Assembly: GCF_000701365.1 (NCBI RefSeq)
Contig: NZ_JNIK01000016.1
Coordinates: forward strand, 124,001 to 188,000
DNA from: Blastococcus sp. URHD0036
GTDB lineage: Bacteria; Actinomycetota; Actinomycetes; Mycobacteriales; Geodermatophilaceae
Direction: 5' to 3'
DNA length: 64,000 bases
Shown here: positions 1-64,000 of the stretch, piece by piece
How the letters are laid out: each line of letters starts with the position of its first letter
How positions within the stretch are numbered: position 1 is the first letter of the stretch
Notes under the pieces: generated by a model
Seen by the model: only the letters and a program-made list of their open reading frames with translations
What the model was told of the DNA's origin: nothing
Database searches by the model: none
Position numbers and translations under genes: made by a program

Positions 1-830
1 CGCCCGCGCTCGACGCCGTCGTCCTGCGCGGCCTGGCCAAGGACCGCGACCAGCGCTGGCAGTCGGCCGGCGCGCTGGCCGCCGCGGCGCGCGAGGCGCT
101 GGCCGGCAGCGGGGTGCCGGTCCCCGCACCGGACGGCGACCGCACCGCCGTCGGCCCGCTCGCCGGGAACGGGAACCGCCCGGCGACCCACGTGCAGTCC
201 GCAGCCGGGGCGCCGCCCACGGTCGTGGGCGCGGTCGCACCCGGCGGCCCGGTCCCGGGGCGGAGCCGGCTCCCGTGGGTGCTCGTCGGGCTGCTGACGG
301 TGGCGGTCCTGGCGCTCGCCGTGCTGGCGTTCGTCCTGGACCGCCAGTCCGACTCCGCCGAGGACGACGCCCGGGCCACCGCCGACCGGCTCGTCGCCCA
401 GGCCCTGCCCGGCGAGGTCTCGCTCGGCGACTGCACGGTCGGGGAGCCGCAGGACGACGAGCTGCGGCGACTCACCTGTCCGGACGGCGACGACGACAGC
501 GACGTGCCCGCGGGCACCTACCGGGTCTACGCCGACGACAGCGGCGAGCAGGCACTCCAGGCCGACGTCGCCGGGCTCGACCGGCTCGAGGAGGTCTACG
601 ACTGCGGGTCCGGCGATGTCGGGCAGGGCTGGCTGCGGCTGACCCGCAACTCCGACGACGCCGAGGTCGGCTCCCTCGCCTGCTACGTCGACGACGAGGG
701 GGACGCCGTCCTCACCTGGTCGTGGGACGACCTCGGCACCGTCGCGGTCGTCGAACAACGCGGCGGCGGCGTGGACGGGTTGACCACCCTCCGCGGCTGG
801 TGGGACAGCAACGCCGACCGCGGCATCTGA
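1..830 (+). CDS. Ser/Thr protein kinase, C-terminal part (5' end outside window)
   Basis: The reading frame is open from base 3, so the gene starts upstream. The first residues (RGLAKDRDQRWQSAGAL) match the end of the C-lobe of PknB-type Hanks kinases. A Pro/Ala-rich linker follows, then one membrane segment near 260-330 and an extracellular domain of about 160 residues. The ectodomain holds four cysteines (DCTVG, LTCPD, YDCGS, ACYVD), which could form two disulfides. The ectodomain is not a PASTA repeat and I do not recognise it. The kinase call rests only on the C-lobe tail. The catalytic core is not in the window. Confidence 0.75.
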   Translation, partial: PALDAVVLRGLAKDRDQRWQSAGALAAAAREALAGSGVPVPAPDGDRTAVGPLAGNGNRPATHVQSAAGAPPTVVGAVAPGGPVPGRSRLPWVLVGLLTVAVLALAVLAFVLDRQSDSAEDDARATADRLVAQALPGEVSLGDCTVGEPQDDELRRLTCPDGDDDSDVPAGTYRVYADDSGEQALQADVAGLDRLEEVYDCGSGDVGQGWLRLTRNSDDAEVGSLACYVDDEGDAVLTWSWDDLGTVAVVEQRGGGVDGLTTLRGWWDSNADRGI

Positions 831-835
831 CGCCA

Positions 836-841
836 TACGCT
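836..841 (+). promoter_or_regulatory. -10 box of leaderless promoter (TACGCT)
   Basis: TACGCT ends 6 nt before the GTG at 848. This fits the actinobacterial TANNNT box of leaderless transcripts and supports that start. No clear -35 is visible. Confidence 0.5.
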
Positions 842-847
842 GAGGCC

Positions 848-1726
848 GTGACCGGACCTGGCGAGCCCTCCGCGCCCGCGGGCTGGTACCCCGACCCGGA
901 CGGCGCCCCCGGCATGGTGCGCTGGTGGAACGGCCTGGGCTGGTCCGACGTCACGACGCCCGCGGGCCCCGGGGTCGCGGTGCAGGCGGCGCCGACGCTC
1001 GCTCCCGCCCGGCCGGTCACCTACCAGCCGGTCGGTGCTCCGCCTCCGCCGCGACCGGGTCGCCTGGCCTGGGGGATCGGGCTGGGCGTGCTGGCGCTGG
1101 TGCTCGTCGTCGTCCTCGCGCTGCTCGTCGGCAGGGGTGGTGGCGAGGAGGTCGCGGGCGGGCCGTCGTCCACCGTGGGCCCCTCGGCGTCGTCCGGCCA
1201 GGCCTTCCCGCCCGGCACGGTGCGGATCGTCGACCAGGACGCCGGCATCGCCTACCCCTACCTCGGGGACGGCTGGTCGGAGTGGGACCTCGGGCCGATG
1301 CTCGAGACGACCGAGACGGCCGGCCAGTACTTCGTCACCCAGGACCAGACCCCCGACGGCATCTTCATCGCGCAGTGCACCTCCGGGCCGCTGTCGCCGG
1401 AGTTCGGCTACGCCGGCCCGGGCAGCCTCGAGACGACCCTCGACCAGGTCGTGGACCGGGCACGGGTGAACTACTACCCGGCCCCCAACGAGCAGGAGGT
1501 CATCCGCGACGAGGAGCTCACCGTCGACGGCGCCCCCGCACACCTCGTCGAGTTCCGGCTGACCTGGGAGGTCCCCGGCTACGACGCCTCCGGGGAGCGG
1601 GCGGCGCTGCTGCTCGTCGACGTCGGGCGCGCCCAGCCCGCGCTGCTCTACCTGTCGATCCCCAACACCCACGCCGAGCTGTACGGCGTCATCGACCAGG
1701 TCATCGCCTCCGTCGACGTGCTGTGA
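848..1726 (+). CDS. DUF2510 single-pass membrane protein
   Basis: 292 residues. The N-terminus carries a DUF2510 motif (AGWYPDPDGAPGMVRWWNG), a short domain of actinobacterial envelope proteins with two conserved Trp. A Pro-rich linker, one strongly hydrophobic membrane helix (about residues 75-97) and an extracellular domain of about 190 residues follow. The GTG start is chosen because TACGCT lies 6 nt upstream and no Shine-Dalgarno is visible; the open frame extends further 5' but only shadows the kinase gene. The function is unknown. It lies 17 nt after the kinase stop, so the two could be functionally linked. Confidence 0.8.
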   Translation: MTGPGEPSAPAGWYPDPDGAPGMVRWWNGLGWSDVTTPAGPGVAVQAAPTLAPARPVTYQPVGAPPPPRPGRLAWGIGLGVLALVLVVVLALLVGRGGGEEVAGGPSSTVGPSASSGQAFPPGTVRIVDQDAGIAYPYLGDGWSEWDLGPMLETTETAGQYFVTQDQTPDGIFIAQCTSGPLSPEFGYAGPGSLETTLDQVVDRARVNYYPAPNEQEVIRDEELTVDGAPAHLVEFRLTWEVPGYDASGERAALLLVDVGRAQPALLYLSIPNTHAELYGVIDQVIASVDVL

Positions 1727-1744
1727 CATCGCGGTGCGCTCAAG

Positions 1745-1801
1745 GCGTTGTCCCTGAGGCGGCCACCTCGGCGTCCCGGATGGCCGGTCCGGGGACAACG
1801 C
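1745..1801 (+). repeat. 57-nt structured intergenic repeat, copy A
   Basis: The ends are perfect inverted repeats (GCGTTGTCCC at 1745-1754, GGGACAACGC at 1792-1801). An inner 6-bp stem is formed by CGGCCA (1760-1765) and TGGCCG (1781-1786). Layout is 10-5-6-15-6-5-10. The same layout and the same stem bases recur at 31390-31446, while the loops differ. It begins 18 nt after a stop codon and lies 89 nt before the next gene. Function unknown. Confidence 0.8.
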
Positions 1802-1878
1802 TGCGCCCCGCAGCGGGCCACTCCCGCTGGGTCTCCGGGTGCGGCAGTGGTCACCGGCGGGCAGTCCGCCGGCCGGTC

Positions 1879-1884
1879 TAGGGT
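1879..1884 (+). promoter_or_regulatory. -10 box of leaderless promoter (TAGGGT)
   Basis: TAGGGT ends 6 nt before the GTG at 1891, the spacing of leaderless actinobacterial mRNAs. Confidence 0.5.
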
Positions 1885-1890
1885 CGGGGC

Positions 1891-3201
1891 GTGACTGCAG
1901 CTGGGGCCGACCTGACCATCCGGCACCCGGTGGAGCGCTTCCGCCTGGACAACGGCCTGCGGGTCGTCCTGGCGCCCGACCGCAGCGTGCCGGTCGTGGC
2001 CGTGACCGTCTTCTACGACGTCGGGATGCGCAACGAGCCCGAGGGCCGCACCGGATTCGCCCACCTCTTCGAGCACCTGATGTTCCAGGGCTCGGCGCAC
2101 GTCCCGAAGATGGAGCACGCCCGGCTGGTGCAGGCCGCCGGCGGCACCTTCAACGGGTCGACGCACCAGGACTACACGAACTACTACGAGGCGCTGCCGG
2201 CCGAGGCGCTGGAGCGCGCGCTGTTCCTCGAGGCCGACCGCATGGCCGCCCCGGCGATCACCGCCGAGAACCTCCGCAACCAGATCGACGTGGTGAAGGA
2301 GGAGATCCGGGTCAACGTGCTCAACCGGCCCTACGGCGCCTTTCCCTGGCTGCAGTTGCCGACGGTGGCGTTCGAGAGCTTCGCCAACACCCACGACGGC
2401 TACGGCTCGTTCGTCGACCTCGAGTCCTCGACCGTCGACGACGCCGCGGACTTCTTCCACAAGTACTACGCGCCCGGCAACGCGGTGCTGTGCGTCGGCG
2501 GGGACCTCGACGTCGCCGAGACCGAGCGGCTGGTGCGCCGCTGGTTCGGCGCGGTCGACGCCCGCGACGTCCCCCCGACGCCGGCCACGGGGGAGGCCTC
2601 GCCGACGACCGTCCGCTCCGCCGTCGTCGAGGACCGGCTGGCCCCGGCCCCCGCGGTCGCCCTGGGCTGGCGGGTGCCCGACCCGGTCGGCGACCTCGAC
2701 ACCTACCTCGGCACCGTCCTGCTCGCCGAACTGCTCAGCGAGGGCGACGCGTCCCGCCTGGAGCGCCGGCTGGTGCACGACGACTCGCTCGCCGTCGCCC
2801 AGAGCAGCTACGTCGGGCTGTTCGGCGACCCCTTCGACGTCCGCGACGCCACGCTCCTCACCACCCAGGTCCACCACCCGGCCGCGGTGCCCGTCGACGC
2901 CGTCGTCGGCGCGGTGCACGAGGAGATCGCGAAGGTGGCAACCCAGGGCGTGGAGGCCGACGAGCTCGCGCGGGTGCAGGCCCGGGCCGAGGCGCAGCTG
3001 CTGCGCCAGGCCGACAGCGTGCTCGGCCGCACGCTCGAGTTCGCCGCCGCCGAGCTGGTCCACGGCCGGGCCGAGCTGGCCGGCGAGTTCGCCGCCCGCC
3101 TGGCCGCCGTCACACCCGAGCAGGTGCAGGCCGCCGCCCGGGGCCTGGATCCCGGCACGGTCGCCGTCCTCGAGCTGAAGGCCACGGGAGGAAAGCGATG
3201 A
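1891..3201 (+). CDS. M16 family zinc peptidase, catalytic member
   Basis: 436 residues, the usual size of a two-domain bacterial M16 (pitrilysin/insulinase) half-unit. The inverted zinc motif HxxEH is present (H58-L-F-E61-H62), and a downstream glutamate-rich VKEEI segment can supply the third ligand. An LDNGLRVVL start follows the family pattern. No signal peptide is seen, so it is probably cytosolic. GTG start with TAGGGT upstream. The stop overlaps the ATG of the next gene, which encodes a second M16 protein without the zinc motif; the two probably form an active/inactive heterodimer as in other bacterial M16B pairs. Substrate unknown. Confidence 0.9.
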   Translation: MTAAGADLTIRHPVERFRLDNGLRVVLAPDRSVPVVAVTVFYDVGMRNEPEGRTGFAHLFEHLMFQGSAHVPKMEHARLVQAAGGTFNGSTHQDYTNYYEALPAEALERALFLEADRMAAPAITAENLRNQIDVVKEEIRVNVLNRPYGAFPWLQLPTVAFESFANTHDGYGSFVDLESSTVDDAADFFHKYYAPGNAVLCVGGDLDVAETERLVRRWFGAVDARDVPPTPATGEASPTTVRSAVVEDRLAPAPAVALGWRVPDPVGDLDTYLGTVLLAELLSEGDASRLERRLVHDDSLAVAQSSYVGLFGDPFDVRDATLLTTQVHHPAAVPVDAVVGAVHEEIAKVATQGVEADELARVQARAEAQLLRQADSVLGRTLEFAAAELVHGRAELAGEFAARLAAVTPEQVQAAARGLDPGTVAVLELKATGGKR

Positions 3202-4577
3202 GTGCGCCGGTGCTCGACCTGGACCTGGTCCCGCCGCTGGGGGAGCCCCGGCCGCAGCCGGACCTCGCGGTGACCGAGCAGACCCTGCCCAACGGGCTGC
3301 GCGTCGTCGTCGTCCCACGGCCGGGCGTGCCGCTGGTGGAGCTGCGGCTGCGGGTGCCCTTCGCCGCCGGCACGGCGCGGGCCGCCGCGCAGCACGGCGC
3401 CCGGGCCTCGGTGCTCGCCGGTGCCGTCCTGCTCGGCACCGAGCAGCACGACCAGACCGAGATCGCCCAGCTCGTGCAGGCCCACGGCGGCGAGCTGGGG
3501 GTCTCCACCGACCCCGACCGGGTGCTGTTCTCCACCACCATCCTCACCGACGGGCTGGCTCCGGTCCTCGGCGTCCTGGCCGAGCTGCTCACCTCGGCCA
3601 CCTACCCGAACGCCCAGGTGGAGGCCGAGCGGGCCCGCGTGGCCGAACGGATCGCCATCGCCCGCTCGCAGCCCGGCGTCATCGCCCGGATCGCCCTGTC
3701 CGAGCGGCGCTACGGCGCGCACCCCTACGCCCTGCAGCTGCCTGCCGCCGAGCAGGTGGCGCTGGTCCGCTCGACCGCGCTGCGCAAGCTGCACCGCGAC
3801 CGGATCGTCCCGGCCGGCAGCACCCTGGTCCTCGTCGGCGACGTCGACCCGACCGCGGCCGTCGACGCCGCGGGCGCCGCCTTCGCCGGCTGGACCGGCG
3901 AGAAGAGCGCCGTCGTCGCGCCGCCGGTCACCGAGCAGCGCCACGGCGACCTGCAGGTGGTCGACCGGCCCGGCGCCGTGCAGTCCAACGTCCGCCTCGG
4001 TGGGCCGGCACCGCGCCGCACCGACCCCGACCTGGCCGCCGTCCGGCTGGCCAACATGGTCTACGGCGGGTACTTCTCGTCCCGGCTGGTGGAGAACATC
4101 CGCGAGCGGCGCGGCTACACCTACAGCCCGCGCAGCTCCGTGGACCACCTCGCTGCGTCGTCGTCGTTCGTCGTCGAGGCCGACGTCGCCACCGAGGTCA
4201 CCGGCCCGGCGCTGCTGGAGACGCTCTACGAGCTGGGCAGGATGGCGCTGCTCCCGGTCACGGAGGCCGAGCTCGACGGTGCCCGCCGCTACGTCCTGGG
4301 CAGCATGGCGCTGTCCACCGCGACCCACGCCGGCCTGGCCAGCACCCTCTCGGCCCTCATCGGCGCGGGGCTGGAGCCGGGCTGGCTCGCCGAGCACCAG
4401 CGCTCGCTGGCCGAGGTCAGCGTCGACAGCGTGCAGGAGGCCGCCCGGCGCTACCTGGCCCCCGACGCGCTGACCGCGGTCGTCGTCGGCGATGCGGCGC
4501 AGATCGCCGAGCCGCTGCGGGCCCTCGGCCCCGTGGTGGTCAGCGAGGCGGCGGACGCGCCGGCGGACGACGCGTGA
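3198..4577 (+). CDS. M16 family peptidase-like protein, non-catalytic partner
   Basis: 459 residues with M16 architecture (LPNGLRVVVV start, and ENIRERRGYTYSP in the second half, the substrate-binding R/Y motif of the partner chain). At the place where HxxEH should lie the sequence reads AQHGARASVLAG, so zinc cannot be bound as usual. The ATG overlaps the previous stop (ATGA), and a good AGGA Shine-Dalgarno lies just upstream. Its R/Y motif and the missing zinc site fit the inactive subunit of a heterodimeric M16B protease. Its own stop overlaps nudC (GTGA). Confidence 0.9.
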   Translation: MSAPVLDLDLVPPLGEPRPQPDLAVTEQTLPNGLRVVVVPRPGVPLVELRLRVPFAAGTARAAAQHGARASVLAGAVLLGTEQHDQTEIAQLVQAHGGELGVSTDPDRVLFSTTILTDGLAPVLGVLAELLTSATYPNAQVEAERARVAERIAIARSQPGVIARIALSERRYGAHPYALQLPAAEQVALVRSTALRKLHRDRIVPAGSTLVLVGDVDPTAAVDAAGAAFAGWTGEKSAVVAPPVTEQRHGDLQVVDRPGAVQSNVRLGGPAPRRTDPDLAAVRLANMVYGGYFSSRLVENIRERRGYTYSPRSSVDHLAASSSFVVEADVATEVTGPALLETLYELGRMALLPVTEAELDGARRYVLGSMALSTATHAGLASTLSALIGAGLEPGWLAEHQRSLAEVSVDSVQEAARRYLAPDALTAVVVGDAAQIAEPLRALGPVVVSEAADAPADDA

Positions 4578-5530
4578 CGGTCCCGGACGGCGGCAGCACG
4601 CCGGCGGACAACCCGCCGGTCAGTGACTCCTGGGGCGACGACATCCGCGCCACCACCGGCTTCGTGCCGGTCCTCTCCCGCTCCGCGCACGACCGGGCGC
4701 ACCTGTCCCGGGCGCTGCCCGACCCCACCGGCGGGCGGCCGGTCCGCGTGCTGACCGTCGACCCCCGCGGCGCCGTCCCGGTCCACCGCACGCCGGAGCG
4801 CCCGCGCCTGGTGTGGGACGAGCAGCCGGCCCTGCCGATCGGCGCCGTGTACCTGGGCGAGGCCGACGACGTCCCGTACGCGGCCATGCGTGGCGAGCGG
4901 GCCCTGACCGTCAACGGCCGCGACGTCGACGGCTGGCACGACCTGCGCGAGCTCGGCGCCGACCTGGACGACCTCGACGCGGGGCTGCTGGCGCAGGCGA
5001 TCGGCATCCTCGAGTGGCACTCCCGCGCGCGCTTCAGCCCGCTGTCCGGCGCGGCGACCACCATCGAGAAGGCCGGCTGGGTGCAGCGCGACCCGGTCAC
5101 CGGCGCCGAGCTGTTCCCGCGCACGGACCCCGCCGTGATCATGCTCGTGCACGACGGCGGCGACCGTTGCGTGCTCGGCCGCCAGGCGGTGTGGCCGCCC
5201 GGCCGGTTCTCGGTCCTCGCCGGCTTCGTCGAGCCGGGGGAGTCCGCCGAGGGCGCGGTGGCGCGCGAGGTGTTCGAGGAGGTCGGCGTGCACGTGACCG
5301 ACGTCCGCTACGTCGCCAGCCAGCCGTGGCCGTTCCCGCAGTCGCTGATGCTCGGCTTCATCGCCCGGCTCGACGGCGACGCCACGCTGCGGCTGGACCC
5401 GACCGAGATCGAGGAGGCCCGCTGGTTCACCCGCGACGAGCTGCGCAGCGGGGACGGCCCCCGCGTGCTGCCGCCGCCGGTGTCCATCGCGCGCAACATC
5501 ATCGACCGCTGGGTGGCCGGCGAGATCTAG
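4574..5530 (+). CDS. nudC: NAD(+) diphosphatase (Nudix hydrolase)
   Basis: 318 residues. Hydrolyses NADH to NMNH and AMP, and decaps NAD-capped RNA in family members. The Nudix box is intact around residues 217-239 (GFVEPGESAEGAVAREVFEE) and is followed by the NudC-specific SQPWPFPQS motif (249-257). The zinc-ribbon cysteines of the E. coli enzyme are absent from the segment before the Nudix domain (around residues 150-185), where only the FPRTDPAVI core remains. Translationally coupled to the M16 gene by GTGA. Its TAG lies in a CTAG shared with the convergent downstream gene. Confidence 0.93.
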   Translation: MTVPDGGSTPADNPPVSDSWGDDIRATTGFVPVLSRSAHDRAHLSRALPDPTGGRPVRVLTVDPRGAVPVHRTPERPRLVWDEQPALPIGAVYLGEADDVPYAAMRGERALTVNGRDVDGWHDLRELGADLDDLDAGLLAQAIGILEWHSRARFSPLSGAATTIEKAGWVQRDPVTGAELFPRTDPAVIMLVHDGGDRCVLGRQAVWPPGRFSVLAGFVEPGESAEGAVAREVFEEVGVHVTDVRYVASQPWPFPQSLMLGFIARLDGDATLRLDPTEIEEARWFTRDELRSGDGPRVLPPPVSIARNIIDRWVAGEI

Positions 5531-6144
5531 GCGAAGCGGCCCTGCAGCACCAGCGCGGGATGGTCGGGGGAGTCGGCCAGCACCACGGCGTCGGCCAGGC
5601 CCGCCGGGTCGACCTCGTCGTCGTAGCGGTCGTAGGCCGGCAGCTGCCACGCCTCCTCCGCAGGGGTCCGGCGGCGGCGCGCGGCCGGCGCGACCCGCAG
5701 GTGGACGACGGCGTCGAAGGCCAGGCCGAGCCCCTGGAGGAAGGCGCCGGCCACCAGCAGCGTCCCGCCGGCGTGCAGCGGCCGGCGCGGCACCCGGGCG
5801 GCTCGGTCCCGCTCGAGGTCCCAGAGCACCGGCAGGTACTCCCCGGTGCCACCCGGCCCGAGCGGGGTCAGGACCTCGCGGGCCAGCGCGCCGGCGTCCA
5901 GCCAGTCGGTGTAGCGGGCGTCGGGATCGGTGCGGCCGTGCTCGAGGCGCAGGGAGGCCGGCCGGTAGAAGCCCTCGGCGGGCACGACCGCGGCGGGCCG
6001 GCCCAGCACGGGGAGGCGATCGGCGACGGCGGTCGCCAGCCGCAGCGGGTCGGCGACGTCGGGACCGTCGACGGCCACCCGCAGGGCGGTCGCGCCCGGT
6101 TCCGGCGGGAGCGCGGAGATCAGCGCGGCCAGCCGGTCGGCCAA
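5527..6144 (-). CDS. Uridine kinase-like protein with degenerate P-loop
   Basis: 205 residues. The overall pattern resembles actinobacterial uridine-kinase-like P-loop proteins: a VAVDGP strand, a FYRP segment, WDLERDR and a C-terminal YDRYDDEVDPAGLADAVV region. The Walker A glycine-lysine-Ser/Thr is missing (VDGPDVADPLRLA), so ATP binding in the usual way is doubtful. The first usable start is TTG at 6144; an upstream CTG would add eleven residues. It follows the ANTAR gene on the same strand within 30 nt. Family membership is by resemblance only and kinase activity is uncertain. Confidence 0.6.
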   Translation of the reverse strand: MADRLAALISALPPEPGATALRVAVDGPDVADPLRLATAVADRLPVLGRPAAVVPAEGFYRPASLRLEHGRTDPDARYTDWLDAGALAREVLTPLGPGGTGEYLPVLWDLERDRAARVPRRPLHAGGTLLVAGAFLQGLGLAFDAVVHLRVAPAARRRRTPAEEAWQLPAYDRYDDEVDPAGLADAVVLADSPDHPALVLQGRFA

Positions 6145-6173
6145 CTCGTCGGGACCGAGGGGAACGGGTGCGG

Positions 6174-6815
6174 TCAGGAGCGGTCGTCCCCTGCGACGAC
6201 GGCGCCCGCACGGCTGCGAGCCCGGCGGCTCCCGGCGGCGCGCGGAGCCGGGGGCAGCGGCGCGTCGACCGGAGCGACGGGGCCGGGGGAGGGCGCGACG
6301 GTGGTGAGCGGGACCGCCGGGCGCCGGTCCAGCGGCTCGAGGACGGCGCGGGCGAGCTCGTGCACCGGGCGGCCGGTGCTGCGGGCCTGGCCGCGCAGCA
6401 GCTCGAACGCCGAACGGGGGGTGGTGCCGTGCCGCTCGGCCAGCACCCCGATGGCCCGCTCGGTGGCCACGCGGGCGGCGAGGGCGTGCTCCAGCTGCGC
6501 GACGGTGCGCTCGAGCTCGGCCACCCGGGCGTCCCGGGGGTCGGCCTCGGGCCCGGCGTCGGCCGGCGCGGGCCCGCGCGCGGCCCGGCGGGCGGTCGCG
6601 TCCGGCTGGGGGGCGGTGCCGGCCGCCTCCGCCAGCAGATCGGCGAGGGAGAGCCCCTCGAGCAGGTCGTGCACGTCGGCCGCCGCACCGGGGGAGACCA
6701 CGGACCAGCCGCGGGCGGTGCGCACCACCGTCACCTGGGGGAGGGCGGGAGCCTCCGCGGCGGCGGGGTCCGGGCAGCAGGCGGGAGCCCCAGCAGGGTG
6801 CTCGGGCTTGCTCAC
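6174..6815 (-). CDS. ANTAR-domain putative RNA-binding regulator
   Basis: 213 residues. Residues about 106-160 match the ANTAR domain, a three-helix RNA-binding antiterminator module (RVATERAIGVLAERHG, SAFELLRGQA, HELARAVLE). A basic Pro/Ala/Arg-rich tail follows. The N-terminal 90 residues hold a short folded-looking stretch (VTVVRTARGWSVVSPGAA) and no recognisable GAF, PAS or receiver domain. GTG start at 6815 with GGAGG 9 nt upstream. ANTAR proteins bind paired hairpins in mRNA leaders; the target here is unknown. The partner kinase of the PdtaS class is at 47.1 kb, but PdtaR carries a receiver domain and this protein does not. Confidence 0.82.
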   Translation of the reverse strand: MSKPEHPAGAPACCPDPAAAEAPALPQVTVVRTARGWSVVSPGAAADVHDLLEGLSLADLLAEAAGTAPQPDATARRAARGPAPADAGPEADPRDARVAELERTVAQLEHALAARVATERAIGVLAERHGTTPRSAFELLRGQARSTGRPVHELARAVLEPLDRRPAVPLTTVAPSPGPVAPVDAPLPPAPRAAGSRRARSRAGAVVAGDDRS

Positions 6816-6931
6816 GTCTCCGACCTCCGAGAGGGACCGGCCGTCACCGGGCGCAGGCCGCCCGGTGCGACCGTCGGACCGATCATGCCCTGTGCTGCGC
6901 CGTTGCCGGGAGACCCGGGTGGCGCGGCCGG

Positions 6932-7195
6932 TCAGGCGCCGGGCAGCTGAGCCAGCTGGGCCTTGACCTGGTCGAGGGTCGGGTTGGTGAGCGCGACGCC
7001 GTCGGCGAACACGAGGGTCGGGACCGTCCGGTTCCCGCCGTTGGCGGCCATGACCAGGTCCGCGGCGCCCTCGGTCACCTCGATGTCGACCTCGGCGAAC
7101 TCGATCCCCTCGCGCTGCATCAGCTTCTTCAACCGGTTGCAGTAGCCACACCAGGTGGTGCTGTACATCGTCACGGCGGCGGTCGCGGCGGTCAT
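6932..7195 (-). CDS. mrx1: Mycoredoxin (glutaredoxin-like)
   Basis: 87 residues with a thioredoxin fold and an active-site CGYC at residues 16-19, followed by the cis-Pro region NRTVPTLVF. Mycoredoxins reduce protein-mycothiol mixed disulfides in the cytosol of actinobacteria. ATG start with GGAGGA about 9 nt upstream. A sigma-R type promoter lies about 60 nt upstream on the same strand (7280 to 7253). The location next to uvrD2 and whiB7 matches other actinobacteria (M. tuberculosis Rv3198A). Confidence 0.92.
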   Translation of the reverse strand: MTAATAAVTMYSTTWCGYCNRLKKLMQREGIEFAEVDIEVTEGAADLVMAANGGNRTVPTLVFADGVALTNPTLDQVKAQLAQLPGA

Positions 7196-7252
7196 CGAGG
7201 GGTCCTCCAGGCTGTCGTACGGATCCGGGACGGTTCCGCTGTCCCGACCGGG

Positions 7253-7280
7253 CAACACCGCCGGTGTGGGGATGCTTCCC
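7253..7280 (-). promoter_or_regulatory. Sigma-R type promoter for mycoredoxin
   Basis: Read on the minus strand: GGGAAG (7280-7275), 18 nt, GTTG (7256-7253). This is one base from the GGGAAT-N18-GTT consensus of SigR/SigH promoters. The predicted RNA start near 7246 gives a leader of about 50 nt. Confidence 0.65.
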
Positions 7281-7313
7281 CGGACCGTCGGTGCCGACTG
7301 GGAGTATCGGGGG

Positions 7314-9308
7314 GTGAGTGCGGGAGAACGGGGCGGCGAGGCCGTGCTGGCCGGTCTGGACGACGAGCAGCGGGCCGCGGCCTCGGCGGTGAGCGGCCCG
7401 GTCTGCATCCTCGCCGGCGCCGGCACGGGCAAGACCCGCACGATCACCCACCGCATCGCCTACGGCGTGCACGTCGGCGCCTTCGCCCCCGAGACGGTGC
7501 TGGCCGTCACCTTCACCGCCCGGGCCGCGGGGGAGCTGCGCACCCGGCTGGCGGCCCTCGGCGTGGGCGGCGTGCAGGCGCGCACCTTCCACGCCGCGGC
7601 GATGCGCCAGCTGCGCTACTTCGCCCCCCAGGTGCTCGGCGGGCCGATGCCGCCGCTCATCGAGAACAAGCTGCGGGTCGTGGGCAACGCCGCGGCCCGT
7701 GCCCGGCTGACCACCGACCGCACCAGCCTGCGCGACCTCGCCAGCGAGATCGAGTGGGCCAAGACCACCCTCGCCACGCCGGAGGACTACCCGGCGCGGG
7801 CGAAGGCGGCCGGGCGCGAGCCGCCGTTCGAGGCGGCCGCCGTCGCGCAGGTCTACGCCTCCTACGAGGCGGCCAAGCAGCGTGACGGGGCGCTGGACTT
7901 CGAGGACCTCCTGCTGGTCACCGCCTATGCCCTCGAGGAGCACCAGCAGGTCTCCCGGCAGATCCGCACCCAGTACCGGCACTTCGTCGTCGACGAGTAC
8001 CAGGACGTCAACCCGCTCCAGCAGCGGCTGCTCGACGCCTGGCTCGGCGGCCGGGCCGACGTCTGCGTCGTCGGCGACCCCAACCAGACGATCTACTCCT
8101 TCACCGGCGCCGACCCCGACTACCTGCTCGGCTTCGCCGACCGGTATCCCGACGCCGAGGTCGTGAAGCTCGAGCGCGACTACCGCTCCACCCCGCAGGT
8201 GGTCGGCCTGGCCAACAAGCTCATCGGCCAGGCCCCCAAGCGCAAGGGCCTTCCCGGGCTGCGGCTGCTGGGCCAGCGCGCCGAGGGCCCGGCGCCGCGG
8301 TTCGCCGAGCACCCCGACGAGCCGGCCGAGGCCAAGGCGGTAGCGGCGGCCTGCCGGGAGCTGGTCGACGCCGGCACCCCCGCCGCCGAGATCGCCATCC
8401 TGTTCCGGATCAACGCGCAGTCCGAGGTGTACGAGAACGCGCTGACCGACGTCGGCGTCCCGTACGTCCTCAAGGGCGGGGAGCGCTTCTTCGAGCGGCC
8501 CGAGGTCCGCGAGGCGCTGCTGCTGCTCCGGGGCGCCGCGGCCGGCGGGAGCGAGCCGGGCGCCCTGGTGCCCACGGTGCGCGACGTCCTGGCCTCCACC
8601 GGCTGGGTCGAGCACCGGCCCCCGGCCGGTGGCGCCGCGCGAGACCGCTGGCAGTCGCTGTCCGCCCTCGTCGACCTCGCCGTCGACCTGGTCGCCGAGA
8701 ACCCCGCCCTCGACCTGCCCGGTTTCGTCGGGCACCTCGCGCAGCGGGCCGACGCCCAGCACGCGCCGACGGTGCAGGGCGTCACGCTCGCCTCGATGCA
8801 CGCGGCCAAGGGGCTGGAATGGGACGCGGTCTTCGTCGTCGGCCTGGTCGACGGCGTGCTCCCCATCTCGCAGTCGCTGTCCCGTCCCGACGCCGTCGAG
8901 GAGGAGCGCCGGCTGCTGTACGTCGCCGTCACCCGCGCGCGCGAGCAGCTCACCCTCTCCTGGTCGCTGGCCCGCAACCCCGGCGCGCGGCGCAACCGGC
9001 CGCGCAGCCGGTTCCTCGACGGGCTGGCACCGGACTCCGCCGCGGCGGTGCCGGCGCGGAAGCCGAAGAAGGCCAAGGTCGTGCTCGACGGCGAGGCCGG
9101 GGAGCTGTTCGAGCGGCTGCGCGCCTGGCGCAGCTCCGCGGCCCAGGCGGCCTCCGTGCCCGCCTACGTCGTCTTCAACGACTCCACCCTGCAGGCGATC
9201 GCCGAGACCCGGCCCTCGACGCTGCGCGAGCTGGGCGGCCTCCCCGGCATCGGCGCCAAGAAGCTGGAGCTCTACGGCGAGGACGTGCTGGCGACCGTCA
9301 GCGAGTGA
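7314..9308 (+). CDS. uvrD2: ATP-dependent DNA helicase UvrD2
   Basis: 664 residues, superfamily 1A 3'-5' helicase. Walker A is AGAGTGKT (34-41), the Q-motif region LDDEQRAA precedes it, Walker B is VVDEYQDVNP, and motif VI VAVTRAREQL is present. The last 70 residues form an HRDC domain (ELGGLPGIGAKKLELYGED), the hallmark of actinobacterial UvrD2 compared with UvrD1. GTG at 7314 is chosen; an in-frame ATG at 7272 would add 14 residues but overlaps the sigma-R promoter of mrx1. The cysteine motif between helicase and HRDC domains described in mycobacterial UvrD2 is not evident. Confidence 0.93.
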   Translation: MSAGERGGEAVLAGLDDEQRAAASAVSGPVCILAGAGTGKTRTITHRIAYGVHVGAFAPETVLAVTFTARAAGELRTRLAALGVGGVQARTFHAAAMRQLRYFAPQVLGGPMPPLIENKLRVVGNAAARARLTTDRTSLRDLASEIEWAKTTLATPEDYPARAKAAGREPPFEAAAVAQVYASYEAAKQRDGALDFEDLLLVTAYALEEHQQVSRQIRTQYRHFVVDEYQDVNPLQQRLLDAWLGGRADVCVVGDPNQTIYSFTGADPDYLLGFADRYPDAEVVKLERDYRSTPQVVGLANKLIGQAPKRKGLPGLRLLGQRAEGPAPRFAEHPDEPAEAKAVAAACRELVDAGTPAAEIAILFRINAQSEVYENALTDVGVPYVLKGGERFFERPEVREALLLLRGAAAGGSEPGALVPTVRDVLASTGWVEHRPPAGGAARDRWQSLSALVDLAVDLVAENPALDLPGFVGHLAQRADAQHAPTVQGVTLASMHAAKGLEWDAVFVVGLVDGVLPISQSLSRPDAVEEERRLLYVAVTRAREQLTLSWSLARNPGARRNRPRSRFLDGLAPDSAAAVPARKPKKAKVVLDGEAGELFERLRAWRSSAAQAASVPAYVVFNDSTLQAIAETRPSTLRELGGLPGIGAKKLELYGEDVLATVSE

Positions 9309-9375
9309 CCGTCGACACACCGTCTCGACATGGCGGCGGTCGGCACGCTCGTCCCGCGTCCGGAGGACGCGCCCG

Positions 9376-9414
9376 TTAATTGCGTTGACCCCCTTCCGCG
9401 GCGCCCCCTACTGT
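9376..9414 (+). promoter_or_regulatory. whiB7 promoter with AT-rich autoregulatory box
   Basis: TTAATT (9376-9381), three bases, -35 TTGACC (9385-9390), 18-nt spacer, -10 TACTGT (9409-9414). In mycobacteria and Streptomyces the WhiB7 AT-hook binds an AT-rich stretch about 3 bp upstream of -35 of its own promoter. The arrangement here is the same. Confidence 0.75.
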
Positions 9415-9507
9415 CCTGATCGCGCCCGGGGAGAAACCTCGGGCCGCACCAGCTCCGGTGCCGCCGACCACGGCTGCACCGCGTCCCCGGGAGGAGGGGT
9501 GCCACAG

Positions 9508-9780
9508 ATGATCGACATGACCTGGACGGCCACCCCGGCTCCGAACGCCTGGGCTCCCGCTGCGTGCCCGGCCGGCCTCAGCGCCTTCGCGGCTGTCGCG
9601 ACGGCTGCGGCTGTCGCCCCGGCTCCGATCGACGGGACCCGTGTGCCCGCCGTCCGCCTGCGCGCCCTCATGGGCGGCATGCCGTTCGGCACCGGCACCG
9701 ATGAGCTCCACGTCGTGCAGCAGTCCACCAAGAACGACCCCATCCTCGGGCTCCAGTCCCCGGGCAGGCCGCTGAGCTAG
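9508..9780 (+). CDS. Upstream ORF in whiB7 leader (90 aa)
   Basis: Starts at ATG 9508 behind a strong GAGGAGG (9491-9497) and ends with TAG. Composition is Ala/Pro-rich at first, then GGMPFGTGTDELHVVQQSTK. No known domain, signal or membrane segment is evident. It uses seven GCT alanine codons in the first half, unusual beside neighbours that favour GCC/GCG. It lies about 90 nt after the whiB7 promoter and 20 nt before a terminator hairpin. This suggests a leader peptide gene whose translation state controls readthrough into whiB7, as shown for the uORFs of mycobacterial whiB7. It is longer than those uORFs. Confidence 0.6.
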   Translation: MIDMTWTATPAPNAWAPAACPAGLSAFAAVATAAAVAPAPIDGTRVPAVRLRALMGGMPFGTGTDELHVVQQSTKNDPILGLQSPGRPLS

Positions 9781-9798
9781 CGCTCACCGGACCTCCTC

Positions 9799-9835
9799 GA
9801 GGCCGCGGAACCCGAACCCCGGGATCCGCGGCCTT
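9799..9835 (+). terminator. Terminator/attenuator hairpin before whiB7
   Basis: GGCCGCGGA (9801-9809) pairs perfectly with TCCGCGGCC (9825-9833) around a 15-nt loop, with extra A-T and G-T pairs at the base. A weak T-rich stretch (TTCGTCATT) follows. It sits between the uORF stop and whiB7, the place of the conditional terminator in other whiB7 leaders. Confidence 0.65.
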
Positions 9836-9915
9836 CGTCATTCCTGCGGCACCCGGCCCGAACTCCCGGTCGGCGACAACGCCGGCCGCAGACGACGAGT
9901 ACGAGGAGAGCGGCA

Positions 9916-10260
9916 GTGCAGTCGACCCTGACCCGCCCGGTGTCCCACCGCCGTCCCGGACCACCCCGGACCGGCAGCGCCACCCCCCGCCGACCGCAGG
10001 CGCCTGCCGCGCCCGCGCCGGTGCGGCGTCCGCTGCCGTGCCGCGAGGAGGACAGCGACCTGTGGTTCGCCGAGCGGCCCGAGCAGCTCGAGATGGCGAA
10101 GGCCCTCTGCGCCGAGTGCCCGGTGCGCGACGCGTGCCTGGCCGGTGCGCTCTCGCGCGCCGAACCGTGGGGCGTGTGGGGCGGCGAGATCTTCGAGCGC
10201 GGCACCGTCATCGCCCGCAAGCGGCCGCGGGGACGTCCCCGCAAGGTCGTCGCGGCGTGA
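9916..10260 (+). CDS. whiB7: WhiB7 redox-sensitive Fe-S transcription factor
   Basis: 114 residues. Four iron-sulfur cysteines are at 42, 65, 68 and 74 (CAECPVRDAC pattern). The GVWGGE turn (86-91) contacts sigma-A region 4, and the C-terminal AT-hook RPRGRPRK (103-110) is diagnostic of WhiB7. It activates intrinsic antibiotic resistance genes and its own promoter. GTG start with AGGAG at 9904-9908, 7 nt upstream. Position next to uvrD2 and the AarF kinase matches mycobacteria. The stop overlaps the next small gene (GTGA). Confidence 0.95.
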   Translation: MQSTLTRPVSHRRPGPPRTGSATPRRPQAPAAPAPVRRPLPCREEDSDLWFAERPEQLEMAKALCAECPVRDACLAGALSRAEPWGVWGGEIFERGTVIARKRPRGRPRKVVAA

Positions 10261-10496
10261 CCGACACCAGCAGACCACCACTGCGACCGACCCTCTCCCG
10301 GGCGGTCGCCCTCCGGAACGAGGCCATCCAGATGTACGGATACGAGTACGAACTGGCCTGCCACCGGCTCGCCGAGCTGCGCGTGCAGGCCGACGAGGCC
10401 ACGCGGATGCGCCGGCTGCTCGCCGCGCGCCGCTGGGCCCGCCGGGCCGAGTACGCGCGACAGCGCGCCGCTCGGGCCAGCGCCGCCGTCCGATGA
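10257..10496 (+). CDS. Small basic protein coupled to whiB7 (hypothetical)
   Basis: 79 residues. The GTG overlaps the whiB7 stop, so translation is coupled. Arg- and Ala-rich with a central helix (RNEAIQMYGYEYELACHRLAEL) and a long basic tail (RMRRLLAARRWARRAEY). No domain recognised. The coupling and the regular third-position G/C argue it is real; it may be a nucleic-acid-binding or WhiB7-associated protein, but this is a guess. Confidence 0.55.
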   Translation: MTDTSRPPLRPTLSRAVALRNEAIQMYGYEYELACHRLAELRVQADEATRMRRLLAARRWARRAEYARQRAARASAAVR

Positions 10497-10553
10497 CGGC
10501 AACGGTGACCGGATGCCGCCCGACGACCCGTCGAGCGGCATCCGGCCGCCGGA

Positions 10554-10559
10554 TAACCT
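10554..10559 (+). promoter_or_regulatory. -10 box of leaderless promoter (TAACCT)
   Basis: TAACCT ends 7 nt before GTG 10567 and decides the dapA start over the ATG at 10513. Confidence 0.5.
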
Positions 10560-10566
10560 GACGCCC

Positions 10567-11430
10567 GTGCCTGCCTTCGGCCCCGTCCTCACGGCGATCG
10601 TCACCCCGTTCGACGACGACGGGAACGTCGACGAGGAGGCCTTCGTCGCCCTCCACCGGCACGTCTGCGCCACCGGCTCGGACGGCGTCGTGGTGGCCGG
10701 CAGCACCGGGGAGGCGGCGACGCTCAGCGACACCGAGCACCTGCGGGTCATCGAGCTCGCCGTCCGCGAGAAGCCGGCGGGCACCCAGGTCATCGCGGGC
10801 ACGGGGTCCAACGACACCCGGCACGCCTGCGAGCTGACCGCCCGGGCCACGGAGCTCGGCGTGGACGGTGTCCTGTCCGTGACGCCGTACTACAACAAGC
10901 CCAACCGCCGGGGCCTGCTCGCGCACTACGCCGAGGTGGCCCGGAGCACCGACAAGCCGGTGCTCCTCTACAACATCCCGTCGCGGTCGGTCATCGACGT
11001 CCCCAACGACCTGCTCGCGGAGATCGCCCAGAGCGCCGGGAACATCGTCGGCGTCAAGCAGGCCAACGACGACAACCTGGCGCCGATCGAGGGACTGGAC
11101 CTCTACGCGGGCAACGACGACTCCTTCGCCCGGGCCCTCGACGCCGGCGCGGTCGGCGGCATCCTCGTGGCCAGTCACCTCTTCGGCCCCCAGATGCGCC
11201 GGATGGTCACCGAGCCCGAGCACCGGGCCGAGATCGACGCCTCCCTGCGCGACGTCCACGCGGCCCTCGGCGTGACCACCAACCCGATCGGCGTCAAGCG
11301 CGCGCTGAGCCTGCTGGGCCACTGCTCCGCGCGCCTGCGGCTGCCGCTGGTCGAGGCCGACGAGCAGGAGACGGCCGTCGTCCGGGAGATGCTCGAGCGC
11401 CACGGCCTGCTGGCGACCGCCCCCGTCTGA
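10567..11430 (+). CDS. dapA: 4-hydroxy-tetrahydrodipicolinate synthase
   Basis: 287 residues, TIM barrel. Condenses pyruvate with aspartate semialdehyde for lysine and diaminopimelate. Visible motifs are GSTGEAATLS (phosphate/pyruvate site), VTPYYNKPN with the catalytic tyrosine, and NIVGVKQAN with the Schiff-base lysine. An ATG at 10513 would add 18 unconserved residues; the leaderless GTG at 10567 starts where homologues start. The end forms a small hairpin (11421-11435) and lies 9 nt from the stop of the convergent AarF gene. Confidence 0.92.
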   Translation: MPAFGPVLTAIVTPFDDDGNVDEEAFVALHRHVCATGSDGVVVAGSTGEAATLSDTEHLRVIELAVREKPAGTQVIAGTGSNDTRHACELTARATELGVDGVLSVTPYYNKPNRRGLLAHYAEVARSTDKPVLLYNIPSRSVIDVPNDLLAEIAQSAGNIVGVKQANDDNLAPIEGLDLYAGNDDSFARALDAGAVGGILVASHLFGPQMRRMVTEPEHRAEIDASLRDVHAALGVTTNPIGVKRALSLLGHCSARLRLPLVEADEQETAVVREMLERHGLLATAPV

Positions 11431-11439
11431 CGGGGCGGG

Positions 11440-12762
11440 TCAGCCGGTGAAGCCGGGGAGCCACTCCTCGAGGACGCCACGGAAGTCCCCGGCCGAGTCC
11501 AGCTGGCAGAGCACGCCGATGGACCCGATCGTCACCCGGTGGATGAGCAGATAGGCCGGGGGCAGGTTGAGCAGCCGGCCGAGCCGGCTCGCCTCGTTGC
11601 GCGGGTCGGCGATGCGCGCCGCCTGCTCCTGCATCCAGGCGCGGGTGAAGTGGAAGGAGTGGGACTCGATCGGCGCCAGCAGCGGCGTCAGGTACCGGAG
11701 CACCGCGTCGGCGTCCACCTCGACCCCGGCCCGCACGAACCCCTCGGCCCGCAGGTCGACCAGCACGTCCTCCGCCCGGCCGTCCAGCGCCCAGCGCAGC
11801 AGCCGCCCGATCGGCTCGGGGTGGCCGTCGGGCAGCCGCGCGGTGGCCCCGAAGTCGATGACGCCGAGCCGGCCGTCGCTGGTGAGCCGGAAGTTCCCGG
11901 GATGCGGATCGGCGTGCAGCAGGCCCGCCCGCTGGGGACCGGAGAAGTGCAGCTGGGCCATCAGCAGGCCGGCGCGATCCCGCTGTTCCCGCGAGCCGTC
12001 GGCGATGATCCGCGACAGCGGGATCCCGTCGAGCCACTCCGAGACGATCACCTTCGGCGCGCTCGCGACCACCCGGGGGACGACGATCTCGGGGTCATCG
12101 ACGTAGGCGGCCGAGAACTGCCGCTGGGCGTCTGCCTCCAGCCCGTAGTCCAGCTCCTCGATCACCCGCGCCTTGAGCTCGGCGATCAGCGGCTTCACGT
12201 CCATGCCGGGGAAGAGCGCGGCGAACACGCGGGCGAAGCGGGCCAGCTGGTTGAGGTCGGCCATGAGAGCGGTCGCGGCGCCCGGGTACTGGATCTTGAC
12301 CGCGACGTCGCGGCCGTCGCGCCAGGTCGCGCGGTGCACCTGGCCGATGCTGGCCGCGGCCGCGGGCTGGTCGTCGAAGTGCCGGAACCGCTCGCGCCAC
12401 TTCCCGCCGAGCTGCTGGGCGAGCACCGCGTGGACGGTGCGCACCGGCATCGGCGGCGCCTCCTCCTGCAGCTTGACCAGCGCCTCGCGGTAGGGGGCGG
12501 CGACCTCCTCGGGCACCGCGGCCTCGAACACCGACAGCGTCTGGCCGAGCTTCATGGCCCCGCCCTTGAGCTGACCGAGCACCGCGAACAGCTGCTCGGC
12601 GGTGCGCTGCTGCAGCTCGGCCGAGACGGCGTCGGCGGACTGGCCGGACAGCCGCTTGCCCAGGCCGAGGGTGGCTCGCCCGGCGGCGCCGAGGGGCAGG
12701 GAGGCCAGGCGCGCCGTGCGGGACACCGAGCCCTTGGGGATCGGCCGCTCGCTGTCGGGCAC
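11440..12762 (-). CDS. AarF/UbiB (ABC1) family atypical kinase
   Basis: 440 residues. ABC1 features are visible: KLGQTLSVFE (the KxGQ motif that replaces the glycine-rich loop function), AVKIQYPG with the nucleotide-binding lysine, LHADPHPGNF (catalytic loop) and VIDFGA (metal-binding DFG equivalent). Family members act in quinone or lipid metabolism; the substrate here is unknown. GTG start with GAGGAGGA upstream. Neighbourhood is as in M. tuberculosis Rv3197, next to whiB7. No membrane helix at the C-terminus is obvious. Confidence 0.88.
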   Translation of the reverse strand: MPDSERPIPKGSVSRTARLASLPLGAAGRATLGLGKRLSGQSADAVSAELQQRTAEQLFAVLGQLKGGAMKLGQTLSVFEAAVPEEVAAPYREALVKLQEEAPPMPVRTVHAVLAQQLGGKWRERFRHFDDQPAAAASIGQVHRATWRDGRDVAVKIQYPGAATALMADLNQLARFARVFAALFPGMDVKPLIAELKARVIEELDYGLEADAQRQFSAAYVDDPEIVVPRVVASAPKVIVSEWLDGIPLSRIIADGSREQRDRAGLLMAQLHFSGPQRAGLLHADPHPGNFRLTSDGRLGVIDFGATARLPDGHPEPIGRLLRWALDGRAEDVLVDLRAEGFVRAGVEVDADAVLRYLTPLLAPIESHSFHFTRAWMQEQAARIADPRNEASRLGRLLNLPPAYLLIHRVTIGSIGVLCQLDSAGDFRGVLEEWLPGFTG

Positions 12763-12794
12763 GTGTCCTCCTCGCTGGAGCTGGCGCTGGTCGG

Positions 12795-13964
12795 TCACGG
12801 CGACGGCAGGTCGCCCGGGAGCCCGTTCCGGGCGTGCTGCGACCATTGTCCCCGTCCGCGCTCCGCGTCGCCGGGCGTGGGGGGCCGCGGGTCCTCCACC
12901 GTGGGTCTGCCGGGCGGGCCCGGCGCATCGAGGCAGCCGCACTCGGGGTGGACGGGCCACGGGCGGCGGGCCGGCAGGAGTGCCGGCCAGGTCAGCTCCA
13001 CCGTCGCCTCCAGCGTCGTGGGGGCGCCGCTGCCGTCGAGGTAGGCGAGCACCTGCTGGGCGGCGGTCACGGCGGTGAGCAGGCAGACGACCGTGGAGCC
13101 GCTGGGGACGGCCTCGCCGGCGGTCAGCTGCGCGGCGAGCGCCGGCCAGGTCGGATCGGCGTCGCGCCGGTGCAGGTCGGCGCAGCCGAGGCAGCTCGTC
13201 CGCCCCGGGACGACCAGGGGACCGACGATCCCGGTCTCCCCGCGGACGGCGGCGACCAGGTGCGCCGTCCCGGCCCGCTGCCAGCCGGCCGCCAACGGGT
13301 CGGCGGCCGACCACGGCCGGGCCAGGACGACGAGGTCGGGCGCCACCCCCTCCGGGAGCGGTCGCACGTCGGCAAGCGGGCTGGCCCGGCGGACGGCGTC
13401 GGCGGCGGCCAGGGCGCGGGGGCGACCCTCGTCGTCGGCGGAGAGGCCACCGACCACGGCGTCGGCCGCCAGCACCTGGCCGCGGTCGCGGACGCTGACC
13501 CGGCCCACCCCGCTGCCGGCGAGCACCGCGGCCAGCGGGACGCCGACCCGAGTGGCGCCCTCGACGACCACCGTGGCCTGGCGCCGGGCGGCCCAGCGCG
13601 CTCTCCCCGGGGAGGTGCCGCGCATCGCGGGGAGCTCGGTCGCCGTCCGGGCCGCGGCGGCCGGACCGGCGTCCGACGCGAGCAGGTCCGCGGGCTCGAG
13701 GTCGACCAGGAGGCCGGTGGCGCGCAGGCCCTCGAGCAGGCCGGCGACCGCGGCCGGGTCGAGGCCGGCCGAGACCGCGTCGGCGAGGACCGACCGCTGC
13801 GGGCGCCGGCCGTCCAGGCCGCGCAGCAGGGTGGTCACCTCCGCGGCTCCGGGACGCACGACCACCCCGTCGCCGGTGTCCACGCCCCCGACCTGCACGG
13901 CGCCGGCGGTGCGGCGCAGCAGGGGAGTGGCCGGGGGCAGCAGCGGGTGGGCGGAGTCGGACAC
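12795..13964 (-). CDS. ThiF-like / TOMM leader-binding cyclodehydratase-like protein (orphan)
   Basis: 389 residues. The pattern resembles the E1-like/cyclodehydratase-associated family found beside uvrD2-whiB7 in many actinobacteria: an N-terminal winged-helix-like part, a Rossmann-like VVVEGATRVGVPLAAVLAGSGVG segment, and zinc cysteines SCLGCADLHRRD with a second group HPECGCLD near the C-terminus. No ATP-binding or YcaO partner and no precursor peptide are seen nearby, so it is probably not part of an azoline cluster. Function unknown. The C-terminal tail (last 40 residues) is low-complexity. Confidence 0.7.
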   Translation of the reverse strand: MSDSAHPLLPPATPLLRRTAGAVQVGGVDTGDGVVVRPGAAEVTTLLRGLDGRRPQRSVLADAVSAGLDPAAVAGLLEGLRATGLLVDLEPADLLASDAGPAAAARTATELPAMRGTSPGRARWAARRQATVVVEGATRVGVPLAAVLAGSGVGRVSVRDRGQVLAADAVVGGLSADDEGRPRALAAADAVRRASPLADVRPLPEGVAPDLVVLARPWSAADPLAAGWQRAGTAHLVAAVRGETGIVGPLVVPGRTSCLGCADLHRRDADPTWPALAAQLTAGEAVPSGSTVVCLLTAVTAAQQVLAYLDGSGAPTTLEATVELTWPALLPARRPWPVHPECGCLDAPGPPGRPTVEDPRPPTPGDAERGRGQWSQHARNGLPGDLPSP

Positions 13965-14040
13965 GCCGGGCAGCCTGACACCGCGGAGCGGCCGGCGCGG
14001 GCGTCGTCCACAGGCCCGGGCGGAGACGCCGACGGCGGCG

Positions 14041-14054
14041 CCCCCCCCCCCCCC
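14041..14054. repeat. C14 homopolymer
   Basis: Fourteen consecutive C between the 5' end of the ThiF-like gene and the end of the DUF5679 gene. It is flanked by complementary CGGCGGCG (14033-14040) and CGCCGCCG (14064-14071), with GAGGGG available to pair with part of the C run. It could be slippage-prone, or an assembly-sensitive tract. Confidence 0.95.
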
Positions 14055-14078
14055 GAGGGGTACGCCGCCGCCGAATGG

Positions 14079-14097
14079 CCCGTCCGGTGCGGACGGG
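14079..14097 (-). terminator. Hairpin after DUF5679 gene
   Basis: CCCGTCCG/CGGACGGG, 8 bp, loop GTG. It lies 9 nt beyond the stop of the minus-strand DUF5679 gene. No T run. Confidence 0.5.
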
Positions 14098-14105
14098 GTG
14101 CGGGC

Positions 14106-14258
14106 TCAGGCCTTGCCGAGGATCCGGTTCATCTTGGTGCCGCAGACCGGGCAGGTGCCCTGGGCCATCCGGCGGCCGGACTCGCTGACCTTGACCTCGC
14201 CGTCGAAGTCGCGCTTCTCCTTGCACTTCACGCAGTAGCCGTTGTAGCTCTCCGCCAC
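14106..14258 (-). CDS. DUF5679 zinc-ribbon protein
   Basis: 50 residues. Two CxxC knuckles (YCVKCK near the N-terminus, CPVCGTKM near the C-terminus) make a single zinc ribbon, the whole protein being the DUF5679 domain. The middle reads VKVSESGRRMAQGTCP. GTG start with GGAGGAG 5 nt upstream. Function unknown; related small ribbons bind nucleic acid or ribosomes. Strongly actinobacterial. Confidence 0.85.
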   Translation of the reverse strand: MAESYNGYCVKCKEKRDFDGEVKVSESGRRMAQGTCPVCGTKMNRILGKA

Positions 14259-14646
14259 GGTGCTCCTCCTCCTGCTGTGCTCTTCCGGCACCCGGTCCGG
14301 GGCGCCGCTGGGCAGGAACGCTACCTGCCCGCCCCGTCCCGCCCGGGCGACGGCGCTGCGATCGGGCCGCGGGCCGGGGGCCGACTCCCCACAGGCTGTG
14401 GACGACGCTGTGGAGGAACTGGGGAGTCCGTGGCGTGTCGCTGTGGGTGGCCTCGGGACAGCCGGTCCCGGCTCCGGCCCGCACGGCCCGACATGGCCGC
14501 CACGACCTGCGGCAACACCGCTGACGGGGCTGTGGAGACCGGAGATCACAGCACGTCCCCAGGTCGGGTGCACTGTCGTGTCCACCGTCCGTGCGCACCT
14601 GCACCCGAGTGGGTGTCGCCGTGCGGCGTCGTCCCATCTGCGTGAC
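14259..14646. other. Divergent intergenic region without a gene
   Basis: Separates DUF5679 (minus) from the YgjP-like gene (plus). No ORF with plausible coding character is seen. The word CTGTGGA occurs three times (about 14396, 14409 and 14530), and GTGCAC/GTGCGCAC words lie near the plus promoter. These do not reach DnaA-box consensus. Probably holds the two promoters. Confidence 0.5.
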
Positions 14647-14652
14647 TACGGT
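14647..14652 (+). promoter_or_regulatory. -10 box of leaderless promoter (TACGGT)
   Basis: TACGGT ends 7 nt before GTG 14660 and selects that start among several in-frame GTG codons. Confidence 0.5.
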
Positions 14653-14659
14653 GCACCTC

Positions 14660-15316
14660 GTGCCCGGAAGGACTCCAGACACCCCGAACAGCCCCCGACC
14701 GGTGGAACGACCGCCGAGCGACCGGGCGCGCTCCGCCCTGCCCGGGAGCGGGTCGGAACTGGCCGGGTCGGCGATGGGGCCGATCGAGGTGCGCCGCAGC
14801 ACCCGGCGCCGCCGCACGGTCACGGCCTACCGCGAGTCCGGTCGCACCGTGGTGCTCATCCCGGCGGCGTTCACGCCGGCCGAGGAGCGCCGCTGGGTGG
14901 CCCAGATGGTGGCCAAGCTGCAGACGCGCGAGGAGCGCCGCCGACGCTCCCTCGGCGCCGACGACGAGCTCGTGGCACGTGCCCGTGCGCTGTCGGCGGC
15001 GCACCTGGACGGCGTCCCGCAGCCGAGCAGCGTGCGGTGGGTGGACAACCAGCAGCGCCGGTGGGGGTCCTGCACGCCGTCCGACGGCAGCATCCGCCTC
15101 TCCAGCCGGCTGCGCGGGATGCCGGAGTACGTCGTCGACTACGTGCTGGTGCACGAGCTCGCGCACCTGATCGAGCCCAGCCACGACCAGCGGTTCTGGA
15201 CGCTGGTCGCCCGCTACCCGCGGGCGGAGCGGGCCCGCGGCTTCCTCGAGGGCGTCGAGCTGGCCCGCCAGGACGCGGGAGCCGCCCCGGCGGAGGACGA
15301 CGACCTCGTCCTCTAG
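14660..15316 (+). CDS. YgjP-like (DUF45) metallopeptidase
   Basis: 218 residues. Zinc motif [16 protein letters not shown] (HExxH plus downstream H) is preceded by [16 protein letters not shown], the standard signature of the YgjP/DUF45 gluzincin family. No signal peptide or membrane helix, so cytosolic. Substrate unknown. The N-terminal 45 residues are Pro/Arg-rich and variable. The stop shares CTAG with the convergent DUF2342 gene. Confidence 0.88.
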
Positions 15317-16638
15317 GCCTCGTCGGCGCCGCCGTCCCCGGTGAGACCGCGCAGCTCGTCGTCCATGGTGGTGCCCTGGCGGGCGACGAAGTCCAGCGGC
15401 TCGTCGAGGTCTTCCGACGTCGGCAGCAGGTCGGGGTGGGACCAGAGGCGGTCGCGCTCGGCGGTGCCGTGCTGCTGGGCCATCGCCCCCCACACGGTGG
15501 CCGCGTCGCGCAGGCGACGGGGCCGCAGCTGCAGGCCGACGAGGGTGGCGAAGGTCTGCTCGGCCGGACCGCCGGAGGCGCGGCGGCGGCGCATGGTCTC
15601 GGCCAGCGCCCCGTGCCCGGGGAGCCGGTCGCCGGCGGCGGCGGCCACGACGGCGTCCACCCAGCCCTCCACGAGCGCGAGCAGCGTCTCCAGCCGGCGC
15701 AGCGCCATCTGCTGCTCCGGGGTCTCCTCCGGCTCGAGCATGGGCAGCAGCCGCTGCAGGCTCTCGGGGTCGTTCGGGTCGATGCCGCCGGAGCCCATGG
15801 CCTCGGTGATGCCCCGCTCGATGGCCTCGGGGTCGACGGTGATGCCGCGGGCGTAGGCGTGGACGGCGTCGTGCAGCTGCTGGCGCAGCCACGGCACGTG
15901 CGCGAACAGGCGCAGGGAGGCGGCCTCGCGGAGGGCGAGGAAGAGCCGGACCTCGTCGGCCGGCCGGTCGAGACCGGCGGCGAACTCCGCGACGTTCTGC
16001 GGCACCAGCACGGCGGCGCCGGCCGGGGCGACCGGGAGCCCGACCTCGGTGCCGGTGAGGATCTCGCCGGCGAGCCGGCCGAAGGCCTGGCCGACCTGGG
16101 CGCCGAACATCAGGCCGCCCATCTGGCCCATCATCCCGCCGAGGGGCCCCGCCATGGCCATGGCGTCGGCGGGCAAGGCGCCGGTCATGGCCGCGACCAC
16201 GCGCTCGGCGAGCGGGTCGATGAGCGTGGCCCACTGCGGCAGCGTCTGCTCCACCCACTCGACGCGCGACCAGGCGAGGGTGCGCTCGACGCCGGAGGGC
16301 AGGTCGGTGACCTGGTCCAGCCACAGGTCGGCCAGGCGCAGCGACTCGGCGATCGCGGTGCGTTCACCGTCGGAGACGGGCTGGGTGCCCACGGCCAGCG
16401 CGCTGATCGCGCCCTGGCGGGCGAGGTCCCAGTTGACCGGCCCGCCGGACCAGTTCATGAGCTTCTGCAGCTCGGCGAACAGCGGCATCTTGGCGAGGAA
16501 CTCCTGCGGGGTGCCCGCGCCGGCGCCGGCGCCGCCGAACAGCGCGCCGAGCCCGAACGGGTCGTTGCCGGCTCCGCCCTGGTCACGACGCTCGGGGTCG
16601 GGGTCCGGGAGGCCGAAGCCGAACGGCACGTCACTCAT
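15313..16638 (-). CDS. Zinc-dependent metalloprotease-like protein (DUF2342)
   Basis: 441 residues. Matches the actinobacterial DUF2342 family (often labelled F420-biosynthesis associated or zincin-like): a flexible Gly-rich N-terminus, [33 protein letters not shown], and [21 protein letters not shown] canonical HExxH is not obvious, so protease activity is uncertain. The neighbour of the PDZ protease and UPF0182 gene is the same in M. tuberculosis (Rv3195 next to Rv3194c and Rv3193c). The promoter must lie in the 90 nt shared with the divergent PDZ gene. Confidence 0.85.
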
Positions 16639-16728
16639 GGCTCCACGGTAGTCGCGGTGATCTCCCCGCGACCTCGTCGAACGGTGCCGGGCCTACGCCG
16701 ACAGCGGAGCGGCCTAAGCTCGCCGCTC

Positions 16729-17751
16729 GTGACCCGTCGGATCGCCGTGCTCGGAACCGGCGTGGTGCTGCTCATGGTCCTCGGCGTCCTGGGTGCGGTG
16801 ATCCCGGTGCCCTACGTCGCGCAGGTCCCCGGGCCCACGCTCAACACCCTCGGCGAGGTCGACGGCGAGCCGGTCATCGCCATCGAGGGCCGCGAGCGCA
16901 ACGACGTGAGCGGCAACCTCAACCTCACGACCGTCGGCGTGAGCCGTCCCGGTCTGAGCCTGGTCGAGGCGGTGCAGGGCTGGTTCGACGACGAGGTCAG
17001 CGTCGTCCCGCAGGAGGTCGTCTACCCGTCCGACCGGAGCCGGGAGGAGACGCAGCGGGCCAACCGCGAGGCCTTCCTCAGCTCCGAGGAACGAGCCGAA
17101 GCAGCGGCGCTGAGCCGGCTGGGCTACCCGGTGAAGCTCGTCGTCCGCGGGCTCTCCGGCGAGGACTCGCCGTCGGACGGGCTGCTCGAGGAGAACGACG
17201 CGATCGAGTCCGTCGACGGGCAGCCCACGCCGGACCAGGACGCGCTGACCGAGGCGCTGGCCGCCGTCGAGCCCGGCGATACCGTCACCGTGGGCTACAC
17301 CCGGCTCGGGCAGCCGGGCACCGCGGAGATCACCACCGGCGAGACCGAGGACGGCGACGCGCTGCTGGGCGTGCTGGTCGCCGACCGGCCCTCGGCCCCG
17401 TTCGACGTCGACATCCAGGTGGCCGACGTCGGCGGCCCCTCGGCCGGCCTCATGCTCACGCTCGGCATCCTCGACCTGGTCGGCGACACCGACCTGACCG
17501 AGGGCGCGGTGATCGCCGGCACCGGGACCATCACCGCCGACGGCACGGTCGGTCCCATCGGCGGGATCCAGCTGAAGATGGTGCGCGCCCACGAGATCGG
17601 CGCCGAGATGTTCCTCGTCCCCGCGGACAACTGCGACGAGGCCCTCGACGCCCCGCAGCCGGGCCTCGTGCTGGCGCGGGTGGCGGATCTGGACGACGCG
17701 CTCGACGCCCTCGCCGACCACCGCGCCGGCCGGGAGCCCGAGCTGTGCTGA
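16729..17751 (+). CDS. PDZ-containing Lon-like membrane protease (YlbL family)
   Basis: 340 residues. One N-terminal membrane anchor (residues 4-26), a central PDZ domain (GLLEENDAIESVDGQP) and a C-terminal S16 Lon-type proteolytic domain with the Ser in GGPSAGLM and the Lys in GGIQLKMVRA. It probably cleaves substrates at the outer face of the membrane. GTG start; TAAGCT lies 8 nt upstream, so it may be leaderless. Homologous to M. tuberculosis Rv3194c and B. subtilis YlbL. Confidence 0.92.
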   Translation: MTRRIAVLGTGVVLLMVLGVLGAVIPVPYVAQVPGPTLNTLGEVDGEPVIAIEGRERNDVSGNLNLTTVGVSRPGLSLVEAVQGWFDDEVSVVPQEVVYPSDRSREETQRANREAFLSSEERAEAAALSRLGYPVKLVVRGLSGEDSPSDGLLEENDAIESVDGQPTPDQDALTEALAAVEPGDTVTVGYTRLGQPGTAEITTGETEDGDALLGVLVADRPSAPFDVDIQVADVGGPSAGLMLTLGILDLVGDTDLTEGAVIAGTGTITADGTVGPIGGIQLKMVRAHEIGAEMFLVPADNCDEALDAPQPGLVLARVADLDDALDALADHRAGREPELC

Positions 17752-17976
17752 CCGTGCGACCCCTGTCCGCCGTCCTCCTGTGCCCCGGCTCGGGGGAAGC
17801 TGGGACCTGGCGGGGAACCCCGGGCGGGCCCGTGCGTTGTCCTGGGTTGACCGGGCCGTCGCCGGTTCCGTCCCGGAGCCGCTGCGACCGCCCGCGGTCG
17901 AACGCCTGAGTGTCGGGTGCCGGTGGCTGACGTCACCGGACGCACCGAGCACCACCGCAACTGAAGGAGACCGCTC

Positions 17977-20900
17977 GTGGCCATGCGGCCCCCCGTGTCC
18001 GTGCCGACGCTGTCGCGGCGCGCCAAGTTCGTCATCGGGGCCATCGCCGTCCTGCTGGTGCTGTTCACCGCCATCGGGACGCTGACCAACTTCTACGTCG
18101 ACTACCTCTGGTTCGACGAGACCGGGTACACCGAGGTCTTCTGGACCGAGCTCCAGACCCGGGCGCTGCTGTTCGCGGTGGCGGGCGTGGCCACGGGTGG
18201 GGCGACCGCCCTGGCGATCTACCTCGCCTACCGGTTCCGGCCCACGTTCCGGCCGATGTCGCTGGAGCAGCAGAACCTCGAGCGCTACCGCCAGTCGCTG
18301 GAGCCGCGGCGGGCGCTGGTGGTGTCGGCGGTCGCCGTCGTCGTCGGCCTGTTCGCCGGGTTCACCGCGCAGAGCAGCTGGCAGACCTGGCTGACGTTCC
18401 GCAACTCGACCGACTTCGGCCGCAGCGACCCCCAGTTCGGCATCGACCTGTCGTTCTTCGTCTTCGACTACCCCTTCTACCGGCTGCTGCTGGGCTTCGG
18501 GTTCGCCATCGTGCTGCTGGCCCTGGTGGGCTCGGCGCTGACGCACTACCTCTTCGGCGGGCTGCGGCTGCAGACGCCGGGCCAGAAGCTCACCTCGGCG
18601 GCGATGGTGCAGCTGTCGGTGCTGCTGGGCCTGTTCGTGCTGCTCAAGGCGGTGGCGTACTGGCTGGACCGCTATGGCGTCGTCTACTCCGACCGCGGGC
18701 AGCTGTTCACCGGGGCCAGCTACACCGACGTGAACGCGCTGCTGCCGGCCAAGACGATCCTCGTCTTCGCCGCCGCCTTCTGCGCCGTGGCCTTCTTCGC
18801 CAACGTGGTCGTGCGCAACCTGCGGCTGCCGGCCGCCGCGCTGGTCCTGCTCCTGCTCTCCAGCCTGGTCATCGGGGTCGCCTACCCGGCGATCGTCCAG
18901 CAGTTCGTGGTCAAGCCCAGCGCCGACCAGCGCGAGTCGGACTACATCTCCCGGGCGATCGGGGCCACCCGTGACGCCTACGGGCTCACCGACGAGGACG
19001 TCGAGTACGTCGACTACGCGCAGAGCGACACGGGCGAGACGGCCGACACCGACGCGGTGCAGGAGACCATCCAGGCGGCGCTGCAGGACGACTCCGGGAC
19101 GATCCGCAACGCCCGGCTCCTGGACCCGAACGTGCTGTCGGCGACCTTCACGGCCCGCCAGCAGATCCGGAACATCTACGGCTTCCCCGAGAAGCTCGAC
19201 ATCGACCGGTACACGCTGCCCGACCCGGCCACCGGCCAGCCGGTCACCCGCGACTACGTCGTCGCCGTCCGCGAGCTGGACAGCGAGAGCCTGTCGGAGA
19301 ACCAGTCGAGCTGGATCAACCGGCACACCGTCTACACCCACGGCAACGGGTTCGTCGCCGCGCCGGCCAACCAGGTCGTCGACCTCGCCGCGGGGCAGGA
19401 GGGTGGCGTCCCCAACTTCACCACCCTCGACCTGCCGACCCGCGGCAACATCGAGATCGACGAGGACCGGTCGCGGATCTACTACGGCGAGCTCCTGCAG
19501 GACCGCGGGGAGGACGTCTACTCCGTCGTCGGCGCGCCCCAGGGCGAGGAGCCGCGCGAGTTCGACCGGCCGGAGGACGGCGACTCGGACGAGGGCCAGA
19601 TCAACAACACCTACGACGGCGAGGGTGGGGTGTCGATCGGCAGCTTCTTCCGCCAGCTGACCTTCGCCATCCACTACCGGGAGCGGAACTTCCTGCTCTC
19701 CGGCGCGGTCAACGACTCCTCGCGGGTGCTCTACGTCCGGGACCCGCGGGACCGGGTGGAGAAGGCGGCGCCGTTCCTCGAGGTCGACGGCGACCCGTAC
19801 CCGGCGGTCATCGACGGCAAGATCACTTGGATCCTCGACGGGTACACCACGTCGGACTCCTACCCCTACGCGGAGTTCATGGAGCTGCGCGAGGCGGCCA
19901 CGGACGCGCTCACCGGCCAGGGGACGACGGCGTTGCCGGAGGAGCAGTTCAACTACATCCGCAACTCCGTCAAGGCCACCGTCGACGCCTACGACGGCAC
20001 GGTCACGCTGTACGCCTGGGACGAGGAGGACCCGGTCCTCCAGACGTACATGAAGGCGTTCCCGGGGGTCATCCATCCCCGGGACGACATGTCCGACGAG
20101 CTGATCAGCCACGTCCGGTACCCGGAGGACCTGTTCAAGCTGCAGCGGGACATCCTGACCCGCTACCACGTGTCCGACCCGCAGGACTTCTACCAGAACA
20201 ACGACCGCTGGCAGGTCCCGGACGACCCGACGCAGAACACCGACGAGGCGCAGCCGCCGTACTACATCCTGGCCCAGCGTCCGGGTGACGAGGACGCGAC
20301 GTTCCAGCTGACCAGCGCGCTCAACGCCTTCCGGCGGGAGAACCTGTCGTCGTTCATCTCCGCGTCGTCGGACCCGGACCCGGACGTCTACGGGACCATC
20401 CAGGTCCTCCGATTGCCGGGGAACACCCCGTTCCTCGGGCCCTCCCAGGTGCAGCAGTCGTTCAACACCTACGACGACGTAGCGCGGGACCTGACGCTGT
20501 TCCGCAGCGCCGACTCCCAACCGGTGTTCGGCAACCTGCTCACCCTGCCGATCGGGGAGGACGGGCTGCTGTACGTGCAGCCGCTGTACGTGCAGGGCAC
20601 CGGGACGAACTCCTTCCCGCTGCTGCGGCGGGTGCTGGTCAACTACGGCGACGCAGTGGGCTACGCGCCGACCCTGGAGGAGGCGCTGGAGCAGATCTTC
20701 GGCAGCGCGGCGGTCGACGTCGGCACCGACGGGGGTGGGACCGAACCGGAACCCGAGCCGCCGGCCACGGAGTCGCCGTCCCCCGGGACGCCGACGACGG
20801 CACCGCCGACGGGCGGGGGCGGCACCGGGTCGACGCCGGAGATCGACGCGGCGGTCGGGGCCATCAACTCGGCCCTGCAGGCGCTCGCCGACGCGCAGCG

Positions 20901-21000
20901 CAACGGCGACTTCGCCGGCCAGGGGCAGGCGCTGGAGGACCTCCAGGCGGCCGTCGACGCCTACCAGGCGGCGCAGGACGCGGCCGACGGCGGCAACTGA
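17977..21000 (+). CDS. UPF0182 family membrane protein
   Basis: 1007 residues, normal for UPF0182. About seven membrane helices occupy the first 310 residues (for example KFVIGAIAVLLVLFTAIG), then a large predicted extracellular domain rich in Asp/Tyr, and a Pro/Thr spacer followed by a C-terminal helical segment. Motifs FVDYLWFDETGY-like (here FYVDYLWFDETGY) and PEDLFKLQRDIL are typical. GTG start with AAGGAGA 7 nt upstream. Function unknown; homologous to Rv3193c and conserved beside the PDZ protease. The 225 nt before it contain no gene and presumably its promoter. Confidence 0.92.
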   Translation: MAMRPPVSVPTLSRRAKFVIGAIAVLLVLFTAIGTLTNFYVDYLWFDETGYTEVFWTELQTRALLFAVAGVATGGATALAIYLAYRFRPTFRPMSLEQQNLERYRQSLEPRRALVVSAVAVVVGLFAGFTAQSSWQTWLTFRNSTDFGRSDPQFGIDLSFFVFDYPFYRLLLGFGFAIVLLALVGSALTHYLFGGLRLQTPGQKLTSAAMVQLSVLLGLFVLLKAVAYWLDRYGVVYSDRGQLFTGASYTDVNALLPAKTILVFAAAFCAVAFFANVVVRNLRLPAAALVLLLLSSLVIGVAYPAIVQQFVVKPSADQRESDYISRAIGATRDAYGLTDEDVEYVDYAQSDTGETADTDAVQETIQAALQDDSGTIRNARLLDPNVLSATFTARQQIRNIYGFPEKLDIDRYTLPDPATGQPVTRDYVVAVRELDSESLSENQSSWINRHTVYTHGNGFVAAPANQVVDLAAGQEGGVPNFTTLDLPTRGNIEIDEDRSRIYYGELLQDRGEDVYSVVGAPQGEEPREFDRPEDGDSDEGQINNTYDGEGGVSIGSFFRQLTFAIHYRERNFLLSGAVNDSSRVLYVRDPRDRVEKAAPFLEVDGDPYPAVIDGKITWILDGYTTSDSYPYAEFMELREAATDALTGQGTTALPEEQFNYIRNSVKATVDAYDGTVTLYAWDEEDPVLQTYMKAFPGVIHPRDDMSDELISHVRYPEDLFKLQRDILTRYHVSDPQDFYQNNDRWQVPDDPTQNTDEAQPPYYILAQRPGDEDATFQLTSALNAFRRENLSSFISASSDPDPDVYGTIQVLRLPGNTPFLGPSQVQQSFNTYDDVARDLTLFRSADSQPVFGNLLTLPIGEDGLLYVQPLYVQGTGTNSFPLLRRVLVNYGDAVGYAPTLEEALEQIFGSAAVDVGTDGGGTEPEPEPPATESPSPGTPTTAPPTGGGGTGSTPEIDAAVGAINSALQALADAQRNGDFAGQGQALEDLQAAVDAYQAAQDAADGGN

Positions 21001-21005
21001 GTCGG

Positions 21006-21038
21006 CAGGGGTGGGACCGCGCGCCGGTCCCACCCCTG
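21006..21038 (+). terminator. Terminator after UPF0182 gene
   Basis: 14-bp perfect stem (21006-21019 with 21025-21038), loop CGCGC, 5 nt after the stop. No T run, as usual in high-GC actinobacteria. Confidence 0.75.
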
Positions 21039-21095
21039 CGGCCGTCGGGCCCCCCGGCGCCGGCCCGCCGGGGTGTGTAGAGTGGTGCCTACCGA

Positions 21096-21169
21096 CGCGG
21101 GGTGGAGCAGCTCGGTAGCTCGCTGGGCTCATAACCCAGAGGTCGCAGGTTCGAATCCTGCCCCCGCTA
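21096..21169 (+). tRNA. tRNA-fMet (CAT), copy 1
   Basis: Cloverleaf with CAT anticodon in the loop CTCATAA. The three G-C pairs at the base of the anticodon stem (GGG/CCC) and the unpaired C1-U72 end of the acceptor stem identify an initiator tRNA. The T stem is GCAGG/CCTGC. CCA is not encoded (CACA follows A73). TAGAGT, 12 nt before the 5' end, is a likely -10 box. Confidence 0.95.
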
Positions 21170-21175
21170 CACAGA

Positions 21176-21210
21176 CAGGGCCCCGGCACTCATCGAGTGC
21201 CGGGGCCCTG
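21176..21210 (+). terminator. Terminator after tRNA-fMet copy 1
   Basis: Perfect 15-bp stem (21176-21190 with 21196-21210), loop CATCG, 6 nt after the tRNA. Confidence 0.85.
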
Positions 21211-21243
21211 TGCCGTCCGGGGCGATGTCCAGGAGGTCCAGCG

Positions 21244-22125
21244 GTGGCGAGCGTGCAGATGCGGGCGGTCGCGGTCGCCCTCCGGCTGACCCGCAAACGG
21301 GCGATGGCCACCCCGGAGCGCGCCCGGCGCCGGCTCGCCGCACCGAAGGGCCCGTCGACGCCGCCGGCCGCACTCGGCCGGCGGCACGAGGTCACCGTGC
21401 GGGAGGTCGGCGGCTTCCGCTGCACGACGGTTGCTCCTCGAGACCGGCCGGCGACGCGGGGTGCCGTGTACCTGCACGGCGGCGCGTACGTCAGTGCCAT
21501 CGCGGCGCAGCACTGGGCGCTGGTCTCGCTCCTGGCCGACGCCGGCGTGCGCGTCGAGGTACCGCACTACGGGCTGACCCCGGAGCACACGTACCGCGAG
21601 GCGTATCCGTTCGTCGAGACCGTCTACCGGGAGCTCCTCGAGGCCGTGGCCGCCGGCGACGTCACCCTGGCCGGGGACTCCGCCGGCGGCGGGCTGGCCC
21701 TCGGCCTCGCGCAGACCCTGGCCGGGGCGGGGCTGCCCCAGCCCCGGCGGATCGTGCTGCTCTCGCCCTGGCTGGACCTGACCCTGAGCCACCCCGACCT
21801 GCCCGCGGTCGAGCGCCACGACCCCTGGCTGGACAGCACCGGCCTGCGGGTGGCGGCGGCCGCGTGGGCCGGCGGGGACGACCCGACCGATCCCCGGTTG
21901 AGTCCCGGCGGCGGCCCGCTCGCCGGGCTGGCCCCGGTGCACCTGTACGTCGGCACCCGGGAGATCTGCCTGCCCGACTCGCTGGCGCTGGGGGAGCGGG
22001 CGCGCACCGAGGGTGCCCCGGTCGAGGTGACCGTCTGCGAAGGAGCGGTGCACGTCTACCCGCTGGTGCCCGCACCCGAGGGCCGGGCGGCGAGACGGCA
22101 GATCGTCCGCGAGATCGCCGGCTGA
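21244..22125 (+). CDS. Alpha/beta hydrolase, HSL-type esterase/lipase
   Basis: 293 residues. The oxyanion motif is YLHGGAY and the nucleophile elbow is GDSAGGG, both typical of the hormone-sensitive lipase family (esterase family IV). The final histidine is in EGAVHVYPL and an acid is in the SLALGERAR/VGTREICLPD region. GTG start with AGGAGG 7 nt upstream. No signal peptide. Likely a cytosolic carboxylesterase on short acyl esters; the natural substrate is unknown. It lies between the two initiator tRNA genes. Confidence 0.87.
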   Translation: MASVQMRAVAVALRLTRKRAMATPERARRRLAAPKGPSTPPAALGRRHEVTVREVGGFRCTTVAPRDRPATRGAVYLHGGAYVSAIAAQHWALVSLLADAGVRVEVPHYGLTPEHTYREAYPFVETVYRELLEAVAAGDVTLAGDSAGGGLALGLAQTLAGAGLPQPRRIVLLSPWLDLTLSHPDLPAVERHDPWLDSTGLRVAAAAWAGGDDPTDPRLSPGGGPLAGLAPVHLYVGTREICLPDSLALGERARTEGAPVEVTVCEGAVHVYPLVPAPEGRAARRQIVREIAG

Positions 22126-22209
22126 CCGCCCGCCGCGGGCCCGGGCCACCCCGTCGGGTAGCCCGGTCGGGGTGACGCCGCTGCTCCCGGTCGGGACGAC
22201 GCTGGTCGG

Positions 22210-22887
22210 GTGGGAGCAGCCGAGCCGGGGAGGGCCGCGGCGAGACCGGAGAGCTTCACGTGGCCGCTGCTCGCGGTGCTGGTCGTGATCCTGCTCCAGG
22301 TCCTCGTCCCGGCCCGGGACCGGCTGGGGCCGCCGCTGGTGGTCCCGGCCGTGGAGGGCCTCATGCTCCTGGTCCTCGTCGTGATCGCGGCCCAGCGCGG
22401 TCCGGTCCCGCGCAGCGCCCGCTCGACGGTCCTGGTCCTGTTCGGTGTGCTGGTCGCGGCCAACGCCGCCGCCGCCGGCCGGCTCGTCTCGCTGGTCCTC
22501 GACAACGGCGACGTCGACGGCGCCCCTCCGACGGTGGGCCGCCTCCTGGTCGCCGCCGGGTTGGTCCTGCTGGCCAACGTGGTCATGTTCGGGCTGTTCT
22601 ACTGGCAGCTGGACGGCGGGGGACCGGCCGGTCGCATCGCCGTGCCCACCCCGTTCCCCGACTTCCAGTTCCCGCAGACGGCGGCGCCGGAGCTCGCCGC
22701 GGCGGGCTGGCGGCCGCACTTCGGCGACTACCTGTACGTCGCGTTCACCAACGTCGTCGCCTTCAGCCCGACCGACACGCTGCCGTTGACCCTCCGGAGC
22801 AAGGGTCTGATGGCGCTGCAGTCGGTGATCTCCCTCGGGGTCCTCGTCGTGGTCCTGTCCCGGGTGATCAACATCCTGCCGCCCTGA
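22210..22887 (+). CDS. Polytopic membrane protein, channel-like C-terminus
   Basis: 225 residues with about five membrane helices (WPLLAVLVVILLQVLV, AVEGLMLLVLVVIAA, two more, and VISLGVLVVVLSRVI at the end). The last third has the layout of a two-helix ion channel pore (DYLYVAFTNVVAFSPTDTLPL), but the selectivity filter TxGYG is absent. It may be a degenerate channel-like protein; similarly placed proteins are annotated hypothetical. Start GTG 22210 is the first of the frame; no clear Shine-Dalgarno. Confidence 0.7.
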   Translation: MGAAEPGRAAARPESFTWPLLAVLVVILLQVLVPARDRLGPPLVVPAVEGLMLLVLVVIAAQRGPVPRSARSTVLVLFGVLVAANAAAAGRLVSLVLDNGDVDGAPPTVGRLLVAAGLVLLANVVMFGLFYWQLDGGGPAGRIAVPTPFPDFQFPQTAAPELAAAGWRPHFGDYLYVAFTNVVAFSPTDTLPLTLRSKGLMALQSVISLGVLVVVLSRVINILPP

Positions 22888-22894
22888 CGGGCCG

Positions 22895-23233
22895 TCAGCG
22901 GCCGGCCGGCTCCAGCTGGGTGCCGAGCCCGGGGCGGTCCGAGCCGGGCCGCGGGCGAGGGGGTGGCGGCATCGGCCGCGGAGGGCGGTCGCCGTGCCGC
23001 AGCAGCCGGGTGTCGTCCGAGACCCGCGGCGGCGGGACGGGGAGCCGGACCGTGTCGATCCCCACCCACGCCGTCCGCCGGTAGCCGTCGACCAGTGCGC
23101 TCACCCGGAGCCAGCAGGTGCCGTCGGCGTCGTGCCGCCAGCCCAGCAGGGCGCCGATCCGCCAGCGGTCGCGGTGGAACACCTCCACCGGCTTCGGGCG
23201 GCGGAGGAAGGCCACCGTCGACTCCGCACCCAC
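22895..23233 (-). CDS. Hypothetical protein, actinobacterial
   Basis: 112 residues. Begins VGAESTVAFLRRPKPVEVFHRDRWRI-like and continues with a beta-rich centre (GALLGWRHDADGTCWLRVSALV, broken by YRRTAWVGIDTVRLP), then a Pro/Arg-rich tail. The core resembles short nucleic-acid or SH3-like folds but I do not recognise the family. GTG at 23233 is preferred because TAGAGT lies exactly 7 nt upstream; a GTG at 23263 has a Shine-Dalgarno that is too close. Confidence 0.6.
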   Translation of the reverse strand: MGAESTVAFLRRPKPVEVFHRDRWRIGALLGWRHDADGTCWLRVSALVDGYRRTAWVGIDTVRLPVPPPRVSDDTRLLRHGDRPPRPMPPPPRPRPGSDRPGLGTQLEPAGR

Positions 23234-23240
23234 GGCGGCG

Positions 23241-23246
23241 ACTCTA
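23241..23246 (-). promoter_or_regulatory. -10 box of leaderless promoter (TAGAGT, minus)
   Basis: Ends 7 nt before the GTG at 23233 on the minus strand. Confidence 0.45.
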
Positions 23247-23331
23247 AGTCGCCAGATGGTCACCCTCCGGGAGGCGCGCTCGGGGCCCGTCGAGCCGCGC
23301 TCCGGACGCTGTGTACAGTGGTGTCACCCGA

Positions 23332-23405
23332 CGCGGGGTGGAGCAGCTCGGTAGCTCGCTGGGCTCATAACCCAGAGGTCACAGGTTCGAATCCTGTCCC
23401 CGCTA
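23332..23405 (+). tRNA. tRNA-fMet (CAT), copy 2
   Basis: Identical to copy 1 except one compensated T-stem pair (A-U instead of G-C: ACAGG/CCTGT). Same initiator features, no encoded CCA. TACAGT lies 12 nt upstream, the same spacing as in copy 1. Confidence 0.95.
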
Positions 23406-23413
23406 CTGGCACG

Positions 23414-23443
23414 AGGGCCCGGTCACGACGGTGACCGGGCCTT
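23414..23443 (+). terminator. Terminator after tRNA-fMet copy 2
   Basis: GGCCCGGTCAC/GTGACCGGGCC, 11 bp plus two weaker pairs, loop GACG. Confidence 0.85.
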
Positions 23444-23492
23444 CGTCGTGTCCGGGGGAACACCCGGCCCCCCGCCCGGGTTGGGGCCCGGC

Positions 23493-23777
23493 ATGGAACC
23501 CACCGTGCAGGACGTCCCCGAGTCCTCCCGCTACGAGATCCGCGACGGCGACCGCCGGCTCGGCCTGGCCGCCTACCGGCGCGAGGGCGACCGCGTCGTG
23601 TTCACCCACACCGAGGTCGAGCCCGAGGCCGAGGGCACCGGAGTGGGCGGGAAGCTCGTCCGCGGCGCCCTGGACGACGTCCGGGCCCACGGCCGGCGCG
23701 TGGTGGCCCAGTGCTCCTTCGTCCGCGGCTGGATCGGCAAGCACCCGGAGTACGCCGACCTCGTCGACGCCTCCTGA
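23493..23777 (+). CDS. Small GNAT-fold acetyltransferase (YjdJ type)
   Basis: 94 residues. The order YEIRDGDRRLGLAAYRR, VVFTHTEVEPEAEGTGVGGKLV (acetyl-CoA loop) and VAQCSFVRGWIGKHPEYADLV is that of the short YjdJ/GtlB-like N-acetyltransferase family. Normal family length is 90-100. ATG at 23493 is preferred over the in-frame GTG 23448, which would add 15 Pro/Gly residues and overlap the tRNA terminator region. Substrate unknown. Confidence 0.82.
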   Translation: MEPTVQDVPESSRYEIRDGDRRLGLAAYRREGDRVVFTHTEVEPEAEGTGVGGKLVRGALDDVRAHGRRVVAQCSFVRGWIGKHPEYADLVDAS

Positions 23778-23808
23778 GCCGTCGCCGACCCGCCGGCCCG
23801 GTCGCGGC

Positions 23809-24318
23809 TCAGAGCACGTGCTGGCCGTACATCTCGCCGAGCGGGTCGGCGATCAGCTCGATGCGCGCACCGTCGGGGTCGCGGAAGTAGACCGACACCC
23901 CGCTGTGCACCTCGTGCGGCACGCCGGCGTCGGCCAGCCGCTGCACGAGCTCCTGCCAGCGGCCCGGCTCCACGCTGATCGCCATGTGGTGCAGGCCGCC
24001 GAGCACCTCCGCGTAGGGGCCGACGTCCAGCCCGGGGAAGTCGAAGAAGGCGATCAGGTTGCCGTTGCCGATGTCGAAGAAGAAGTGCGAGGAGCCGGGG
24101 TAGTCCCGGTTCTCGATCAGCTCGGTGAGCGGGAAGCCGAGCACGTCCTGGTAGAAGCGGACCGTCCGTTCGACGTCGGAGCTGATCAGCGCGGTGTGGT
24201 GCAGGCCCCGCGCGGTCGAGGGCGGGCGCTCGGCAGCCGGGTGCAGGTGGGCCGCACGCAGCCGCGCCCGCTCGGCCTCGACAGCGGCGGGATCCGGCCG
24301 GTGCTCGGGAGTGCTCAT
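23809..24318 (-). CDS. VOC family (glyoxalase/dioxygenase superfamily) protein
   Basis: 169 residues. Two beta-alpha-beta-beta-beta modules: GLHHTALISSDVERTVRFYQ at about 43-62 and GLHHMAISVEPGRWQEL later, ending with YFRDPDGARIELIAD. Metal-ligand candidates are the His in LHHTAL, the His in LHHMAI and the Glu in RIELIA. Probably a metal-dependent dioxygenase or isomerase on a small molecule. The N-terminus is an Arg/Ala-rich helix. It diverges from the P450 gene. Confidence 0.85.
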   Translation of the reverse strand: MSTPEHRPDPAAVEAERARLRAAHLHPAAERPPSTARGLHHTALISSDVERTVRFYQDVLGFPLTELIENRDYPGSSHFFFDIGNGNLIAFFDFPGLDVGPYAEVLGGLHHMAISVEPGRWQELVQRLADAGVPHEVHSGVSVYFRDPDGARIELIADPLGEMYGQHVL

Positions 24319-24421
24319 GCCGTCGATCCTCCCGCGTCGCGACCCGTGCGGCAGGGAGCTTGACGACGGATGTGACCCGGGCCACCGTGAGGGGGTTCGC
24401 GCACCGATCCCTGGAGGTCCG

Positions 24422-25702
24422 TTGTCCGCACCCGTCGTCCCGTCCGGATCCGGGCTGGAGGCCGTCGACCTCTCCGATCGGACGTTCTGGGCGCAGCCGC
24501 CCGAGGTGAAGCACGCCGTCCTCGACCAGTTGCGGGCCGAGGCGCCGTTCGCCTTCTTCGCCGAGCCGGAGATCCCGTACCTCCCGGTGGGGCCCGGCTA
24601 CCACGCGGTCACCCGCTACGCCGACCTCGAGGCGATCAGCTGCCGCCCGGACCTGTTCTCCTCGGGCGCGGGCGCGGTGTCGATCCAGGACATGCCGCCG
24701 GACCTCAACGAGTTCTACGGCTCGTTGATCAGCATGGACGACCCCCGGCACGCCAAGATCCGCCGCATCGTGGCCAAGGCCTTCACCCCGCGGATCCTGG
24801 AGGGGCTGGTCGGCTCCGTGCAGGCGGTCGCCGAGGACGTCGTCGCCCGGGCCCGGCGCACCGCCGAGGAGGGCGACGGCACGATCGACGTCGTCGCGGA
24901 CCTCGCCGCACCCATCCCGCTGCGGGTCATCTGCGACCTCATGGGCGTGCCCGACGAGGACCGCGCGATGGTGCTGCACGAGTCCAACGTGATCCTGTCC
25001 GGCGGCGACCCTGAGCTCATCGAGAGCGAGGAGCACGCCGTCGAGGCCTTCCTCACCGCCGGGGCGCTGCTCTCCGGGTTGATGACGCGGATGGCCGTCG
25101 AGCGCCGCAGCCACCCGGCCGACGACCTGACGACGGCGCTGGTGAACGCGGAGGTCGACGGCGAGCGGCTCACCGACCAGGAGATCGCCAGCTTCTTCAT
25201 CCTGCTCCTGGTCGCCGGCAACGAGACCACCCGCAACGCGATCTCCCAGGGCGTGCTGGCGCTGTCGGAGCACCCCGACCAGCGCGACCGCTGGGCCGCC
25301 GACCCCGGGCTCGACAAGACGGCGGTCGAGGAGATCGTGCGCTGGACCAGCCCGATCACCTGGATGCGCCGGACGGCGACCCAGGACGTCGAGCTCTCCG
25401 GCCGGTCGTTCCCGGCGGGCACCAAGTTCCTGCTGTTCTACGCCGCGGCCAACCGCGACCCCGCCGTCTTCGCCGACCCGCACCGGTTCGACCTGGCCCG
25501 CGACCCCAACCCGCACGTCGGCTTCGGGTCGAAGGGCCCGCACTTCTGCCTGGGCGCGCACCTCGCCCGGCGGGAGATCTCCGTCGCCTTCCGCACGATC
25601 TTCCAGCAGTTGCCCGACCTCGAGGTGGTCGGACCCCCGGCGCGGCTGCAGTCCTCCTTCGTCAACGGCCTCAAGCGGCTCCCGGCGCGGCTCCCGCGGT
25701 GA
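24422..25702 (+). CDS. Cytochrome P450
   Basis: 426 residues, soluble bacterial class I P450. I-helix LLLVAGNETTRN (oxygen-activating acid-alcohol replaced by N-E-T-T), K-helix EEIVRW (ExxR), and heme loop FGSKGPHFCLGAHLAR with the cysteine thiolate are visible. The start is TTG 24422 behind GGAGG (24413-24417). A [3Fe-4S] ferredoxin gene overlaps its stop by 4 nt and supplies the electron donor; no ferredoxin reductase is nearby. Similar to CYP125/CYP142/CYP124-like or linalool-type P450s in its SPITWMRRTAT region, but the substrate cannot be told. Confidence 0.93.
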   Translation: MSAPVVPSGSGLEAVDLSDRTFWAQPPEVKHAVLDQLRAEAPFAFFAEPEIPYLPVGPGYHAVTRYADLEAISCRPDLFSSGAGAVSIQDMPPDLNEFYGSLISMDDPRHAKIRRIVAKAFTPRILEGLVGSVQAVAEDVVARARRTAEEGDGTIDVVADLAAPIPLRVICDLMGVPDEDRAMVLHESNVILSGGDPELIESEEHAVEAFLTAGALLSGLMTRMAVERRSHPADDLTTALVNAEVDGERLTDQEIASFFILLLVAGNETTRNAISQGVLALSEHPDQRDRWAADPGLDKTAVEEIVRWTSPITWMRRTATQDVELSGRSFPAGTKFLLFYAAANRDPAVFADPHRFDLARDPNPHVGFGSKGPHFCLGAHLARREISVAFRTIFQQLPDLEVVGPPARLQSSFVNGLKRLPARLPR

Positions 25703-25884
25703 CCCGGGTGCAGGTGGACCGCGAGCGGTGCATCAGCAGCGGCGTGTGCGAGCACGTCGCGCCGGCGGTGTTCGAGCTGGACGACGACGGCGTGCTCCAG
25801 GTGCTGCAGGCCGAGCCGGACGACCCGGCGGCGGCCGCCGAGGCGGTCCGGGGGTGCCCCAGCGGCGCGCTGAGTTTCAGCTGA
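25699..25884 (+). CDS. [3Fe-4S] ferredoxin
   Basis: 61 residues. Cysteines: one in DRERCISSG, one in GVCEHVAP and one in RGCPSGAL, with Ser where a fourth ligand of a [4Fe-4S] cluster would be, as in P450-linked [3Fe-4S] ferredoxins. GTG overlaps the P450 stop (GTGA). Its 3' end overlaps the convergent metB by 8 nt. Confidence 0.92.
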   Translation: MTRVQVDRERCISSGVCEHVAPAVFELDDDGVLQVLQAEPDDPAAAAEAVRGCPSGALSFS

Positions 25885-27013
25885 GGGCCCGCTCCAGGTC
25901 GGCGAGCAGGTCCTCGGCGTCCTCGATGCCCACCGACAGCCGCACCAGGTCGGACGGCACCTCCAGCGGTGACCCGGCGGCGCTGGCGTGGGTCATCCGG
26001 TGCGGGTGCTCGACCAGCGACTCGACCCCGCCCAGGGACTCGGCGAGGGTGAACAGCTCGGTGCGCTCGCAGAGCCGGAGCGCCGCCTCCTCGCCGCCGG
26101 CCAGCCGGACCGACACCATCCCGCCGAAGGCCGACATCTGCCGGGCCGCGATCGCGTGGCCGGGGTGCTCGGGCAGTCCGGGGTAGAGGACGGCGGACAC
26201 CTCGGGCCGCGCGGAGAGGAACTCCACGACCCGTTCGGCGTTGGCGCAGTGCCGGTCCATGCGGACGCCCAGGGTCTTGATCCCGCGCAGCACCAGCCAG
26301 GCGTCGAAGGGGCCGTTGACCGCGCCCATGGCGTTCTGGTGGAAGGCCAGCTGCTCGGCGAGGTCGGGGTCGGCCACCACGAGCGCGCCGCCGACGACGT
26401 CGGAGTGCCCGCCCAGGTACTTCGTCGTCGAGTGGACGACGACGTCCGCGCCGAGGGTCAGCGGCCGTTGCAGGTAGGGCGAGGCGAAGGTGTTGTCGAC
26501 GACGAGCAGCGCCCCGGCCGTGTGCGCGATCTCGGCCAGCCCGGCGATGTCGGCGATGTTGAGCAGCGGGTTGGTCGGCGTCTCGCACCACAGGACGGCG
26601 GTCGTGTCGCGCATCGCCGCACGGACGGCGGACAGGTCGCCCAGGTCGACCGGCGTGTGCTCCACCCCCCAGCGCGCGGCGACCTTCGACAGCAGCCGGA
26701 ACGTGCCGCCGTACGCGTCACCGGCCAGGACGACGTGGGAGCCGGGGGAGCAGACGGTGCGCAGCAGGGTGTCCTCGGCGGCCAGGCCGGAGGCGAAGGC
26801 CAGGCCGCGGCTGCCCTCCTCGAGGGCGGCCAGCGCCTCCTGCAGCGCGGTCCGGGTGGGGTTGGCGCTGCGGCTGTACTCGTAGCCGCCGCGCAGCCCG
26901 CCGACGCCGTCCTGCTTGTACGTCGTCGTCAGGTGCAGCGGCGGCACCACCGCCCCGGTCGCCGGGTCGGGGTCCTGCCCGGCGTGGATGGCCCTGGTGC
27001 TGAAACCCGTCAT
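25877..27013 (-). CDS. metB: Cystathionine gamma-synthase
   Basis: 378 residues, Cys/Met-metabolism PLP fold type I. Start FSTRAIHAGQDPDP, substrate loop YEYSRSANPTR, and PLP lysine in VVHSTTKYLGGHSDVVGG are typical. Joins O-acyl-homoserine and cysteine into cystathionine; cystathionine gamma-lyase activity is possible given the neighbour. The ATG overlaps the cbs stop (ATGA), so cbs-metB form an operon for interconversion of cysteine and homocysteine. Confidence 0.92.
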   Translation of the reverse strand: MTGFSTRAIHAGQDPDPATGAVVPPLHLTTTYKQDGVGGLRGGYEYSRSANPTRTALQEALAALEEGSRGLAFASGLAAEDTLLRTVCSPGSHVVLAGDAYGGTFRLLSKVAARWGVEHTPVDLGDLSAVRAAMRDTTAVLWCETPTNPLLNIADIAGLAEIAHTAGALLVVDNTFASPYLQRPLTLGADVVVHSTTKYLGGHSDVVGGALVVADPDLAEQLAFHQNAMGAVNGPFDAWLVLRGIKTLGVRMDRHCANAERVVEFLSARPEVSAVLYPGLPEHPGHAIAARQMSAFGGMVSVRLAGGEEAALRLCERTELFTLAESLGGVESLVEHPHRMTHASAAGSPLEVPSDLVRLSVGIEDAEDLLADLERALS

Positions 27014-28407
27014 GCGCCGACCGTAGGCGCGAGGCCCGCCAGGTGGCCGAGCACGTCCTGCCGGGTGACGACGCCGGCGGGCTTGCCGTCGACGTGCACG
27101 AGCAGGGCGTCGGCCGAGCCGAGGGCGGCCACCGCGGCGCTGACCGCCTCACCGGAGCCGATGATCGGCAACGGGGCCGACATGTGCGTCTCCACCCGGT
27201 CCGCGAGCGAGGCGCGGCCGGCGAACAGGGCGTCGAGCAGCACCTTCTCGTCGACGGAGCCCACGACCTCGCCCGCGGTCACCGGCGGCTCGGCGCGCAC
27301 GACCGGCAGCTGGCTGACGCCGTACTCGCGGAGGATGTCGATGGCGTCGCGGACGGTCTCCTTCGGGTGGGTGTGCACCAGAGTCGGGGTCGCGCCGGAC
27401 TTCGCGTGCAGCAGCTCGCCGACGGTCTCGCCCGAGGTCGTCGAGTCGAGGAACCCGTAGTCGGCCATCCAGTCGTCGTTGAAGATCTTGTTCAGGTAGC
27501 CGCGACCGCCGTCGGGCAGGAGCACCACCATCACGTCGTCCTTCGTCAGCTGCTCGGCGGCGCGCAGCGCGGCCGCGACCGCCATGCCGCAGGAGCCGCC
27601 GACCAGCAGGCCCTCCTCGCGGGCCAGCCGCCGGGTCATCGCGAACGAGTCGCCGTCGGAGACCGGGATGATCTGGTCGGCGATCTCCCGGTCGTAGGTC
27701 GAGGGCCAGAAGTCCTCGCCGACGCCCTCGACCAGGTACGGCCGGCCGGTGCCGCCGGAGTAGACCGAGCCCTCGGGGTCGGCGCCGACGATGCGCACCC
27801 GGCCGCCGGAGACCTCCTTCAGGTACCGCCCGATGCCGCTGATCGTGCCGCCGGTGCCCATGCCGGTGACGAAGGTGGTGATCCGGCCCTCGGTCTGCGC
27901 CCAGATCTCCGGGCCGGTCGTCTCGTAGTGCGACTGCGGGTTGGCCGGGTTGGAGTACTGGTCGGGCTTCCAGCCGCCGGGCGTCTCGCGGGCCAGCCGG
28001 TCGGACACCGAGTAGTACGAGCGCGGATCGGACGGGTCGACGGCGGTGGGGCAGACGACGACCTCGGCGCCGTAGGCCTTCAGGACGTTGATCTTCTCCT
28101 GGCCGACCTTGTCGGGGCAGATGAAGATGCACCGGTAGCCGCGCTGCTGGGCGACCAGCGCCAGGCCGATTCCGGTGTTGCCGCTGGTCGGCTCCACGAT
28201 CGTGCCGCCCGGCTGCAGGGCCCCGCTGGCCTCCGCGGCGTCGACCATCCGGACGGCGATGCGGTCCTTCACCGACCCGCCGGGGTTGAGGTACTCGACC
28301 TTGGCCAGCACCAGGGGCGCGTCGGGGCCCAGATCGCGGGTGACCGACCGCAGCCGGACCAGCGGGGTGTCGCCGACCAGGTCGACGACGGACTCGGCGT
28401 ACTGCAC
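27010..28407 (-). CDS. cbs: Cystathionine beta-synthase
   Basis: 465 residues. PLP lysine in [20 protein letters not shown] binding loop, GTGGTISG phosphate loop, and a C-terminal pair of CBS domains (from about residue 340, [19 protein letters not shown] then [19 protein letters not shown]). Condenses serine and homocysteine to cystathionine. GTG start with AGGAGG 7 nt upstream; the longer frame is not supported. No heme-binding N-terminal extension, as in other bacterial forms. Operon with metB. Confidence 0.94.
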
Positions 28408-28508
28408 GGCGGTTCCTCCTCTGCGGCGCCCGCGGCAGGCGCCCGCCCCCATCCCACCACCCGCCCCCCGTCCCGGCCGCCCGCGCTGCGCAGGGCCAGG
28501 ATGGGGCC

Positions 28509-29516
28509 ATGACCTCGTCTCCTCCCTCCCGGACGCTCGGCGACGGGCTGCAGGTGCCGGCCCTCGGACTCGGCTGCATGGGCATGAGCCAGATGTACGG
28601 AGCCGCCGACCGCGCGGAGTCGATCGCGACGATCGCCCGGGCGCTGGACCTCGGCGTGACCTTCCTCGACACCTCTGACGTCTACGGCGACGGGCACAAC
28701 GAGGAACTCGTCGGCGAGGCGATCGACGGCCGCCGCGACGAGGTGCAGCTGGCCACGAAGTTCTCGCTCTCCCGGGGGGAGGGCCGGATGCGGATCGACG
28801 GCCGGCCGGAGAACGTGCGGGCCTGCGCCGAGGCGAGCCTGCGCCGGCTGGGCGTCGACACCATCGACCTCTACTACCAGCACCGCGTCGACCCGACGGT
28901 CCCGATCGAGGACACCGTGGGCGCCATGGCCGAGCTCGTGCAGCAGGGCAAGGTGCGCCACCTCGGGCTGTCGGAGGCCAGCGCCGCGTCGATCCGCCGC
29001 GCGGTGGCCGTGCACCCGATCGCGGCGCTGCAGAGCGAGTGGTCGCTGTGGACCCGGGACCTCGAGGTGGAGGTGCTGGGGGTCGCCCGGGAGCACGGGA
29101 TCGGCATCGTGCCGTACAGCCCGCTCGGTCGCGGGTTCCTCACCGGTGCGATCACCAGCCCGGCCGACTTCGAGGACGACGACGCCCGCCGGAGCATGCC
29201 GCGGTTCCAGGGCGAGGCCTTCACGGCCAACCTGCGGCTGGTCGAGGCCGTCCGCGCGATGGCGGAGGAGCGGGGTGCCACGGCGGGGCAGCTGGCGCTG
29301 GCGTGGGTGCTGGCGCAGGGGCCGGACGTCGTCCCGATCCCCGGCACGAAGCGCCGCAGCTACCTCGAGGAGAACGTGGGCGCCCTCGCGGTGACCTTGA
29401 CCGACGACGACCTGCGCCGGCTGGCCGAGATCGCCCCGCCCGACGTCGCGGCGGGCGCGCGGTACAGCGCCGTGGCGCCCGGCTACGGCGACAGCCCGGA
29501 GCGGAGGGCCGCGTGA
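28509..29516 (+). CDS. Aldo/keto reductase
   Basis: 335 residues, TIM barrel. Catalytic tetrad: Asp and Tyr in FLDTSDVYG, Lys in LATKFSLS, His in [13 protein letters not shown]-binding segment [15 protein letters not shown] at the C-terminus. Similar to AKR13/yakc-type oxidoreductases acting on aldehydes. The stop overlaps the XdhC-like gene (GTGA). Upstream it diverges from cbs. Confidence 0.9.
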
Positions 29517-29974
29517 GCGCCGAGCGGGTCCTCGTCGCCGTCTTCGCCTCACCCGTCGCCGACGTGCTCCTGCGCTGGGCGCCGGAGCTGGGCTACCGGA
29601 CGGCGCTGCTCGACCCGGATCCCGACCGCGGGGCCGGGGCGCTCCGGATCGAGGATCTCGACGTCCCCGTCGAGGCCGCCGACGTCGTCGTCACCGACCA
29701 CCACCGGCCGGAGCTCGGCGAGGTGCTGCGCGACGTGCTGGCCGGCCCGGCGCGCTGGGTCGGGCTGATGGGCAACCCACGGCACGAGGGCCCGCACATC
29801 GCGGCGCTGACCGCGCTGGGTGTGCCGGCGGCCGACATCGCGCGGGTGCACCGCCCGATCGGGCTCGACATCGGGTCGAAGGCGCCCGCGGAGATCGCGC
29901 TCAGCACCCTCGCCGGGCTGCTGGCCGACCGGAACGGCCGCGCCGGCGGCCAGGCGCACGGCCGCCCAGCCTGA
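29513..29974 (+). CDS. XdhC-like Rossmann-domain protein, short
   Basis: 153 residues. Corresponds to the C-terminal Rossmann part of XdhC/CoxI proteins ([68 protein letters not shown]). The N-terminal cysteine-bearing XdhC_CoxI domain that handles sulfurated molybdenum cofactor is absent. No molybdenum hydroxylase gene is in the window. Coupled to the aldo/keto reductase by GTGA. Role in cofactor insertion is therefore uncertain. Confidence 0.8.
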
Positions 29975-29976
29975 GC

Positions 29977-30780
29977 TCAGGCGGAGGTCGGCGGCTTCAG
30001 GCGGGCCAGGGCCGCCTCGTGCAGCAGCCCGTTCGTGGCCAGGGCGCTGCCGCCGGTCGGGCCCGGCGTCCCGCTGACGTCGGTGAAGGTGCCACCGGCC
30101 TCGCGCACGATCACGTCGAGCGCGGCGAGGTCCCACACGGAGACCTCGGGCTCGCAGGCCACGTCGACCGCGCCCTCGGCGAGCAGCACGTAGCTCCAGA
30201 AGTCGCCGTAGGCGCGGGTGCGCCACACGTCGCGGGTCAGGTCGAGGAAGCCGTCGAGCATGCCGCGCTCCTCCCAGCCCGACAGGGAGGAGTAGCTGAG
30301 GCTCGCGTCGGCCAGCTCGGCCACCCCCGACACCCGGCAGCGGGTCGCGGACTCCAGGCGCCGGCCGGTCCAGGCGCCCACGCCCTTGGCCGCCCACCAG
30401 CGCCGGTTGAGCGCCGGCGCGGAGACGAGCCCGACGACCGGCTCGTCGCCGTCGAACAGGGCGATGAGCGTGGCCCAGACGGGTACGCCGCGGACGAAGT
30501 TCTTGGTGCCGTCGATGGGGTCCAGCACCCAGCGGCGCGGCCCGTGCCCGGTCGTGCCCATCTCCTCGCCGAGGACGGCGTCGCGGGTCCGGGCGCGGGC
30601 CAGGGTGATCCGCAGCTGCTCCTCGACGGCCCGGTCGGCGTCGGTGACCGGGGTGAGGTCCGGCTTGGTGTCGACCTGGAGGTCCTGTGCCTTGAACCGG
30701 TCCATGCTGATGGAGTCGGCCTGATCGGCCAGTACGTGCGCCAGGTGCATGTCCCCGGTGTGGTCGCGCCCCGACGTCAT
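29977..30780 (-). CDS. hisN: Inositol monophosphatase family, histidinol-phosphatase type
   Basis: 267 residues. Motifs TPVTDADRAVEEQLR, LGEEMG (first metal Glu), WVLDPIDGTKNFVRG (DPIDGT) and VWDLAALDVIVREAGG are those of the IMPase family. The NFVRGVPVWATLIAL form is typical of actinobacterial HisN, the histidinol-phosphate phosphatase, but inositol-1-phosphatase cannot be excluded. ATG start; TAGGTT 8 nt upstream suggests a leaderless transcript. The 44 nt to the divergent DUF2087 gene hold both promoters. Confidence 0.85.
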   Translation of the reverse strand: MTSGRDHTGDMHLAHVLADQADSISMDRFKAQDLQVDTKPDLTPVTDADRAVEEQLRITLARARTRDAVLGEEMGTTGHGPRRWVLDPIDGTKNFVRGVPVWATLIALFDGDEPVVGLVSAPALNRRWWAAKGVGAWTGRRLESATRCRVSGVAELADASLSYSSLSGWEERGMLDGFLDLTRDVWRTRAYGDFWSYVLLAEGAVDVACEPEVSVWDLAALDVIVREAGGTFTDVSGTPGPTGGSALATNGLLHEAALARLKPPTSA

Positions 30781-30788
30781 GGACACCG

Positions 30789-30816
30789 AACCTAGCGGGC
30801 CCGGGCTGGTTACCGT
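30789..30816. promoter_or_regulatory. Divergent -10 boxes (hisN / DUF2087 gene)
   Basis: Minus TAGGTT (30794-30789) serves the gene starting at 30780. Plus TACCGT (30811-30816) ends 7 nt before GTG 30824. Confidence 0.45.
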
Positions 30817-30823
30817 CGCAGGT

Positions 30824-31372
30824 GTGGACGCCAGACCCGACGCGATGACCGTCGCGGGGCTGCTCGCCGACCCGACCCGCCTCAAGGTGGTGGCGGCGCT
30901 GGCGCTCGGCGCGGGGACGATCGAGGAGGTCGCCGAGGCCTCCGGGCTCTCGCTCAAGGACGTCGCGCTGGCCGCCCGGCGGCTGGCCCGCGCCGGGCTC
31001 GTGCGCCGCGACCGGCACGCGCTGGAGCTGCTGACCGAGCGGTTCGGTGCCGCTGCCCGCGCCGCGGCGGAGTCCGCGCCCCGGCCCGAGCCGCTGTCGG
31101 ACGACCCCGCCGAGGACGCCGTCCTGTCGGCGTTCGTCCGGGACGGCCGGCTGGTCTCGATCCCGGCGCAGGCGACCAAGCGGCGGGTGGTGCTCGAGCA
31201 CCTGGTCCGGGTGTTCGACGCCGGCGTCCGCTACCCCGAGCGGGAGGTCAACGCCCTGCTGGCCGTCTGGCACCCCGACACCGCGGCGCTGCGGCGGTAC
31301 CTGGTCGACGCGGGGCTGCTCACCCGCGAAGCCGGGGTCTACTGGCGCAGCGGCGGCTGGGTCGACGTCTGA
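30824..31372 (+). CDS. DUF2087 winged-helix transcription regulator
   Basis: 182 residues. N-terminal ArsR-like winged helix (LADPTRLKVVAALALGAGT, EVAEASGLSLKDVALAARRL) followed by a DUF2087 domain (RRVVLEHLVRVFDAGVRYPE, EVNALLAVWHPDTAALRRYL). No metal-binding cysteines of ArsR sensors are present. The leaderless GTG start is supported by TACCGT. Target unknown; it may regulate itself and the divergent hisN. Followed 18 nt later by repeat copy B. Confidence 0.87.
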   Translation: MDARPDAMTVAGLLADPTRLKVVAALALGAGTIEEVAEASGLSLKDVALAARRLARAGLVRRDRHALELLTERFGAAARAAAESAPRPEPLSDDPAEDAVLSAFVRDGRLVSIPAQATKRRVVLEHLVRVFDAGVRYPEREVNALLAVWHPDTAALRRYLVDAGLLTREAGVYWRSGGWVDV

Positions 31373-31389
31373 GCCTGGCGGCGCGACAG

Positions 31390-31446
31390 GCGTTGTCCCT
31401 CTGCCGGCCACTCTGCCCGGCCGTCTGGCCGATCGCGGGACAACGC
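31390..31446 (+). repeat. 57-nt structured intergenic repeat, copy B
   Basis: Same ends (GCGTTGTCCC 31390-31399, GGGACAACGC 31437-31446), same inner stem CGGCCA/TGGCCG and same total length as copy A. The 5-nt internal loops and 15-nt apical loop differ. Begins 17 nt after a stop codon and 45 nt before the next gene on the same strand. Confidence 0.8.
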
Positions 31447-31491
31447 CCGAACTCGGTCGACCGCGCCGGTTCCTGGCTCCACACTCGTCCG

Positions 31492-32229
31492 GTGCCCGAC
31501 GCCGACGACTTCCGCGCCCTGGCCCGGTCCTCGCCGTGGCTGTGGTCGACGCTGCGGTTCACGTTCCGGCAGACGCGCTCAGCGGGGGCGGTCCGCGCCA
31601 CGCTGCGCCGCCCGGACGCCCTCCGGGTCGAGACCATCGACGGGACGCTGGTCCAGGTCGTCCACGGGCGTGCGGGTGCCGGACGGCCGGCCCCCGTGCT
31701 GCGCGCCGACGGGCTGGTCGCCGGGGCCCGGGAGTACCTGGACCGGGACGGCGACCCGATGTGGCAGAACTACTTCTTCGTCGCCCTGCTCGACCCGGTC
31801 GAGCTCGCGGACGGGCAGGACCGGGAGACCGGTGGGCCCGCCGGCCCGCCGCTGCGGATCGAGGACGTGCACGAGGTCGACCACGGCGGGCGCCCGGCGT
31901 GGGAGGCCGTCGTCGCGGCGACGGCCACCTACGAGCCCCGCTGTGCCTGCTGCTCCCTGCTGCACGACCCGTGCATCGACCGGCTGGAGTACGACGACGC
32001 CGCCCAGCGGTTCGCCGACGTGGTCTACCCGACCGCGACCCGGGTCCGGCTCGACGTCGGCACCGGGGTGTGCGTGCTGACCGAGGCGCTCGACGGTACC
32101 TATGCCGGGGACGGGCACGAGGTGCTGATCGAGGCCGTCGACGAGCCGACGGACGACGCCCTGTTCGTCGAACCGCCCCGACCGCCGGAGCACGGCTGGA
32201 GTGCCGTCCCCCGGCCCGGCAGGCAGTAG
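31492..32229 (+). CDS. Hypothetical protein
   Basis: 245 residues, not recognised. Begins with a Trp/Arg helix (FRALARSSPWLWSTLRFTFR) and carries a cysteine cluster near the middle (RCACCSLLHDPCIDRLEY) that could bind a metal. Several beta-like segments follow (ATRVRLDVGTGVCVLTEAL). No signal peptide. GTG start chosen close to a CACACT box, weaker than the other leaderless boxes. The stop is followed by a strong terminator. Confidence 0.65.
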   Translation: MPDADDFRALARSSPWLWSTLRFTFRQTRSAGAVRATLRRPDALRVETIDGTLVQVVHGRAGAGRPAPVLRADGLVAGAREYLDRDGDPMWQNYFFVALLDPVELADGQDRETGGPAGPPLRIEDVHEVDHGGRPAWEAVVAATATYEPRCACCSLLHDPCIDRLEYDDAAQRFADVVYPTATRVRLDVGTGVCVLTEALDGTYAGDGHEVLIEAVDEPTDDALFVEPPRPPEHGWSAVPRPGRQ

Positions 32230-32273
32230 CCGGCGCCGGGACCCCTGCCGCACGGCAGGGATCCCGGCGCCGG
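32230..32273. terminator. Bidirectional terminator
   Basis: 12-bp outer stem (32230-32241 with 32262-32273), one mismatch, then 8 bp (32243-32250 with 32253-32260). It lies between convergent genes. Confidence 0.85.
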
Positions 32274-32277
32274 TCGG

Positions 32278-33954
32278 TCAGGCGGGCTCGGCGGCCCCCG
32301 CCGTCGCCCGGGGTGCGGGCAGCTCCGGCGTCCCGACCGGCTCGGCGTCGGCGGCCGGCGGGGTGGCCGCGTGCTCCGCGTGCAGGGCCGGCTCCTCGTC
32401 CAGCGGCCCGGCGGGTGCGTCCGGCGCGTTCCGGCTGATCAGGCCGTAGCCGAGGCAGACCACACCGAACAGCAGGTAGCCGAGCGCCACCTGGGGGTCG
32501 GCCGCCCACTCGACCTTCGGCGCGTGGATCAGGCCGATGAAGCTCAGCACCGTGCCGACGCCGGCGGCCACGGCGGCGTGGACGAAGCGCTTGTCGATGA
32601 TGAACGTGGTGATCGCGCCGAGGACGAGGCCGGCGAGCACCGCTCCCTGGCCCAGCGTGTTCAGCCCGTCGTAGACGACGCCGGCGCCGTTGAGGGCGTC
32701 GTTCCCGACCTCGGCCGCGCTGGTCCCGGCTGCGGCCAGCGAGTTGTCGATCAGCCCGGCGGCCCACGAGGCCATGTTCGGCAGGATCGCGATCACCACC
32801 GCGGCGGCGTGGATCCGCGGCACGGCCTGGAACGCCTGCGCCCCGATCAGCAGGCCGATGTACAGCAGGATCGGCACGATCGCCGGCAGCGGGAGCAGCG
32901 CCGACAGCAGGCCGAACAGGCCGAGGAAGCACAGGACGGCGATGAAGACGCCGCTGGCCATCGAGTAGCCCGCGCGGCCGCCGGCGTCCTTCCACCCGGG
33001 GTGGCCGATGTAGACCGCCGGCGGGAACGGGGACCCCAGGGCGGAACCGATGACCGCGCCGGCGCCGTCGGCCAGGAGCACGCTGCGCAGGTTGTAGGAG
33101 TCCCCGGCGGCCGCGGCGCTCTCCACGTTGCTCATCGCCTCGGTGAAGTTGTAGACGCCGAGCGGGATCGCGGTCGCCAGCAGCGGCGCCAGGTCGGACA
33201 GGCCGTCGAGGAGCATGTCGATCCGCATGTCCGGCAGGGCGAACGCGATGTCCTTCGCCGCCGCCGTCACGTCGGGCACCGACATCGCGCCGCCGATCCA
33301 GCCGATCGCCGTCCCGACCAGCAGGGCCGCCAGGCCCACCGGGATGTTGCCCGGCAGCCGGACGTCGGTGAAGAAGCCGATCAGGATGATCGCCAGGACC
33401 GGCAGGCCGATCCACGCGTACTCCCACATCTGCGCGGCCGGCCGCATCGCGATGAAGGTGAGCGAGATGCCGGCCAGCGTGCCCAGCATCGCGGCGCGGG
33501 GGGTGACCCGGCGGATGTAGGGGCCGACGAACGCCCCGATCAGCACGATGATCCCGATCACGAACGCCCAGGCCAGGCCCGCCTCCCAGGCCCTCAGGAA
33601 GCTGTCGGTCTCCAGGTAGATCGGCAGCATGATCACGAAGACCACGATGAACATGTGCGGCACCGAGGGGCCGTAGGGCAGCGCCGTGACGTCGGTGCGG
33701 TTCTCCCGCCGGGCCAGCCGCCGGGCGAGGTGCGTGTAGTAGACGTTGCCGAGGACGAGCGCGACGCCCAGGGCGGGAAGGACCGTCCCGAGGACGTCCT
33801 CCGCCGGGACCCCGACGACGGCGATCATCAGGCCGGTCAGGGTGAGGACGTTGACCAGGATGTTGAACGCCAGCCCGAAGAAGGCGTTGGTGTCCCCGCG
33901 GGTCCACCAGGCGACGGCCCCCGCACGCGGGGGAGCGGACGTGTTCGTGCTCAT
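32278..33954 (-). CDS. NCS2-like purine/nucleobase permease (AzgA-like)
   Basis: 558 residues with 12-13 membrane helices. NCS2-like signs are NAFFGLAFNILVNVLTLTG near the N-terminus, ALPYGPSVPHMFIVVF, YNFTEAMSNVESAAAAGD (substrate/ion site in helix 8 region) and GSPFPPAVYIGHPGWK. Cytoplasmic Pro/Ala-rich tail of about 60 residues. It lies 28 nt after the biuret hydrolase gene on the same strand and probably belongs to that operon, importing a nitrogen compound such as biuret, purine or a related ring; which one is not clear. Confidence 0.8.
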   Translation of the reverse strand: MSTNTSAPPRAGAVAWWTRGDTNAFFGLAFNILVNVLTLTGLMIAVVGVPAEDVLGTVLPALGVALVLGNVYYTHLARRLARRENRTDVTALPYGPSVPHMFIVVFVIMLPIYLETDSFLRAWEAGLAWAFVIGIIVLIGAFVGPYIRRVTPRAAMLGTLAGISLTFIAMRPAAQMWEYAWIGLPVLAIILIGFFTDVRLPGNIPVGLAALLVGTAIGWIGGAMSVPDVTAAAKDIAFALPDMRIDMLLDGLSDLAPLLATAIPLGVYNFTEAMSNVESAAAAGDSYNLRSVLLADGAGAVIGSALGSPFPPAVYIGHPGWKDAGGRAGYSMASGVFIAVLCFLGLFGLLSALLPLPAIVPILLYIGLLIGAQAFQAVPRIHAAAVVIAILPNMASWAAGLIDNSLAAAGTSAAEVGNDALNGAGVVYDGLNTLGQGAVLAGLVLGAITTFIIDKRFVHAAVAAGVGTVLSFIGLIHAPKVEWAADPQVALGYLLFGVVCLGYGLISRNAPDAPAGPLDEEPALHAEHAATPPAADAEPVGTPELPAPRATAGAAEPA

Positions 33955-33981
33955 GACGGCTCCTACTGGTGGGGGGCGGGC

Positions 33982-34689
33982 TCAGACGGCGGACGGGGCG
34001 GGAGCGGGGGAGCGGGCCGGGTCGAGGGCGCTCAGGACGGCGGCCGAGTCGGCGACCCAGCCGAAGATGCCGCCCTGCGCGCTGACCATCTGCAGGCCGA
34101 CGCGCTGGAACTCGGGGAAGTAGGAGCCGACGCAGTCGGCGACGACCAGGCAGTCGAACCCGCGGTCGTTGGCCTCGCGCACGGTGGTGTGCACGCAGAC
34201 CTCGGTGGTGACGCCGGTGACCAGCAGGTGGGTGATACCGGCCTCCTCCAGCAGCGCACCGAGGCCGGTCGCGTAGAAGGCGCCCTTGCCGGGCTTGTCG
34301 ATCACCGCCTCGCCGGGCAGCGGGGAGAGCTCGTCGACGATGTCGTGCCCGAACTCGCCGCGGACCAGGATCCGGCCGTACGGCCCCGGGTCGCCGATCC
34401 GCTTGCTGGGGGCGCCGCGCCGGAGCTTGGCCGGTGGGCAGTCCGAGAGGTCTGCCAGGTGGCCCTCGCGGGTGTGCACGACCAGGAGCCCCGCGGCGCG
34501 GGCGGCGGCGAGCAGCTCCTGCAGCGGCGGGACGACGCGCTGCAGCTGGGAGACGTCGTTGCCCAGGCTCTCGCCGAACCCGCCGGGGAGGAGGAAGTCG
34601 CGCTGCATGTCGATGAGCAGCAGCGCCACCCTCCCCTCGGGCAGCGGGAACGGACCGGGCTCGGCGGGGACGGTCGGCGGTGCAGTCAT
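33982..34689 (-). CDS. biuH: Cysteine hydrolase, biuret amidohydrolase-like
   Basis: 235 residues, isochorismatase-like fold. Catalytic triad Asp (LLIDMQRDF), Lys ([10 protein letters not shown]) and Cys (TTEVCVHTT). The segments [22 protein letters not shown] and DKPGKG match biuret hydrolase (BiuH) rather than nicotinamidase or pyrazinamidase. Would split biuret into allophanate and ammonia; the next enzyme, allophanate hydrolase, is encoded by the overlapping upstream gene (ATGA). The gene symbol is from resemblance. Confidence 0.82.
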
Positions 34690-36119
34690 GGGCGTCGCTC
34701 CAGGGATCGTCGGCGGGCGGGCAGGACGAGGGCGGGCCGGGAGTCGCGCGGCGCCTCGGGAGCTGGCGGCAGCGCCTCGCCCAGCAGGCGGGCGGCGACG
34801 CCGAGGACGACGTCGTCGGCTCCGGCGGGCCCGAGCACCATGAGGCTGCAGGGCCGGCCGTCGTCGGTGAGCCCGGCCGGCACGGCGACGGCGCAGAGGT
34901 CGAGCAGGTTGCCGCAGTGGGTGTAGGTGCCCAGGGCGGTGTTGGTGGCCACGGGGTCGGCGAGCACCTCGGTCACGGTGAACGTGGTCGGGATCGTCGG
35001 GAGGACGACGACGTCGACCTCGGCCCACAGGCGGGCGACCTCGGCGCGCAGCTCCTGCAGCCGGTACTCCGCCCGGAAGACGTCGACGGCCGTGTACGCC
35101 GCGCCGCCGGCGATGATGTCCGCGACGACCGGGTGCACCGCCTCGGGCTCCGCGGCCAGGAAGTCGGCGAACTGCAGCAGCCGCTCGGCGACCCACGGCC
35201 CCTGGTACAGCAGCTCGCCGGCCCGCAGGAACGGGGCGACCGGCACCTCGGACACCGGGCCGACCCCGGGCAGCGCCGCGCGGGCCGCCTCGTGCGCCCG
35301 GCGCATCGGCTCGTCGCCGAGGAACTCCAGGTCGCCCGACGGGGGCAGCCCGATCCGCGGAGCGGACACCGACCGGTGCTGCCGGGGCCGCGACCAGGGG
35401 TCGGCGGGGTCGACCGCGGCCATGACGTCGAGGACCCGGCGCAGGTCGTCGACCGTGGTGGCCATGAGGCTGACGCAGTCCAGCGAACGGCAGGCCGGGA
35501 CCAGTCCGACGGTGCTGATCAGGCCGCGGGTCGGCTTGAACCCCAGGATGCCGTTGAGCGCGGCGGGGACCCGGCCGGAGCCGGCGGTGTCGGTGGCCAC
35601 CGCGAACGGCACCTGCCCGGTCGCCACCGCGACGGCCGAGCCGGAGCTGGACCCGCCGGGGACCAGACCGCCGCCGAAGACGTTCTCCGGGATCCCGTAC
35701 GGCGAGCGGGTGCCGTTGAGACCGGTCGCGAACTGGTCGAGGTTCGTCTTGCCGGCCAGGACCGCTCCGGCCTCGAGCAGCCGGGCGACCGCCGGCGCGG
35801 TGGTGTCGGGGACGTAGGCGTACTCCGGGCAGGCGCACGTGGTCGGCATCCCGGCGACGTCCAGGGTGTCCTTGACGGCGAACGGGACGCCGAACAGCGG
35901 GAGGCGGTCCGCGTCCGGCGTCGACGCCAGGTGCCCGGCCCGCGCCCGCAGCGCATCCCGGCCGACCGCCGTGATCCAGACGCCGTCGTCCCCGCGGCGC
36001 TCGACCGTGTCGGCGAGCCCGTCGGCGATGCCCAGCGGGGTGGTGGAACCGGACCGCAGCGCGGTCAGCAGGTGGGGGATCGGCGGCGTGGGCCGCGGCC
36101 CGGACGCTCGTTCTGGCAC
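34686..36119 (-). CDS. atzF: Allophanate hydrolase, amidase domain only
   Basis: 477 residues. Amidase-signature enzyme: Lys in FAVKDTLDV (about 83), cis-Ser in GGSSSGSAV (about 158) and nucleophile Ser in [10 protein letters not shown] (about 181). The [19 protein letters not shown] and [10 protein letters not shown] segments are AtzF-like. Hydrolyses allophanate towards ammonia and CO2. The usual C-terminal AtzF domain (about 130 residues) is missing and the protein ends after the amidase core. GTG start. Product feeds nitrogen assimilation; forms an operon with the biuret hydrolase gene. Confidence 0.85.
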
Positions 36120-36126
36120 GCCGTCG

Positions 36127-36138
36127 ATTGTCGACAGT
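36127..36138. promoter_or_regulatory. Putative GntR operator
   Basis: ATTGTCGACAGT with the palindrome TGTCGACA (36129-36136), 9 nt upstream of the atzF start. It resembles TTGTNNACAA-type FCD-family GntR sites. The GntR gene lies on the same strand just upstream. Confidence 0.5.
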
Positions 36139-36189
36139 CCTGCGTTACGGCCGCTCCACCAGCACCATTACGAGTGCGTGGCCGGGTCC

Positions 36190-36846
36190 TCACAGGGGGA
36201 GGTAGGCCAGCTCCCCGTGCCGGTCGAGGGCGTCGAGCACCGTCTCGGGCACATCGGACTCCAGCGCCGCGAGGATCGCCGCGTGCCGCTCCAGCCCGAG
36301 ACCGGGGGTGTGGAGCTCGGCCTCCCGCCGGAGGTTGACGGCCATCGGCAGCTGCAGCTTCAGCAGGATCGGGGCCAGCGTCAGCTCCAGCTGCCGGTTC
36401 CCGGCCAGCCCCACGACGGCGGCGTGGAACGCGCGGTGGGCGTCGTCCTTCGCCAGGCGGTCACCGCGCTCCTCGGCCTCGTGCATGGCGGCCAGGCGCT
36501 GCCGGACCGGGGCCAGCGGGTCGCCGTCGGCCGGGACGAGCGGGAGCGCGCTGAGCACGGCGTGCCGCTCGAGCACGTGGCGGATCTCGAACAGCTGGCG
36601 GATGTCGGCCGGCGACCAGTCGCAGACGCGGACACCGCGGCGGGGGAGGTGCTCGACGAGCCCCTGCTCGGCCAGCAGCCGCAGCGCCTCCCGCAGCGGC
36701 GCCCGGCTGATGCCGTACCGGCGGCACAGCTGCTCCTCCACGACGCGGGCGCCCGGCGCCAGGTCCCCGGCGAGGATCTCCGCCCGCAGCCGATGCGTCG
36801 TCAGCTCGACCAGGCTGGGCTGCTCGAGGGCACCTGCGGCAAGCAC
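36190..36846 (-). CDS. GntR family regulator (FCD subfamily)
   Basis: 218 residues. N-terminal winged helix (HRLRAEILAGDLAPGARV, ISRAPLREALRLLAEQGLVE) and a C-terminal FCD all-helical ligand domain (FEIRHVLERHAVLSAL, DAHRAFHAAVVGLAGNR, HAAILAALESDVPETVLDAL), whose Asp and His residues usually bind a metal. Probably represses the biuret/allophanate operon next to it. GTG start; TAGACT 7 nt upstream indicates a leaderless message. Confidence 0.9.
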   Translation of the reverse strand: MLAAGALEQPSLVELTTHRLRAEILAGDLAPGARVVEEQLCRRYGISRAPLREALRLLAEQGLVEHLPRRGVRVCDWSPADIRQLFEIRHVLERHAVLSALPLVPADGDPLAPVRQRLAAMHEAEERGDRLAKDDAHRAFHAAVVGLAGNRQLELTLAPILLKLQLPMAVNLRREAELHTPGLGLERHAAILAALESDVPETVLDALDRHGELAYLPL

Positions 36847-36853
36847 AGGGGGG

Positions 36854-36859
36854 AGTCTA
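36854..36859 (-). promoter_or_regulatory. -10 box of leaderless gntR promoter (TAGACT)
   Basis: On the minus strand TAGACT ends 7 nt before GTG 36846. Confidence 0.5.
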
Positions 36860-36877
36860 GGAACCCGGTGCTCCGAT

Positions 36878-36932
36878 GGCCTCCCTGCAGGGGCCCGCCG
36901 CGAGCCTGCGAGTGGTGGGGGGCAGGGAGGCC
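36878..36932 (-). terminator. Hairpin after rsgA
   Basis: GGCCTCCCTGC (36878-36888) pairs with GCAGGGAGGCC (36922-36932), 11 bp, with a 33-nt loop. It lies 5 nt beyond the rsgA stop. Confidence 0.55.
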
Positions 36933-36937
36933 CTTCT

Positions 36938-37954
36938 TCAGTAGCCGGGGCCGACCTGGCCGACCGCGCCGAGCAGCACCCGCAGCGCCGCGAGCTGCTC
37001 GAGCCGGGCCGGAGGGCCGGCGGCCGCCCACGCGTCGAGTGCGCACTCGGGGTCCTCGGCGGTGTGCCCGCACAGCGGCGGGCAGTCGACGGCGGCCTCC
37101 GCGATCTCGTCGAACGCGGCCACCACGTCGGCCGAGGTCACGTGCGCCAGCCCGAAGGAGCGGATGCCCGGGGTGTCGATGACCATCCCCCCGCCGGGGA
37201 GGTCGAAGAGGACCACCGACGACGACGTGTGCCGGCCCTTGCCGATCTTGCTGACGTCCCCGGTGGCGCGGAAGGCGTCCGGGACCAGCCGGTTGACCAG
37301 GGTGGACTTGCCCACCCCCGACTGCCCGACGAACACGCTGATCCGCGAGGTCAGCCGGTCGAGCAGGGCGTCCAGCGGCAGCTCGCGGGAGATCGCGACC
37401 GCGTCCAGCCCGAGGCCGGCGTACCGGTCCAGCAGCGGCTGCGGACTCGCCAGGTCGGTCTTCGTCAGGCACAGCAGCGGCTCCAGGCCGCCGGCGTAGG
37501 CGGCCACGAGGCAGCGGTCGAGGAACCCGTACGCCGGATCCGGATCGGTCACCGCGGTGACGACGACGAGCAGGTCGGCGTTGGCGACGACGATCCGCTC
37601 CGTGGGGTCGGTGTCGTCGGCGGTGCGCCGCAGCGACGTCGTCCGCTCCTCGATCGTGACGATCCGGGCCAGGCTGTCGGTCCGGCCGCTGGTGTCGCCG
37701 ACGATCCGGACCCGGTCGCCCACGACGACGCCGTGCTTGCCGAGCTCCCGCGCCCGCATCGAGGTGACGTCGACCGGGCCGCCGTCGGGGCCCTCGACGC
37801 GCACGGTCATCCGGCCCCGGTCGACGGCGACCACGAGACCCGGGACGGCGTCCTCGTGCGCCGGCCGGGTGCGCGTGCGTGGTCGCGAGCCGTGCTTGCC
37901 GGGCCGCTGCCGGACGTCGTCCTCGTCGGAGCGGCTGTCCAGGCGGCGACTCAC
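36938..37954 (-). CDS. rsgA: Ribosome small-subunit GTPase RsgA
   Basis: 338 residues. N-terminal OB fold (VVGDRVRIVG), circularly permuted GTPase with the order G4 (LTKTDL), G1 (GQSGVGKSTLVNRL), G2/G3 (DLPGGGMVIDTPG), and a C-terminal zinc finger (CPPLCGHTAEDPECAL, C-x-C/H/C pattern). Acts in late 30S maturation. GTG start overlaps the aroA stop (GTGA). The aroA-rsgA order equals M. tuberculosis Rv3227-Rv3228. The first 40 residues are basic and disordered. Confidence 0.94.
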   Translation of the reverse strand: MSRRLDSRSDEDDVRQRPGKHGSRPRTRTRPAHEDAVPGLVVAVDRGRMTVRVEGPDGGPVDVTSMRARELGKHGVVVGDRVRIVGDTSGRTDSLARIVTIEERTTSLRRTADDTDPTERIVVANADLLVVVTAVTDPDPAYGFLDRCLVAAYAGGLEPLLCLTKTDLASPQPLLDRYAGLGLDAVAISRELPLDALLDRLTSRISVFVGQSGVGKSTLVNRLVPDAFRATGDVSKIGKGRHTSSSVVLFDLPGGGMVIDTPGIRSFGLAHVTSADVVAAFDEIAEAAVDCPPLCGHTAEDPECALDAWAAAGPPARLEQLAALRVLLGAVGQVGPGY

Positions 37955-39219
37955 CGCGGGCCGTCCAGCATCGCCGCCCACCGCTCCCGGAAGTCCGGCA
38001 GCGTCTTGGTCACCGCGTCGGCGCCGGTCACCCGCACCCCGTCGACCACCAGCCCGAGGACGGCGGCGGCGTGCACCATCCGGTGGTCGGCGTAGCTGTC
38101 CAGCACCGCCGGCCGGCGCGGACCGGGTTCGACGACCAGACCGTCGGGCAGCTGCTGCACCCGGGCGCCGACGGCGGTGAGCACCTCGTCGAGGGCCTGG
38201 ATCCGGTCGGTCTCGTGCCCGCGCAGGTGACCGATGCCGGTGAGCCGGGAGGTCCCGTCGGCGAGCGCGCACAGCGCGGCCAGGACCGGCGTCAGCTCGC
38301 CCACCTCACCGAGGTCGGCGACCAGCGGCCGGATCGGCCCGGAGCCGGTGACGGTCAGCCCGGCGTCGGTGCGCTCGACGGACGCGCCCATCGCCGTGAG
38401 CAGCCCGTCCAGCTGCGCGCCGGGCTGCGTGGTGACCGCCGGCCAGTCCGGCACGGTCACCCGTCCGCCGGTCACCACGGCCGCGGCCAGGAAGGGGGCG
38501 GCGTTGGACAGGTCGGGCTCGACGGTGCGGTCCAGCGCGCGGATCGGCCCGGGCGCCACCCGCCAGCCGCGGTCGGTGGCGGTGACCTCGACCCCGTGCT
38601 CGCGCAGCGTGGTCACCGTCATCTCGACGTGCGGCATCGACGGCAGCCCGCCGGCCAGCGCCAGGTCCAGACCCTCGTCGAACCGGGCCGCGGCCAGGAG
38701 CAGGCCGGAGACGATCTGCGAGGACTCCGACGCGTCGACGGTCACCGCCCCGCCGCGGACGCCGCCGGTGCCGTGCACGGTGAACGGCGCCCGGCCGCGG
38801 CCGGCGTCGTCCACCTCGACGCCGAGGGCGCGCAGCGCCGCGATCAGGCCGGCGTTGGGCCGCTCGTGCAGCCGCGGGTCGCCGTCGACCCGGACCGGAC
38901 CGTCGGCCAGTGCGGCGACCGGCGGGAGGAAGCGCAGCACGGTGCCGGCCAGACCGGCGTCGACCCCGGCGGGCCCGCGCAGCGGGGCCGGCGTGACGAC
39001 CTGGTCGGTGCCGTCGTCGTCGATCCGTGTGCCCATCGCCCGCAGCGCGGCGGCCATCAGGTCGGTGTCGCGGGCGCGGAGCGGCCGCAGCAGCCGGCTC
39101 GGCCCGTCGGCGAGCGCGGCCAGGACCAGCGCGCGCGCGGTGATCGACTTCGACCCGGGCAGCACGACGACGGCGTCGACGGGGGAGGGCGCGTGCGGCG
39201 CCGGCCAGACCTCGGGCAC
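37951..39219 (-). CDS. aroA: 3-phosphoshikimate 1-carboxyvinyltransferase (EPSP synthase)
   Basis: 422 residues, shikimate pathway. LPGSKSITARALVLAALA (PEP/S3P-binding Lys), GLAGTVLRFL (the glyphosate-region loop), VDASESSQIVSGLLLAAA, EPDLSNAAPFLAA, GHLRGHETDRIQAL, and SYADHRMVHAAAVLGL are all present. GTG 39219 is preferred over GTG 39246; it puts VPEVWPAPHAP at the start, as in relatives. Coupled to rsgA. Confidence 0.94.
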   Translation of the reverse strand: MPEVWPAPHAPSPVDAVVVLPGSKSITARALVLAALADGPSRLLRPLRARDTDLMAAALRAMGTRIDDDGTDQVVTPAPLRGPAGVDAGLAGTVLRFLPPVAALADGPVRVDGDPRLHERPNAGLIAALRALGVEVDDAGRGRAPFTVHGTGGVRGGAVTVDASESSQIVSGLLLAAARFDEGLDLALAGGLPSMPHVEMTVTTLREHGVEVTATDRGWRVAPGPIRALDRTVEPDLSNAAPFLAAAVVTGGRVTVPDWPAVTTQPGAQLDGLLTAMGASVERTDAGLTVTGSGPIRPLVADLGEVGELTPVLAALCALADGTSRLTGIGHLRGHETDRIQALDEVLTAVGARVQQLPDGLVVEPGPRRPAVLDSYADHRMVHAAAVLGLVVDGVRVTGADAVTKTLPDFRERWAAMLDGPR

Positions 39220-39258
39220 CCCCTCAGTCTGCCCGAGCGCGCACACGCGCCCGCACCG

Positions 39259-40713
39259 TCAGCCGCTGATCGGCTTCTCGGCCTTCCGCACGGGGACCGT
39301 CCGGACCAAGCGGCGGTTGGCGAACTCGAACATGGCCAGCTCCGAGAGTTCCCGGCCGTAGCCGGACCGCTTCACGCCACCGAAGGGCAGCTCGGGGGAG
39401 GAGCCGGTCGGCTGGTTGATCCAGACCATGCCGGCCTCCAGCCGCTCGGCCACCGCCCGCGCGCGGTCCACGTCGCCGCTCATGACGGTCGCACCGAGGC
39501 CGAAGTCGCTGTCGTTGGCCAGCGCGACGGCCTCCTCGTCGTCCTTCACCTTGTAGACGACGGCGGCCGGGCCGAACAGCTCCTCGCGGAAGGCCCGCAT
39601 CTCCGGGGTGACGTCGGTGAGGATCGTCGCCTCGACGAAGGCGCCCGGGCGGTCGGGGCGCTTGCCGCCGGCGACGACGGTGGCGCCCTTGTCGATGGCG
39701 TCCTGGATCTGCGCGTGCAGGTCCTGCGCCGCGCGCTCGCTCGACAGCGGGGCCAGCGACGTCGACGGGTCGGCCGGGTCGCCGGGGGAGAAGGTCGAGA
39801 ACGCCTGCTTCAGCCCCTCGACGAACGGCTCGTAGTGCTCCTCGGTGACGATCAGCCGCTTGGACGCCGTGCAGGCCTGGCCGGTGTTCTGCATCCGGCC
39901 GGACGTCGCGGCCTTGACCGTGGCGGCCATGTCATCGGCGTCGAGCACGATGAACGGGTCGCTGCCGCCCAGCTCGAGGACCGACTTCTTCAGGTACTTG
40001 CCGGCCAGGGAGCCGACGGAGCTGCCGGCCCGCTCGCTGCCGGTCAGCGTCACGCCCTGGATGCGCGGGTCGGCGATGACCTGCTCGACGTCGTCGATAC
40101 GCAGGAACGTGTTGGTGAAGACGCCCTCGGGCGCGCCGGCGTCGGTGAACAGCTGCTCGATGGCGACGGCGCACTGCGGGGTGATCTCGGCGTGCTTGAG
40201 GATCACCGTGTTGCCCAGCACCAGGTTCGGGCCGGCCACGCGGACCACCTGGTAGAAGGGGTAGTTCCACGGCTCGATGGCCAGGAGGACCCCGATCGGC
40301 CGGGTCTCCACGACCGCCTCGCCCTTGCCCATCAGCGGCGTGATCGACGTCGGCTCGAGGAAGCCGGGGCCGTTGTCGGCGTAGTACTTGAGGATCATCG
40401 AGCACAGGTACAGCTCGCCGGTCGCCTCCTCCTTGCGCTTGCCCATCTCGGTGGTGATGAGCGCGGCGAGGTCGTCGCGGCGCTCGTCCATGAGCTCGGC
40501 GGCCCGCCGGACGACGGCGGCGCGGTCGGCGACCGGCCGCTGCGCCCACTCCCGGTAGGCGCCGTGCGCCCGGCCGATGATGCCGTCGATGGCCTCGGTC
40601 GGGGTGAAGTCGAACTCCTTCTCCGTCTCGCCGGTGAAGGGGTTGACCGTCGCGTACCTCCGGGAAGCGGAGTCGCTCGCTGTCTTGGCCTGCTGGGTCT
40701 CTGTCGCGGTCAC
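39259..40713 (-). CDS. NAD(P)-dependent aldehyde dehydrogenase, succinate-semialdehyde type
   Basis: 484 residues. Catalytic Glu in [10 protein letters not shown] and Cys in [11 protein letters not shown], Rossmann [17 protein letters not shown], and C-terminal [15 protein letters not shown]. The GQACTASKR and [12 protein letters not shown] forms match the YneI/Sad succinate-semialdehyde dehydrogenase branch (GabD2-like). Oxidises succinate semialdehyde to succinate in the GABA or putrescine routes; the exact substrate is uncertain. GTG start with GAGG upstream. Confidence 0.88.
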
Positions 40714-40739
40714 GCGTTCATCCTCGTCTCGTCCTCGTG

Positions 40740-40772
40740 CGGTGCTCCCCGGTCCCTACCCGGGGAGCACCG
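40740..40772. repeat. 13-bp hairpin in divergent promoter region
   Basis: CGGTGCTCCCCGG (40740-40752) pairs with CCGGGGAGCACCG (40760-40772), loop TCCCTAC. It lies 27 nt before the aldehyde dehydrogenase start, on the 5' side of both divergent genes, so it is not an ordinary end-of-gene terminator. Confidence 0.7.
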
Positions 40773-40849
40773 CTCCGCACGCGGCGCGGCCTGTCGGTGT
40801 GCGCACCTAGGCTCGGAGGAGCCGACGCCCCTTCAGGGAGGAGCCGCCC

Positions 40850-41596
40850 ATGTGCGGTCGCTACGCCGCGAGCCGCCGTCCCGAGGACCTGGTGGTCGAG
40901 TTCGAGGCGGTCCCCGTGGAGGGCCAGAAGCCCCTGCCGGCCGACTACAACGTCGCGCCGACCAAGGACGTCTACGTCGTCCGGCACAAGCGCGAGCGCG
41001 ACGCCGAGGGTGCCCTGACCGGTGGCGGGCACCGGGAGCTGCGCGAGGTCCGCTGGGGCCTGGTGCCGTCCTGGGCCAAGGACGCGTCGATCGGCAACCG
41101 CCTGCTCAACGCCCGGGTCGAGTCGCTGACGGAGAAGCCGGCCTTCCGCCGGGCCGCGGCCTCGCGGCGCTGCCTGGTGCCGGCCGACGGCTGGTACGAG
41201 TGGGCGAAGCGGCTGGACCGGCCGGGCACTCAGCCGTACTTCATCACCCCGGCCGACGGGTCGGTGCTCGCGATGGCGGGGCTGTGGGAGGTGTGGGGCG
41301 AGGGCGACGACCGGCTGTACACCTGCACCGTGATCACCGCGCCGGCGCAGGGTGCGCTGACCGAGATCCACGACCGGATGCCGCTGGTGCTGCCGCCCGA
41401 CCGCTGGGCCGACTGGCTCGACCCGGCGCGGGACGACGTCGCGGCGCTGGCGCAGCCGACCCCGCCCGAGGTGGTCGAGGCGCTGGAGCTGCGGCCGGTG
41501 AGCCCGATGGTCAACAGCGTGAAGAACAACGGCGCCCAGCTCACCGAGCGCTCGGAGTCGGTCAGCGAACCGGCCGACCAGCCGGCCCTGTTCTGA
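40850..41596 (+). CDS. SRAP protein (YedK/HMCES), abasic-site crosslinker
   Basis: 248 residues. Met1-Cys2 (MCGRYA) exposes Cys2 for thiazolidine linkage to abasic sites in single-stranded DNA. Catalytic Asn in YNVAPT, Glu in DGWYEW and His in IHDRMP are all present, with WGLVPSWAKD. Protects abasic ssDNA at forks. ATG with GGGAGGA upstream; the TAGGCT box at 40808 is a likely -10. Corresponds to Rv3226c next to aroA. Confidence 0.94.
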   Translation: MCGRYAASRRPEDLVVEFEAVPVEGQKPLPADYNVAPTKDVYVVRHKRERDAEGALTGGGHRELREVRWGLVPSWAKDASIGNRLLNARVESLTEKPAFRRAAASRRCLVPADGWYEWAKRLDRPGTQPYFITPADGSVLAMAGLWEVWGEGDDRLYTCTVITAPAQGALTEIHDRMPLVLPPDRWADWLDPARDDVAALAQPTPPEVVEALELRPVSPMVNSVKNNGAQLTERSESVSEPADQPALF

Positions 41597-41597
41597 G

Positions 41598-43118
41598 GTG
41601 ACGGCCCCCGCCCCCGCCGGCGCCCGCGCCCTCCCGGCCTGGATCGCGGCCGGCCTGACGTTCCTGTGCTCCGGCGCCGTGCTGGTGCTGGAGATCGCCG
41701 GACTCCGGCTGATCGCCCCCTACGTCGGCATCACCCTGCAGACCAACACCGCGGTCATCGGGTTCGCCCTCGCCGCCATCGCCGTCGGGGCCTGGGCGGG
41801 CGGCACCCTCGCCGACCGGGTGGACCCCCGCCGGCTCATCCCGCCCCTGGTGGTGGCCGGGGGAGCGCTGGTGGTCGCGGTGCTCCCGCTGGTGCGGTTC
41901 ACCGGGGAGGCGTTCAGCGGAGCCGACGCCGGGAGCGTGCTGCTGCTGGCCTTCGTCGCGATCGTCGTCCCGGCGGCGCTGCTGTCCGCGGTCCCGCCGA
42001 TGGTCGTGAAGCTGCAGCTGGCCAGCCTCGACGAGACCGGCGTCGTCGTCGGCCGGCTCTCCGGGATCGGCACGCTCGGCGGCATCGCGGCGACCTTCCT
42101 CACCGGCTTCGTGCTGGTCGCGGTGTTCCCGACGAGCGGCATCCTCGTCGGCACCGGCCTGGTCACCGTCGTCGCCGGGGTGGCGGCCGCGGTGTACCTG
42201 CGGCGGACGGGCGAGGGGGCCGGCCGGCTGCCGGTGGCCCTGCTGGTGCTCGCCGTCGCCGGGACCCTCCTGGCCGCGCTCGCACCCTCGCCCTGCGAGG
42301 AGGAGACCTCCTACCACTGCGCGCGGGTGGAGGCCGACCCCGAGCGGCCGTCCGGCCGGCTGCTGCTGCTCGACACGCTGCGGCACTCCTACGTCGACCT
42401 CGACGACCCGACGCACCTGGAGTTCGAGTACGTGCGGGCCATCGCATCGGTGACCGACGTCGTCGCGCCGGCGGCGGAGCCGATCTCCGCGCTGCACCTC
42501 GGCGGCGGCGGCCTCACGGTCCCGCGCTACCTCGCGCACGCGCGGCCGGGCACCGAGAGCCTGGTGCTGGAGGTGGACCCGGGGGTGGTCGACATCGACC
42601 GGGAGCAGCTAGGCCTGGAGACGTCCGACGAGCTGCGGGTGCGGGTCGTCGACGCGCGGATCGGGCTGGCCGACGAGCCGGCCGGCGGGCGCGACCTGGT
42701 GGTCGGCGACGCCTTCGGCGGTCTGTCGGTGCCCTGGCAGCTGACCACGCGGGAGGCGCTGGAGGAGATCGACGCGGCGCTCACCGACGACGGCGTGTAC
42801 GTGGTCAACCTCATCGACCACCCGCCGCTGGACTTCGTCCGCGCGGAGCTGGCCACCCTGCGCGCCGTCTTCCCGCACGTCCTGCTGCTGGCGCGCGCCC
42901 CCGTGCTCGCCGGGGAGGACGGCGGCAACGTCGTCGCGGTCGCCTCGCGGCGGACGCTCCCGGTCGAGGCGATCACCGACGCGCTGCCGGAGCGCGACCT
43001 GGCCTGGCAGGTGGCCGAGGGCGCGGAACTCGACGCGTTCGTCGGCGACGCCCGGGTGCTCACCGACGACGAGGCGCCGGTGGACCAGCTGCTGACGCCC
43101 TACGGCGCCGCGGACTAG
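41598..43118 (+). CDS. Fused MFS/spermidine synthase-like membrane protein
   Basis: 506 residues. N-terminal half has about seven membrane helices (FLCSGAVLVLEIAGLRLIAPY, GFALAAIAVGAWAGG and others). The C-terminal half is a Rossmann methyltransferase-like spermidine-synthase domain (ALHLGGGGLTVPRYLA, LEVDPGVVDIDREQL, DLVVGDAFGGLSVPWQLTT). The usual polyamine-binding Asp (GGGDG) is altered to GGGGL, so aminopropyl transfer is doubtful. The stop shares CTAG with the convergent ybaK gene. Confidence 0.85.
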   Translation: MTAPAPAGARALPAWIAAGLTFLCSGAVLVLEIAGLRLIAPYVGITLQTNTAVIGFALAAIAVGAWAGGTLADRVDPRRLIPPLVVAGGALVVAVLPLVRFTGEAFSGADAGSVLLLAFVAIVVPAALLSAVPPMVVKLQLASLDETGVVVGRLSGIGTLGGIAATFLTGFVLVAVFPTSGILVGTGLVTVVAGVAAAVYLRRTGEGAGRLPVALLVLAVAGTLLAALAPSPCEEETSYHCARVEADPERPSGRLLLLDTLRHSYVDLDDPTHLEFEYVRAIASVTDVVAPAAEPISALHLGGGGLTVPRYLAHARPGTESLVLEVDPGVVDIDREQLGLETSDELRVRVVDARIGLADEPAGGRDLVVGDAFGGLSVPWQLTTREALEEIDAALTDDGVYVVNLIDHPPLDFVRAELATLRAVFPHVLLLARAPVLAGEDGGNVVAVASRRTLPVEAITDALPERDLAWQVAEGAELDAFVGDARVLTDDEAPVDQLLTPYGAAD

Positions 43119-43588
43119 CGCCCGACGGGAGCGGTGCGGGCGCGGGTGAGCCGGACCAGGTCGGCCGGCGGCAGCTCCACCTGGAGCCCCCGGCGGCCGG
43201 CGCTCACCAGCACCGTGGGGAAGGCCAGCGCGGAGTCGTCGACCACCGTCGGCAGCGCCTTGCGCTGACCCAGCGGGCTGATCCCGCCGAGCACGTAGCC
43301 GGTGGTGCGCTCGGCGTCGGCGGGGTCGGCCATCGCGGCCTTCCGCCCGCCCACGGCGGCGGCCAGCGCCTTGAGGTCGAGGGTCGTCGCCACCGGGACG
43401 ACGGCGACGGTCAGCACCCCGTCGACCCGGGTGACCAGCGTCTTGAACACCTGGCGCGGATCGGACCCCAGCGCGGCGACCGCGGCCTCGCCGTGCCCCT
43501 GGTCGGACGGGTGCTCGGGGTCGTACGGGTGCAGGGTGTGCGCCACCCGCGCCTTCTCCAGGACCCGGACCGCGGGGGTGGCCGCCAC
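43115..43588 (-). CDS. ybaK: Cys-tRNA(Pro) deacylase YbaK
   Basis: 157 residues, YbaK/EbsC editing domain. Visible: [25 protein letters not shown] with the catalytic Lys, [20 protein letters not shown], and [16 protein letters not shown], the substrate loop of the Cys-tRNA(Pro) branch. Removes cysteine mischarged on tRNA-Pro. GTG start; TAGGCT 8 nt upstream suggests a leaderless transcript. Confidence 0.92.
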
Positions 43589-43655
43589 GTCGCGGGAGCC
43601 TAGCGAGGGGTCTCTCGAGGGCCGGCAGCCGTCCGGCGCGGGTTTCCCGGCGGCC

Positions 43656-43683
43656 GGGAATCGGGATCCCGCCCGCTCGGTTG
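43656..43683 (+). promoter_or_regulatory. Autoregulatory sigma-R promoter
   Basis: GGGAAT (43656-43661), exactly 18 nt, GTTG (43680-43683). A full match to the SigR/SigH consensus, about 155 nt before the sigR start. A second box TAGGAT (43783-43788) could give a basal promoter. Confidence 0.85.
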
Positions 43684-43835
43684 CACCGGCCGTGAGCAGC
43701 ACCCTCCCGACCGCCCGTGCCCGGGCCGGCGCCGGTCCCGCCCTGCACCGCCGTCCGCCGGGCCGCCCCGATGCCGCGCGACTAGGATCGTCCGAGGTGA
43801 CACCCCGCGTCCGGGGTGCGCAGAGAGGACGGTCG

Positions 43836-44549
43836 GTGGCCCAGGAGCCAACGAGCACGGAGCCCACGAGCACGCCGCTGGACGGAGCCGGTGCTCCCGT
43901 CGTCGGCGCTCCCGTCGAGGTACCCGACGCCCGCGAGGGTGGCAGCCGCACCGAGGTCGCCGAGACCCGCGCCGAGCGTGACGCCCGCTTCGAGCGCGAC
44001 GCCCTGCCGTACCTCGACCAGCTGTACCCGGCCGCGCTGCGGATGACCCGGAACCCGGCCGACGCCGAGGACCTGGTCCAGGAGACGTTCGTGAAGGCCT
44101 ACTCGGCCTTCCACCAGTTCGCCGAGGGCACCAACCTCAAGGCCTGGCTGTACCGGATCCTGACCAACACCTACATCAACAGCTACCGCAAGAAGCAGCG
44201 GCAGCCGCAGCAGTACCCGACCGACGAGATCCAGGACTGGCAGCTCTACGCCGCCGAGGAGCACAGCTCCAGCGGTCTGCGGTCGGCCGAGATCGAGGCG
44301 CTGGACCACCTGCCGGACTCCGACATCAAGGAGGCCCTGCAGCAGCTGCCCGAGGACTTCCGGCTCGCGGTCTACCTGGCCGACGTCGAGGGCTTCGCCT
44401 ACAAGGAGATCGCCGAGATCATGGGCACGCCCATCGGCACGGTGATGTCCCGCCTGCACCGCGGCCGCCGGGGGCTGCAGAAGCTGCTGGCCGACTACGC
44501 CCGCGAGCGGGGCTTCGTCCGGGCCGGTGCCGGGGAGGAGCAGTCGTGA
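43836..44549 (+). CDS. sigR: Redox-stress sigma factor SigR/SigH (ECF)
   Basis: 237 residues. ECF12-type sigma: region 2 ([46 protein letters not shown]) and region 4 ([44 protein letters not shown]). The GTG at 43836 has AGAGGA 8 nt upstream; an in-frame GTG at 43797 would add 13 residues. Transcribes thiol-oxidative stress genes (thioredoxin, mycothiol). The stop overlaps rsrA (GTGA). Confidence 0.95.
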
Positions 44550-44902
44550 GCGATCACGCCGGGCACGGGCACGAGGACCCCATCGGGATCAACTCCTGCG
44601 ACGACGTCCTGACCCACGTCTTCGAGTTCCTCGACCACGAGACGAACGACGCCCGCCGGGCGGTCATCGCCGAGCACCTCGAGGACTGCTCGCCGTGTCT
44701 GCGGCAGTTCGGCATCGAGCAGGAGTTCAAGGCGCTGGTCCGCCGCCGCTGCGGGGGCGACCAGCCGCCGGTCGGGCTGCGCGACCGGATCAAGACCCAG
44801 CTGACCACCGTCTCCTTCGAGGAGGACGGCACCACGGTCAGCGTCGAGCGGGTGACGACCGAGATCATCACCGAGCGGAGCGGCGAGCGCCCCACCGCCT
44901 GA
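44546..44902 (+). CDS. rsrA: Zinc anti-sigma factor RsrA/RshA
   Basis: 118 residues. ZAS motif H44-LED-C48-SP-C51 plus C18 gives the redox switch that releases sigma-R on disulfide formation. The N-terminal 17 residues are His/Gly-rich. GTG coupled to sigR by GTGA. The C-terminal acidic and Thr-rich tail is longer than in many RsrA proteins. Confidence 0.93.
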
Positions 44903-44929
44903 GCGGCGGGGCGCTCCCGCGCTCAGGCG
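44896..44929. terminator. Bidirectional terminator rsrA / bL37
   Basis: CGCCTGAGC (44896-44904) pairs with GCTCAGGCG (44921-44929). The stem includes the stop codons of both convergent genes. Confidence 0.75.
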
Positions 44930-44997
44930 TTGGGCCGCTTGCCGTGGTTGGCCTTGCTGCCCTTGCGGGAGCGGCGCTTGCGTCCACGCTTGGACAT
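44923..44997 (-). CDS. 50S ribosomal protein bL37
   Basis: 24 residues, ending SKANHGKRPNA, which matches the actinobacterial ribosomal protein bL37 (24 aa in mycobacteria). Strongly basic start MSKRGRKRRSRKG. ATG with AAGGAGG 7 nt upstream. Too short for most ORF finders. It is convergent with rsrA, as in mycobacteria. Confidence 0.9.
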   Translation of the reverse strand: MSKRGRKRRSRKGSKANHGKRPNA

Positions 44998-45192
44998 CGC
45001 TGCCCTCCTTTCCCTGGTCGGTGGAGGAGACGCCCGGCCGGACGCCTCGGTCGGACGGGTGCATCCGGGAGCCGGGTGTGCAGGCTCCCGGCGGACCCGC
45101 CAAGCTGACCTCACAAGCCTCTCACGCCCGGAGCGACCGACTCCGACGGGCGGAGAGGGTGGCGACACCGGAACCCGGGGGAGGAGCCAGGA

Positions 45193-46248
45193 GTGGCCCA
45201 GCTGGGGATCGAGAGCGTGCTCGTGGCCGGACGCGGTCCCGCGGCGTGCGCGGTCATCGCGGCGTGCTCGCGGCTGGAGGTCAAGGCCGTCGCCGTCCAC
45301 TCGGAGACCGAGCGCCACGCGCTGCACGTCCGCCTCGCCGACGACGCCGTCCTGCTCGGCCCCGCGCCCGCGTCGGAGTCCTACCTCGCCGTCGACCGGA
45401 TCGTGGAGGCCGCCCGGCGCAGCGGTGTCTCCGCCGTCCTCCCCGTCCCCCCGGCGCTGGCGGGCAACGCCCGGCTGGCCGGAGCGGTCGTGGCCTCCGG
45501 TCTCACCTGGGTCGGCCCCGAGGCCGCGGTCCTGGAGCGGCTGGGCGGGGACGGCGTGGAGCCGGCCAGCGAGCAGGGGCTCCTGGCCTGGGTGACCGAC
45601 GAGGGCCTGCGCTGCGTGACGCCGGTGACCCGCGACCGCGCCGCCGGCATCGCCCGGGTCTCCTGGACGGCGGCGCAGACGCCGCAGCAGCCGTGGCCGC
45701 TGCCCGCGACCGCGCGCCGGCTGGTCGAGGTGGGGTGGCGGGGACTGGTCACCGTCGGCGTGGCCCCGGACGGCGAGCTGGCCGAGGTGGCCGCCGGCTT
45801 CTCCCTCGACATGGCGGTGCTGGAACGGGCCCACGGAGTCGACGCCGTCGAGCTGGCGCTGCGCAGCGCCGCGGGCACGGCCGGGAAGCTGCCGACCCCC
45901 GCGGGGCCGGCGCGGGCCGCCGTCGCCGTCCAGCTCCGCTCCACCCTCGCGCCGGGACGGGCCGGGCGGATCACCGGACGCCTGCCCGGTCCCGGCCGGC
46001 TGCGCGGCGGGGACCCGGCGGTGGAACTGGTGGCGTCCCGCGGCTACGAGCCGGGGGACCGCCTCGACGGCTGGTACGACGCGCTGCTGGCCACGGTCAG
46101 CGCGGGCGCGGCCGACGTCCCGGCGGCCGCCCGCGCGGTGAGCGACGCGCTCACCGGCCTGGGCGAGACCGGCGTGCCGCACGACGGCGGCGAGGTGTGC
46201 GCGGTCCTCGAGCGGCTCGCCTCCGGACACCCCGAGCCCGGCGCCTGA
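45193..46248 (+). CDS. Biotin-carboxylase-like protein lacking an obvious ATP-grasp domain
   Basis: 351 residues. N-terminal 110 residues resemble the preATP-grasp domain of biotin carboxylase (SVLVAGRGPAACAVIAACSR, ADDAVLLGPAPASESYLAVDRIVEAARR, LTWVGPEAAVLERLG). Beyond it the ATP-grasp motifs (Lys, Gly-rich loop, catalytic ExR) are not recognisable, although segments such as VEVGWRGLVTVGVAPDG and ALRSAAG keep a carboxylase flavour. GTG start with GAGGAG upstream. It is followed by a separate biotinyl carrier gene, which suggests a degenerated or specialised carboxylase-derived protein. Function unknown. Confidence 0.6.
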   Translation: MAQLGIESVLVAGRGPAACAVIAACSRLEVKAVAVHSETERHALHVRLADDAVLLGPAPASESYLAVDRIVEAARRSGVSAVLPVPPALAGNARLAGAVVASGLTWVGPEAAVLERLGGDGVEPASEQGLLAWVTDEGLRCVTPVTRDRAAGIARVSWTAAQTPQQPWPLPATARRLVEVGWRGLVTVGVAPDGELAEVAAGFSLDMAVLERAHGVDAVELALRSAAGTAGKLPTPAGPARAAVAVQLRSTLAPGRAGRITGRLPGPGRLRGGDPAVELVASRGYEPGDRLDGWYDALLATVSAGAADVPAAARAVSDALTGLGETGVPHDGGEVCAVLERLASGHPEPGA

Positions 46249-46315
46249 CGGTCCGCCCCGACCGCGGCAGGTGATTGGATGACCACCGCCGGGGGTCGAG
46301 GTGGGGGAGGTGTCG

Positions 46316-46540
46316 GTGGCGGTCGAGGAGATCCACGCCGAGATGGTGTCCAGCGTGTGGAAGGTGCTGGTGGCGCCCGGTTCGCCGGTCGCCGCGGGCG
46401 ACACGCTGGTGATCCTGGAGTCGATGAAGATGGAGATCCCGGTCCTCACCGAGCAGGCGGGCACCGTCACCGAGCTGCACGTGGTCGAGGGCGAGGTGCT
46501 CCAGGAGGGCGACCTCATCGCCACCGTCGAGGGCGGCTGA
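46316..46540 (+). CDS. Small biotin/lipoyl carrier protein (TB7.3-like)
   Basis: 74 residues. A single biotinyl domain: biotin lysine in LESMKMEIPV, flanked by VEEIHAEMVSSVWKVLVAPG and GTVTELHVVEGEVLQEGDLIATV. The GTG at 46316 lies 5 nt behind GGGGGAGG and gives the length of M. tuberculosis TB7.3 (Rv3221c), which also sits near sigH, rshA and pdtaS. Carrier without a fused carboxylase; partner unknown. Confidence 0.9.
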   Translation: MAVEEIHAEMVSSVWKVLVAPGSPVAAGDTLVILESMKMEIPVLTEQAGTVTELHVVEGEVLQEGDLIATVEGG

Positions 46541-46543
46541 CGG

Positions 46544-47038
46544 TCACAGCTCCAGCGTGTAGACCCGCAGGTCGACCCCGGGCACCGGGGACCAGTCGCG
46601 CTCGGGCAGCCGGCGGAAGCCCAGCCGCTCGTAGAGCCGGTGCGCGGCGGTCATCCGCGGGTCGGTGGAGAGCACCATCGTGGCCTTCCCGGCGGCCCGG
46701 GCGCGGTCCAGGCAGGTCCTGACCAGCGCCTCGCCGACGCCGGCCCCGCGCGCCGCCGGGTCGACCACGAGCATGCGGAAGGCGGCCTCGGCCGGCCCGG
46801 CGGTGATCTCGCCGAAGTCGCCGTCCAGCACGAGCGCCACGCTGCCCACCACGCGACCGCCCAGCCGGGCGACCAGCAGTTGCGAGCGGCCGGCCCGGCC
46901 CTCGACGTCGGCCAGCTGGGTCAGGTACTCGGCCGAGGAGAGCTCCTCGTCGCGGTAGACGCCGACGGTCAGCTCGCGGATGCGCTCGAAGTCGGCAGGG
47001 GTGGCGGCCTCGACGACGGGCTCGGCGGTGCGGGTCAC
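46544..47038 (-). CDS. GNAT family N-acetyltransferase
   Basis: 164 residues. Acetyl-CoA motif VDPAARGAGVGEALVRTCLD (RGxGxG) with AHRLYERLGFRRLPERDW at the C-terminus. Substrate unknown. Convergent with the biotinyl carrier, divergent from pdtaS; the 44 nt between GNAT and pdtaS holds both promoters. Confidence 0.88.
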   Translation of the reverse strand: MTRTAEPVVEAATPADFERIRELTVGVYRDEELSSAEYLTQLADVEGRAGRSQLLVARLGGRVVGSVALVLDGDFGEITAGPAEAAFRMLVVDPAARGAGVGEALVRTCLDRARAAGKATMVLSTDPRMTAAHRLYERLGFRRLPERDWSPVPGVDLRVYTLEL

Positions 47039-47082
47039 GGCTCCCGAGGCTAGGCGGGCGTCGGCATAGGCTCGCGGCCACC

Positions 47083-48567
47083 ATGAGCAGCCTCTCCGAC
47101 CGCCTCACCCGTGCCGCGGCCAGCTCTCCGTCGCTGGTCGACCACGTCCGCCGGCTGCTCGCCGACTGGCAGCTGCTGGCCGACCTCTCCTTCGCCGACC
47201 TCACGCTGTGGGTGCCGCTGGAGAGCGGCGTCTGGTGGTGCGTGGCGCAGGTGCGCCCGCTCACCGCGCCGACCAGCCAGCCCGACGACCTGGTCGGCAG
47301 CGAGCTCGGCGGTGCCGACGCCGAGCCGTTCGCCGTCGCGCACCGGGAGGCGCGGCCGGTCACCGAGGGGGAGCCGGACTGGTCCGGGGCCGCGCCGCGT
47401 CGCCGCGAGGTCATCCCGGTGCGCCACGACGGGACGGTCGTCGCCGTGCTCGCCCGGGACACGAACCTGGCGGTCACCCGCTCGCCGTCGACGCTGGAGC
47501 TCACCTACCTCGACATCGCCGCGGACCTGTGCCTGATGGTGTCGGCCGGCACCTTCCCGCCGCCGAAGGTGCTCGACGCGGAGATCAGCCCGCGGGTCGG
47601 TGACGGGCTGGTGCGCCTGGACGACGCGGGTCGCGCCGTCTACGCCAGCCCCAACGCCCTCTCGGCCTACCGCCGGATCGGGGTGACCGGCGACGTCGTC
47701 GGTGCCGACCTCGCCCGGCTCAGCCGGGAGGTGGCCGTCGAGCGCGTGGCCGGCGAGGCGGTCGCGGCCGGCATCCGGGCCGCCGTCGCCGGGCGGTTCC
47801 CCGAGCCGATGGACCTCGAGGGGATCAGCGCGACGCTCCTGGTCCGCGCCCTGCCGCTGCAGGCCCCCGGCGGGGAGGCGGGCGCGCTGGTGCTGGTCCG
47901 CGACGTCACCGACGTCCGCCGTCGCGACCGGGCGCTGCTCACCAAGGACGCCACGATCCGCGAGATCCACCACCGGGTGAAGAACAACCTGCAGACGGTG
48001 GCGGCGCTGCTGCGGCTGCAGGCGCGGCGCATGACCGAGCCCGCCGCACGCGCCGCGCTGGAGGAGTCGGTACGCCGGGTCGCCTCGATCGCGATCGTGC
48101 ACGAGACGCTGGCCGGCAGCCGGGAGGACGTCGTCGACGTCGACGACGTCCTGGACCAGGTGCTGCCGATGCTCGGGGACCTCGCCTCGATCGGCCCCGC
48201 CGCCCGGACGCGGCGCACCGGCGGCTTCGGTGAGCTGCCGGCCGCGGCGGCGACCCCGCTGGTGCTCGCGGTCACCGAGCTGCTGCACAACGCCGCCGAG
48301 CACGCCTTCCCCGACGGCGAGACCGGGACCATCGAGCTGCATGCCGACCGGTCCGGCGACGACCTCGTCGTGCGGGTCCGCGACGACGGCCGGGGGCTGC
48401 CGGCCGGCTTCGACCCGGCGGCCAGCGACGGGCTCGGTCTGCAGATCGTGCGCACGCTGGTCACCAGCGAGCTCGGCGGCGGGCTGTCGATGGGACCCCC
48501 GGCCGACGGTGGTCCCGGCACCGAGGTGGTGCTGGAGCTCCCCGGAGCGGGCCGCCACCGCCGCTGA
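47083..48567 (+). CDS. pdtaS: Sensor histidine kinase PdtaS
   Basis: 494 residues. N-terminal GAF-like domain (LADLSFADLTLWVPLESGVWW), PAS-like domain (ISPRVGDGLVRLDDAGRAVYASPNA), then HisKA_2 with phospho-His in REIHHRVKNNLQTVAALL, and an HATPase lid (LLHNAAEHAFPDG, VRDDGRGLPAG, GLGLQIVRTLV). Cytosolic, no membrane segment. In mycobacteria it phosphorylates the ANTAR regulator PdtaR. Location next to the TB7.3 and whiB1 genes is as in Rv3219-Rv3221c. Confidence 0.93.
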   Translation: MSSLSDRLTRAAASSPSLVDHVRRLLADWQLLADLSFADLTLWVPLESGVWWCVAQVRPLTAPTSQPDDLVGSELGGADAEPFAVAHREARPVTEGEPDWSGAAPRRREVIPVRHDGTVVAVLARDTNLAVTRSPSTLELTYLDIAADLCLMVSAGTFPPPKVLDAEISPRVGDGLVRLDDAGRAVYASPNALSAYRRIGVTGDVVGADLARLSREVAVERVAGEAVAAGIRAAVAGRFPEPMDLEGISATLLVRALPLQAPGGEAGALVLVRDVTDVRRRDRALLTKDATIREIHHRVKNNLQTVAALLRLQARRMTEPAARAALEESVRRVASIAIVHETLAGSREDVVDVDDVLDQVLPMLGDLASIGPAARTRRTGGFGELPAAAATPLVLAVTELLHNAAEHAFPDGETGTIELHADRSGDDLVVRVRDDGRGLPAGFDPAASDGLGLQIVRTLVTSELGGGLSMGPPADGGPGTEVVLELPGAGRHRR

Positions 48568-48680
48568 CGCCCTCCCCGGTGTCCCGCTCGTGTCCCGGGC
48601 GGTCGGGACGCACCGACCCATGTGGTCGGGTCGCCCCCGGCGCGAGGGTCGCCTCCTCATCCCGATCCGAGGAGGACCCC

Positions 48681-49391
48681 ATGACCACCGCACACCCCGC
48701 CTCGCTCCCGGCGGTCTCGCCGCCGCGGGCGCACACCGCGCACCCGGCCGGTCGCGCCTGGGCCTGGACCGGCCTCGCCGGCGCCGTCGTCGGCGTCCCG
48801 GGCCTGATGGTCACCGGCAACACCTACGACGCCTCGACGGGTGTCGTGGCCGACAACGACGAGCTGCTCGCGGCGGTCGCCGACAGCGCCGGCCTGGTCT
48901 GGGCCCAGCAGGCGGTCTGCGGCGTCGTCGCCGCCTGCTTCCTCGTCTTCGCGGTCGGTCTGCGCCGGTCCCTCGCCCGGCAGGAGCCCGCGAACAGCCT
49001 CGTCCCGGGGCTCGCCGCGGCCGGGGTCGTGGTCACCGCCGCCGCGGTGCTCGTCGGCGGGGGCATCTGCACCGAGCTGTACTGGGCGCTCACCGGCGAC
49101 CAGCCGTTCGACGCCGACACCGTCGGAGCCCACCTGGCGCTGTACAACACGATCCCGTGGCTGTGGGCCGCCCTCGGGGTCTCCGCGGCCGCGGTGGCGC
49201 TCGGCGGCCTGCGGCACGGCTCGGTGGGCCGCCCGACCGCCGTGTTCAGCCTGGTCATGGCGCTGCTGCTCGCGGCGACCCAGGTGTTCCCCGTCCAGTA
49301 CGTCGCGGTGGTCCCCGGCGGCCTGTGGGTCGCCGTCACGGCCCTGACCGCGGCCCTCGGCGCGCGGCAGGACGGAACACGGGCGCGCTGA
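48681..49391 (+). CDS. Polytopic membrane protein (hypothetical)
   Basis: 236 residues with about six membrane helices (AWTGLAGAVVGVPGLMV, GVVAACFLVFAVGL, GLAAAGVVVTAAAVLVGGG, WAALGVSAAAVALGG and others). ATG with GAGGAGGA 5 nt upstream. Not recognised. It is followed after 17 nt by the histidine kinase gene, whose -10 box overlaps the end of this gene, so the two may be functionally linked. Confidence 0.75.
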   Translation: MTTAHPASLPAVSPPRAHTAHPAGRAWAWTGLAGAVVGVPGLMVTGNTYDASTGVVADNDELLAAVADSAGLVWAQQAVCGVVAACFLVFAVGLRRSLARQEPANSLVPGLAAAGVVVTAAAVLVGGGICTELYWALTGDQPFDADTVGAHLALYNTIPWLWAALGVSAAAVALGGLRHGSVGRPTAVFSLVMALLLAATQVFPVQYVAVVPGGLWVAVTALTAALGARQDGTRAR

Positions 49392-49395
49392 GCAC

Positions 49396-49401
49396 TACGG
49401 T
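49396..49401 (+). promoter_or_regulatory. -10 box of leaderless promoter (TACGGT)
   Basis: Ends 7 nt before GTG 49409. Confidence 0.5.
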
Positions 49402-49408
49402 GCCCGCC

Positions 49409-51562
49409 GTGTCGACGTCCACGGCCGGCCACCGCGCAGCCCCTCCTGGGCCGGCGGCGGCCGGCGCCTCCGCGCCGCCGACGCGGCATCCGGGGCCGGG
49501 GGAGTGGCTCCGGTCGCTGGCGGTCCCGGCGACGGTCGTCGTGCTCGCGCTGGCCGCCGGAGGCCTCGCCCTCGCGCTCGCCGCCGGGCTGTCGGCCGCG
49601 GACTGCCTGCACCTCCTGCCGGTCACGGCGTGCGCCGTCACGGGGGGTCTGGTGGCCCGTCGCCGCCCCGACAACCCGATCGGCTTCCTCCTGCTCGGCA
49701 GCGCCGCGTGCTTCGCGCTGCTCGACGCCTGCGGCTTCGCCGCCCTGCGGGCGCCGGCCGGGTCGTCCGCCGCGGCGGTCCTCGGCTGGCCGCAGACGTG
49801 GCTGTGGGTGCCGGCCAACGCGCTGCTGAGCGTCACCCCGGTCTTCTTCCCCGACGGCCGGCCCGCCACGGGGTGGCGCCATCCCCTGCGGGGCCTGGCC
49901 GCGCTGACCCTCGGAGCGACGGTCCTGTCCGCGCTGCGCCCCGGCACCGACGTGCAACTGGGCGTCGAGGGCCGGCCGAACGCGCTCGGCGTCCCCGGCC
50001 TCGCGCCGGTCGCGGACGCCGTTGGTGCGGCATCGGTGCTGGTCGGCGGGCTCGTCCTGGTCGTCGGTGGCGTCGACCTGCTGCGCCGGGTCGGGCGGGA
50101 GCCCTCCGGGTCCCGGCTCCGTCAGCAGGCCGAGTGGCTGGCCTACGCCGTGGGGCTGGCCGTCCTGCTCGTGCTCACCCGCCTCCTCGGCGGTCTGACC
50201 GACGGCGATCCGGACGCGGTGTTCCCCTCGGGGATCGGGTGGGAGCTGACCGGCGCCGCCGCGGCGAGCCTGCTCCCGGTGGGGCTGGGCGTGGCCGTGG
50301 TCCGGCACCGGCTGCTCGACATCGACCGCCTGATCAGCCGCACCGTCGTCCTGGTCGCGCTGTCCGCGGCCGTCGCGACCCTGTACCTGGGCGGGGTCGC
50401 CGCGGCCGGGGCGCTGGTCGGGGACGGGGTCCGGCTGCCTGCGTCGCTGGGTGCCGCGGTGGTGGCCGCGGTGCTGCTGGCGCCACTGGGCACCGGGCTG
50501 CAGCGCCGCGTCGACCGCCTGCTGTACGGCGAGCGGGGGAACCCCCACGCCGTCCTCGCGCGGCTGGGCCGAGGGCTGGAGTCCGCGCCGCACGCGGTCT
50601 CCCTGGCATCCGCCGCGGAGACGGTCCGCGTCGCCCTGCAGCTGCCGGGTGTCGCCATCGACGTCACCGGTGGGGAGAGGGTGGTAGACGGCCGGGTGCC
50701 GGGGCACCCGGTGGCGCTGCCCCTGCTCTCCGGGGGCGAGGACGTCGGGCGGCTCCTGCTCGCGCCGCGCGCGGGAGAGGCCACCCTCGGACGCCGGGAC
50801 CTCCGGGTGCTGCGCGACCTCGCACCCGGGATCGCCGGCGCGGTCCGCGCGGCTCGGGAGAGCGATCGCGCCGCCCGGCTGGCCGCAGACCTCCAGCGCT
50901 CCCGGGAACGGCTGGTCCTCGCCCGCGAGGAGGAGCGGCGGCGCCTGCGCCGGGACTTCCACGACGGCCTGGGGCCGGTCCTGGCCGGGCTCGCGATGCG
51001 CGCCGAGACCGCGCGGGAGGTGACCGACCCCGACGTGGCCCGGCAACTGCTCGACGAGGTCGCCGAGGACGCGCGGACGGCGCTGGCCGACGTCCGCCGG
51101 CTGGTCGACGGGCTGCGGCCCCCGGCGCTGGACCACCTGGGACTGGCCGCCGCGCTGGACGCCGCGCTCACCGGACGGCCGAGGTCGGGGACGCCGGTCG
51201 TGCTGGAGGTGCCCGAGCCGCTGGGGACGCTGCCGGCCGCGGTGGAGGTGGCCGCCTACCGCATCGCGGTGGAGGCGGTGACCAACGTCGACCGCCACGC
51301 GGCGGCGGCGACCGCCCGGGTACGGCTGGTCGCGGGAGGGGGTCGCCTGACGGTGGAGGTGGCCGACGACGGTCGCGGCTGCGACAGCGGCCCCACCTCC
51401 GGGGTCGGGCTGGCGTCGATGCGGGAACGGGCCGCGGAGCTGGGCGGCCGCTGTACCGTCACCCGCCGCACGGGCGGCGGCACCGTCGTCCGCGCTGAGC
51501 TGCCGCTGGTGCCGGGCGAGGACGGAGGGGACCGTGGAACGCATCCGCGTCCTGCTGGTTGA
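49409..51562 (+). CDS. Membrane sensor histidine kinase (NarL-type, HisKA_3)
   Basis: 717 residues. About nine to ten membrane helices over residues 30-360 form an unusually large sensor; this part resembles integral-membrane sensory kinases of actinobacteria. A GAF-like region follows, then HisKA_3 with phospho-His in RRDFHDGLGPVLAG and HATPase (EAVTNVDRHAAAATARVRL, VADDGRGCD, GVGLASMRERA). Leaderless GTG start. The next gene, a response regulator, overlaps its 3' end by 29 nt. Confidence 0.9.
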   Translation: MSTSTAGHRAAPPGPAAAGASAPPTRHPGPGEWLRSLAVPATVVVLALAAGGLALALAAGLSAADCLHLLPVTACAVTGGLVARRRPDNPIGFLLLGSAACFALLDACGFAALRAPAGSSAAAVLGWPQTWLWVPANALLSVTPVFFPDGRPATGWRHPLRGLAALTLGATVLSALRPGTDVQLGVEGRPNALGVPGLAPVADAVGAASVLVGGLVLVVGGVDLLRRVGREPSGSRLRQQAEWLAYAVGLAVLLVLTRLLGGLTDGDPDAVFPSGIGWELTGAAAASLLPVGLGVAVVRHRLLDIDRLISRTVVLVALSAAVATLYLGGVAAAGALVGDGVRLPASLGAAVVAAVLLAPLGTGLQRRVDRLLYGERGNPHAVLARLGRGLESAPHAVSLASAAETVRVALQLPGVAIDVTGGERVVDGRVPGHPVALPLLSGGEDVGRLLLAPRAGEATLGRRDLRVLRDLAPGIAGAVRAARESDRAARLAADLQRSRERLVLAREEERRRLRRDFHDGLGPVLAGLAMRAETAREVTDPDVARQLLDEVAEDARTALADVRRLVDGLRPPALDHLGLAAALDAALTGRPRSGTPVVLEVPEPLGTLPAAVEVAAYRIAVEAVTNVDRHAAAATARVRLVAGGGRLTVEVADDGRGCDSGPTSGVGLASMRERAAELGGRCTVTRRTGGGTVVRAELPLVPGEDGGDRGTHPRPAG

Positions 51563-52190
51563 CGACCACGCGCACTTCCGCGCCGGGCTGCGCGCGCTGC
51601 TCGCCACCGCCCCGGACCTCGAGGTCTGTGGTGAGGCCGCCAGCGGGGAGGAGGCCCTCGCCGTCGTGGGCCGGATGACGCCCGACGTGGTGCTGCTGGA
51701 CCTCGGCATGCCCGGGATGGGAGGCGTCGCGGCGACCGAGCGGCTGGTGGCGGCCAGTCCGCACGCCCGCGTGCTGGTCCTGAGCATGTCCGATGACGAC
51801 GACTCGGTGTTCGCCGCGCTGCGCGCCGGGGCGCGCGGCTACCTGCTGAAGGGCGCGGGCCGGGCAGAGATCCTGCGGTCGGTGCGCGCCGTGGCCGAGG
51901 GGGAGGCGATCTTCGGGCCGAGCATCGCGCTGCGGCTGACGGCGTTCTTCGCCACCCCGCCGGCGACGCCGTCGCAGCCCCCCTTCCCGGAACTGACCGC
52001 GCGCGAGCGGGAGGTGCTGGACCTGGTGGCCCGGCACCGGACGAACCCGCAGATCGCCGACGCGCTCGGGGTCAGCAGCAAGACGGTGCGCAACCACGTG
52101 TCGAACGTGTTCGCCAAGCTCCGCGTCGCCGACCGGGCAACCGCCGCCGAGCTGGCCCAGCGGTCGGGACTCGGCGGCACTCCCCGCTGA
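51534..52190 (+). CDS. LuxR/NarL family response regulator
   Basis: 218 residues. Receiver domain with Asp pair LLVDDHAHF, phospho-Asp in VVLLDLGMPG and Lys in YLLKGAG; C-terminal LuxR HTH (LTAREREVLDLVARHRTNPQIA, SSKTVRNHVSNVFAKL). Partner of the upstream kinase, from the overlap. The target is unknown and may include the small membrane protein upstream. Ends just before a strong terminator. Confidence 0.94.
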   Translation: MERIRVLLVDDHAHFRAGLRALLATAPDLEVCGEAASGEEALAVVGRMTPDVVLLDLGMPGMGGVAATERLVAASPHARVLVLSMSDDDDSVFAALRAGARGYLLKGAGRAEILRSVRAVAEGEAIFGPSIALRLTAFFATPPATPSQPPFPELTAREREVLDLVARHRTNPQIADALGVSSKTVRNHVSNVFAKLRVADRATAAELAQRSGLGGTPR

Positions 52191-52202
52191 GGACGGGCCG
52201 GA

Positions 52203-52246
52203 CGCGCGAGAGGCCGGCCCGGAGATCCGGGCCGGCCTCTCGCGCG
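52203..52246. terminator. Perfect 21-bp bidirectional terminator
   Basis: 52203-52223 pairs with 52226-52246 without mismatch. Lies between the convergent response-regulator and whiB1 genes. Confidence 0.9.
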
Positions 52247-52262
52247 GTGTGGTGCGGGTCGG

Positions 52263-52511
52263 TCAGGCGCGGACGCGGGTCCGGGCCTGACGGCGCTTCA
52301 GGGCGCGGCGCTCGTCCTCGGAGAGCCCGCCCCAGACGCCGGAGTCCTGGCCCGCGCGCAGGGCCCAGTCCAGGCACGACTGCACGACCGGGCAACGCCG
52401 GCAGACCGCCTTCGCCTGCTCGACCTGCACGGTGGCGGGACCGGTGGTGCCGATCGGGAAGAACAGCTCCGGGTCCTCGTCGCGACAGAGGGCGCGGTGG
52501 CGCCAGTCCAT
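52263..52511 (-). CDS. whiB1: WhiB1 Fe-S transcription factor
   Basis: 82 residues. Starts MDWRHRALCRDEDPELFFP; iron-sulfur cysteines 9, 37, 40 and 46 (CRRCPVVQSC), GVWGG turn 58-62 and a basic C-terminus. The short length and DWRHxAxCRDEDPELFFP start are typical of essential, NO-sensitive WhiB1. ATG with GAGGAG upstream. The CRP-type palindrome 197 nt upstream fits its known cAMP-CRP control in mycobacteria. Confidence 0.94.
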   Translation of the reverse strand: MDWRHRALCRDEDPELFFPIGTTGPATVQVEQAKAVCRRCPVVQSCLDWALRAGQDSGVWGGLSEDERRALKRRQARTRVRA

Positions 52512-52650
52512 GGTGGTGTGCTCCTCGAAGTCGTCTACGGTGTCAACGGCGGGTCGCTGTCTCCGGGCATCTGCGCGCGGCACGAGGAGTTGTCCGTGCC
52601 GTTTCCCAGCGACCACCTGCTTGTTACCGGCAGGTTGCGTTCCTGTCCGC

Positions 52651-52679
52651 GATGTTTTCACGGCTCAGGCGCCTGTCAA
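52651..52679 (-). promoter_or_regulatory. Candidate whiB1 promoter
   Basis: Minus strand -35 TTGACA (52679-52674), 17 nt, weak -10 AACATC (52656-52651). The CRP-type palindrome would be centred near -70.5 of the predicted RNA start (52644), an activating position. Another box, TATCAT (52734-52729), is further upstream. Confidence 0.4.
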
Positions 52680-52707
52680 GCGCATCGAGGGTCTGGTGGG
52701 ACCCCTC

Positions 52708-52721
52708 GTGAGCAAGCTCAC
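52708..52721. promoter_or_regulatory. CRP-type palindrome GTGA-N6-TCAC
   Basis: GTGAGC-AA-GCTCAC, perfect 14-nt palindrome matching the core TGTGA-N6-TCACA of CRP/cAMP receptor sites. It lies in the region between whiB1 and the DagK-like gene. Confidence 0.6.
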
Positions 52722-52807
52722 CACGCCCATGATAGGGCCGCCACTCGGCCGACCGGAACCGTTGACAGGACGCCGCGGCCGTGCCCTCGCGCCGGGGTGG
52801 TCCGGCC

Positions 52808-53830
52808 TCAGGCGACGACGCGGAGCGCGGCCGGCACGGAGCGCAGCCGCAACCCGGTGGCGGTGCCCAGGTGGTCGCCGTCCAGCTGCCAGCCCTGCGG
52901 CCGGGCGGCCGTCAGGGTCACCTCGGGGACGTCGTGCCAGCGGTGCACCCGGCGACCGTGGGCGTCGGGCCGCGGGCCCATCACCTGCCGCAGCGTGCGG
53001 AGCATGCCCAGCGACCCGGTGCGCCGCAGGGCGAAGACGTCGAGCCCGCTGTCGAAGGAGGCCTCGGGGCTCGGGTTGATCGGACGCGCGCCCAGATAGG
53101 TCCACGGGCTCACGTTGGACACCAGGCAGAGGAAGACGCCGTCGCGCGGTTCCTCGCCCGGCACCTCGACCGTGACGGCCGGCCGGCGCCGCTCGCGGCC
53201 GAGCAGGAAGGCCGTCGTCGCCTCCCGGACGTACAGGGCGCCGGTGGACCGCCGGCCGGCGGCGCGCTGGGCCTCCACCCGGGCGATGACCTCGGCGTCG
53301 AAGCTTAGTCCGGCGGCGAACACGAACCACCGCGGAGCGGTCCACTCCGGGTGCTCGGCGGCGTCCCTGGCGGTGCGTGCCGGTGCGGCGCCGGGGTCGA
53401 GCGGCTCGACCGGCGCGGTGCTGGTGCCCTGTGCGCTCGCGGTGCCCAGGGAGACCCGGCGGGTGCGACCGGCCCGGATGCTGTCCAGGATCTCCGCGGT
53501 CGCCTCCACGGGGTCGCGGGACCGGCCCAGGGCCCGGGAGAAGACGTTCGTCGAGCCACCCGGGACGACGGCCAGGGTCGGCACGTCCGCGCCCGGGCCG
53601 GCGTGCAGCAGGCCGTCGACCACCTCGTTGACCGTGCCGTCGCCGCCGAGGGCCACCACGATGTCCACGCCGTCGAGCTGGGCCTCGCGGCCGAGCTCGC
53701 GGGCGTGCCCGCGGTGGGTCGTCTCGGCCAGGTCGACCTTCAGCTGACTGCCGAGGGCGCTGACGAGGACGTCGCGGACCTTGGTGTTGGTCGAGGTCGC
53801 CGCGGGGTTGGTCACCACGAGCGCACGCAT
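52808..53830 (-). CDS. Diacylglycerol/lipid kinase (DagK family)
   Basis: 340 residues. ALVVTNPAAT start, catalytic GGDGTVNEVVDGLL, and GSTNVFSRALG are the DagK/YegS signature; the C-terminal part (VFAAGLSFDAEVIARVE, LGTATGLRLRSVPAALRV) is normal. Phosphorylates diacylglycerol or another lipid at the membrane. ATG with TAGCCT exactly 7 nt upstream (leaderless). Confidence 0.92.
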   Translation of the reverse strand: MRALVVTNPAATSTNTKVRDVLVSALGSQLKVDLAETTHRGHARELGREAQLDGVDIVVALGGDGTVNEVVDGLLHAGPGADVPTLAVVPGGSTNVFSRALGRSRDPVEATAEILDSIRAGRTRRVSLGTASAQGTSTAPVEPLDPGAAPARTARDAAEHPEWTAPRWFVFAAGLSFDAEVIARVEAQRAAGRRSTGALYVREATTAFLLGRERRRPAVTVEVPGEEPRDGVFLCLVSNVSPWTYLGARPINPSPEASFDSGLDVFALRRTGSLGMLRTLRQVMGPRPDAHGRRVHRWHDVPEVTLTAARPQGWQLDGDHLGTATGLRLRSVPAALRVVA

Positions 53831-53837
53831 GGCCCCC

Positions 53838-53906
53838 AGGCTAGCCACGCCGGTTCCGCTGCCCCCCGATCGGTGCTCCGGCCGTGTGACCGCTGACGCG
53901 TAGCCT
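53838..53906. promoter_or_regulatory. Divergent leaderless -10 boxes
   Basis: Minus TAGCCT (53843-53838) ends 7 nt before ATG 53830. Plus TAGCCT (53901-53906) ends 7 nt before GTG 53914. The same hexamer serves both genes. Confidence 0.5.
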
Positions 53907-53913
53907 CGCTGGT

Positions 53914-54438
53914 GTGACGCAGGAGAGCGGTGCGGCCGGTCGGAACGGCCGCAGCGAGGGCGGTCAGCGGCCCGGGGAGCGGCGCACGCGGGCCGACCGG
54001 CTGCTCGGGAGCGCCGCGGATCCGGCCACCCCACGACCCGCCGCGGCGCCCGGGGACACCCCGCCGGCGGTCCGCCGGGCGGCGCTGGTGGTGGGCCTGG
54101 AGGCGGTGCTGCTGCTGGCCGGCGCGCTCGTCCTGCTCTACCTGACCCTGACCAGCACGGCGACGAGCACGAGCAACGCCGTCGCCGAGGTCGTGCTCGT
54201 GGCCCTGTTCGGGATCGCGATGGCCGTGGCGGCCGTGGGCCTGTGGCGGGTGGCGCCCTGGGCGCGCGGTCCCGTGGTGGCCCTGCAGTTGCTCCTGGGC
54301 GCGGTGGGTCTCTACACCGCCACCACCGCCGATCGGCCGGAGTTCGGCATCCCGGTGCTCGCGATCGTCGCCGTGGAGCTCTACCTGCTGGCCACGCCCG
54401 AGGCGCGGCTCGCCTACCACCGGGCGCCCGGGGACTAG
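53914..54438 (+). CDS. Small polytopic membrane protein
   Basis: 174 residues. About 45 basic/Pro-rich cytoplasmic residues, then four membrane helices ([71 protein letters not shown]). The layout is like short actinobacterial membrane proteins of unknown function. Leaderless GTG. The stop shares CTAG with the HAD gene. Confidence 0.75.
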
Positions 54439-55217
54439 ACCAGGTCGACGACGTCGGCGATCGAGTCCAGCACCCGGCCCGGCCGGAATGGGAACCGCGA
54501 GACCTCGGCGGCCCTGGTCGACCCGGTCAACACGAGGATGGTGTCCAGGCCGGCCTCGATGCCGGCGACGACGTCGGTGTCCATCCGGTCGCCGATCATG
54601 ACCGTGCTCTCCGAGTGCGCCTCGATCCGGTTCATCGCGCTGCGGAACATCATCGGGTTGGGCTTGCCGACGAAGTAGGGCTCCGCGCCGGTGGCCTTGG
54701 TGATCATGGCTGCGACCGCGCCGGTGGCCGGCAGCGGCCCCTCCGCCGACGGGCCGGTGACGTCGGGGTTGGTGGCGATGAACCGGGCCCCGCCGCCGAC
54801 GAGTCGGACGGCGCGGGTGATGGCCTCGAACGAGTACGTGCGGGTCTCACCGAGGACGACGTAGTCCGGGTCGACGTCGGTCAGCGTGTACCCGGCCTCG
54901 TGCATCGCCGTGGTCAGCCCCGCCTCGCCGATGACGTAGGCCGAGCCGCCGGGCAGCTGGGTGGAGAGGAAGTCCGCCGTCGCCAGGGCCGACGTCCAGA
55001 TGGACTCCTCGGGCACCTCGAGCCCGGCGCGGGCCAGCCGGGCGGCGAGGTCGCGCGGGGTGAAGATCGAGTTGTTGGTCAGCACCAGGAAGCGCCGGCG
55101 CCGCTCGACCAGGCGGGCGAGGAACTCCGCCGCGCCGGGCAGCGCCGCGCCCTCGTGCACGAGGACGCCGTCCATGTCGGTCAGCCAGCACTCCGCCGGC
55201 TGGCGGCCGGTGCTCAC
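54435..55217 (-). CDS. HAD-IIA family phosphatase (NagD-like)
   Basis: 260 residues. HAD motif I is [12 protein letters not shown], motif II LVLTNNS, motif III Lys in VGKPNPMMF, motif [15 protein letters not shown]. The C2a cap is in the middle. Hydrolyses nucleotide or sugar phosphates. GTG overlaps the stop of the GNAT gene (GTGA), and that gene overlaps pssA, so the three are coupled. Confidence 0.9.
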
Positions 55218-55696
55218 GGGCGCCGGTCCGCGGCGAAGCCGGCGAGGGCGTCGTCGGTCATCCGGAAGACCGTCCACTCGTCCATGGGCACGGCTCCGGC
55301 CGCCTTGTAGAAGTCGATGGACGGGGTGTTCCAGTCCAGCACCGACCACTCCAGCCGGTCGTAGCCGCGCGCGACGCAGACCTCGGCGAGGGTGCGCAAC
55401 AGCTCGCGGCCCAGCCCCGTGCCGCGGGACGCCGGCTGGACGTAGAGGTCCTCGAGGTAGATGCCGTGGGTGCCGCGCCAGGTGGAGAAGTTCAGGAACC
55501 ACAACGCCGTCCCGACGACGGTGCCCTCGCGTTCGGCGACGTGACCGAACAGCGCGGGGGAGTCGCCGAACAGCGCCGAGGTCAGCTGCTCCTCGGTGAG
55601 GCGGACCTCGTGTGCGGCCTTCTCGTACTCGGCCAGTTCCCGGACGAGGCCCACCACGGCGGGGACGTCGTCGGGCCGGATCTCCCGGACGCTCAC
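55214..55696 (-). CDS. GNAT family N-acetyltransferase (SSAT/RimI-like)
   Basis: 160 residues. [25 protein letters not shown] is the acetyl-CoA loop, [19 protein letters not shown] the C-terminal GNAT motif; the form resembles spermidine/spermine-type acetyltransferases ([10 protein letters not shown]). Coupled by GTGA to pssA on one side and the HAD gene on the other. Substrate unknown. Confidence 0.87.
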
Positions 55697-56520
55697 GTGA
55701 GCAGCTCCTTCACACGGGCCGGCACCAACCGTGCCAGCGGCGACAGCGCCGGCACGAGGACCGGGGCGAGCAGGTAGCCGTAGGCCAGGACGCAGCCGGT
55801 GACCACCGGGACGGTGGCGAGGCCGACGACGACGACGACCGCGGCGGCGACCAGGCCGTAGGGCCGCCCGCTCTTGGGGCTCACCAGCGAGCGGAACGAC
55901 CGGAAGCGGACGGTGCTGACCATCAGCACCGCCGGCACGGCGACGATGAGCAGCACCCACAGCCGGTCGCGACCCTGCATCTGGTCACCGAACGCGAACA
56001 CCGAGGCCAGGACGACGCCGGCGGCGCCGGGACTGGGCATGCCGGTGAAGTACCGCTTGTCGGCCGTGGGGTCGATGGTCGTGTTGAACCGCGCCAGCCG
56101 GATGGCCGCGCACGCGACCCACAGCCCGCAGACCACCCAGCCCAGCGGGTCCCAGCCGTCGCGGCCCTCGGAGAACAGCGTGAAGGCGATGAGCGCCGGC
56201 GCCATGCCGAAGGACACCAGGTCGGCGAGCGAGTCGAACTGCAGCCCGAAGGGGGTCACCGCGCCGACCAGCCGGGCGACCGCGCCGTCGGTGATGTCGA
56301 AGACGATCGACAGGCCGATCAGGACGGCGGCCAGCGTGTGGTCGCCGCGGATCGACACCAGGATGGCGACGAAGCCGCACATCATGTTGGCCAGCGTGAA
56401 GAGGCTCGGCAGCGTGGCCAGGGCCCGCCGCCGGGTGCCGCGCACCGAACCGCGGACGAACTCCACGGTCGCCGTCCGCCGGGTCTGCGGGACCCCGGCG
56501 CCGGAGGCGGAACTGGGCAT
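55693..56520 (-). CDS. pssA: CDP-diacylglycerol-serine O-phosphatidyltransferase
   Basis: 275 residues. CDP-alcohol motif D-x2-D-G-x2-A-R-x8-G-x3-D-x3-D seen in [20 protein letters not shown] followed by [11 protein letters not shown]. Eight or so membrane helices. Makes phosphatidylserine, which the psd product next to it decarboxylates to phosphatidylethanolamine. ATG at 56520. Stop overlaps the GNAT gene. Confidence 0.94.
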
Positions 56521-56532
56521 GGTCGCCGCTCC

Positions 56533-57198
56533 TCAGCCGGCCGCGGGCCAGCGGGCGATGACCGTCTCGCCGCCGCGGACGCGCTGGCCCGCACTGACCG
56601 TGACCTCGCACCCCGGGGGCACGAAGACGTCCATCCGGGAGCCGAACTTCATCAGGCCCATCCGCTCCCCGGTGGCCAGCCGCCGGCCGACCCCGGTGCG
56701 GGTCACGATCCGGCGGGCGAGCACCCCGACGATCTGGCGGAAGACCACGGTCCGGTCGCCCTCGCGCAGCCACAGCTCGCTGCGCTCGTTCCGGTGGGCG
56801 GACTCCTTGCGGTAGGCGGCCAGGAAGCTGCCCCGGCGGTAGGAGCTCTCCACCACCTCGCCGGAGTACGGCGAGCGGTTGACGTGCACGTCGACGACGG
56901 ACAGGAAGACGCTCACCTGCTGCCACTCCCCGGGCGGGGCGACGCCCTCCTGCGGCTCACCGGCGACCATCACCACGCCGTCGGCGGGGGAGAGCACGTC
57001 GTCGGGTGCGGGGGCCTCGCGGTCGCACCGCCGGTCGGGGTCCCGGAAGAACAGCGCCATGTAGGCCGACAGGCCGACCAGTGGCCAGGCGGCCCGTCGG
57101 AGCCAGGCACGGCCGGTGAGCGCTGCCGTCGTGGTCAGGGCCGCGGCAGGGGCCAGCGGGCCGGCGATGAAGGGCCAGCCGGCGGGGTCGATGCGCAT
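56533..57198 (-). CDS. psd: Phosphatidylserine decarboxylase (short form)
   Basis: 221 residues, the short archaeal/actinobacterial type. Two N-terminal membrane helices, then LSPADGVVMVAGEPQE, VFLSVVDVHVNRSPYSGEV and the self-cleavage site KFGSRMDVFVP (pyruvoyl formed at Gly-Ser). ATG 57198 preferred; the in-frame GTG 57207 is 3 codons earlier. 12 nt before pssA, so one operon: psd-pssA-GNAT-HAD. Confidence 0.92.
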   Translation of the reverse strand: MRIDPAGWPFIAGPLAPAAALTTTAALTGRAWLRRAAWPLVGLSAYMALFFRDPDRRCDREAPAPDDVLSPADGVVMVAGEPQEGVAPPGEWQQVSVFLSVVDVHVNRSPYSGEVVESSYRRGSFLAAYRKESAHRNERSELWLREGDRTVVFRQIVGVLARRIVTRTGVGRRLATGERMGLMKFGSRMDVFVPPGCEVTVSAGQRVRGGETVIARWPAAG

Positions 57199-57233
57199 CG
57201 AGGCCACACGCTACCGGGGGCGGGCGCCGGCGT

Positions 57234-58481
57234 TCAGGGACGCGGCGCCGACGTGCGCCCCGGGTCGGCCCCGTGCTCGGTCTCGCGCGGCCGCTGCGGC
57301 CCGCCGTACCAGTCGAGGCAGACCATCGTGGCGTCGTCGCGCAGGTCGCCGCCGGTGGCCGACAGCACGGCGGCACCCAGGGCGTGGACGACCTCGCGCG
57401 GGTGCAGGTCGGCGGTCTCGGCCAGCGCACGCGCGACGTCCAGGGTCGCGGCGTTGCGCTCCTGCATCCCGTCGGTCAGGAAGACGAGCCGGTCGCCCGG
57501 CTCGAGCGGGAAGGACTGGACCCGGTACGGGGCCTCGGGCGTGACGCCGAACGGCGGGTCGATCGCCAGCTCCACCTCCTCCACCCGGCCATCGCGCAGC
57601 CGGAGGGGGAAGGGGTGCCCGGCGTTGACGATCGCGGCGGACCCCGTTCCGAGGTCGATCCGCAGCAGCTGCCCGGTCACGAACTGCCCGGGCGGGGCCT
57701 CCTGGGCCAGCGCCGTGCCCGCATTCGTGGCCTGCCCGGCCAGGTCGAGTCCGCGCCGGCGGCCGTTGCGGAGGGCGCCGACGAGCAGGGTGGCCAGGAG
57801 CGACGCCGGGACCTGGTGGCCGACGGCGTCGGTGATCGACAGGTGCAGGCACCCGCGGTCGAGGGTGTAGTCGAAGGTGTCGCCGCCGACCGAGGCCGCC
57901 GGCTCCAGCCAGCCGGCGAGGGTGAACTGCCCGGCCTCGCAGGTGTAGGCGGCCGGGAGGAGGCGGCGCTGGATCTCCGCGGCGAGCGCGAACGGCGCGG
58001 AGCGCTGCCCCCACTCGAACAGGTCGGTGTGCCGACGCGCGGCGATGACGATGTAGCCGAGCGCGTGGGCGGCGGTGCGCACCTCCGCGACGGTCCCGGC
58101 CGACGGCTCGGCCGGGAGGAGGAGCTCGATCAGGCCGATGGCGTCGCCGCGGTCGGTGACCGGGACGGTGACCCGCCACGAGTCGCCGACGGCCTCCACC
58201 TCGGGCAGCTGCGAGCGCAGGACGCGCTCGAACCGGCTGCCGGGGAGAGGCACCGTCTCGGCGCGCTCCACCCCCGAGGAGCGGGTGCCGTCCCGGCCGG
58301 CAGCGGCCGTGCTGAGCCGCACCACCGCCCGGCCGCTGAAGTCGGCGATCAGGAAGCTGACCTCGCGGGCCCCGACCATGTCGGCGAGGGCGGCCGCGAC
58401 CGCGTCCACCGCGTCGACGGGAGGTGCCGACTCGACGAGCTCGAGCAGCGCACCGACGTCGATGCCGTCACCTCGCTCCAC
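57234..58481 (-). CDS. PP2C-type SpoIIE phosphatase with GAF-like domain
   Basis: 415 residues. N-terminal GAF-like sensor (about 5-155, EVSFLIADFSGRAVVRLS) and C-terminal SpoIIE/RsbU phosphatase (EIQRRLLPAAYTCEAGQF, VGGDTFDYTLD with metal Asp, VNAGHPFPLRLRDG, LVFLTDGMQERN). Likely dephosphorylates an anti-anti-sigma factor; none is encoded nearby. GTG 58481 chosen; GTG 58511 would add 10 residues and follows TAACGT. Confidence 0.88.
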   Translation of the reverse strand: MERGDGIDVGALLELVESAPPVDAVDAVAAALADMVGAREVSFLIADFSGRAVVRLSTAAAGRDGTRSSGVERAETVPLPGSRFERVLRSQLPEVEAVGDSWRVTVPVTDRGDAIGLIELLLPAEPSAGTVAEVRTAAHALGYIVIAARRHTDLFEWGQRSAPFALAAEIQRRLLPAAYTCEAGQFTLAGWLEPAASVGGDTFDYTLDRGCLHLSITDAVGHQVPASLLATLLVGALRNGRRRGLDLAGQATNAGTALAQEAPPGQFVTGQLLRIDLGTGSAAIVNAGHPFPLRLRDGRVEEVELAIDPPFGVTPEAPYRVQSFPLEPGDRLVFLTDGMQERNAATLDVARALAETADLHPREVVHALGAAVLSATGGDLRDDATMVCLDWYGGPQRPRETEHGADPGRTSAPRP

Positions 58482-58539
58482 TGGACCACACCCCTGTCGG
58501 TTCGGCCGCACGTTACGGCCCGCCGGGGGGAGCCGCGTG

Positions 58540-58950
58540 TCAGGGCGTCGTGGCGCTCGCGTTCACCAGCCAGCGGACGCCGAAGCGGTCGGTGACCTGA
58601 CCGAACGTGTCGCCCCACATCTGCTTCTCGAAGGGGACGTCGACGGTGCCGCCCTCGGCCAGGCCCCGGAAGTACCGCCCGAGCGTCTCGGGGTCGTCGC
58701 CGGAGATGGAGCAGGAGACCTTGCCGCCTCTCGTGTCCGGGTCCGCCCCGTCGGAGGCCATCAGCTCGAGGCCGGCGTCGCTGCGCAGGAAGGCGTGCAT
58801 CACGCCGTCGTCCGGGTACTCGGGCCCGCCGCCGCCCATGTCGCCGAACGTCATGACCTCCAACGTCCCGCCGAGCACGGAGCGGTAGAACTCCAGCGCC
58901 GCGCGGGCGTCGCCGGAGAAGTGCAGGTAGGGGTTCAGCCGGATCGTCAT
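58540..58950 (-). CDS. VOC family protein, PhnB/YjdN-like
   Basis: 136 residues. RLNPYLHFSGDARAALEFYRSVLGG, FGDMGGGGPEYPDDGVMHAFL, KVSCSISGDDPETL and FGVRWLVN are typical of the DUF1338/PhnB-like 3-demethylubiquinone type fold. Metal ligands are not evident. ATG with GGAGCGAG upstream. Function unknown. Confidence 0.86.
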   Translation of the reverse strand: MTIRLNPYLHFSGDARAALEFYRSVLGGTLEVMTFGDMGGGGPEYPDDGVMHAFLRSDAGLELMASDGADPDTRGGKVSCSISGDDPETLGRYFRGLAEGGTVDVPFEKQMWGDTFGQVTDRFGVRWLVNASATTP

Positions 58951-59035
58951 GCTCGCTCCTCGGGGTGCCGGGACGGTCACGGTGCAGACGTCCGCGCGGC
59001 CGCGAACTCATCGGCCGCCCCCGGAGACGCCACCG

Positions 59036-59061
59036 GCCGGCGACCCCGAGGGGTCACCGGC
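59036..59061 (-). terminator. Terminator after sodN
   Basis: 12-nt arms 59036-59047 and 59050-59061 pair with one mismatch. It lies 17 nt beyond the sodN stop on the minus strand. Confidence 0.6.
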
Positions 59062-59077
59062 CGATGGGCGGAGGACG

Positions 59078-59482
59078 TCAGGCCGCGGCCTTGGTCTCCC
59101 AGAAGATCTTGTCGATCTCGGCGATGTAGTCGAGCAGCTTCTGGCCCTCGGCGGGGTCCATGCTGCCCTTGCCACCGGCCGCGCCGGCCTGCTTGGTGGC
59201 CTTGTTGAACAGCTCGTGCAGCTGCGGGTACTTCTCGAAGTGCGGGGGCTTGAAGTAGTCGGTCCACAGCACCCACAGGTGGTGCTTGACGAGGTCCGAC
59301 CGCTGCTCCTTGATCAGGATGGCGCGGGTGCGGAAGGCCGGGTCCTCGTTGGCCTGGTACTTCTCCTGGATGGCCTTGACGGACTCCGCCTCGATGCGGG
59401 CCTGGGCCGGGTCGTACACGCCGCAGGGGAGGTCGCAGTGCGCGGTGGCCTCCACGGCGGAGAACATGCGGGTGAGACGCAT
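59078..59482 (-). CDS. sodN: Nickel superoxide dismutase
   Basis: 134 residues. A 14-residue propeptide (MRLTRMFSAVEATA) precedes the Ni-hook HCDLPCGVY; His1, Cys2 and Cys6 after cleavage bind nickel. The helical body IKEQRSDLVKHHLWVLWTDY is typical. ATG with GGAGG about 8 nt upstream; TAGGGT at 59526-59521 is the likely -10. Cytosolic. The maturation peptidase gene is divergent and 50 nt away. Confidence 0.96.
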   Translation of the reverse strand: MRLTRMFSAVEATAHCDLPCGVYDPAQARIEAESVKAIQEKYQANEDPAFRTRAILIKEQRSDLVKHHLWVLWTDYFKPPHFEKYPQLHELFNKATKQAGAAGGKGSMDPAEGQKLLDYIAEIDKIFWETKAAA

Positions 59483-59532
59483 GGAGATGCCTCCGGAGAT
59501 CGTGGGGTGGGTCGTCTGCGACCCTACTCGCG

Positions 59533-59901
59533 GTGACCGGTCTCGACAGTGGGGAGGAGCGGGTCCCCGCCCTGCTCACGCCCTGGGTGCTGGTCCGGGT
59601 GAGCGGCCCCTCGATGGGCCCGACGGTGCGCGACGGTGACCGCCTGCTCGCCCGCCGCGTCCGCCCCGGCGGCCCGGTCCGCACCGGCGACGTCGTCCTC
59701 GCGCGCTTCCCGGCCCGGCCGGAGCTGCTCGTCGTCAAGCGGGTCGTGCACCCGCTGCCCGGTGGGCACTGGGTGCAGGGGGACAACCCGTTCGTGACCG
59801 ACGACAGCCGGGCGTTCGGGCCGGCGGTCGTCGTCGGCCGGGTCGTGGGCCGGCTGTGGCCGCGCCCGGGGCGGCTGGGGCCGCTCCCGGCGGGGAGCTA
59901 G
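59533..59901 (+). CDS. sodX: Ni-SOD maturation peptidase (S26 signal-peptidase-like)
   Basis: 122 residues. S26 fold with Ser in RVSGPSMGPTVRDGDRLL and Lys in LLVVKRVVHP, VQGDNPFVTDDSR later; no membrane anchor. Removes the SodN propeptide. GTG at 59533. The stop lies in the CTAG shared with rfbC. Confidence 0.9.
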   Translation: MTGLDSGEERVPALLTPWVLVRVSGPSMGPTVRDGDRLLARRVRPGGPVRTGDVVLARFPARPELLVVKRVVHPLPGGHWVQGDNPFVTDDSRAFGPAVVVGRVVGRLWPRPGRLGPLPAGS

Positions 59902-60506
59902 CTGCCCGTGCCCCGCCGCTCGGCGTAGCGGGCGGCGCAGGACGCCATCGTGGGCAGCAGTCCCTGCTCCCGGGCCTCGGCGAGGGTGGGCGCCCCCTGG
60001 TCCTTGGCGGACAGCTCGAACTCGACGTCCGCCGGCCACGGGAGGTCCAGTGCCGGGTCGAGCGGGTGCACGCCGAACTCGCGGCCCGGGTCGTAGCCGC
60101 TGGAGACCAGGTAGGTGACCGAGCTGCCGTCGGCGAGCGCGACGAACGCGTGCCCCAGTCCCTCGGCCAGGTAGACCGCCCGGGGCTGCTCGCTGTCCAG
60201 CAGCACCGCGTCGGAGACGCCGAAGGTGGGGGAGTCGACCCGGACGTCCACGACGACGTCGAGGACGCGGCCGGCCGGGCAGTAGACGTACTTGGCCTGC
60301 CCGGGCGGGACGAGGGCGAAGTGGACGCCGCGCAGCACCCCGCGCGCCGAGACGCTGTGGTTGGCCTGGGCCAGCGGCAGGGCCGATCCCGCGACCTCGG
60401 CGAGCAGGTCGGCCCGGTACCACTCGGTGAACCGACCGCGGGCGTCGCCGTGCGACACCAGGTCGATCGCGTAGGCGTCGGGCACGGCGAGCTCTCGGAT
60501 CTCCAC
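59898..60506 (-). CDS. rfbC: dTDP-4-dehydrorhamnose 3,5-epimerase family protein
   Basis: 202 residues, cupin. DARGRFTEWYRADLLAEVAG, SVSARGVLRGVHF with the catalytic His, KYVYCPAGRVLDVVVDVR, FGVSDAVLLDSEQPRAVYLAEGLGHAFVA. Catalyses epimerisation in dTDP-rhamnose biosynthesis. No rfbA, B or D genes are nearby, so it is detached from the usual cluster. GTG 60506 with TACGGT 6 nt upstream. Confidence 0.9.
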   Translation of the reverse strand: MEIRELAVPDAYAIDLVSHGDARGRFTEWYRADLLAEVAGSALPLAQANHSVSARGVLRGVHFALVPPGQAKYVYCPAGRVLDVVVDVRVDSPTFGVSDAVLLDSEQPRAVYLAEGLGHAFVALADGSSVTYLVSSGYDPGREFGVHPLDPALDLPWPADVEFELSAKDQGAPTLAEAREQGLLPTMASCAARYAERRGTGS

Positions 60507-60512
60507 GAGCGC

Positions 60513-60518
60513 ACCGTA
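60513..60518 (-). promoter_or_regulatory. -10 box of leaderless promoter (TACGGT, minus)
   Basis: Ends 6 nt before GTG 60506. Confidence 0.5.
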
Positions 60519-60557
60519 GCGAGCCGCCCATGTGCGGGCGATTACGCTGCCGTGTCC

Positions 60558-61763
60558 ATGGACAGCATCGACCGCCCGCACGCCTCCGACCGCTTCGCCG
60601 ACGACCCGGCGTTCGCGGTGCACGAGGGCGGCAAGCTGGTCGTACGGTCGACCCGCTCCATCGACTCCCTCGCCGACCTCGCCCTCACGTACACCCCCGG
60701 CGTGGCCCGGGTGAGCAGCGCGATCGCCCTGGAGCCGGAGCTGGCCCGCCGCTTCACCTGGGCGCCGCGGGTGGTCGCGGTCGTGTCCGACGGCACCGCG
60801 GTGCTCGGGCTGGGCGACATCGGCCCCGCCGCGGCCCTGCCGGTCATGGAGGGCAAGGCCTGCCTGTTCAGCGAGTTCGCCGGCCTCTCGGCGGTGCCGG
60901 TGGTGCTCGGCACCACCGACGTCGACGAGATCGTGGAGACCGTCGTGCGGATCGCGCCGTCCTTCGGCGGCATCAACCTCGAGGACATCAGCGCACCGCG
61001 CTGCTTCGAGGTCGAGGAGCGCCTGCGCGAGCGCCTGGACATCCCGGTCATGCACGACGACCAGCACGGGACGGCGATCGTCGTCCTCGCCGCCCTGCGC
61101 AACGCCGCGAAGGTCGTCGGGCGGGAGCTGGGCAGCCTCCGCGTCGTCGTGTCCGGTGCGGGCGCGGCGGGTGTGGCATGCACCAAGATCCTGCTGGAGT
61201 CCGGGGTCGGCGACATCGCCGTGGCCGACTCGCGCGGCGTCCTGCACACCGGCCGCGAGGACCTGACGCCCATCAAGCGCTGGGTCGCGGAGCACACCAA
61301 CCGCAGCGGCTACGCCGGGACCATGGTGGGGGCGCTCGAGGGCGCCGACGTCTACCTGGGGCTGTCCGGCGGCTCGGTGCCGGAGTCGGCGATCGCGTCG
61401 ATGGCGCCGAACTGCATCGTGTTCTCCCTCGCCAACCCCATCCCCGAGGTGGACCCGGAGATGGCCGCGCGGTACGCGGCGGTCGTGGCCACCGGCCGCA
61501 GCGGCGAGCCGAACCAGATCAACAACGTGCTGGCCTTCCCCGGGGTGTTCCGCGGCGCCATCGACGCCGGCGCCACGCGCATCACCGAGGAGATGAAGCT
61601 GGCCGCGGCCGCGGCGATCGCCGACGTCGTGGGCGAGGACCTGCGGCCCGACCACATCGTGCCCAGCCCGCTGGACCGCCGGGTCGCCGAGGCCGTCGCC
61701 GCCGCGGTCGCCGCCTGCGCCCGCGGGGAGTCGCCGCACCCCGTTCCCGCGCCGCTGGGCTGA
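60558..61763 (+). CDS. NAD(P)-dependent malic enzyme
   Basis: 401 residues, small bacterial malic enzyme. Tyr in LTYTPGVARVSSAIA, LGLGDIGPAAALPVMEGKA (Lys), metal site INLEDISAPRCFEVEE, MHDDQHGTAIVVLAAL, and Rossmann VVSGAGAAGVACTKIL. Converts malate to pyruvate and CO2. ATG 60558 chosen; the GTG 60552 is two codons upstream. TACGCT at 60543-60548 is the probable -10. The phosphotransacetylase-like C-terminal domain of MaeB is absent. Confidence 0.92.
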   Translation: MDSIDRPHASDRFADDPAFAVHEGGKLVVRSTRSIDSLADLALTYTPGVARVSSAIALEPELARRFTWAPRVVAVVSDGTAVLGLGDIGPAAALPVMEGKACLFSEFAGLSAVPVVLGTTDVDEIVETVVRIAPSFGGINLEDISAPRCFEVEERLRERLDIPVMHDDQHGTAIVVLAALRNAAKVVGRELGSLRVVVSGAGAAGVACTKILLESGVGDIAVADSRGVLHTGREDLTPIKRWVAEHTNRSGYAGTMVGALEGADVYLGLSGGSVPESAIASMAPNCIVFSLANPIPEVDPEMAARYAAVVATGRSGEPNQINNVLAFPGVFRGAIDAGATRITEEMKLAAAAAIADVVGEDLRPDHIVPSPLDRRVAEAVAAAVAACARGESPHPVPAPLG

Positions 61764-61848
61764 CCGCCCCGCGCGGGGAGTCGCCGCCGGGTGGGACCGC
61801 CGCGCGGTTACGTTGGCAGCCCGAGCCTCCGACGTCTGGACCCCCGCA

Positions 61849-63621
61849 GTGACCACCACGCGCCCCGACCTGCCGCTCGCGCAGCAGGACGAGGAGCAGG
61901 AGCCGCGACCGGCCGATCCGGCCCCCGGGGACCGGCGCTCCCGGGGCGGCCGGGTCCTCCGGCGGGTCGCCGGCCTGGTGGTGCTGCTGCTGGCCGCCGT
62001 CCCGGCGGTGCTCGGGACCATCGGGGTGCTGCACGACCGCGGCGAGCCCTACCTCCCGTTCGGGGACCAGGCGATCCTGGAGCTGAACGTCCGCGAGGTG
62101 GGGACCTCGGACGTCCTGCTCGGTGCCTACTCGCGGTTCGGCTGGTACCACCCGGGGCCGATGCTGGCCTATCTGCTGGCCGTTCCCTTCCACGCCATGG
62201 ACGGGGCGCACGAGGCGCTCGCCGTCGGCGCGCTCGCCGTCGCCGGGATCAGCTCCGTCGGGGCGGTGTTCCTGGTCCGCCGTCGCCTCGGTCTGGTGGT
62301 GGCGCTGTGGGCGGTCGTCGTCCTGACCGTCACGGTGCGGCTGCTCGGCGACGGCTTCCTGCGGGACTCCTGGAACCCCTACCTGCCGGTGCTGCCGCTC
62401 CTGGCCGCCGCGCTGCTGTGCTGGACGGCGGTCCGCGGCGATGCCTGGGCGCTGCCGGTGGCCGTCGTCCCGATGACCCTGGCGGTGCAGTCCCACGTCG
62501 GCTACCTCCCGCCGGTCGGCGCCATGGGCGCGGTGCTCGCGGCCGGGCTGCTGGTCCGCGCGGGACAGGCGCGGGCCGGGTGGCGGAGCGGGGAACGCCC
62601 CCGGGACCGGCGATGGCTCCGGTGGCCGGTGGCCGTGCTCGCCGCGGTCGTCGTCGGCCTGCTGCTCTGGCTGCCGCCGATCGCGGAGCAGCTGACCACG
62701 ACCCCGGGCAACCTCGGCCTGCTGGCCGACTACTTCCGCGAGGGCGGGACCGACGGCGAGCTCTCGCTCGCCCGGGCCCTGCACGCCGTCGCCGACCAGT
62801 TCGCGCTGGTGCCCACCTACGCGGCCGGAGACCAGCCGCCCACCCGTCTGCTGCTCCCCGCCGGCTGGCCGGTGTGGGCGATCGTCGTCGGCCTGGTCGC
62901 CTTCGTGGCGGCGCTCGCCAACGGGGTGCGCCGGCGCCGCGGGGACGTCGTGTGGCTCGGGGTGATGACGCTGGCGATCGGGGTCTCGGGCGTCGCCGCC
63001 ATCGTCCGCCTGCAGGGTGCCCCCTTCGTCTACATCACCCGGTGGACCGTCGTCGTCGGCGTCCTCGCGTGGATCACCGTGGGAGCGAGCCTGCTCCCGG
63101 AACTCGTGGGGCTGGTCCGCCGCGTCGTCGGCGGCGCCCGCTCGCGAGTGGGCCCCGACGTGGTGGTCGCCGTGCCCCTCACAGCGCTGGCGACCGCGGC
63201 CGTCGTGGTCGCCGGGACCGCCGTCGCCCGCGCGGAGACGCCGATGACCGACACGACCGGCGACATCCCCCGGCTCGAGGAGGCCGTCCTCGCCGACCTC
63301 GAGCGCGCGGGGCTGGCCGGGCAGGACCCGGTCGTGCGGGTCGACTTCCCCGGGACGACCCGGCCGGGCGACATCATCGGCACCTTCTGGCCGGGCACCG
63401 GACTGGTGCTGGAACTGCTCCGGGACGGCGTCGACACCCAGGTCGCGGCGTTCTGGGTGGCGCCGTTCGGGACCCGCTACACCGACCGCGCCGACGACGC
63501 CGACTACGTGGTGACCCTTGCCTACTCCGACGGCAGCTCGCCGCCGCCGGCGGAGTGGCAGCGCGTCCTCGACGTCCAGGGCGAGCTCATGGTCTACGGC
63601 GGGGTGGCGCCGGCGCAGTGA
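61849..63621 (+). CDS. Large polytopic membrane protein, glycosyltransferase-like (hypothetical)
   Basis: 590 residues with ten or more membrane helices after a charged N-terminus. An extracellular loop after the first helix contains FGDQAILELNVREVGTS and FGWYHPGPMLAYLLAVPF, the Asp-bearing pattern of GT-C type glycosyltransferases. A soluble C-terminal domain of about 120 residues follows (DYVVTLAYSDGSSPPP). Function unknown; an envelope polymer-related enzyme is possible. GTG 61849 chosen; TTG 61813 is alternative. Confidence 0.75.
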   Translation: MTTTRPDLPLAQQDEEQEPRPADPAPGDRRSRGGRVLRRVAGLVVLLLAAVPAVLGTIGVLHDRGEPYLPFGDQAILELNVREVGTSDVLLGAYSRFGWYHPGPMLAYLLAVPFHAMDGAHEALAVGALAVAGISSVGAVFLVRRRLGLVVALWAVVVLTVTVRLLGDGFLRDSWNPYLPVLPLLAAALLCWTAVRGDAWALPVAVVPMTLAVQSHVGYLPPVGAMGAVLAAGLLVRAGQARAGWRSGERPRDRRWLRWPVAVLAAVVVGLLLWLPPIAEQLTTTPGNLGLLADYFREGGTDGELSLARALHAVADQFALVPTYAAGDQPPTRLLLPAGWPVWAIVVGLVAFVAALANGVRRRRGDVVWLGVMTLAIGVSGVAAIVRLQGAPFVYITRWTVVVGVLAWITVGASLLPELVGLVRRVVGGARSRVGPDVVVAVPLTALATAAVVVAGTAVARAETPMTDTTGDIPRLEEAVLADLERAGLAGQDPVVRVDFPGTTRPGDIIGTFWPGTGLVLELLRDGVDTQVAAFWVAPFGTRYTDRADDADYVVTLAYSDGSSPPPAEWQRVLDVQGELMVYGGVAPAQ

Positions 63622-63633
63622 GGCCGGCCGGTC

Positions 63634-64000
63634 CTACCGGGCGAGGATGTCGGCGATGAACGGGTCGACCGCGTCCCGGGCGCCGGTGTTGGCGTAGAGG
63701 AACCACAGCGCCGCCACGACGAACGCCGGTGCGAGCACCGCCTTCTCCAGGAACGCGCCGGTGTGCATGGGCGTGAGCATGAGCCGGCAGCGGTGCAGGA
63801 TCCAGATCAGCGGCACCGGCACGCCCTGCCGGGTGATCATGTCGCCGGCGATGTGCACCAGGCACCCGACGCCGACCGCCCACGGCAGCCACATGGGTTG
63901 CGGCGTGTGGTCCAGCAGGAACCAGGCGCCGGCCCACGAGAGCACCAGGTTGCCGACGACGGTGTTCTCGATCCGGCCGGGGATCACGAAGTTCAGCGCG
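63634..64000 (-). CDS. YdjM-like membrane protein (metal-dependent hydrolase family), 5' end outside window
   Basis: Open to the window end, so the N-terminus lies beyond 64000; an internal GTG at 63987 is not the true start. Membrane segments VVGNLVLSWAGAWFLLD, WAVGVGCLVHIAGDMITRQGVP and LAPAFVVAALWFLYAN match the YdjM/LexA-regulated inner-membrane hydrolase family (HIAGDM, TPMHTG). Family members are putative metal-dependent hydrolases. 12 nt from the convergent membrane gene. Confidence 0.8.
   Translation of the reverse strand, partial: ALNFVIPGRIENTVVGNLVLSWAGAWFLLDHTPQPMWLPWAVGVGCLVHIAGDMITRQGVPVPLIWILHRCRLMLTPMHTGAFLEKAVLAPAFVVAALWFLYANTGARDAVDPFIADILAR

What the first reader, a model, noticed from the sequence alone, without database searches (positions are those of the whole stretch)
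1745..31446. 57-nt structured intergenic repeat present twice with conserved stems and variable loops
Copies at 1745-1801 and 31390-31446 have the same length and the same order 10-5-6-15-6-5-10. All 32 stem bases are identical (GCGTTGTCCC, CGGCCA, TGGCCG, GGGACAACGC), while loops differ. Both start 17-18 nt after a stop codon and precede a gene on the same strand. This could be a REP-like or miniature element, a terminator family, or an RNA element.
Basis: seen in the sequence. Interest (0 to 1): 0.7.

Follow-up and report, generated by a model that had tools for sequence, protein, structure and literature searches.

The report
Dispersed palindromes paired with a nuclease
The 57-base palindromes are scattered copies of a sequence that also brackets a DNA-cutting-enzyme gene elsewhere in this genome, and such gene-plus-matching-palindrome pairs recur, each with its own palindrome, in many actinobacteria, which looks like an undescribed counterpart of the REP palindromes and their transposases.

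Summary
In detail: all 32 stem bases identical, loops free. The copies belong to a family: 4 in the genome with perfect outer arms, 12 with at most 3 mismatches (reversed control 0). Two of the 12 bracket an intact 304-aa gene beside clpX on another contig; it encodes an AbiEi-like part plus a Vsr-like nuclease domain (DUF559/MTES_1575). Relatives of this gene are generally bracketed by palindromes of the same geometry but different arms: 42 of 81 on both sides, 35 on one (shuffled 4 and 34 of 243). The two flanks of one gene match each other, also outside the family (17 of 27 loci; other pairings 1 of 310). Arm sequence tracks nuclease sequence (Mantel r 0.46). Copies are commoner where the matching nuclease is present, also after removing flanking copies, though less strongly. 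Congeners lack both window copies. Best reading: dispersed cognate sites of a nuclease, a REPtron-like partnership built on an enzyme unrelated to HuH transposases. Binding, cutting and copying are inferred, not shown. The papers searched hold no description. A known RNA family is not supported; a terminator is unlikely.

The parts
1745..1801 (.). 57-nt palindrome, type A, copy 1 (G000:C15:125745-125801)
   Evidence: exact pattern match; element absent at the orthologous site of congeners G001 and G002
1745..1754 (.). copy 1 left outer arm GCGTTGTCCC
1760..1765 (.). copy 1 left inner arm CGGCCA
   Evidence: inner arms have 3 mismatches in 144 over 12 genome copies
1781..1786 (.). copy 1 right inner arm TGGCCG
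1792..1801 (.). copy 1 right outer arm GGGACAACGC
31390..31446 (.). 57-nt palindrome, type A, copy 2 (G000:C15:155390-155446)
   Evidence: exact pattern match; site short and empty in congener G002, unrelated sequence in G001
31390..31399 (.). copy 2 left outer arm
31405..31410 (.). copy 2 left inner arm CGGCCA
31426..31431 (.). copy 2 right inner arm TGGCCG
31437..31446 (.). copy 2 right outer arm

Best explanation
The window copies are dispersed cognate sites of a two-domain nuclease (N-terminal AbiEi-like DNA-binding region, C-terminal Vsr-like DUF559/MTES_1575 domain). Its gene sits in this genome at G000:C1:128794-129708 next to clpX, bracketed by two copies of the same palindrome. Shown here: the bracketing, the match of arm types between the two flanks, the co-variation of arm sequence with nuclease sequence, an excess of copies where the matching nuclease is present, absence at orthologous sites of congeners, and constraint on arms but not loops. 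Inferred: two nuclease molecules bind the two 21-nt half-sites of the 57-bp palindrome (or of its hairpin) and cut there, and repair or copying of such breaks has seeded solo copies between genes. It works like a REPtron (an enzyme gene with its cognate REP palindromes) but with an unrelated, non-HuH enzyme.
For: Copies: 12 in the genome, reversed control 0; 60 of 112 family genomes have at least one, 159 hits against 11 reversed-control hits. Spacing: with any spacer allowed within a 31-nt range, 12 of 18 family hits have exactly the 57-nt spacing, 1 is one nt shorter, 5 others look unrelated. Bracketing: 42 of 81 both sides, 35 one side, 4 none; shuffled flanks 4, 34, 205 of 243; far or in-gene windows 3, 44, 115 of 162. 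Palindromes are about 40 times denser beside the genes than further out (69 of 27,720 against 12 of 191,579 positions at length 57). Matched flanks: 48 of 80 in the family (other pairings 125 of 948), 17 of 27 in other families (1 of 310). Co-variation: Mantel r 0.46 for outer arms, largest of 999 permutations 0.13; partial r 0.36 with residues 56-217 (AbiEi-like part) given the nuclease part, 0.15 the other way (no permutation run for that pair). Dosage, all hits: type-A copies 4.80 in 20 genomes with a type-A nuclease only, 1.12 in 16 with type-C only, 2.50 in 2 with both, 0.54 in 74 with neither; type-C copies 0.35, 2.19, 1.00, 0.30. After taking two copies off every type-A genome: 2.91 against 0.64 (p 1e-4); after taking listed flanking hits off type-C: 1.33 against 0.31 (p 2e-5). 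Domains over 40 aligned members at E 0.01: MTES_1575 40, DUF559 38, PADLOC AbiEi PDLC02228 36. C-terminal model pLDDT 86, top structural match I-Bth0305I. I-Bth0305I dimerises on a site of nearly 60 bp (PMC3943268, passages); the AbiEi-like Rv2827c binds pairs of 23-bp inverted repeats 13 bp apart, 59 bp in all (PMC7319586, passages). Absence in congeners.
Against: No binding, cutting or copying has been shown. No target-site duplication was seen, and no genome pair close enough to define an exact solo insertion was examined. No two of the 12 copies share a loop, so recent spread is not visible, and lasting constraint on arms could mean host function rather than selfishness. Type-A hits are 0-2 in 6 of 22 type-A genomes and at least 3 in 4 of 90 others. 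If two copies are taken off every type-C genome the type-C excess is no longer significant (0.78 against 0.31, p 0.11). Some hits are plainly not elements (for example a coding-like segment recurring in several genomes) and were not removed from the counts; none of the tests corrects for phylogeny. Length 57 is not singled out: odd lengths from 47 to 75 are 18- to 49-fold enriched. One flank lacks a palindrome at 35 of 81 loci. In a 400-kb sample of G399 only the two flanking palindromes were found. The G000 protein scores just below the Pfam cut-off for MTES_1575 (36.8 against 38.2) and for AbiEi_1, but above it for DUF559. Structure-search E-values are weak (best 0.006) and the full-length model failed (pLDDT 33).
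Confidence: 0.57

Rival explanations
1. Operator sites of an AbiEi-like repressor. The protein autoregulates by binding the upstream palindrome, and the solo copies are operators of a small regulon; the nuclease domain acts elsewhere (for example on phage DNA).
For: AbiEi proteins autoregulate through inverted repeats (PMC7319586, passages; PMC3985639, listing and abstract start only). The N-terminal part matches AbiEi models. Arms are under lasting constraint. Window copy 1 ends about 90 nt before an M16 peptidase gene.
Against: The downstream palindrome starts 14, 7 or 4 nt before the end of the nuclease gene in 41 of 63 cases, where an operator is not expected. Several solos lie between frames that converge (heuristic). 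They are absent from the same sites in congeners.
Confidence: 0.2
2. A transcription-terminator or RNA-hairpin family that happens to lie on both sides of these genes.
For: Strong folding; positions just after stop codons; full-arm compensatory pairing in type C (selected sequences); in type-C genomes such as L269 and L284 the palindrome itself is the hairpin next to the clpX end.
Against: No T-tract at copy 1; sequence-exact arms that follow the neighbouring nuclease type; no Rfam family. In the unit-bearing loci printed a separate GC-rich hairpin follows clpX before the palindrome (by eye); but a strict count, perfect stem of 9 or more, found any hairpin there in only 5 of 30 clpX loci, so this point is weak.
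Confidence: 0.08
3. Ordinary REP/REPIN elements mobilised by an unseen HuH TnpAREP (RAYT), with the DUF559 gene a frequent neighbour only.
For: Size, apparently intergenic position and constrained arms resemble REPs.
Against: The bracketed proteins have no HuH transposase match; the window copies lack a GTAG or GTGG foot; arm type follows the DUF559 protein. Presence of a RAYT elsewhere in G000 was not tested.
Confidence: 0.05
4. Remains of a mobile unit (palindrome-nuclease-palindrome). Solos are left by recombination between the two palindromes, like solo LTRs, and the unit moves by homing.
For: At the clpX site G030 keeps one palindrome, G067 a weaker one seen by eye, G059 two palindromes about 70 nt apart with no recognisable gene, and G056 none. 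Units occur at other loci too and on either strand beside clpX.
Against: In G000 there are ten solos and one unit; this route alone would need former units at ten sites. It may add to the best explanation rather than replace it.
Confidence: 0.15

Closest known systems
REPtron (HuH TnpAREP/RAYT with cognate REPs)
   Same: A gene for a DNA-processing enzyme bracketed by palindromes; dispersed copies of the same palindrome; one palindrome type per enzyme, several types per lineage; a stable, low-copy enzyme gene (PMC6006769, passages; PMC8266576, introduction).
   Different: The enzyme is AbiEi-like plus Vsr-like, not HuH; no GTAG foot on the window copies; 57 nt against 20-50; at most 12 hits per type and genome in the searches here, not hundreds; found here in Actinomycetota.
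EDxHD homing endonucleases such as I-Bth0305I
   Same: Similar catalytic domain and a very long target, nearly 60 bp, bound as a dimer (PMC3943268, passages).
   Different: Not in an intron or intein; the gene is bracketed by its putative target instead of interrupting it, and there are dispersed copies.
AbiEi antitoxin/regulator (type IV toxin-antitoxin)
   Same: The N-terminal half matches AbiEi models; AbiEi binds paired 23-bp inverted repeats (PMC7319586, passages).
   Different: A nuclease domain is fused on; palindromes lie on both sides and are dispersed; toxin partners were not looked for.
DUF559/REase_MTES_1575 proteins
   Same: Same Pfam domains; the domain was described as a Vsr-type REase (PMC3710099, passages).
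   Different: The two passages read mention no palindromes, and no word beginning with palindrom occurs in that paper's main text.

Membership tests
REPtron / REP-TnpAREP | bracketed gene encodes a HuH Y1 transposase | tested here: not met
   Pfam scans of 40 aligned members and of the G000 protein show MTES_1575, DUF559 and AbiEi (plus one stray sulfotransferase match), no Y1 transposase
REPtron / REP-TnpAREP | GTAG/GTGG tetranucleotide at the foot of the REP | tested here: not met
   read directly at the two window copies only: TCAAG|GCGTTG and GACAG|GCGTTG
REPtron / REP-TnpAREP | cognate palindromes flank the gene | tested here: met
   42 of 81 both sides, 35 one side, 4 none; G000 unit read
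REPtron / REP-TnpAREP | copies dispersed in intergenic regions | tested here: met
   12 copies; 10 of 12 overlap no high-GC3 frame, the other 2 only frames whose start codon falls inside the element (heuristic, no gene caller)
REPtron / REP-TnpAREP | enzyme processes single-stranded palindrome | not testable with these tools
   needs biochemistry
EDxHD homing endonuclease | matching catalytic domain with conserved acidic and histidine residues | tested here: met
   invariant D231, E242, H249, D258 and nearly invariant D244 in A1; profile match to 3r3p E 0.0034; Foldseek top hit 3r3p, E 0.006
EDxHD homing endonuclease | gene inserted in an intron or intein and interrupting its target | tested here: not met
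   free-standing gene between two palindromes beside clpX
AbiEi type IV antitoxin | AbiEi DNA-binding domain | tested here: met
   PADLOC PDLC02228 in 36 of 40; Pfam AbiEi_4 in 12 of 40, AbiEi_1 in 3 of 40
AbiEi type IV antitoxin | adjacent DUF1814 nucleotidyltransferase toxin | not tested
   neighbours of the units were not scanned
MITE | target-site duplication at copies | tested here: inconclusive
   flanks diverge too far from the empty sites
intrinsic terminator | stem followed by T-tract | tested here: not met
   0 found in window 1600-2000, around copy 1; copy 2 not scanned, its 3' flank reads CCGAAC
known structured RNA | match to an Rfam family at gathering score | tested here: not met

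The most novel reading that the evidence does not exclude
Actinobacteria carry a phylum-wide class of nuclease-palindrome partnerships unrelated to HuH transposases. An AbiEi-guided, Vsr-like nuclease recognises a long palindrome as a dimer, keeps a pair around its own gene, generates and maintains dispersed copies between genes, and changes its palindrome specificity as it diversifies, often in place next to clpX.
Probability: 0.5. Interest if true: 0.9.

Novelty: categorically new. Interest (0 to 1): 0.8.

Why it matters
REP elements are known partners of HuH transposases, and some palindrome families (the CGTC type) are said to lack a dedicated enzyme (PMC3733652, abstract and passages). 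A second, unrelated enzyme class with its own palindromes would show that the partnership arose more than once, and would give a testable function to DUF559 proteins, which Pfam still labels as of unknown function. Because each nuclease appears to carry its own binding sites beside it, many protein-DNA specificity pairs could be read straight from genomes, which makes recognition and its evolution directly testable.

Tried and rejected
Short half-site pattern: 1,073 forward hits against 385 control; too loose, dropped. Recent duplication: rejected, loops differ. RNA families: no match at gathering score. Terminator reading: thought unlikely; my first claim that most units also have a separate clpX terminator did not survive a count (5 of 30 by a strict criterion) and was withdrawn. 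Full-length structure without an alignment: failed (pLDDT 33); replaced by the C-terminal domain with viral relatives. Plasmid search with the nuclease: no match. Viral contigs: 69 loci, by the table most matches cover the nuclease domain only; not examined for palindromes. Target-site duplication: not resolvable. Dispersed copies in two other genomes: G192, 4 places in a 400-kb sample against 0 for reversed palindromes and 1 for the other genome's palindromes, as two tandem pairs just after likely genes; G399, none beyond the flanking pair.

Rows dropped and limits. The 90 nuclease loci are 30 fetched by the search plus 60 I chose mostly by going down the list, which is itself cut short, so sampling favours close relatives of the query. 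Searches used 81 of 90 (protein length limits); one search used 107 of 118 (80 family, 27 other). The phylum search scored only five candidates per genome, so 71 of 396 is a lower bound. The covariation part used 43 of 66 type-C hits, those with a visible inner palindrome, which favours pairing at positions 16-26 and perhaps 11-15. The type-A and type-C nuclease lists were set by me from identity and flank type. One search kept elements with at least 4 of 6 inner pairs. The dosage counts include the copies that flank the nuclease; removes them in two ways.
Full report
OBSERVATION. Both copies are exactly as described: 57 nt, 10-5-6-15-6-5-10, all 32 stem bases identical, 18 and 17 nt after a stop codon, followed by a + strand frame. 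Shuffled windows never contain the pattern.

A FAMILY IN THE GENOME. Exact outer arms at this spacing occur 4 times in the 5.18-Mb genome, reversed control 0; with up to 3 mismatches, 12 times, control 0. In the 12 copies the inner arms, not used in the search, differ from CGGCCA at 3 of 144 positions, while the central 15 nt are 41% identical between copies (35% shuffled) and the spacers 50% (34%). Arms are constrained and the centre is not; no two copies share a loop. Ten of 12 overlap no likely coding frame, and the other two overlap only frames with a start codon inside the element (a GC3 heuristic).

THE PARTNER GENE. Across 112 genomes of the family, 60 have at least one hit (159 hits against 11 control). 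In several genomes two hits lie about 1,023 bp apart. Between them lies a gene of about 300 codons with MTES_1575 and DUF559 domains next to clpX (identified). This genome has the same arrangement at C1:128751-129834, with an intact 304-aa gene; its protein passes the Pfam cut-off for DUF559 and falls just short for MTES_1575. The downstream palindrome starts 14, 7 or 4 nt before the gene end in 41 of 63 cases; the upstream one most often ends 68 nt before the start (10 of 56).

GENERALITY. I examined 90 related genes. Most of the 81 usable ones have a palindrome of the same 56-57-nt geometry on at least one side, but with different arms, for example CCGTTGAACG..GGCCCAGAACC (type C), GCGATGTGCG (B), AGCGTGTGCG (D), ACGGTGTGCG (E), CGGTTGCGCC (F). 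Both sides 42, one side 35, neither 4; shuffled flanks 4, 34, 205 of 243; windows away from or inside the genes 3, 44, 115 of 162. Palindromes are far denser beside the genes than further out; that test does not single out length 57. Upstream and downstream flanks of one gene resemble each other in 48 of 80 loci (above the shuffled 99th percentile); other pairings 125 of 948, because types recur. In a draw of 396 genomes across the phylum at least 71 have a homologue; of 27 usable loci from other families 17 have matching flanks against 1 of 310 other pairings. By inspection the convincing palindromes there are about 49-57 nt, and many loci show none.

SPECIFICITY. Arm distance correlates with nuclease distance (Mantel r 0.46 outer, 0.36 inner; largest permuted 0.13 and 0.16), more with residues 56-217 given the nuclease part (partial 0.36) than the reverse (0.15). 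Copy number follows the resident nuclease: type-A copies 4.80 on average with a type-A nuclease only, 1.12 with type-C only, 2.50 with both, 0.54 with neither; type-C copies 0.35, 2.19, 1.00 and 0.30. These counts include the copies that flank the gene. With two copies taken off every type-A genome the means are 2.91 against 0.64 (p 1e-4); with the listed flanking hits taken off, type-C means are 1.33 against 0.31 (p 2e-5; at least one solo in 12 of 18 against 23 of 94 genomes), but with two taken off every type-C genome the difference is not significant (0.78 against 0.31, p 0.11). Not corrected for phylogeny, and chance hits were not removed. Exceptions: 6 of 22 type-A genomes have 0-2 hits, 4 of 90 others have 3 or more.

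TURNOVER. Neither window copy is present at the orthologous site of the two congeners; in G002 both sites are plainly short. Downstream of clpX at least 69 of 100 genomes carry a nuclease gene, 46 convergent and 23 in the same direction, with different palindrome types. Some genomes without an intact gene there show other states: two palindromes about 70 nt apart (G059), one palindrome (G030; a weaker one by eye in G067), none (G056), or a gene fragment (G043, G080, G089, G010).

PROTEIN. Of 40 aligned members 40 match MTES_1575, 38 DUF559, and 36 a PADLOC AbiEi model. D231, E242, H249 and D258 are invariant. A profile finds 3hrl and the mobile-intron endonuclease 3r3p; the predicted C-terminal domain (pLDDT 86) has 3r3p as its top match, at a weak E-value.

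MECHANISM. I-Bth0305I dimerises on nearly 60 bp (PMC3943268, passages), and the AbiEi-like Rv2827c binds 23-bp inverted repeats 13 bp apart (PMC7319586, passages). A dimer on two 21-nt half-sites 15 nt apart would explain the fixed spacing with free loops. In type A only spacer position 14 pairs above expectation, which fits duplex binding; in type C all spacer positions 11-15 change together (81-93% paired against 34-72% expected, selected sequences), which fits a hairpin or template-switch correction of palindromes. Which form is recognised is open. Cutting followed by repair as the route of copying is inference.

KNOWN SYSTEMS. The anatomy is that of a REPtron (PMC6006769 and PMC3733652, passages; PMC8266576, introduction), but the defining HuH enzyme and, at the window copies, the GTAG foot are absent, so it is not a member. 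Searches for DUF559 with palindromic or repeat terms, DUF559 alone, MTES_1575, REP terms with actinobacteria, Geodermatophilaceae with palindromic, and Vsr with palindromic repeats showed no description; I saw listings and the cited passages only, and the library lacks most subscription journals.

VERDICT. The association is strong; the function is inferred. I call it categorically new because the enzyme class differs from the known palindrome partners, while what it resembles in working is a REPtron.

Noticed in passing
window 1804-1864, next to copy 1: A weak palindrome (17 of 30 pairs) directly follows copy 1 and is also absent from congener G002; perhaps a decayed second element.
   Followed up: partly
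clpX downstream site, e.g. L268, L289, L303, L288: The same site holds nuclease units of different types and orientations, remnants, single palindromes or nothing in different genomes.
   Followed up: partly
G013:C16:190588-190869 and G007:C31:89553-89734: Tandem runs of three and two palindromes, 93-132 bp apart start to start.
   Followed up: no
L388:11116-11240 and L393:11929-12052: In another family (G192) tandem pairs of about 49-51-nt palindromes lie right after likely genes, one pair between frames that look like purH and folD (names by recall).
   Followed up: partly
G000:C11:110689-111471 and C18:329331-329537: Two further matches to the nuclease in this genome, one a fragment; their palindromes were not examined.
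   Followed up: no
window 52197-52252, 44884-44941, 32224-32279, 21164-21222: Other strong hairpins of unrelated sequence, perhaps ordinary terminators.
   Followed up: no
L305-L373 (viral contigs): Phage contigs carry related nuclease domains, by the table mostly without the AbiEi-like half.
   Followed up: no
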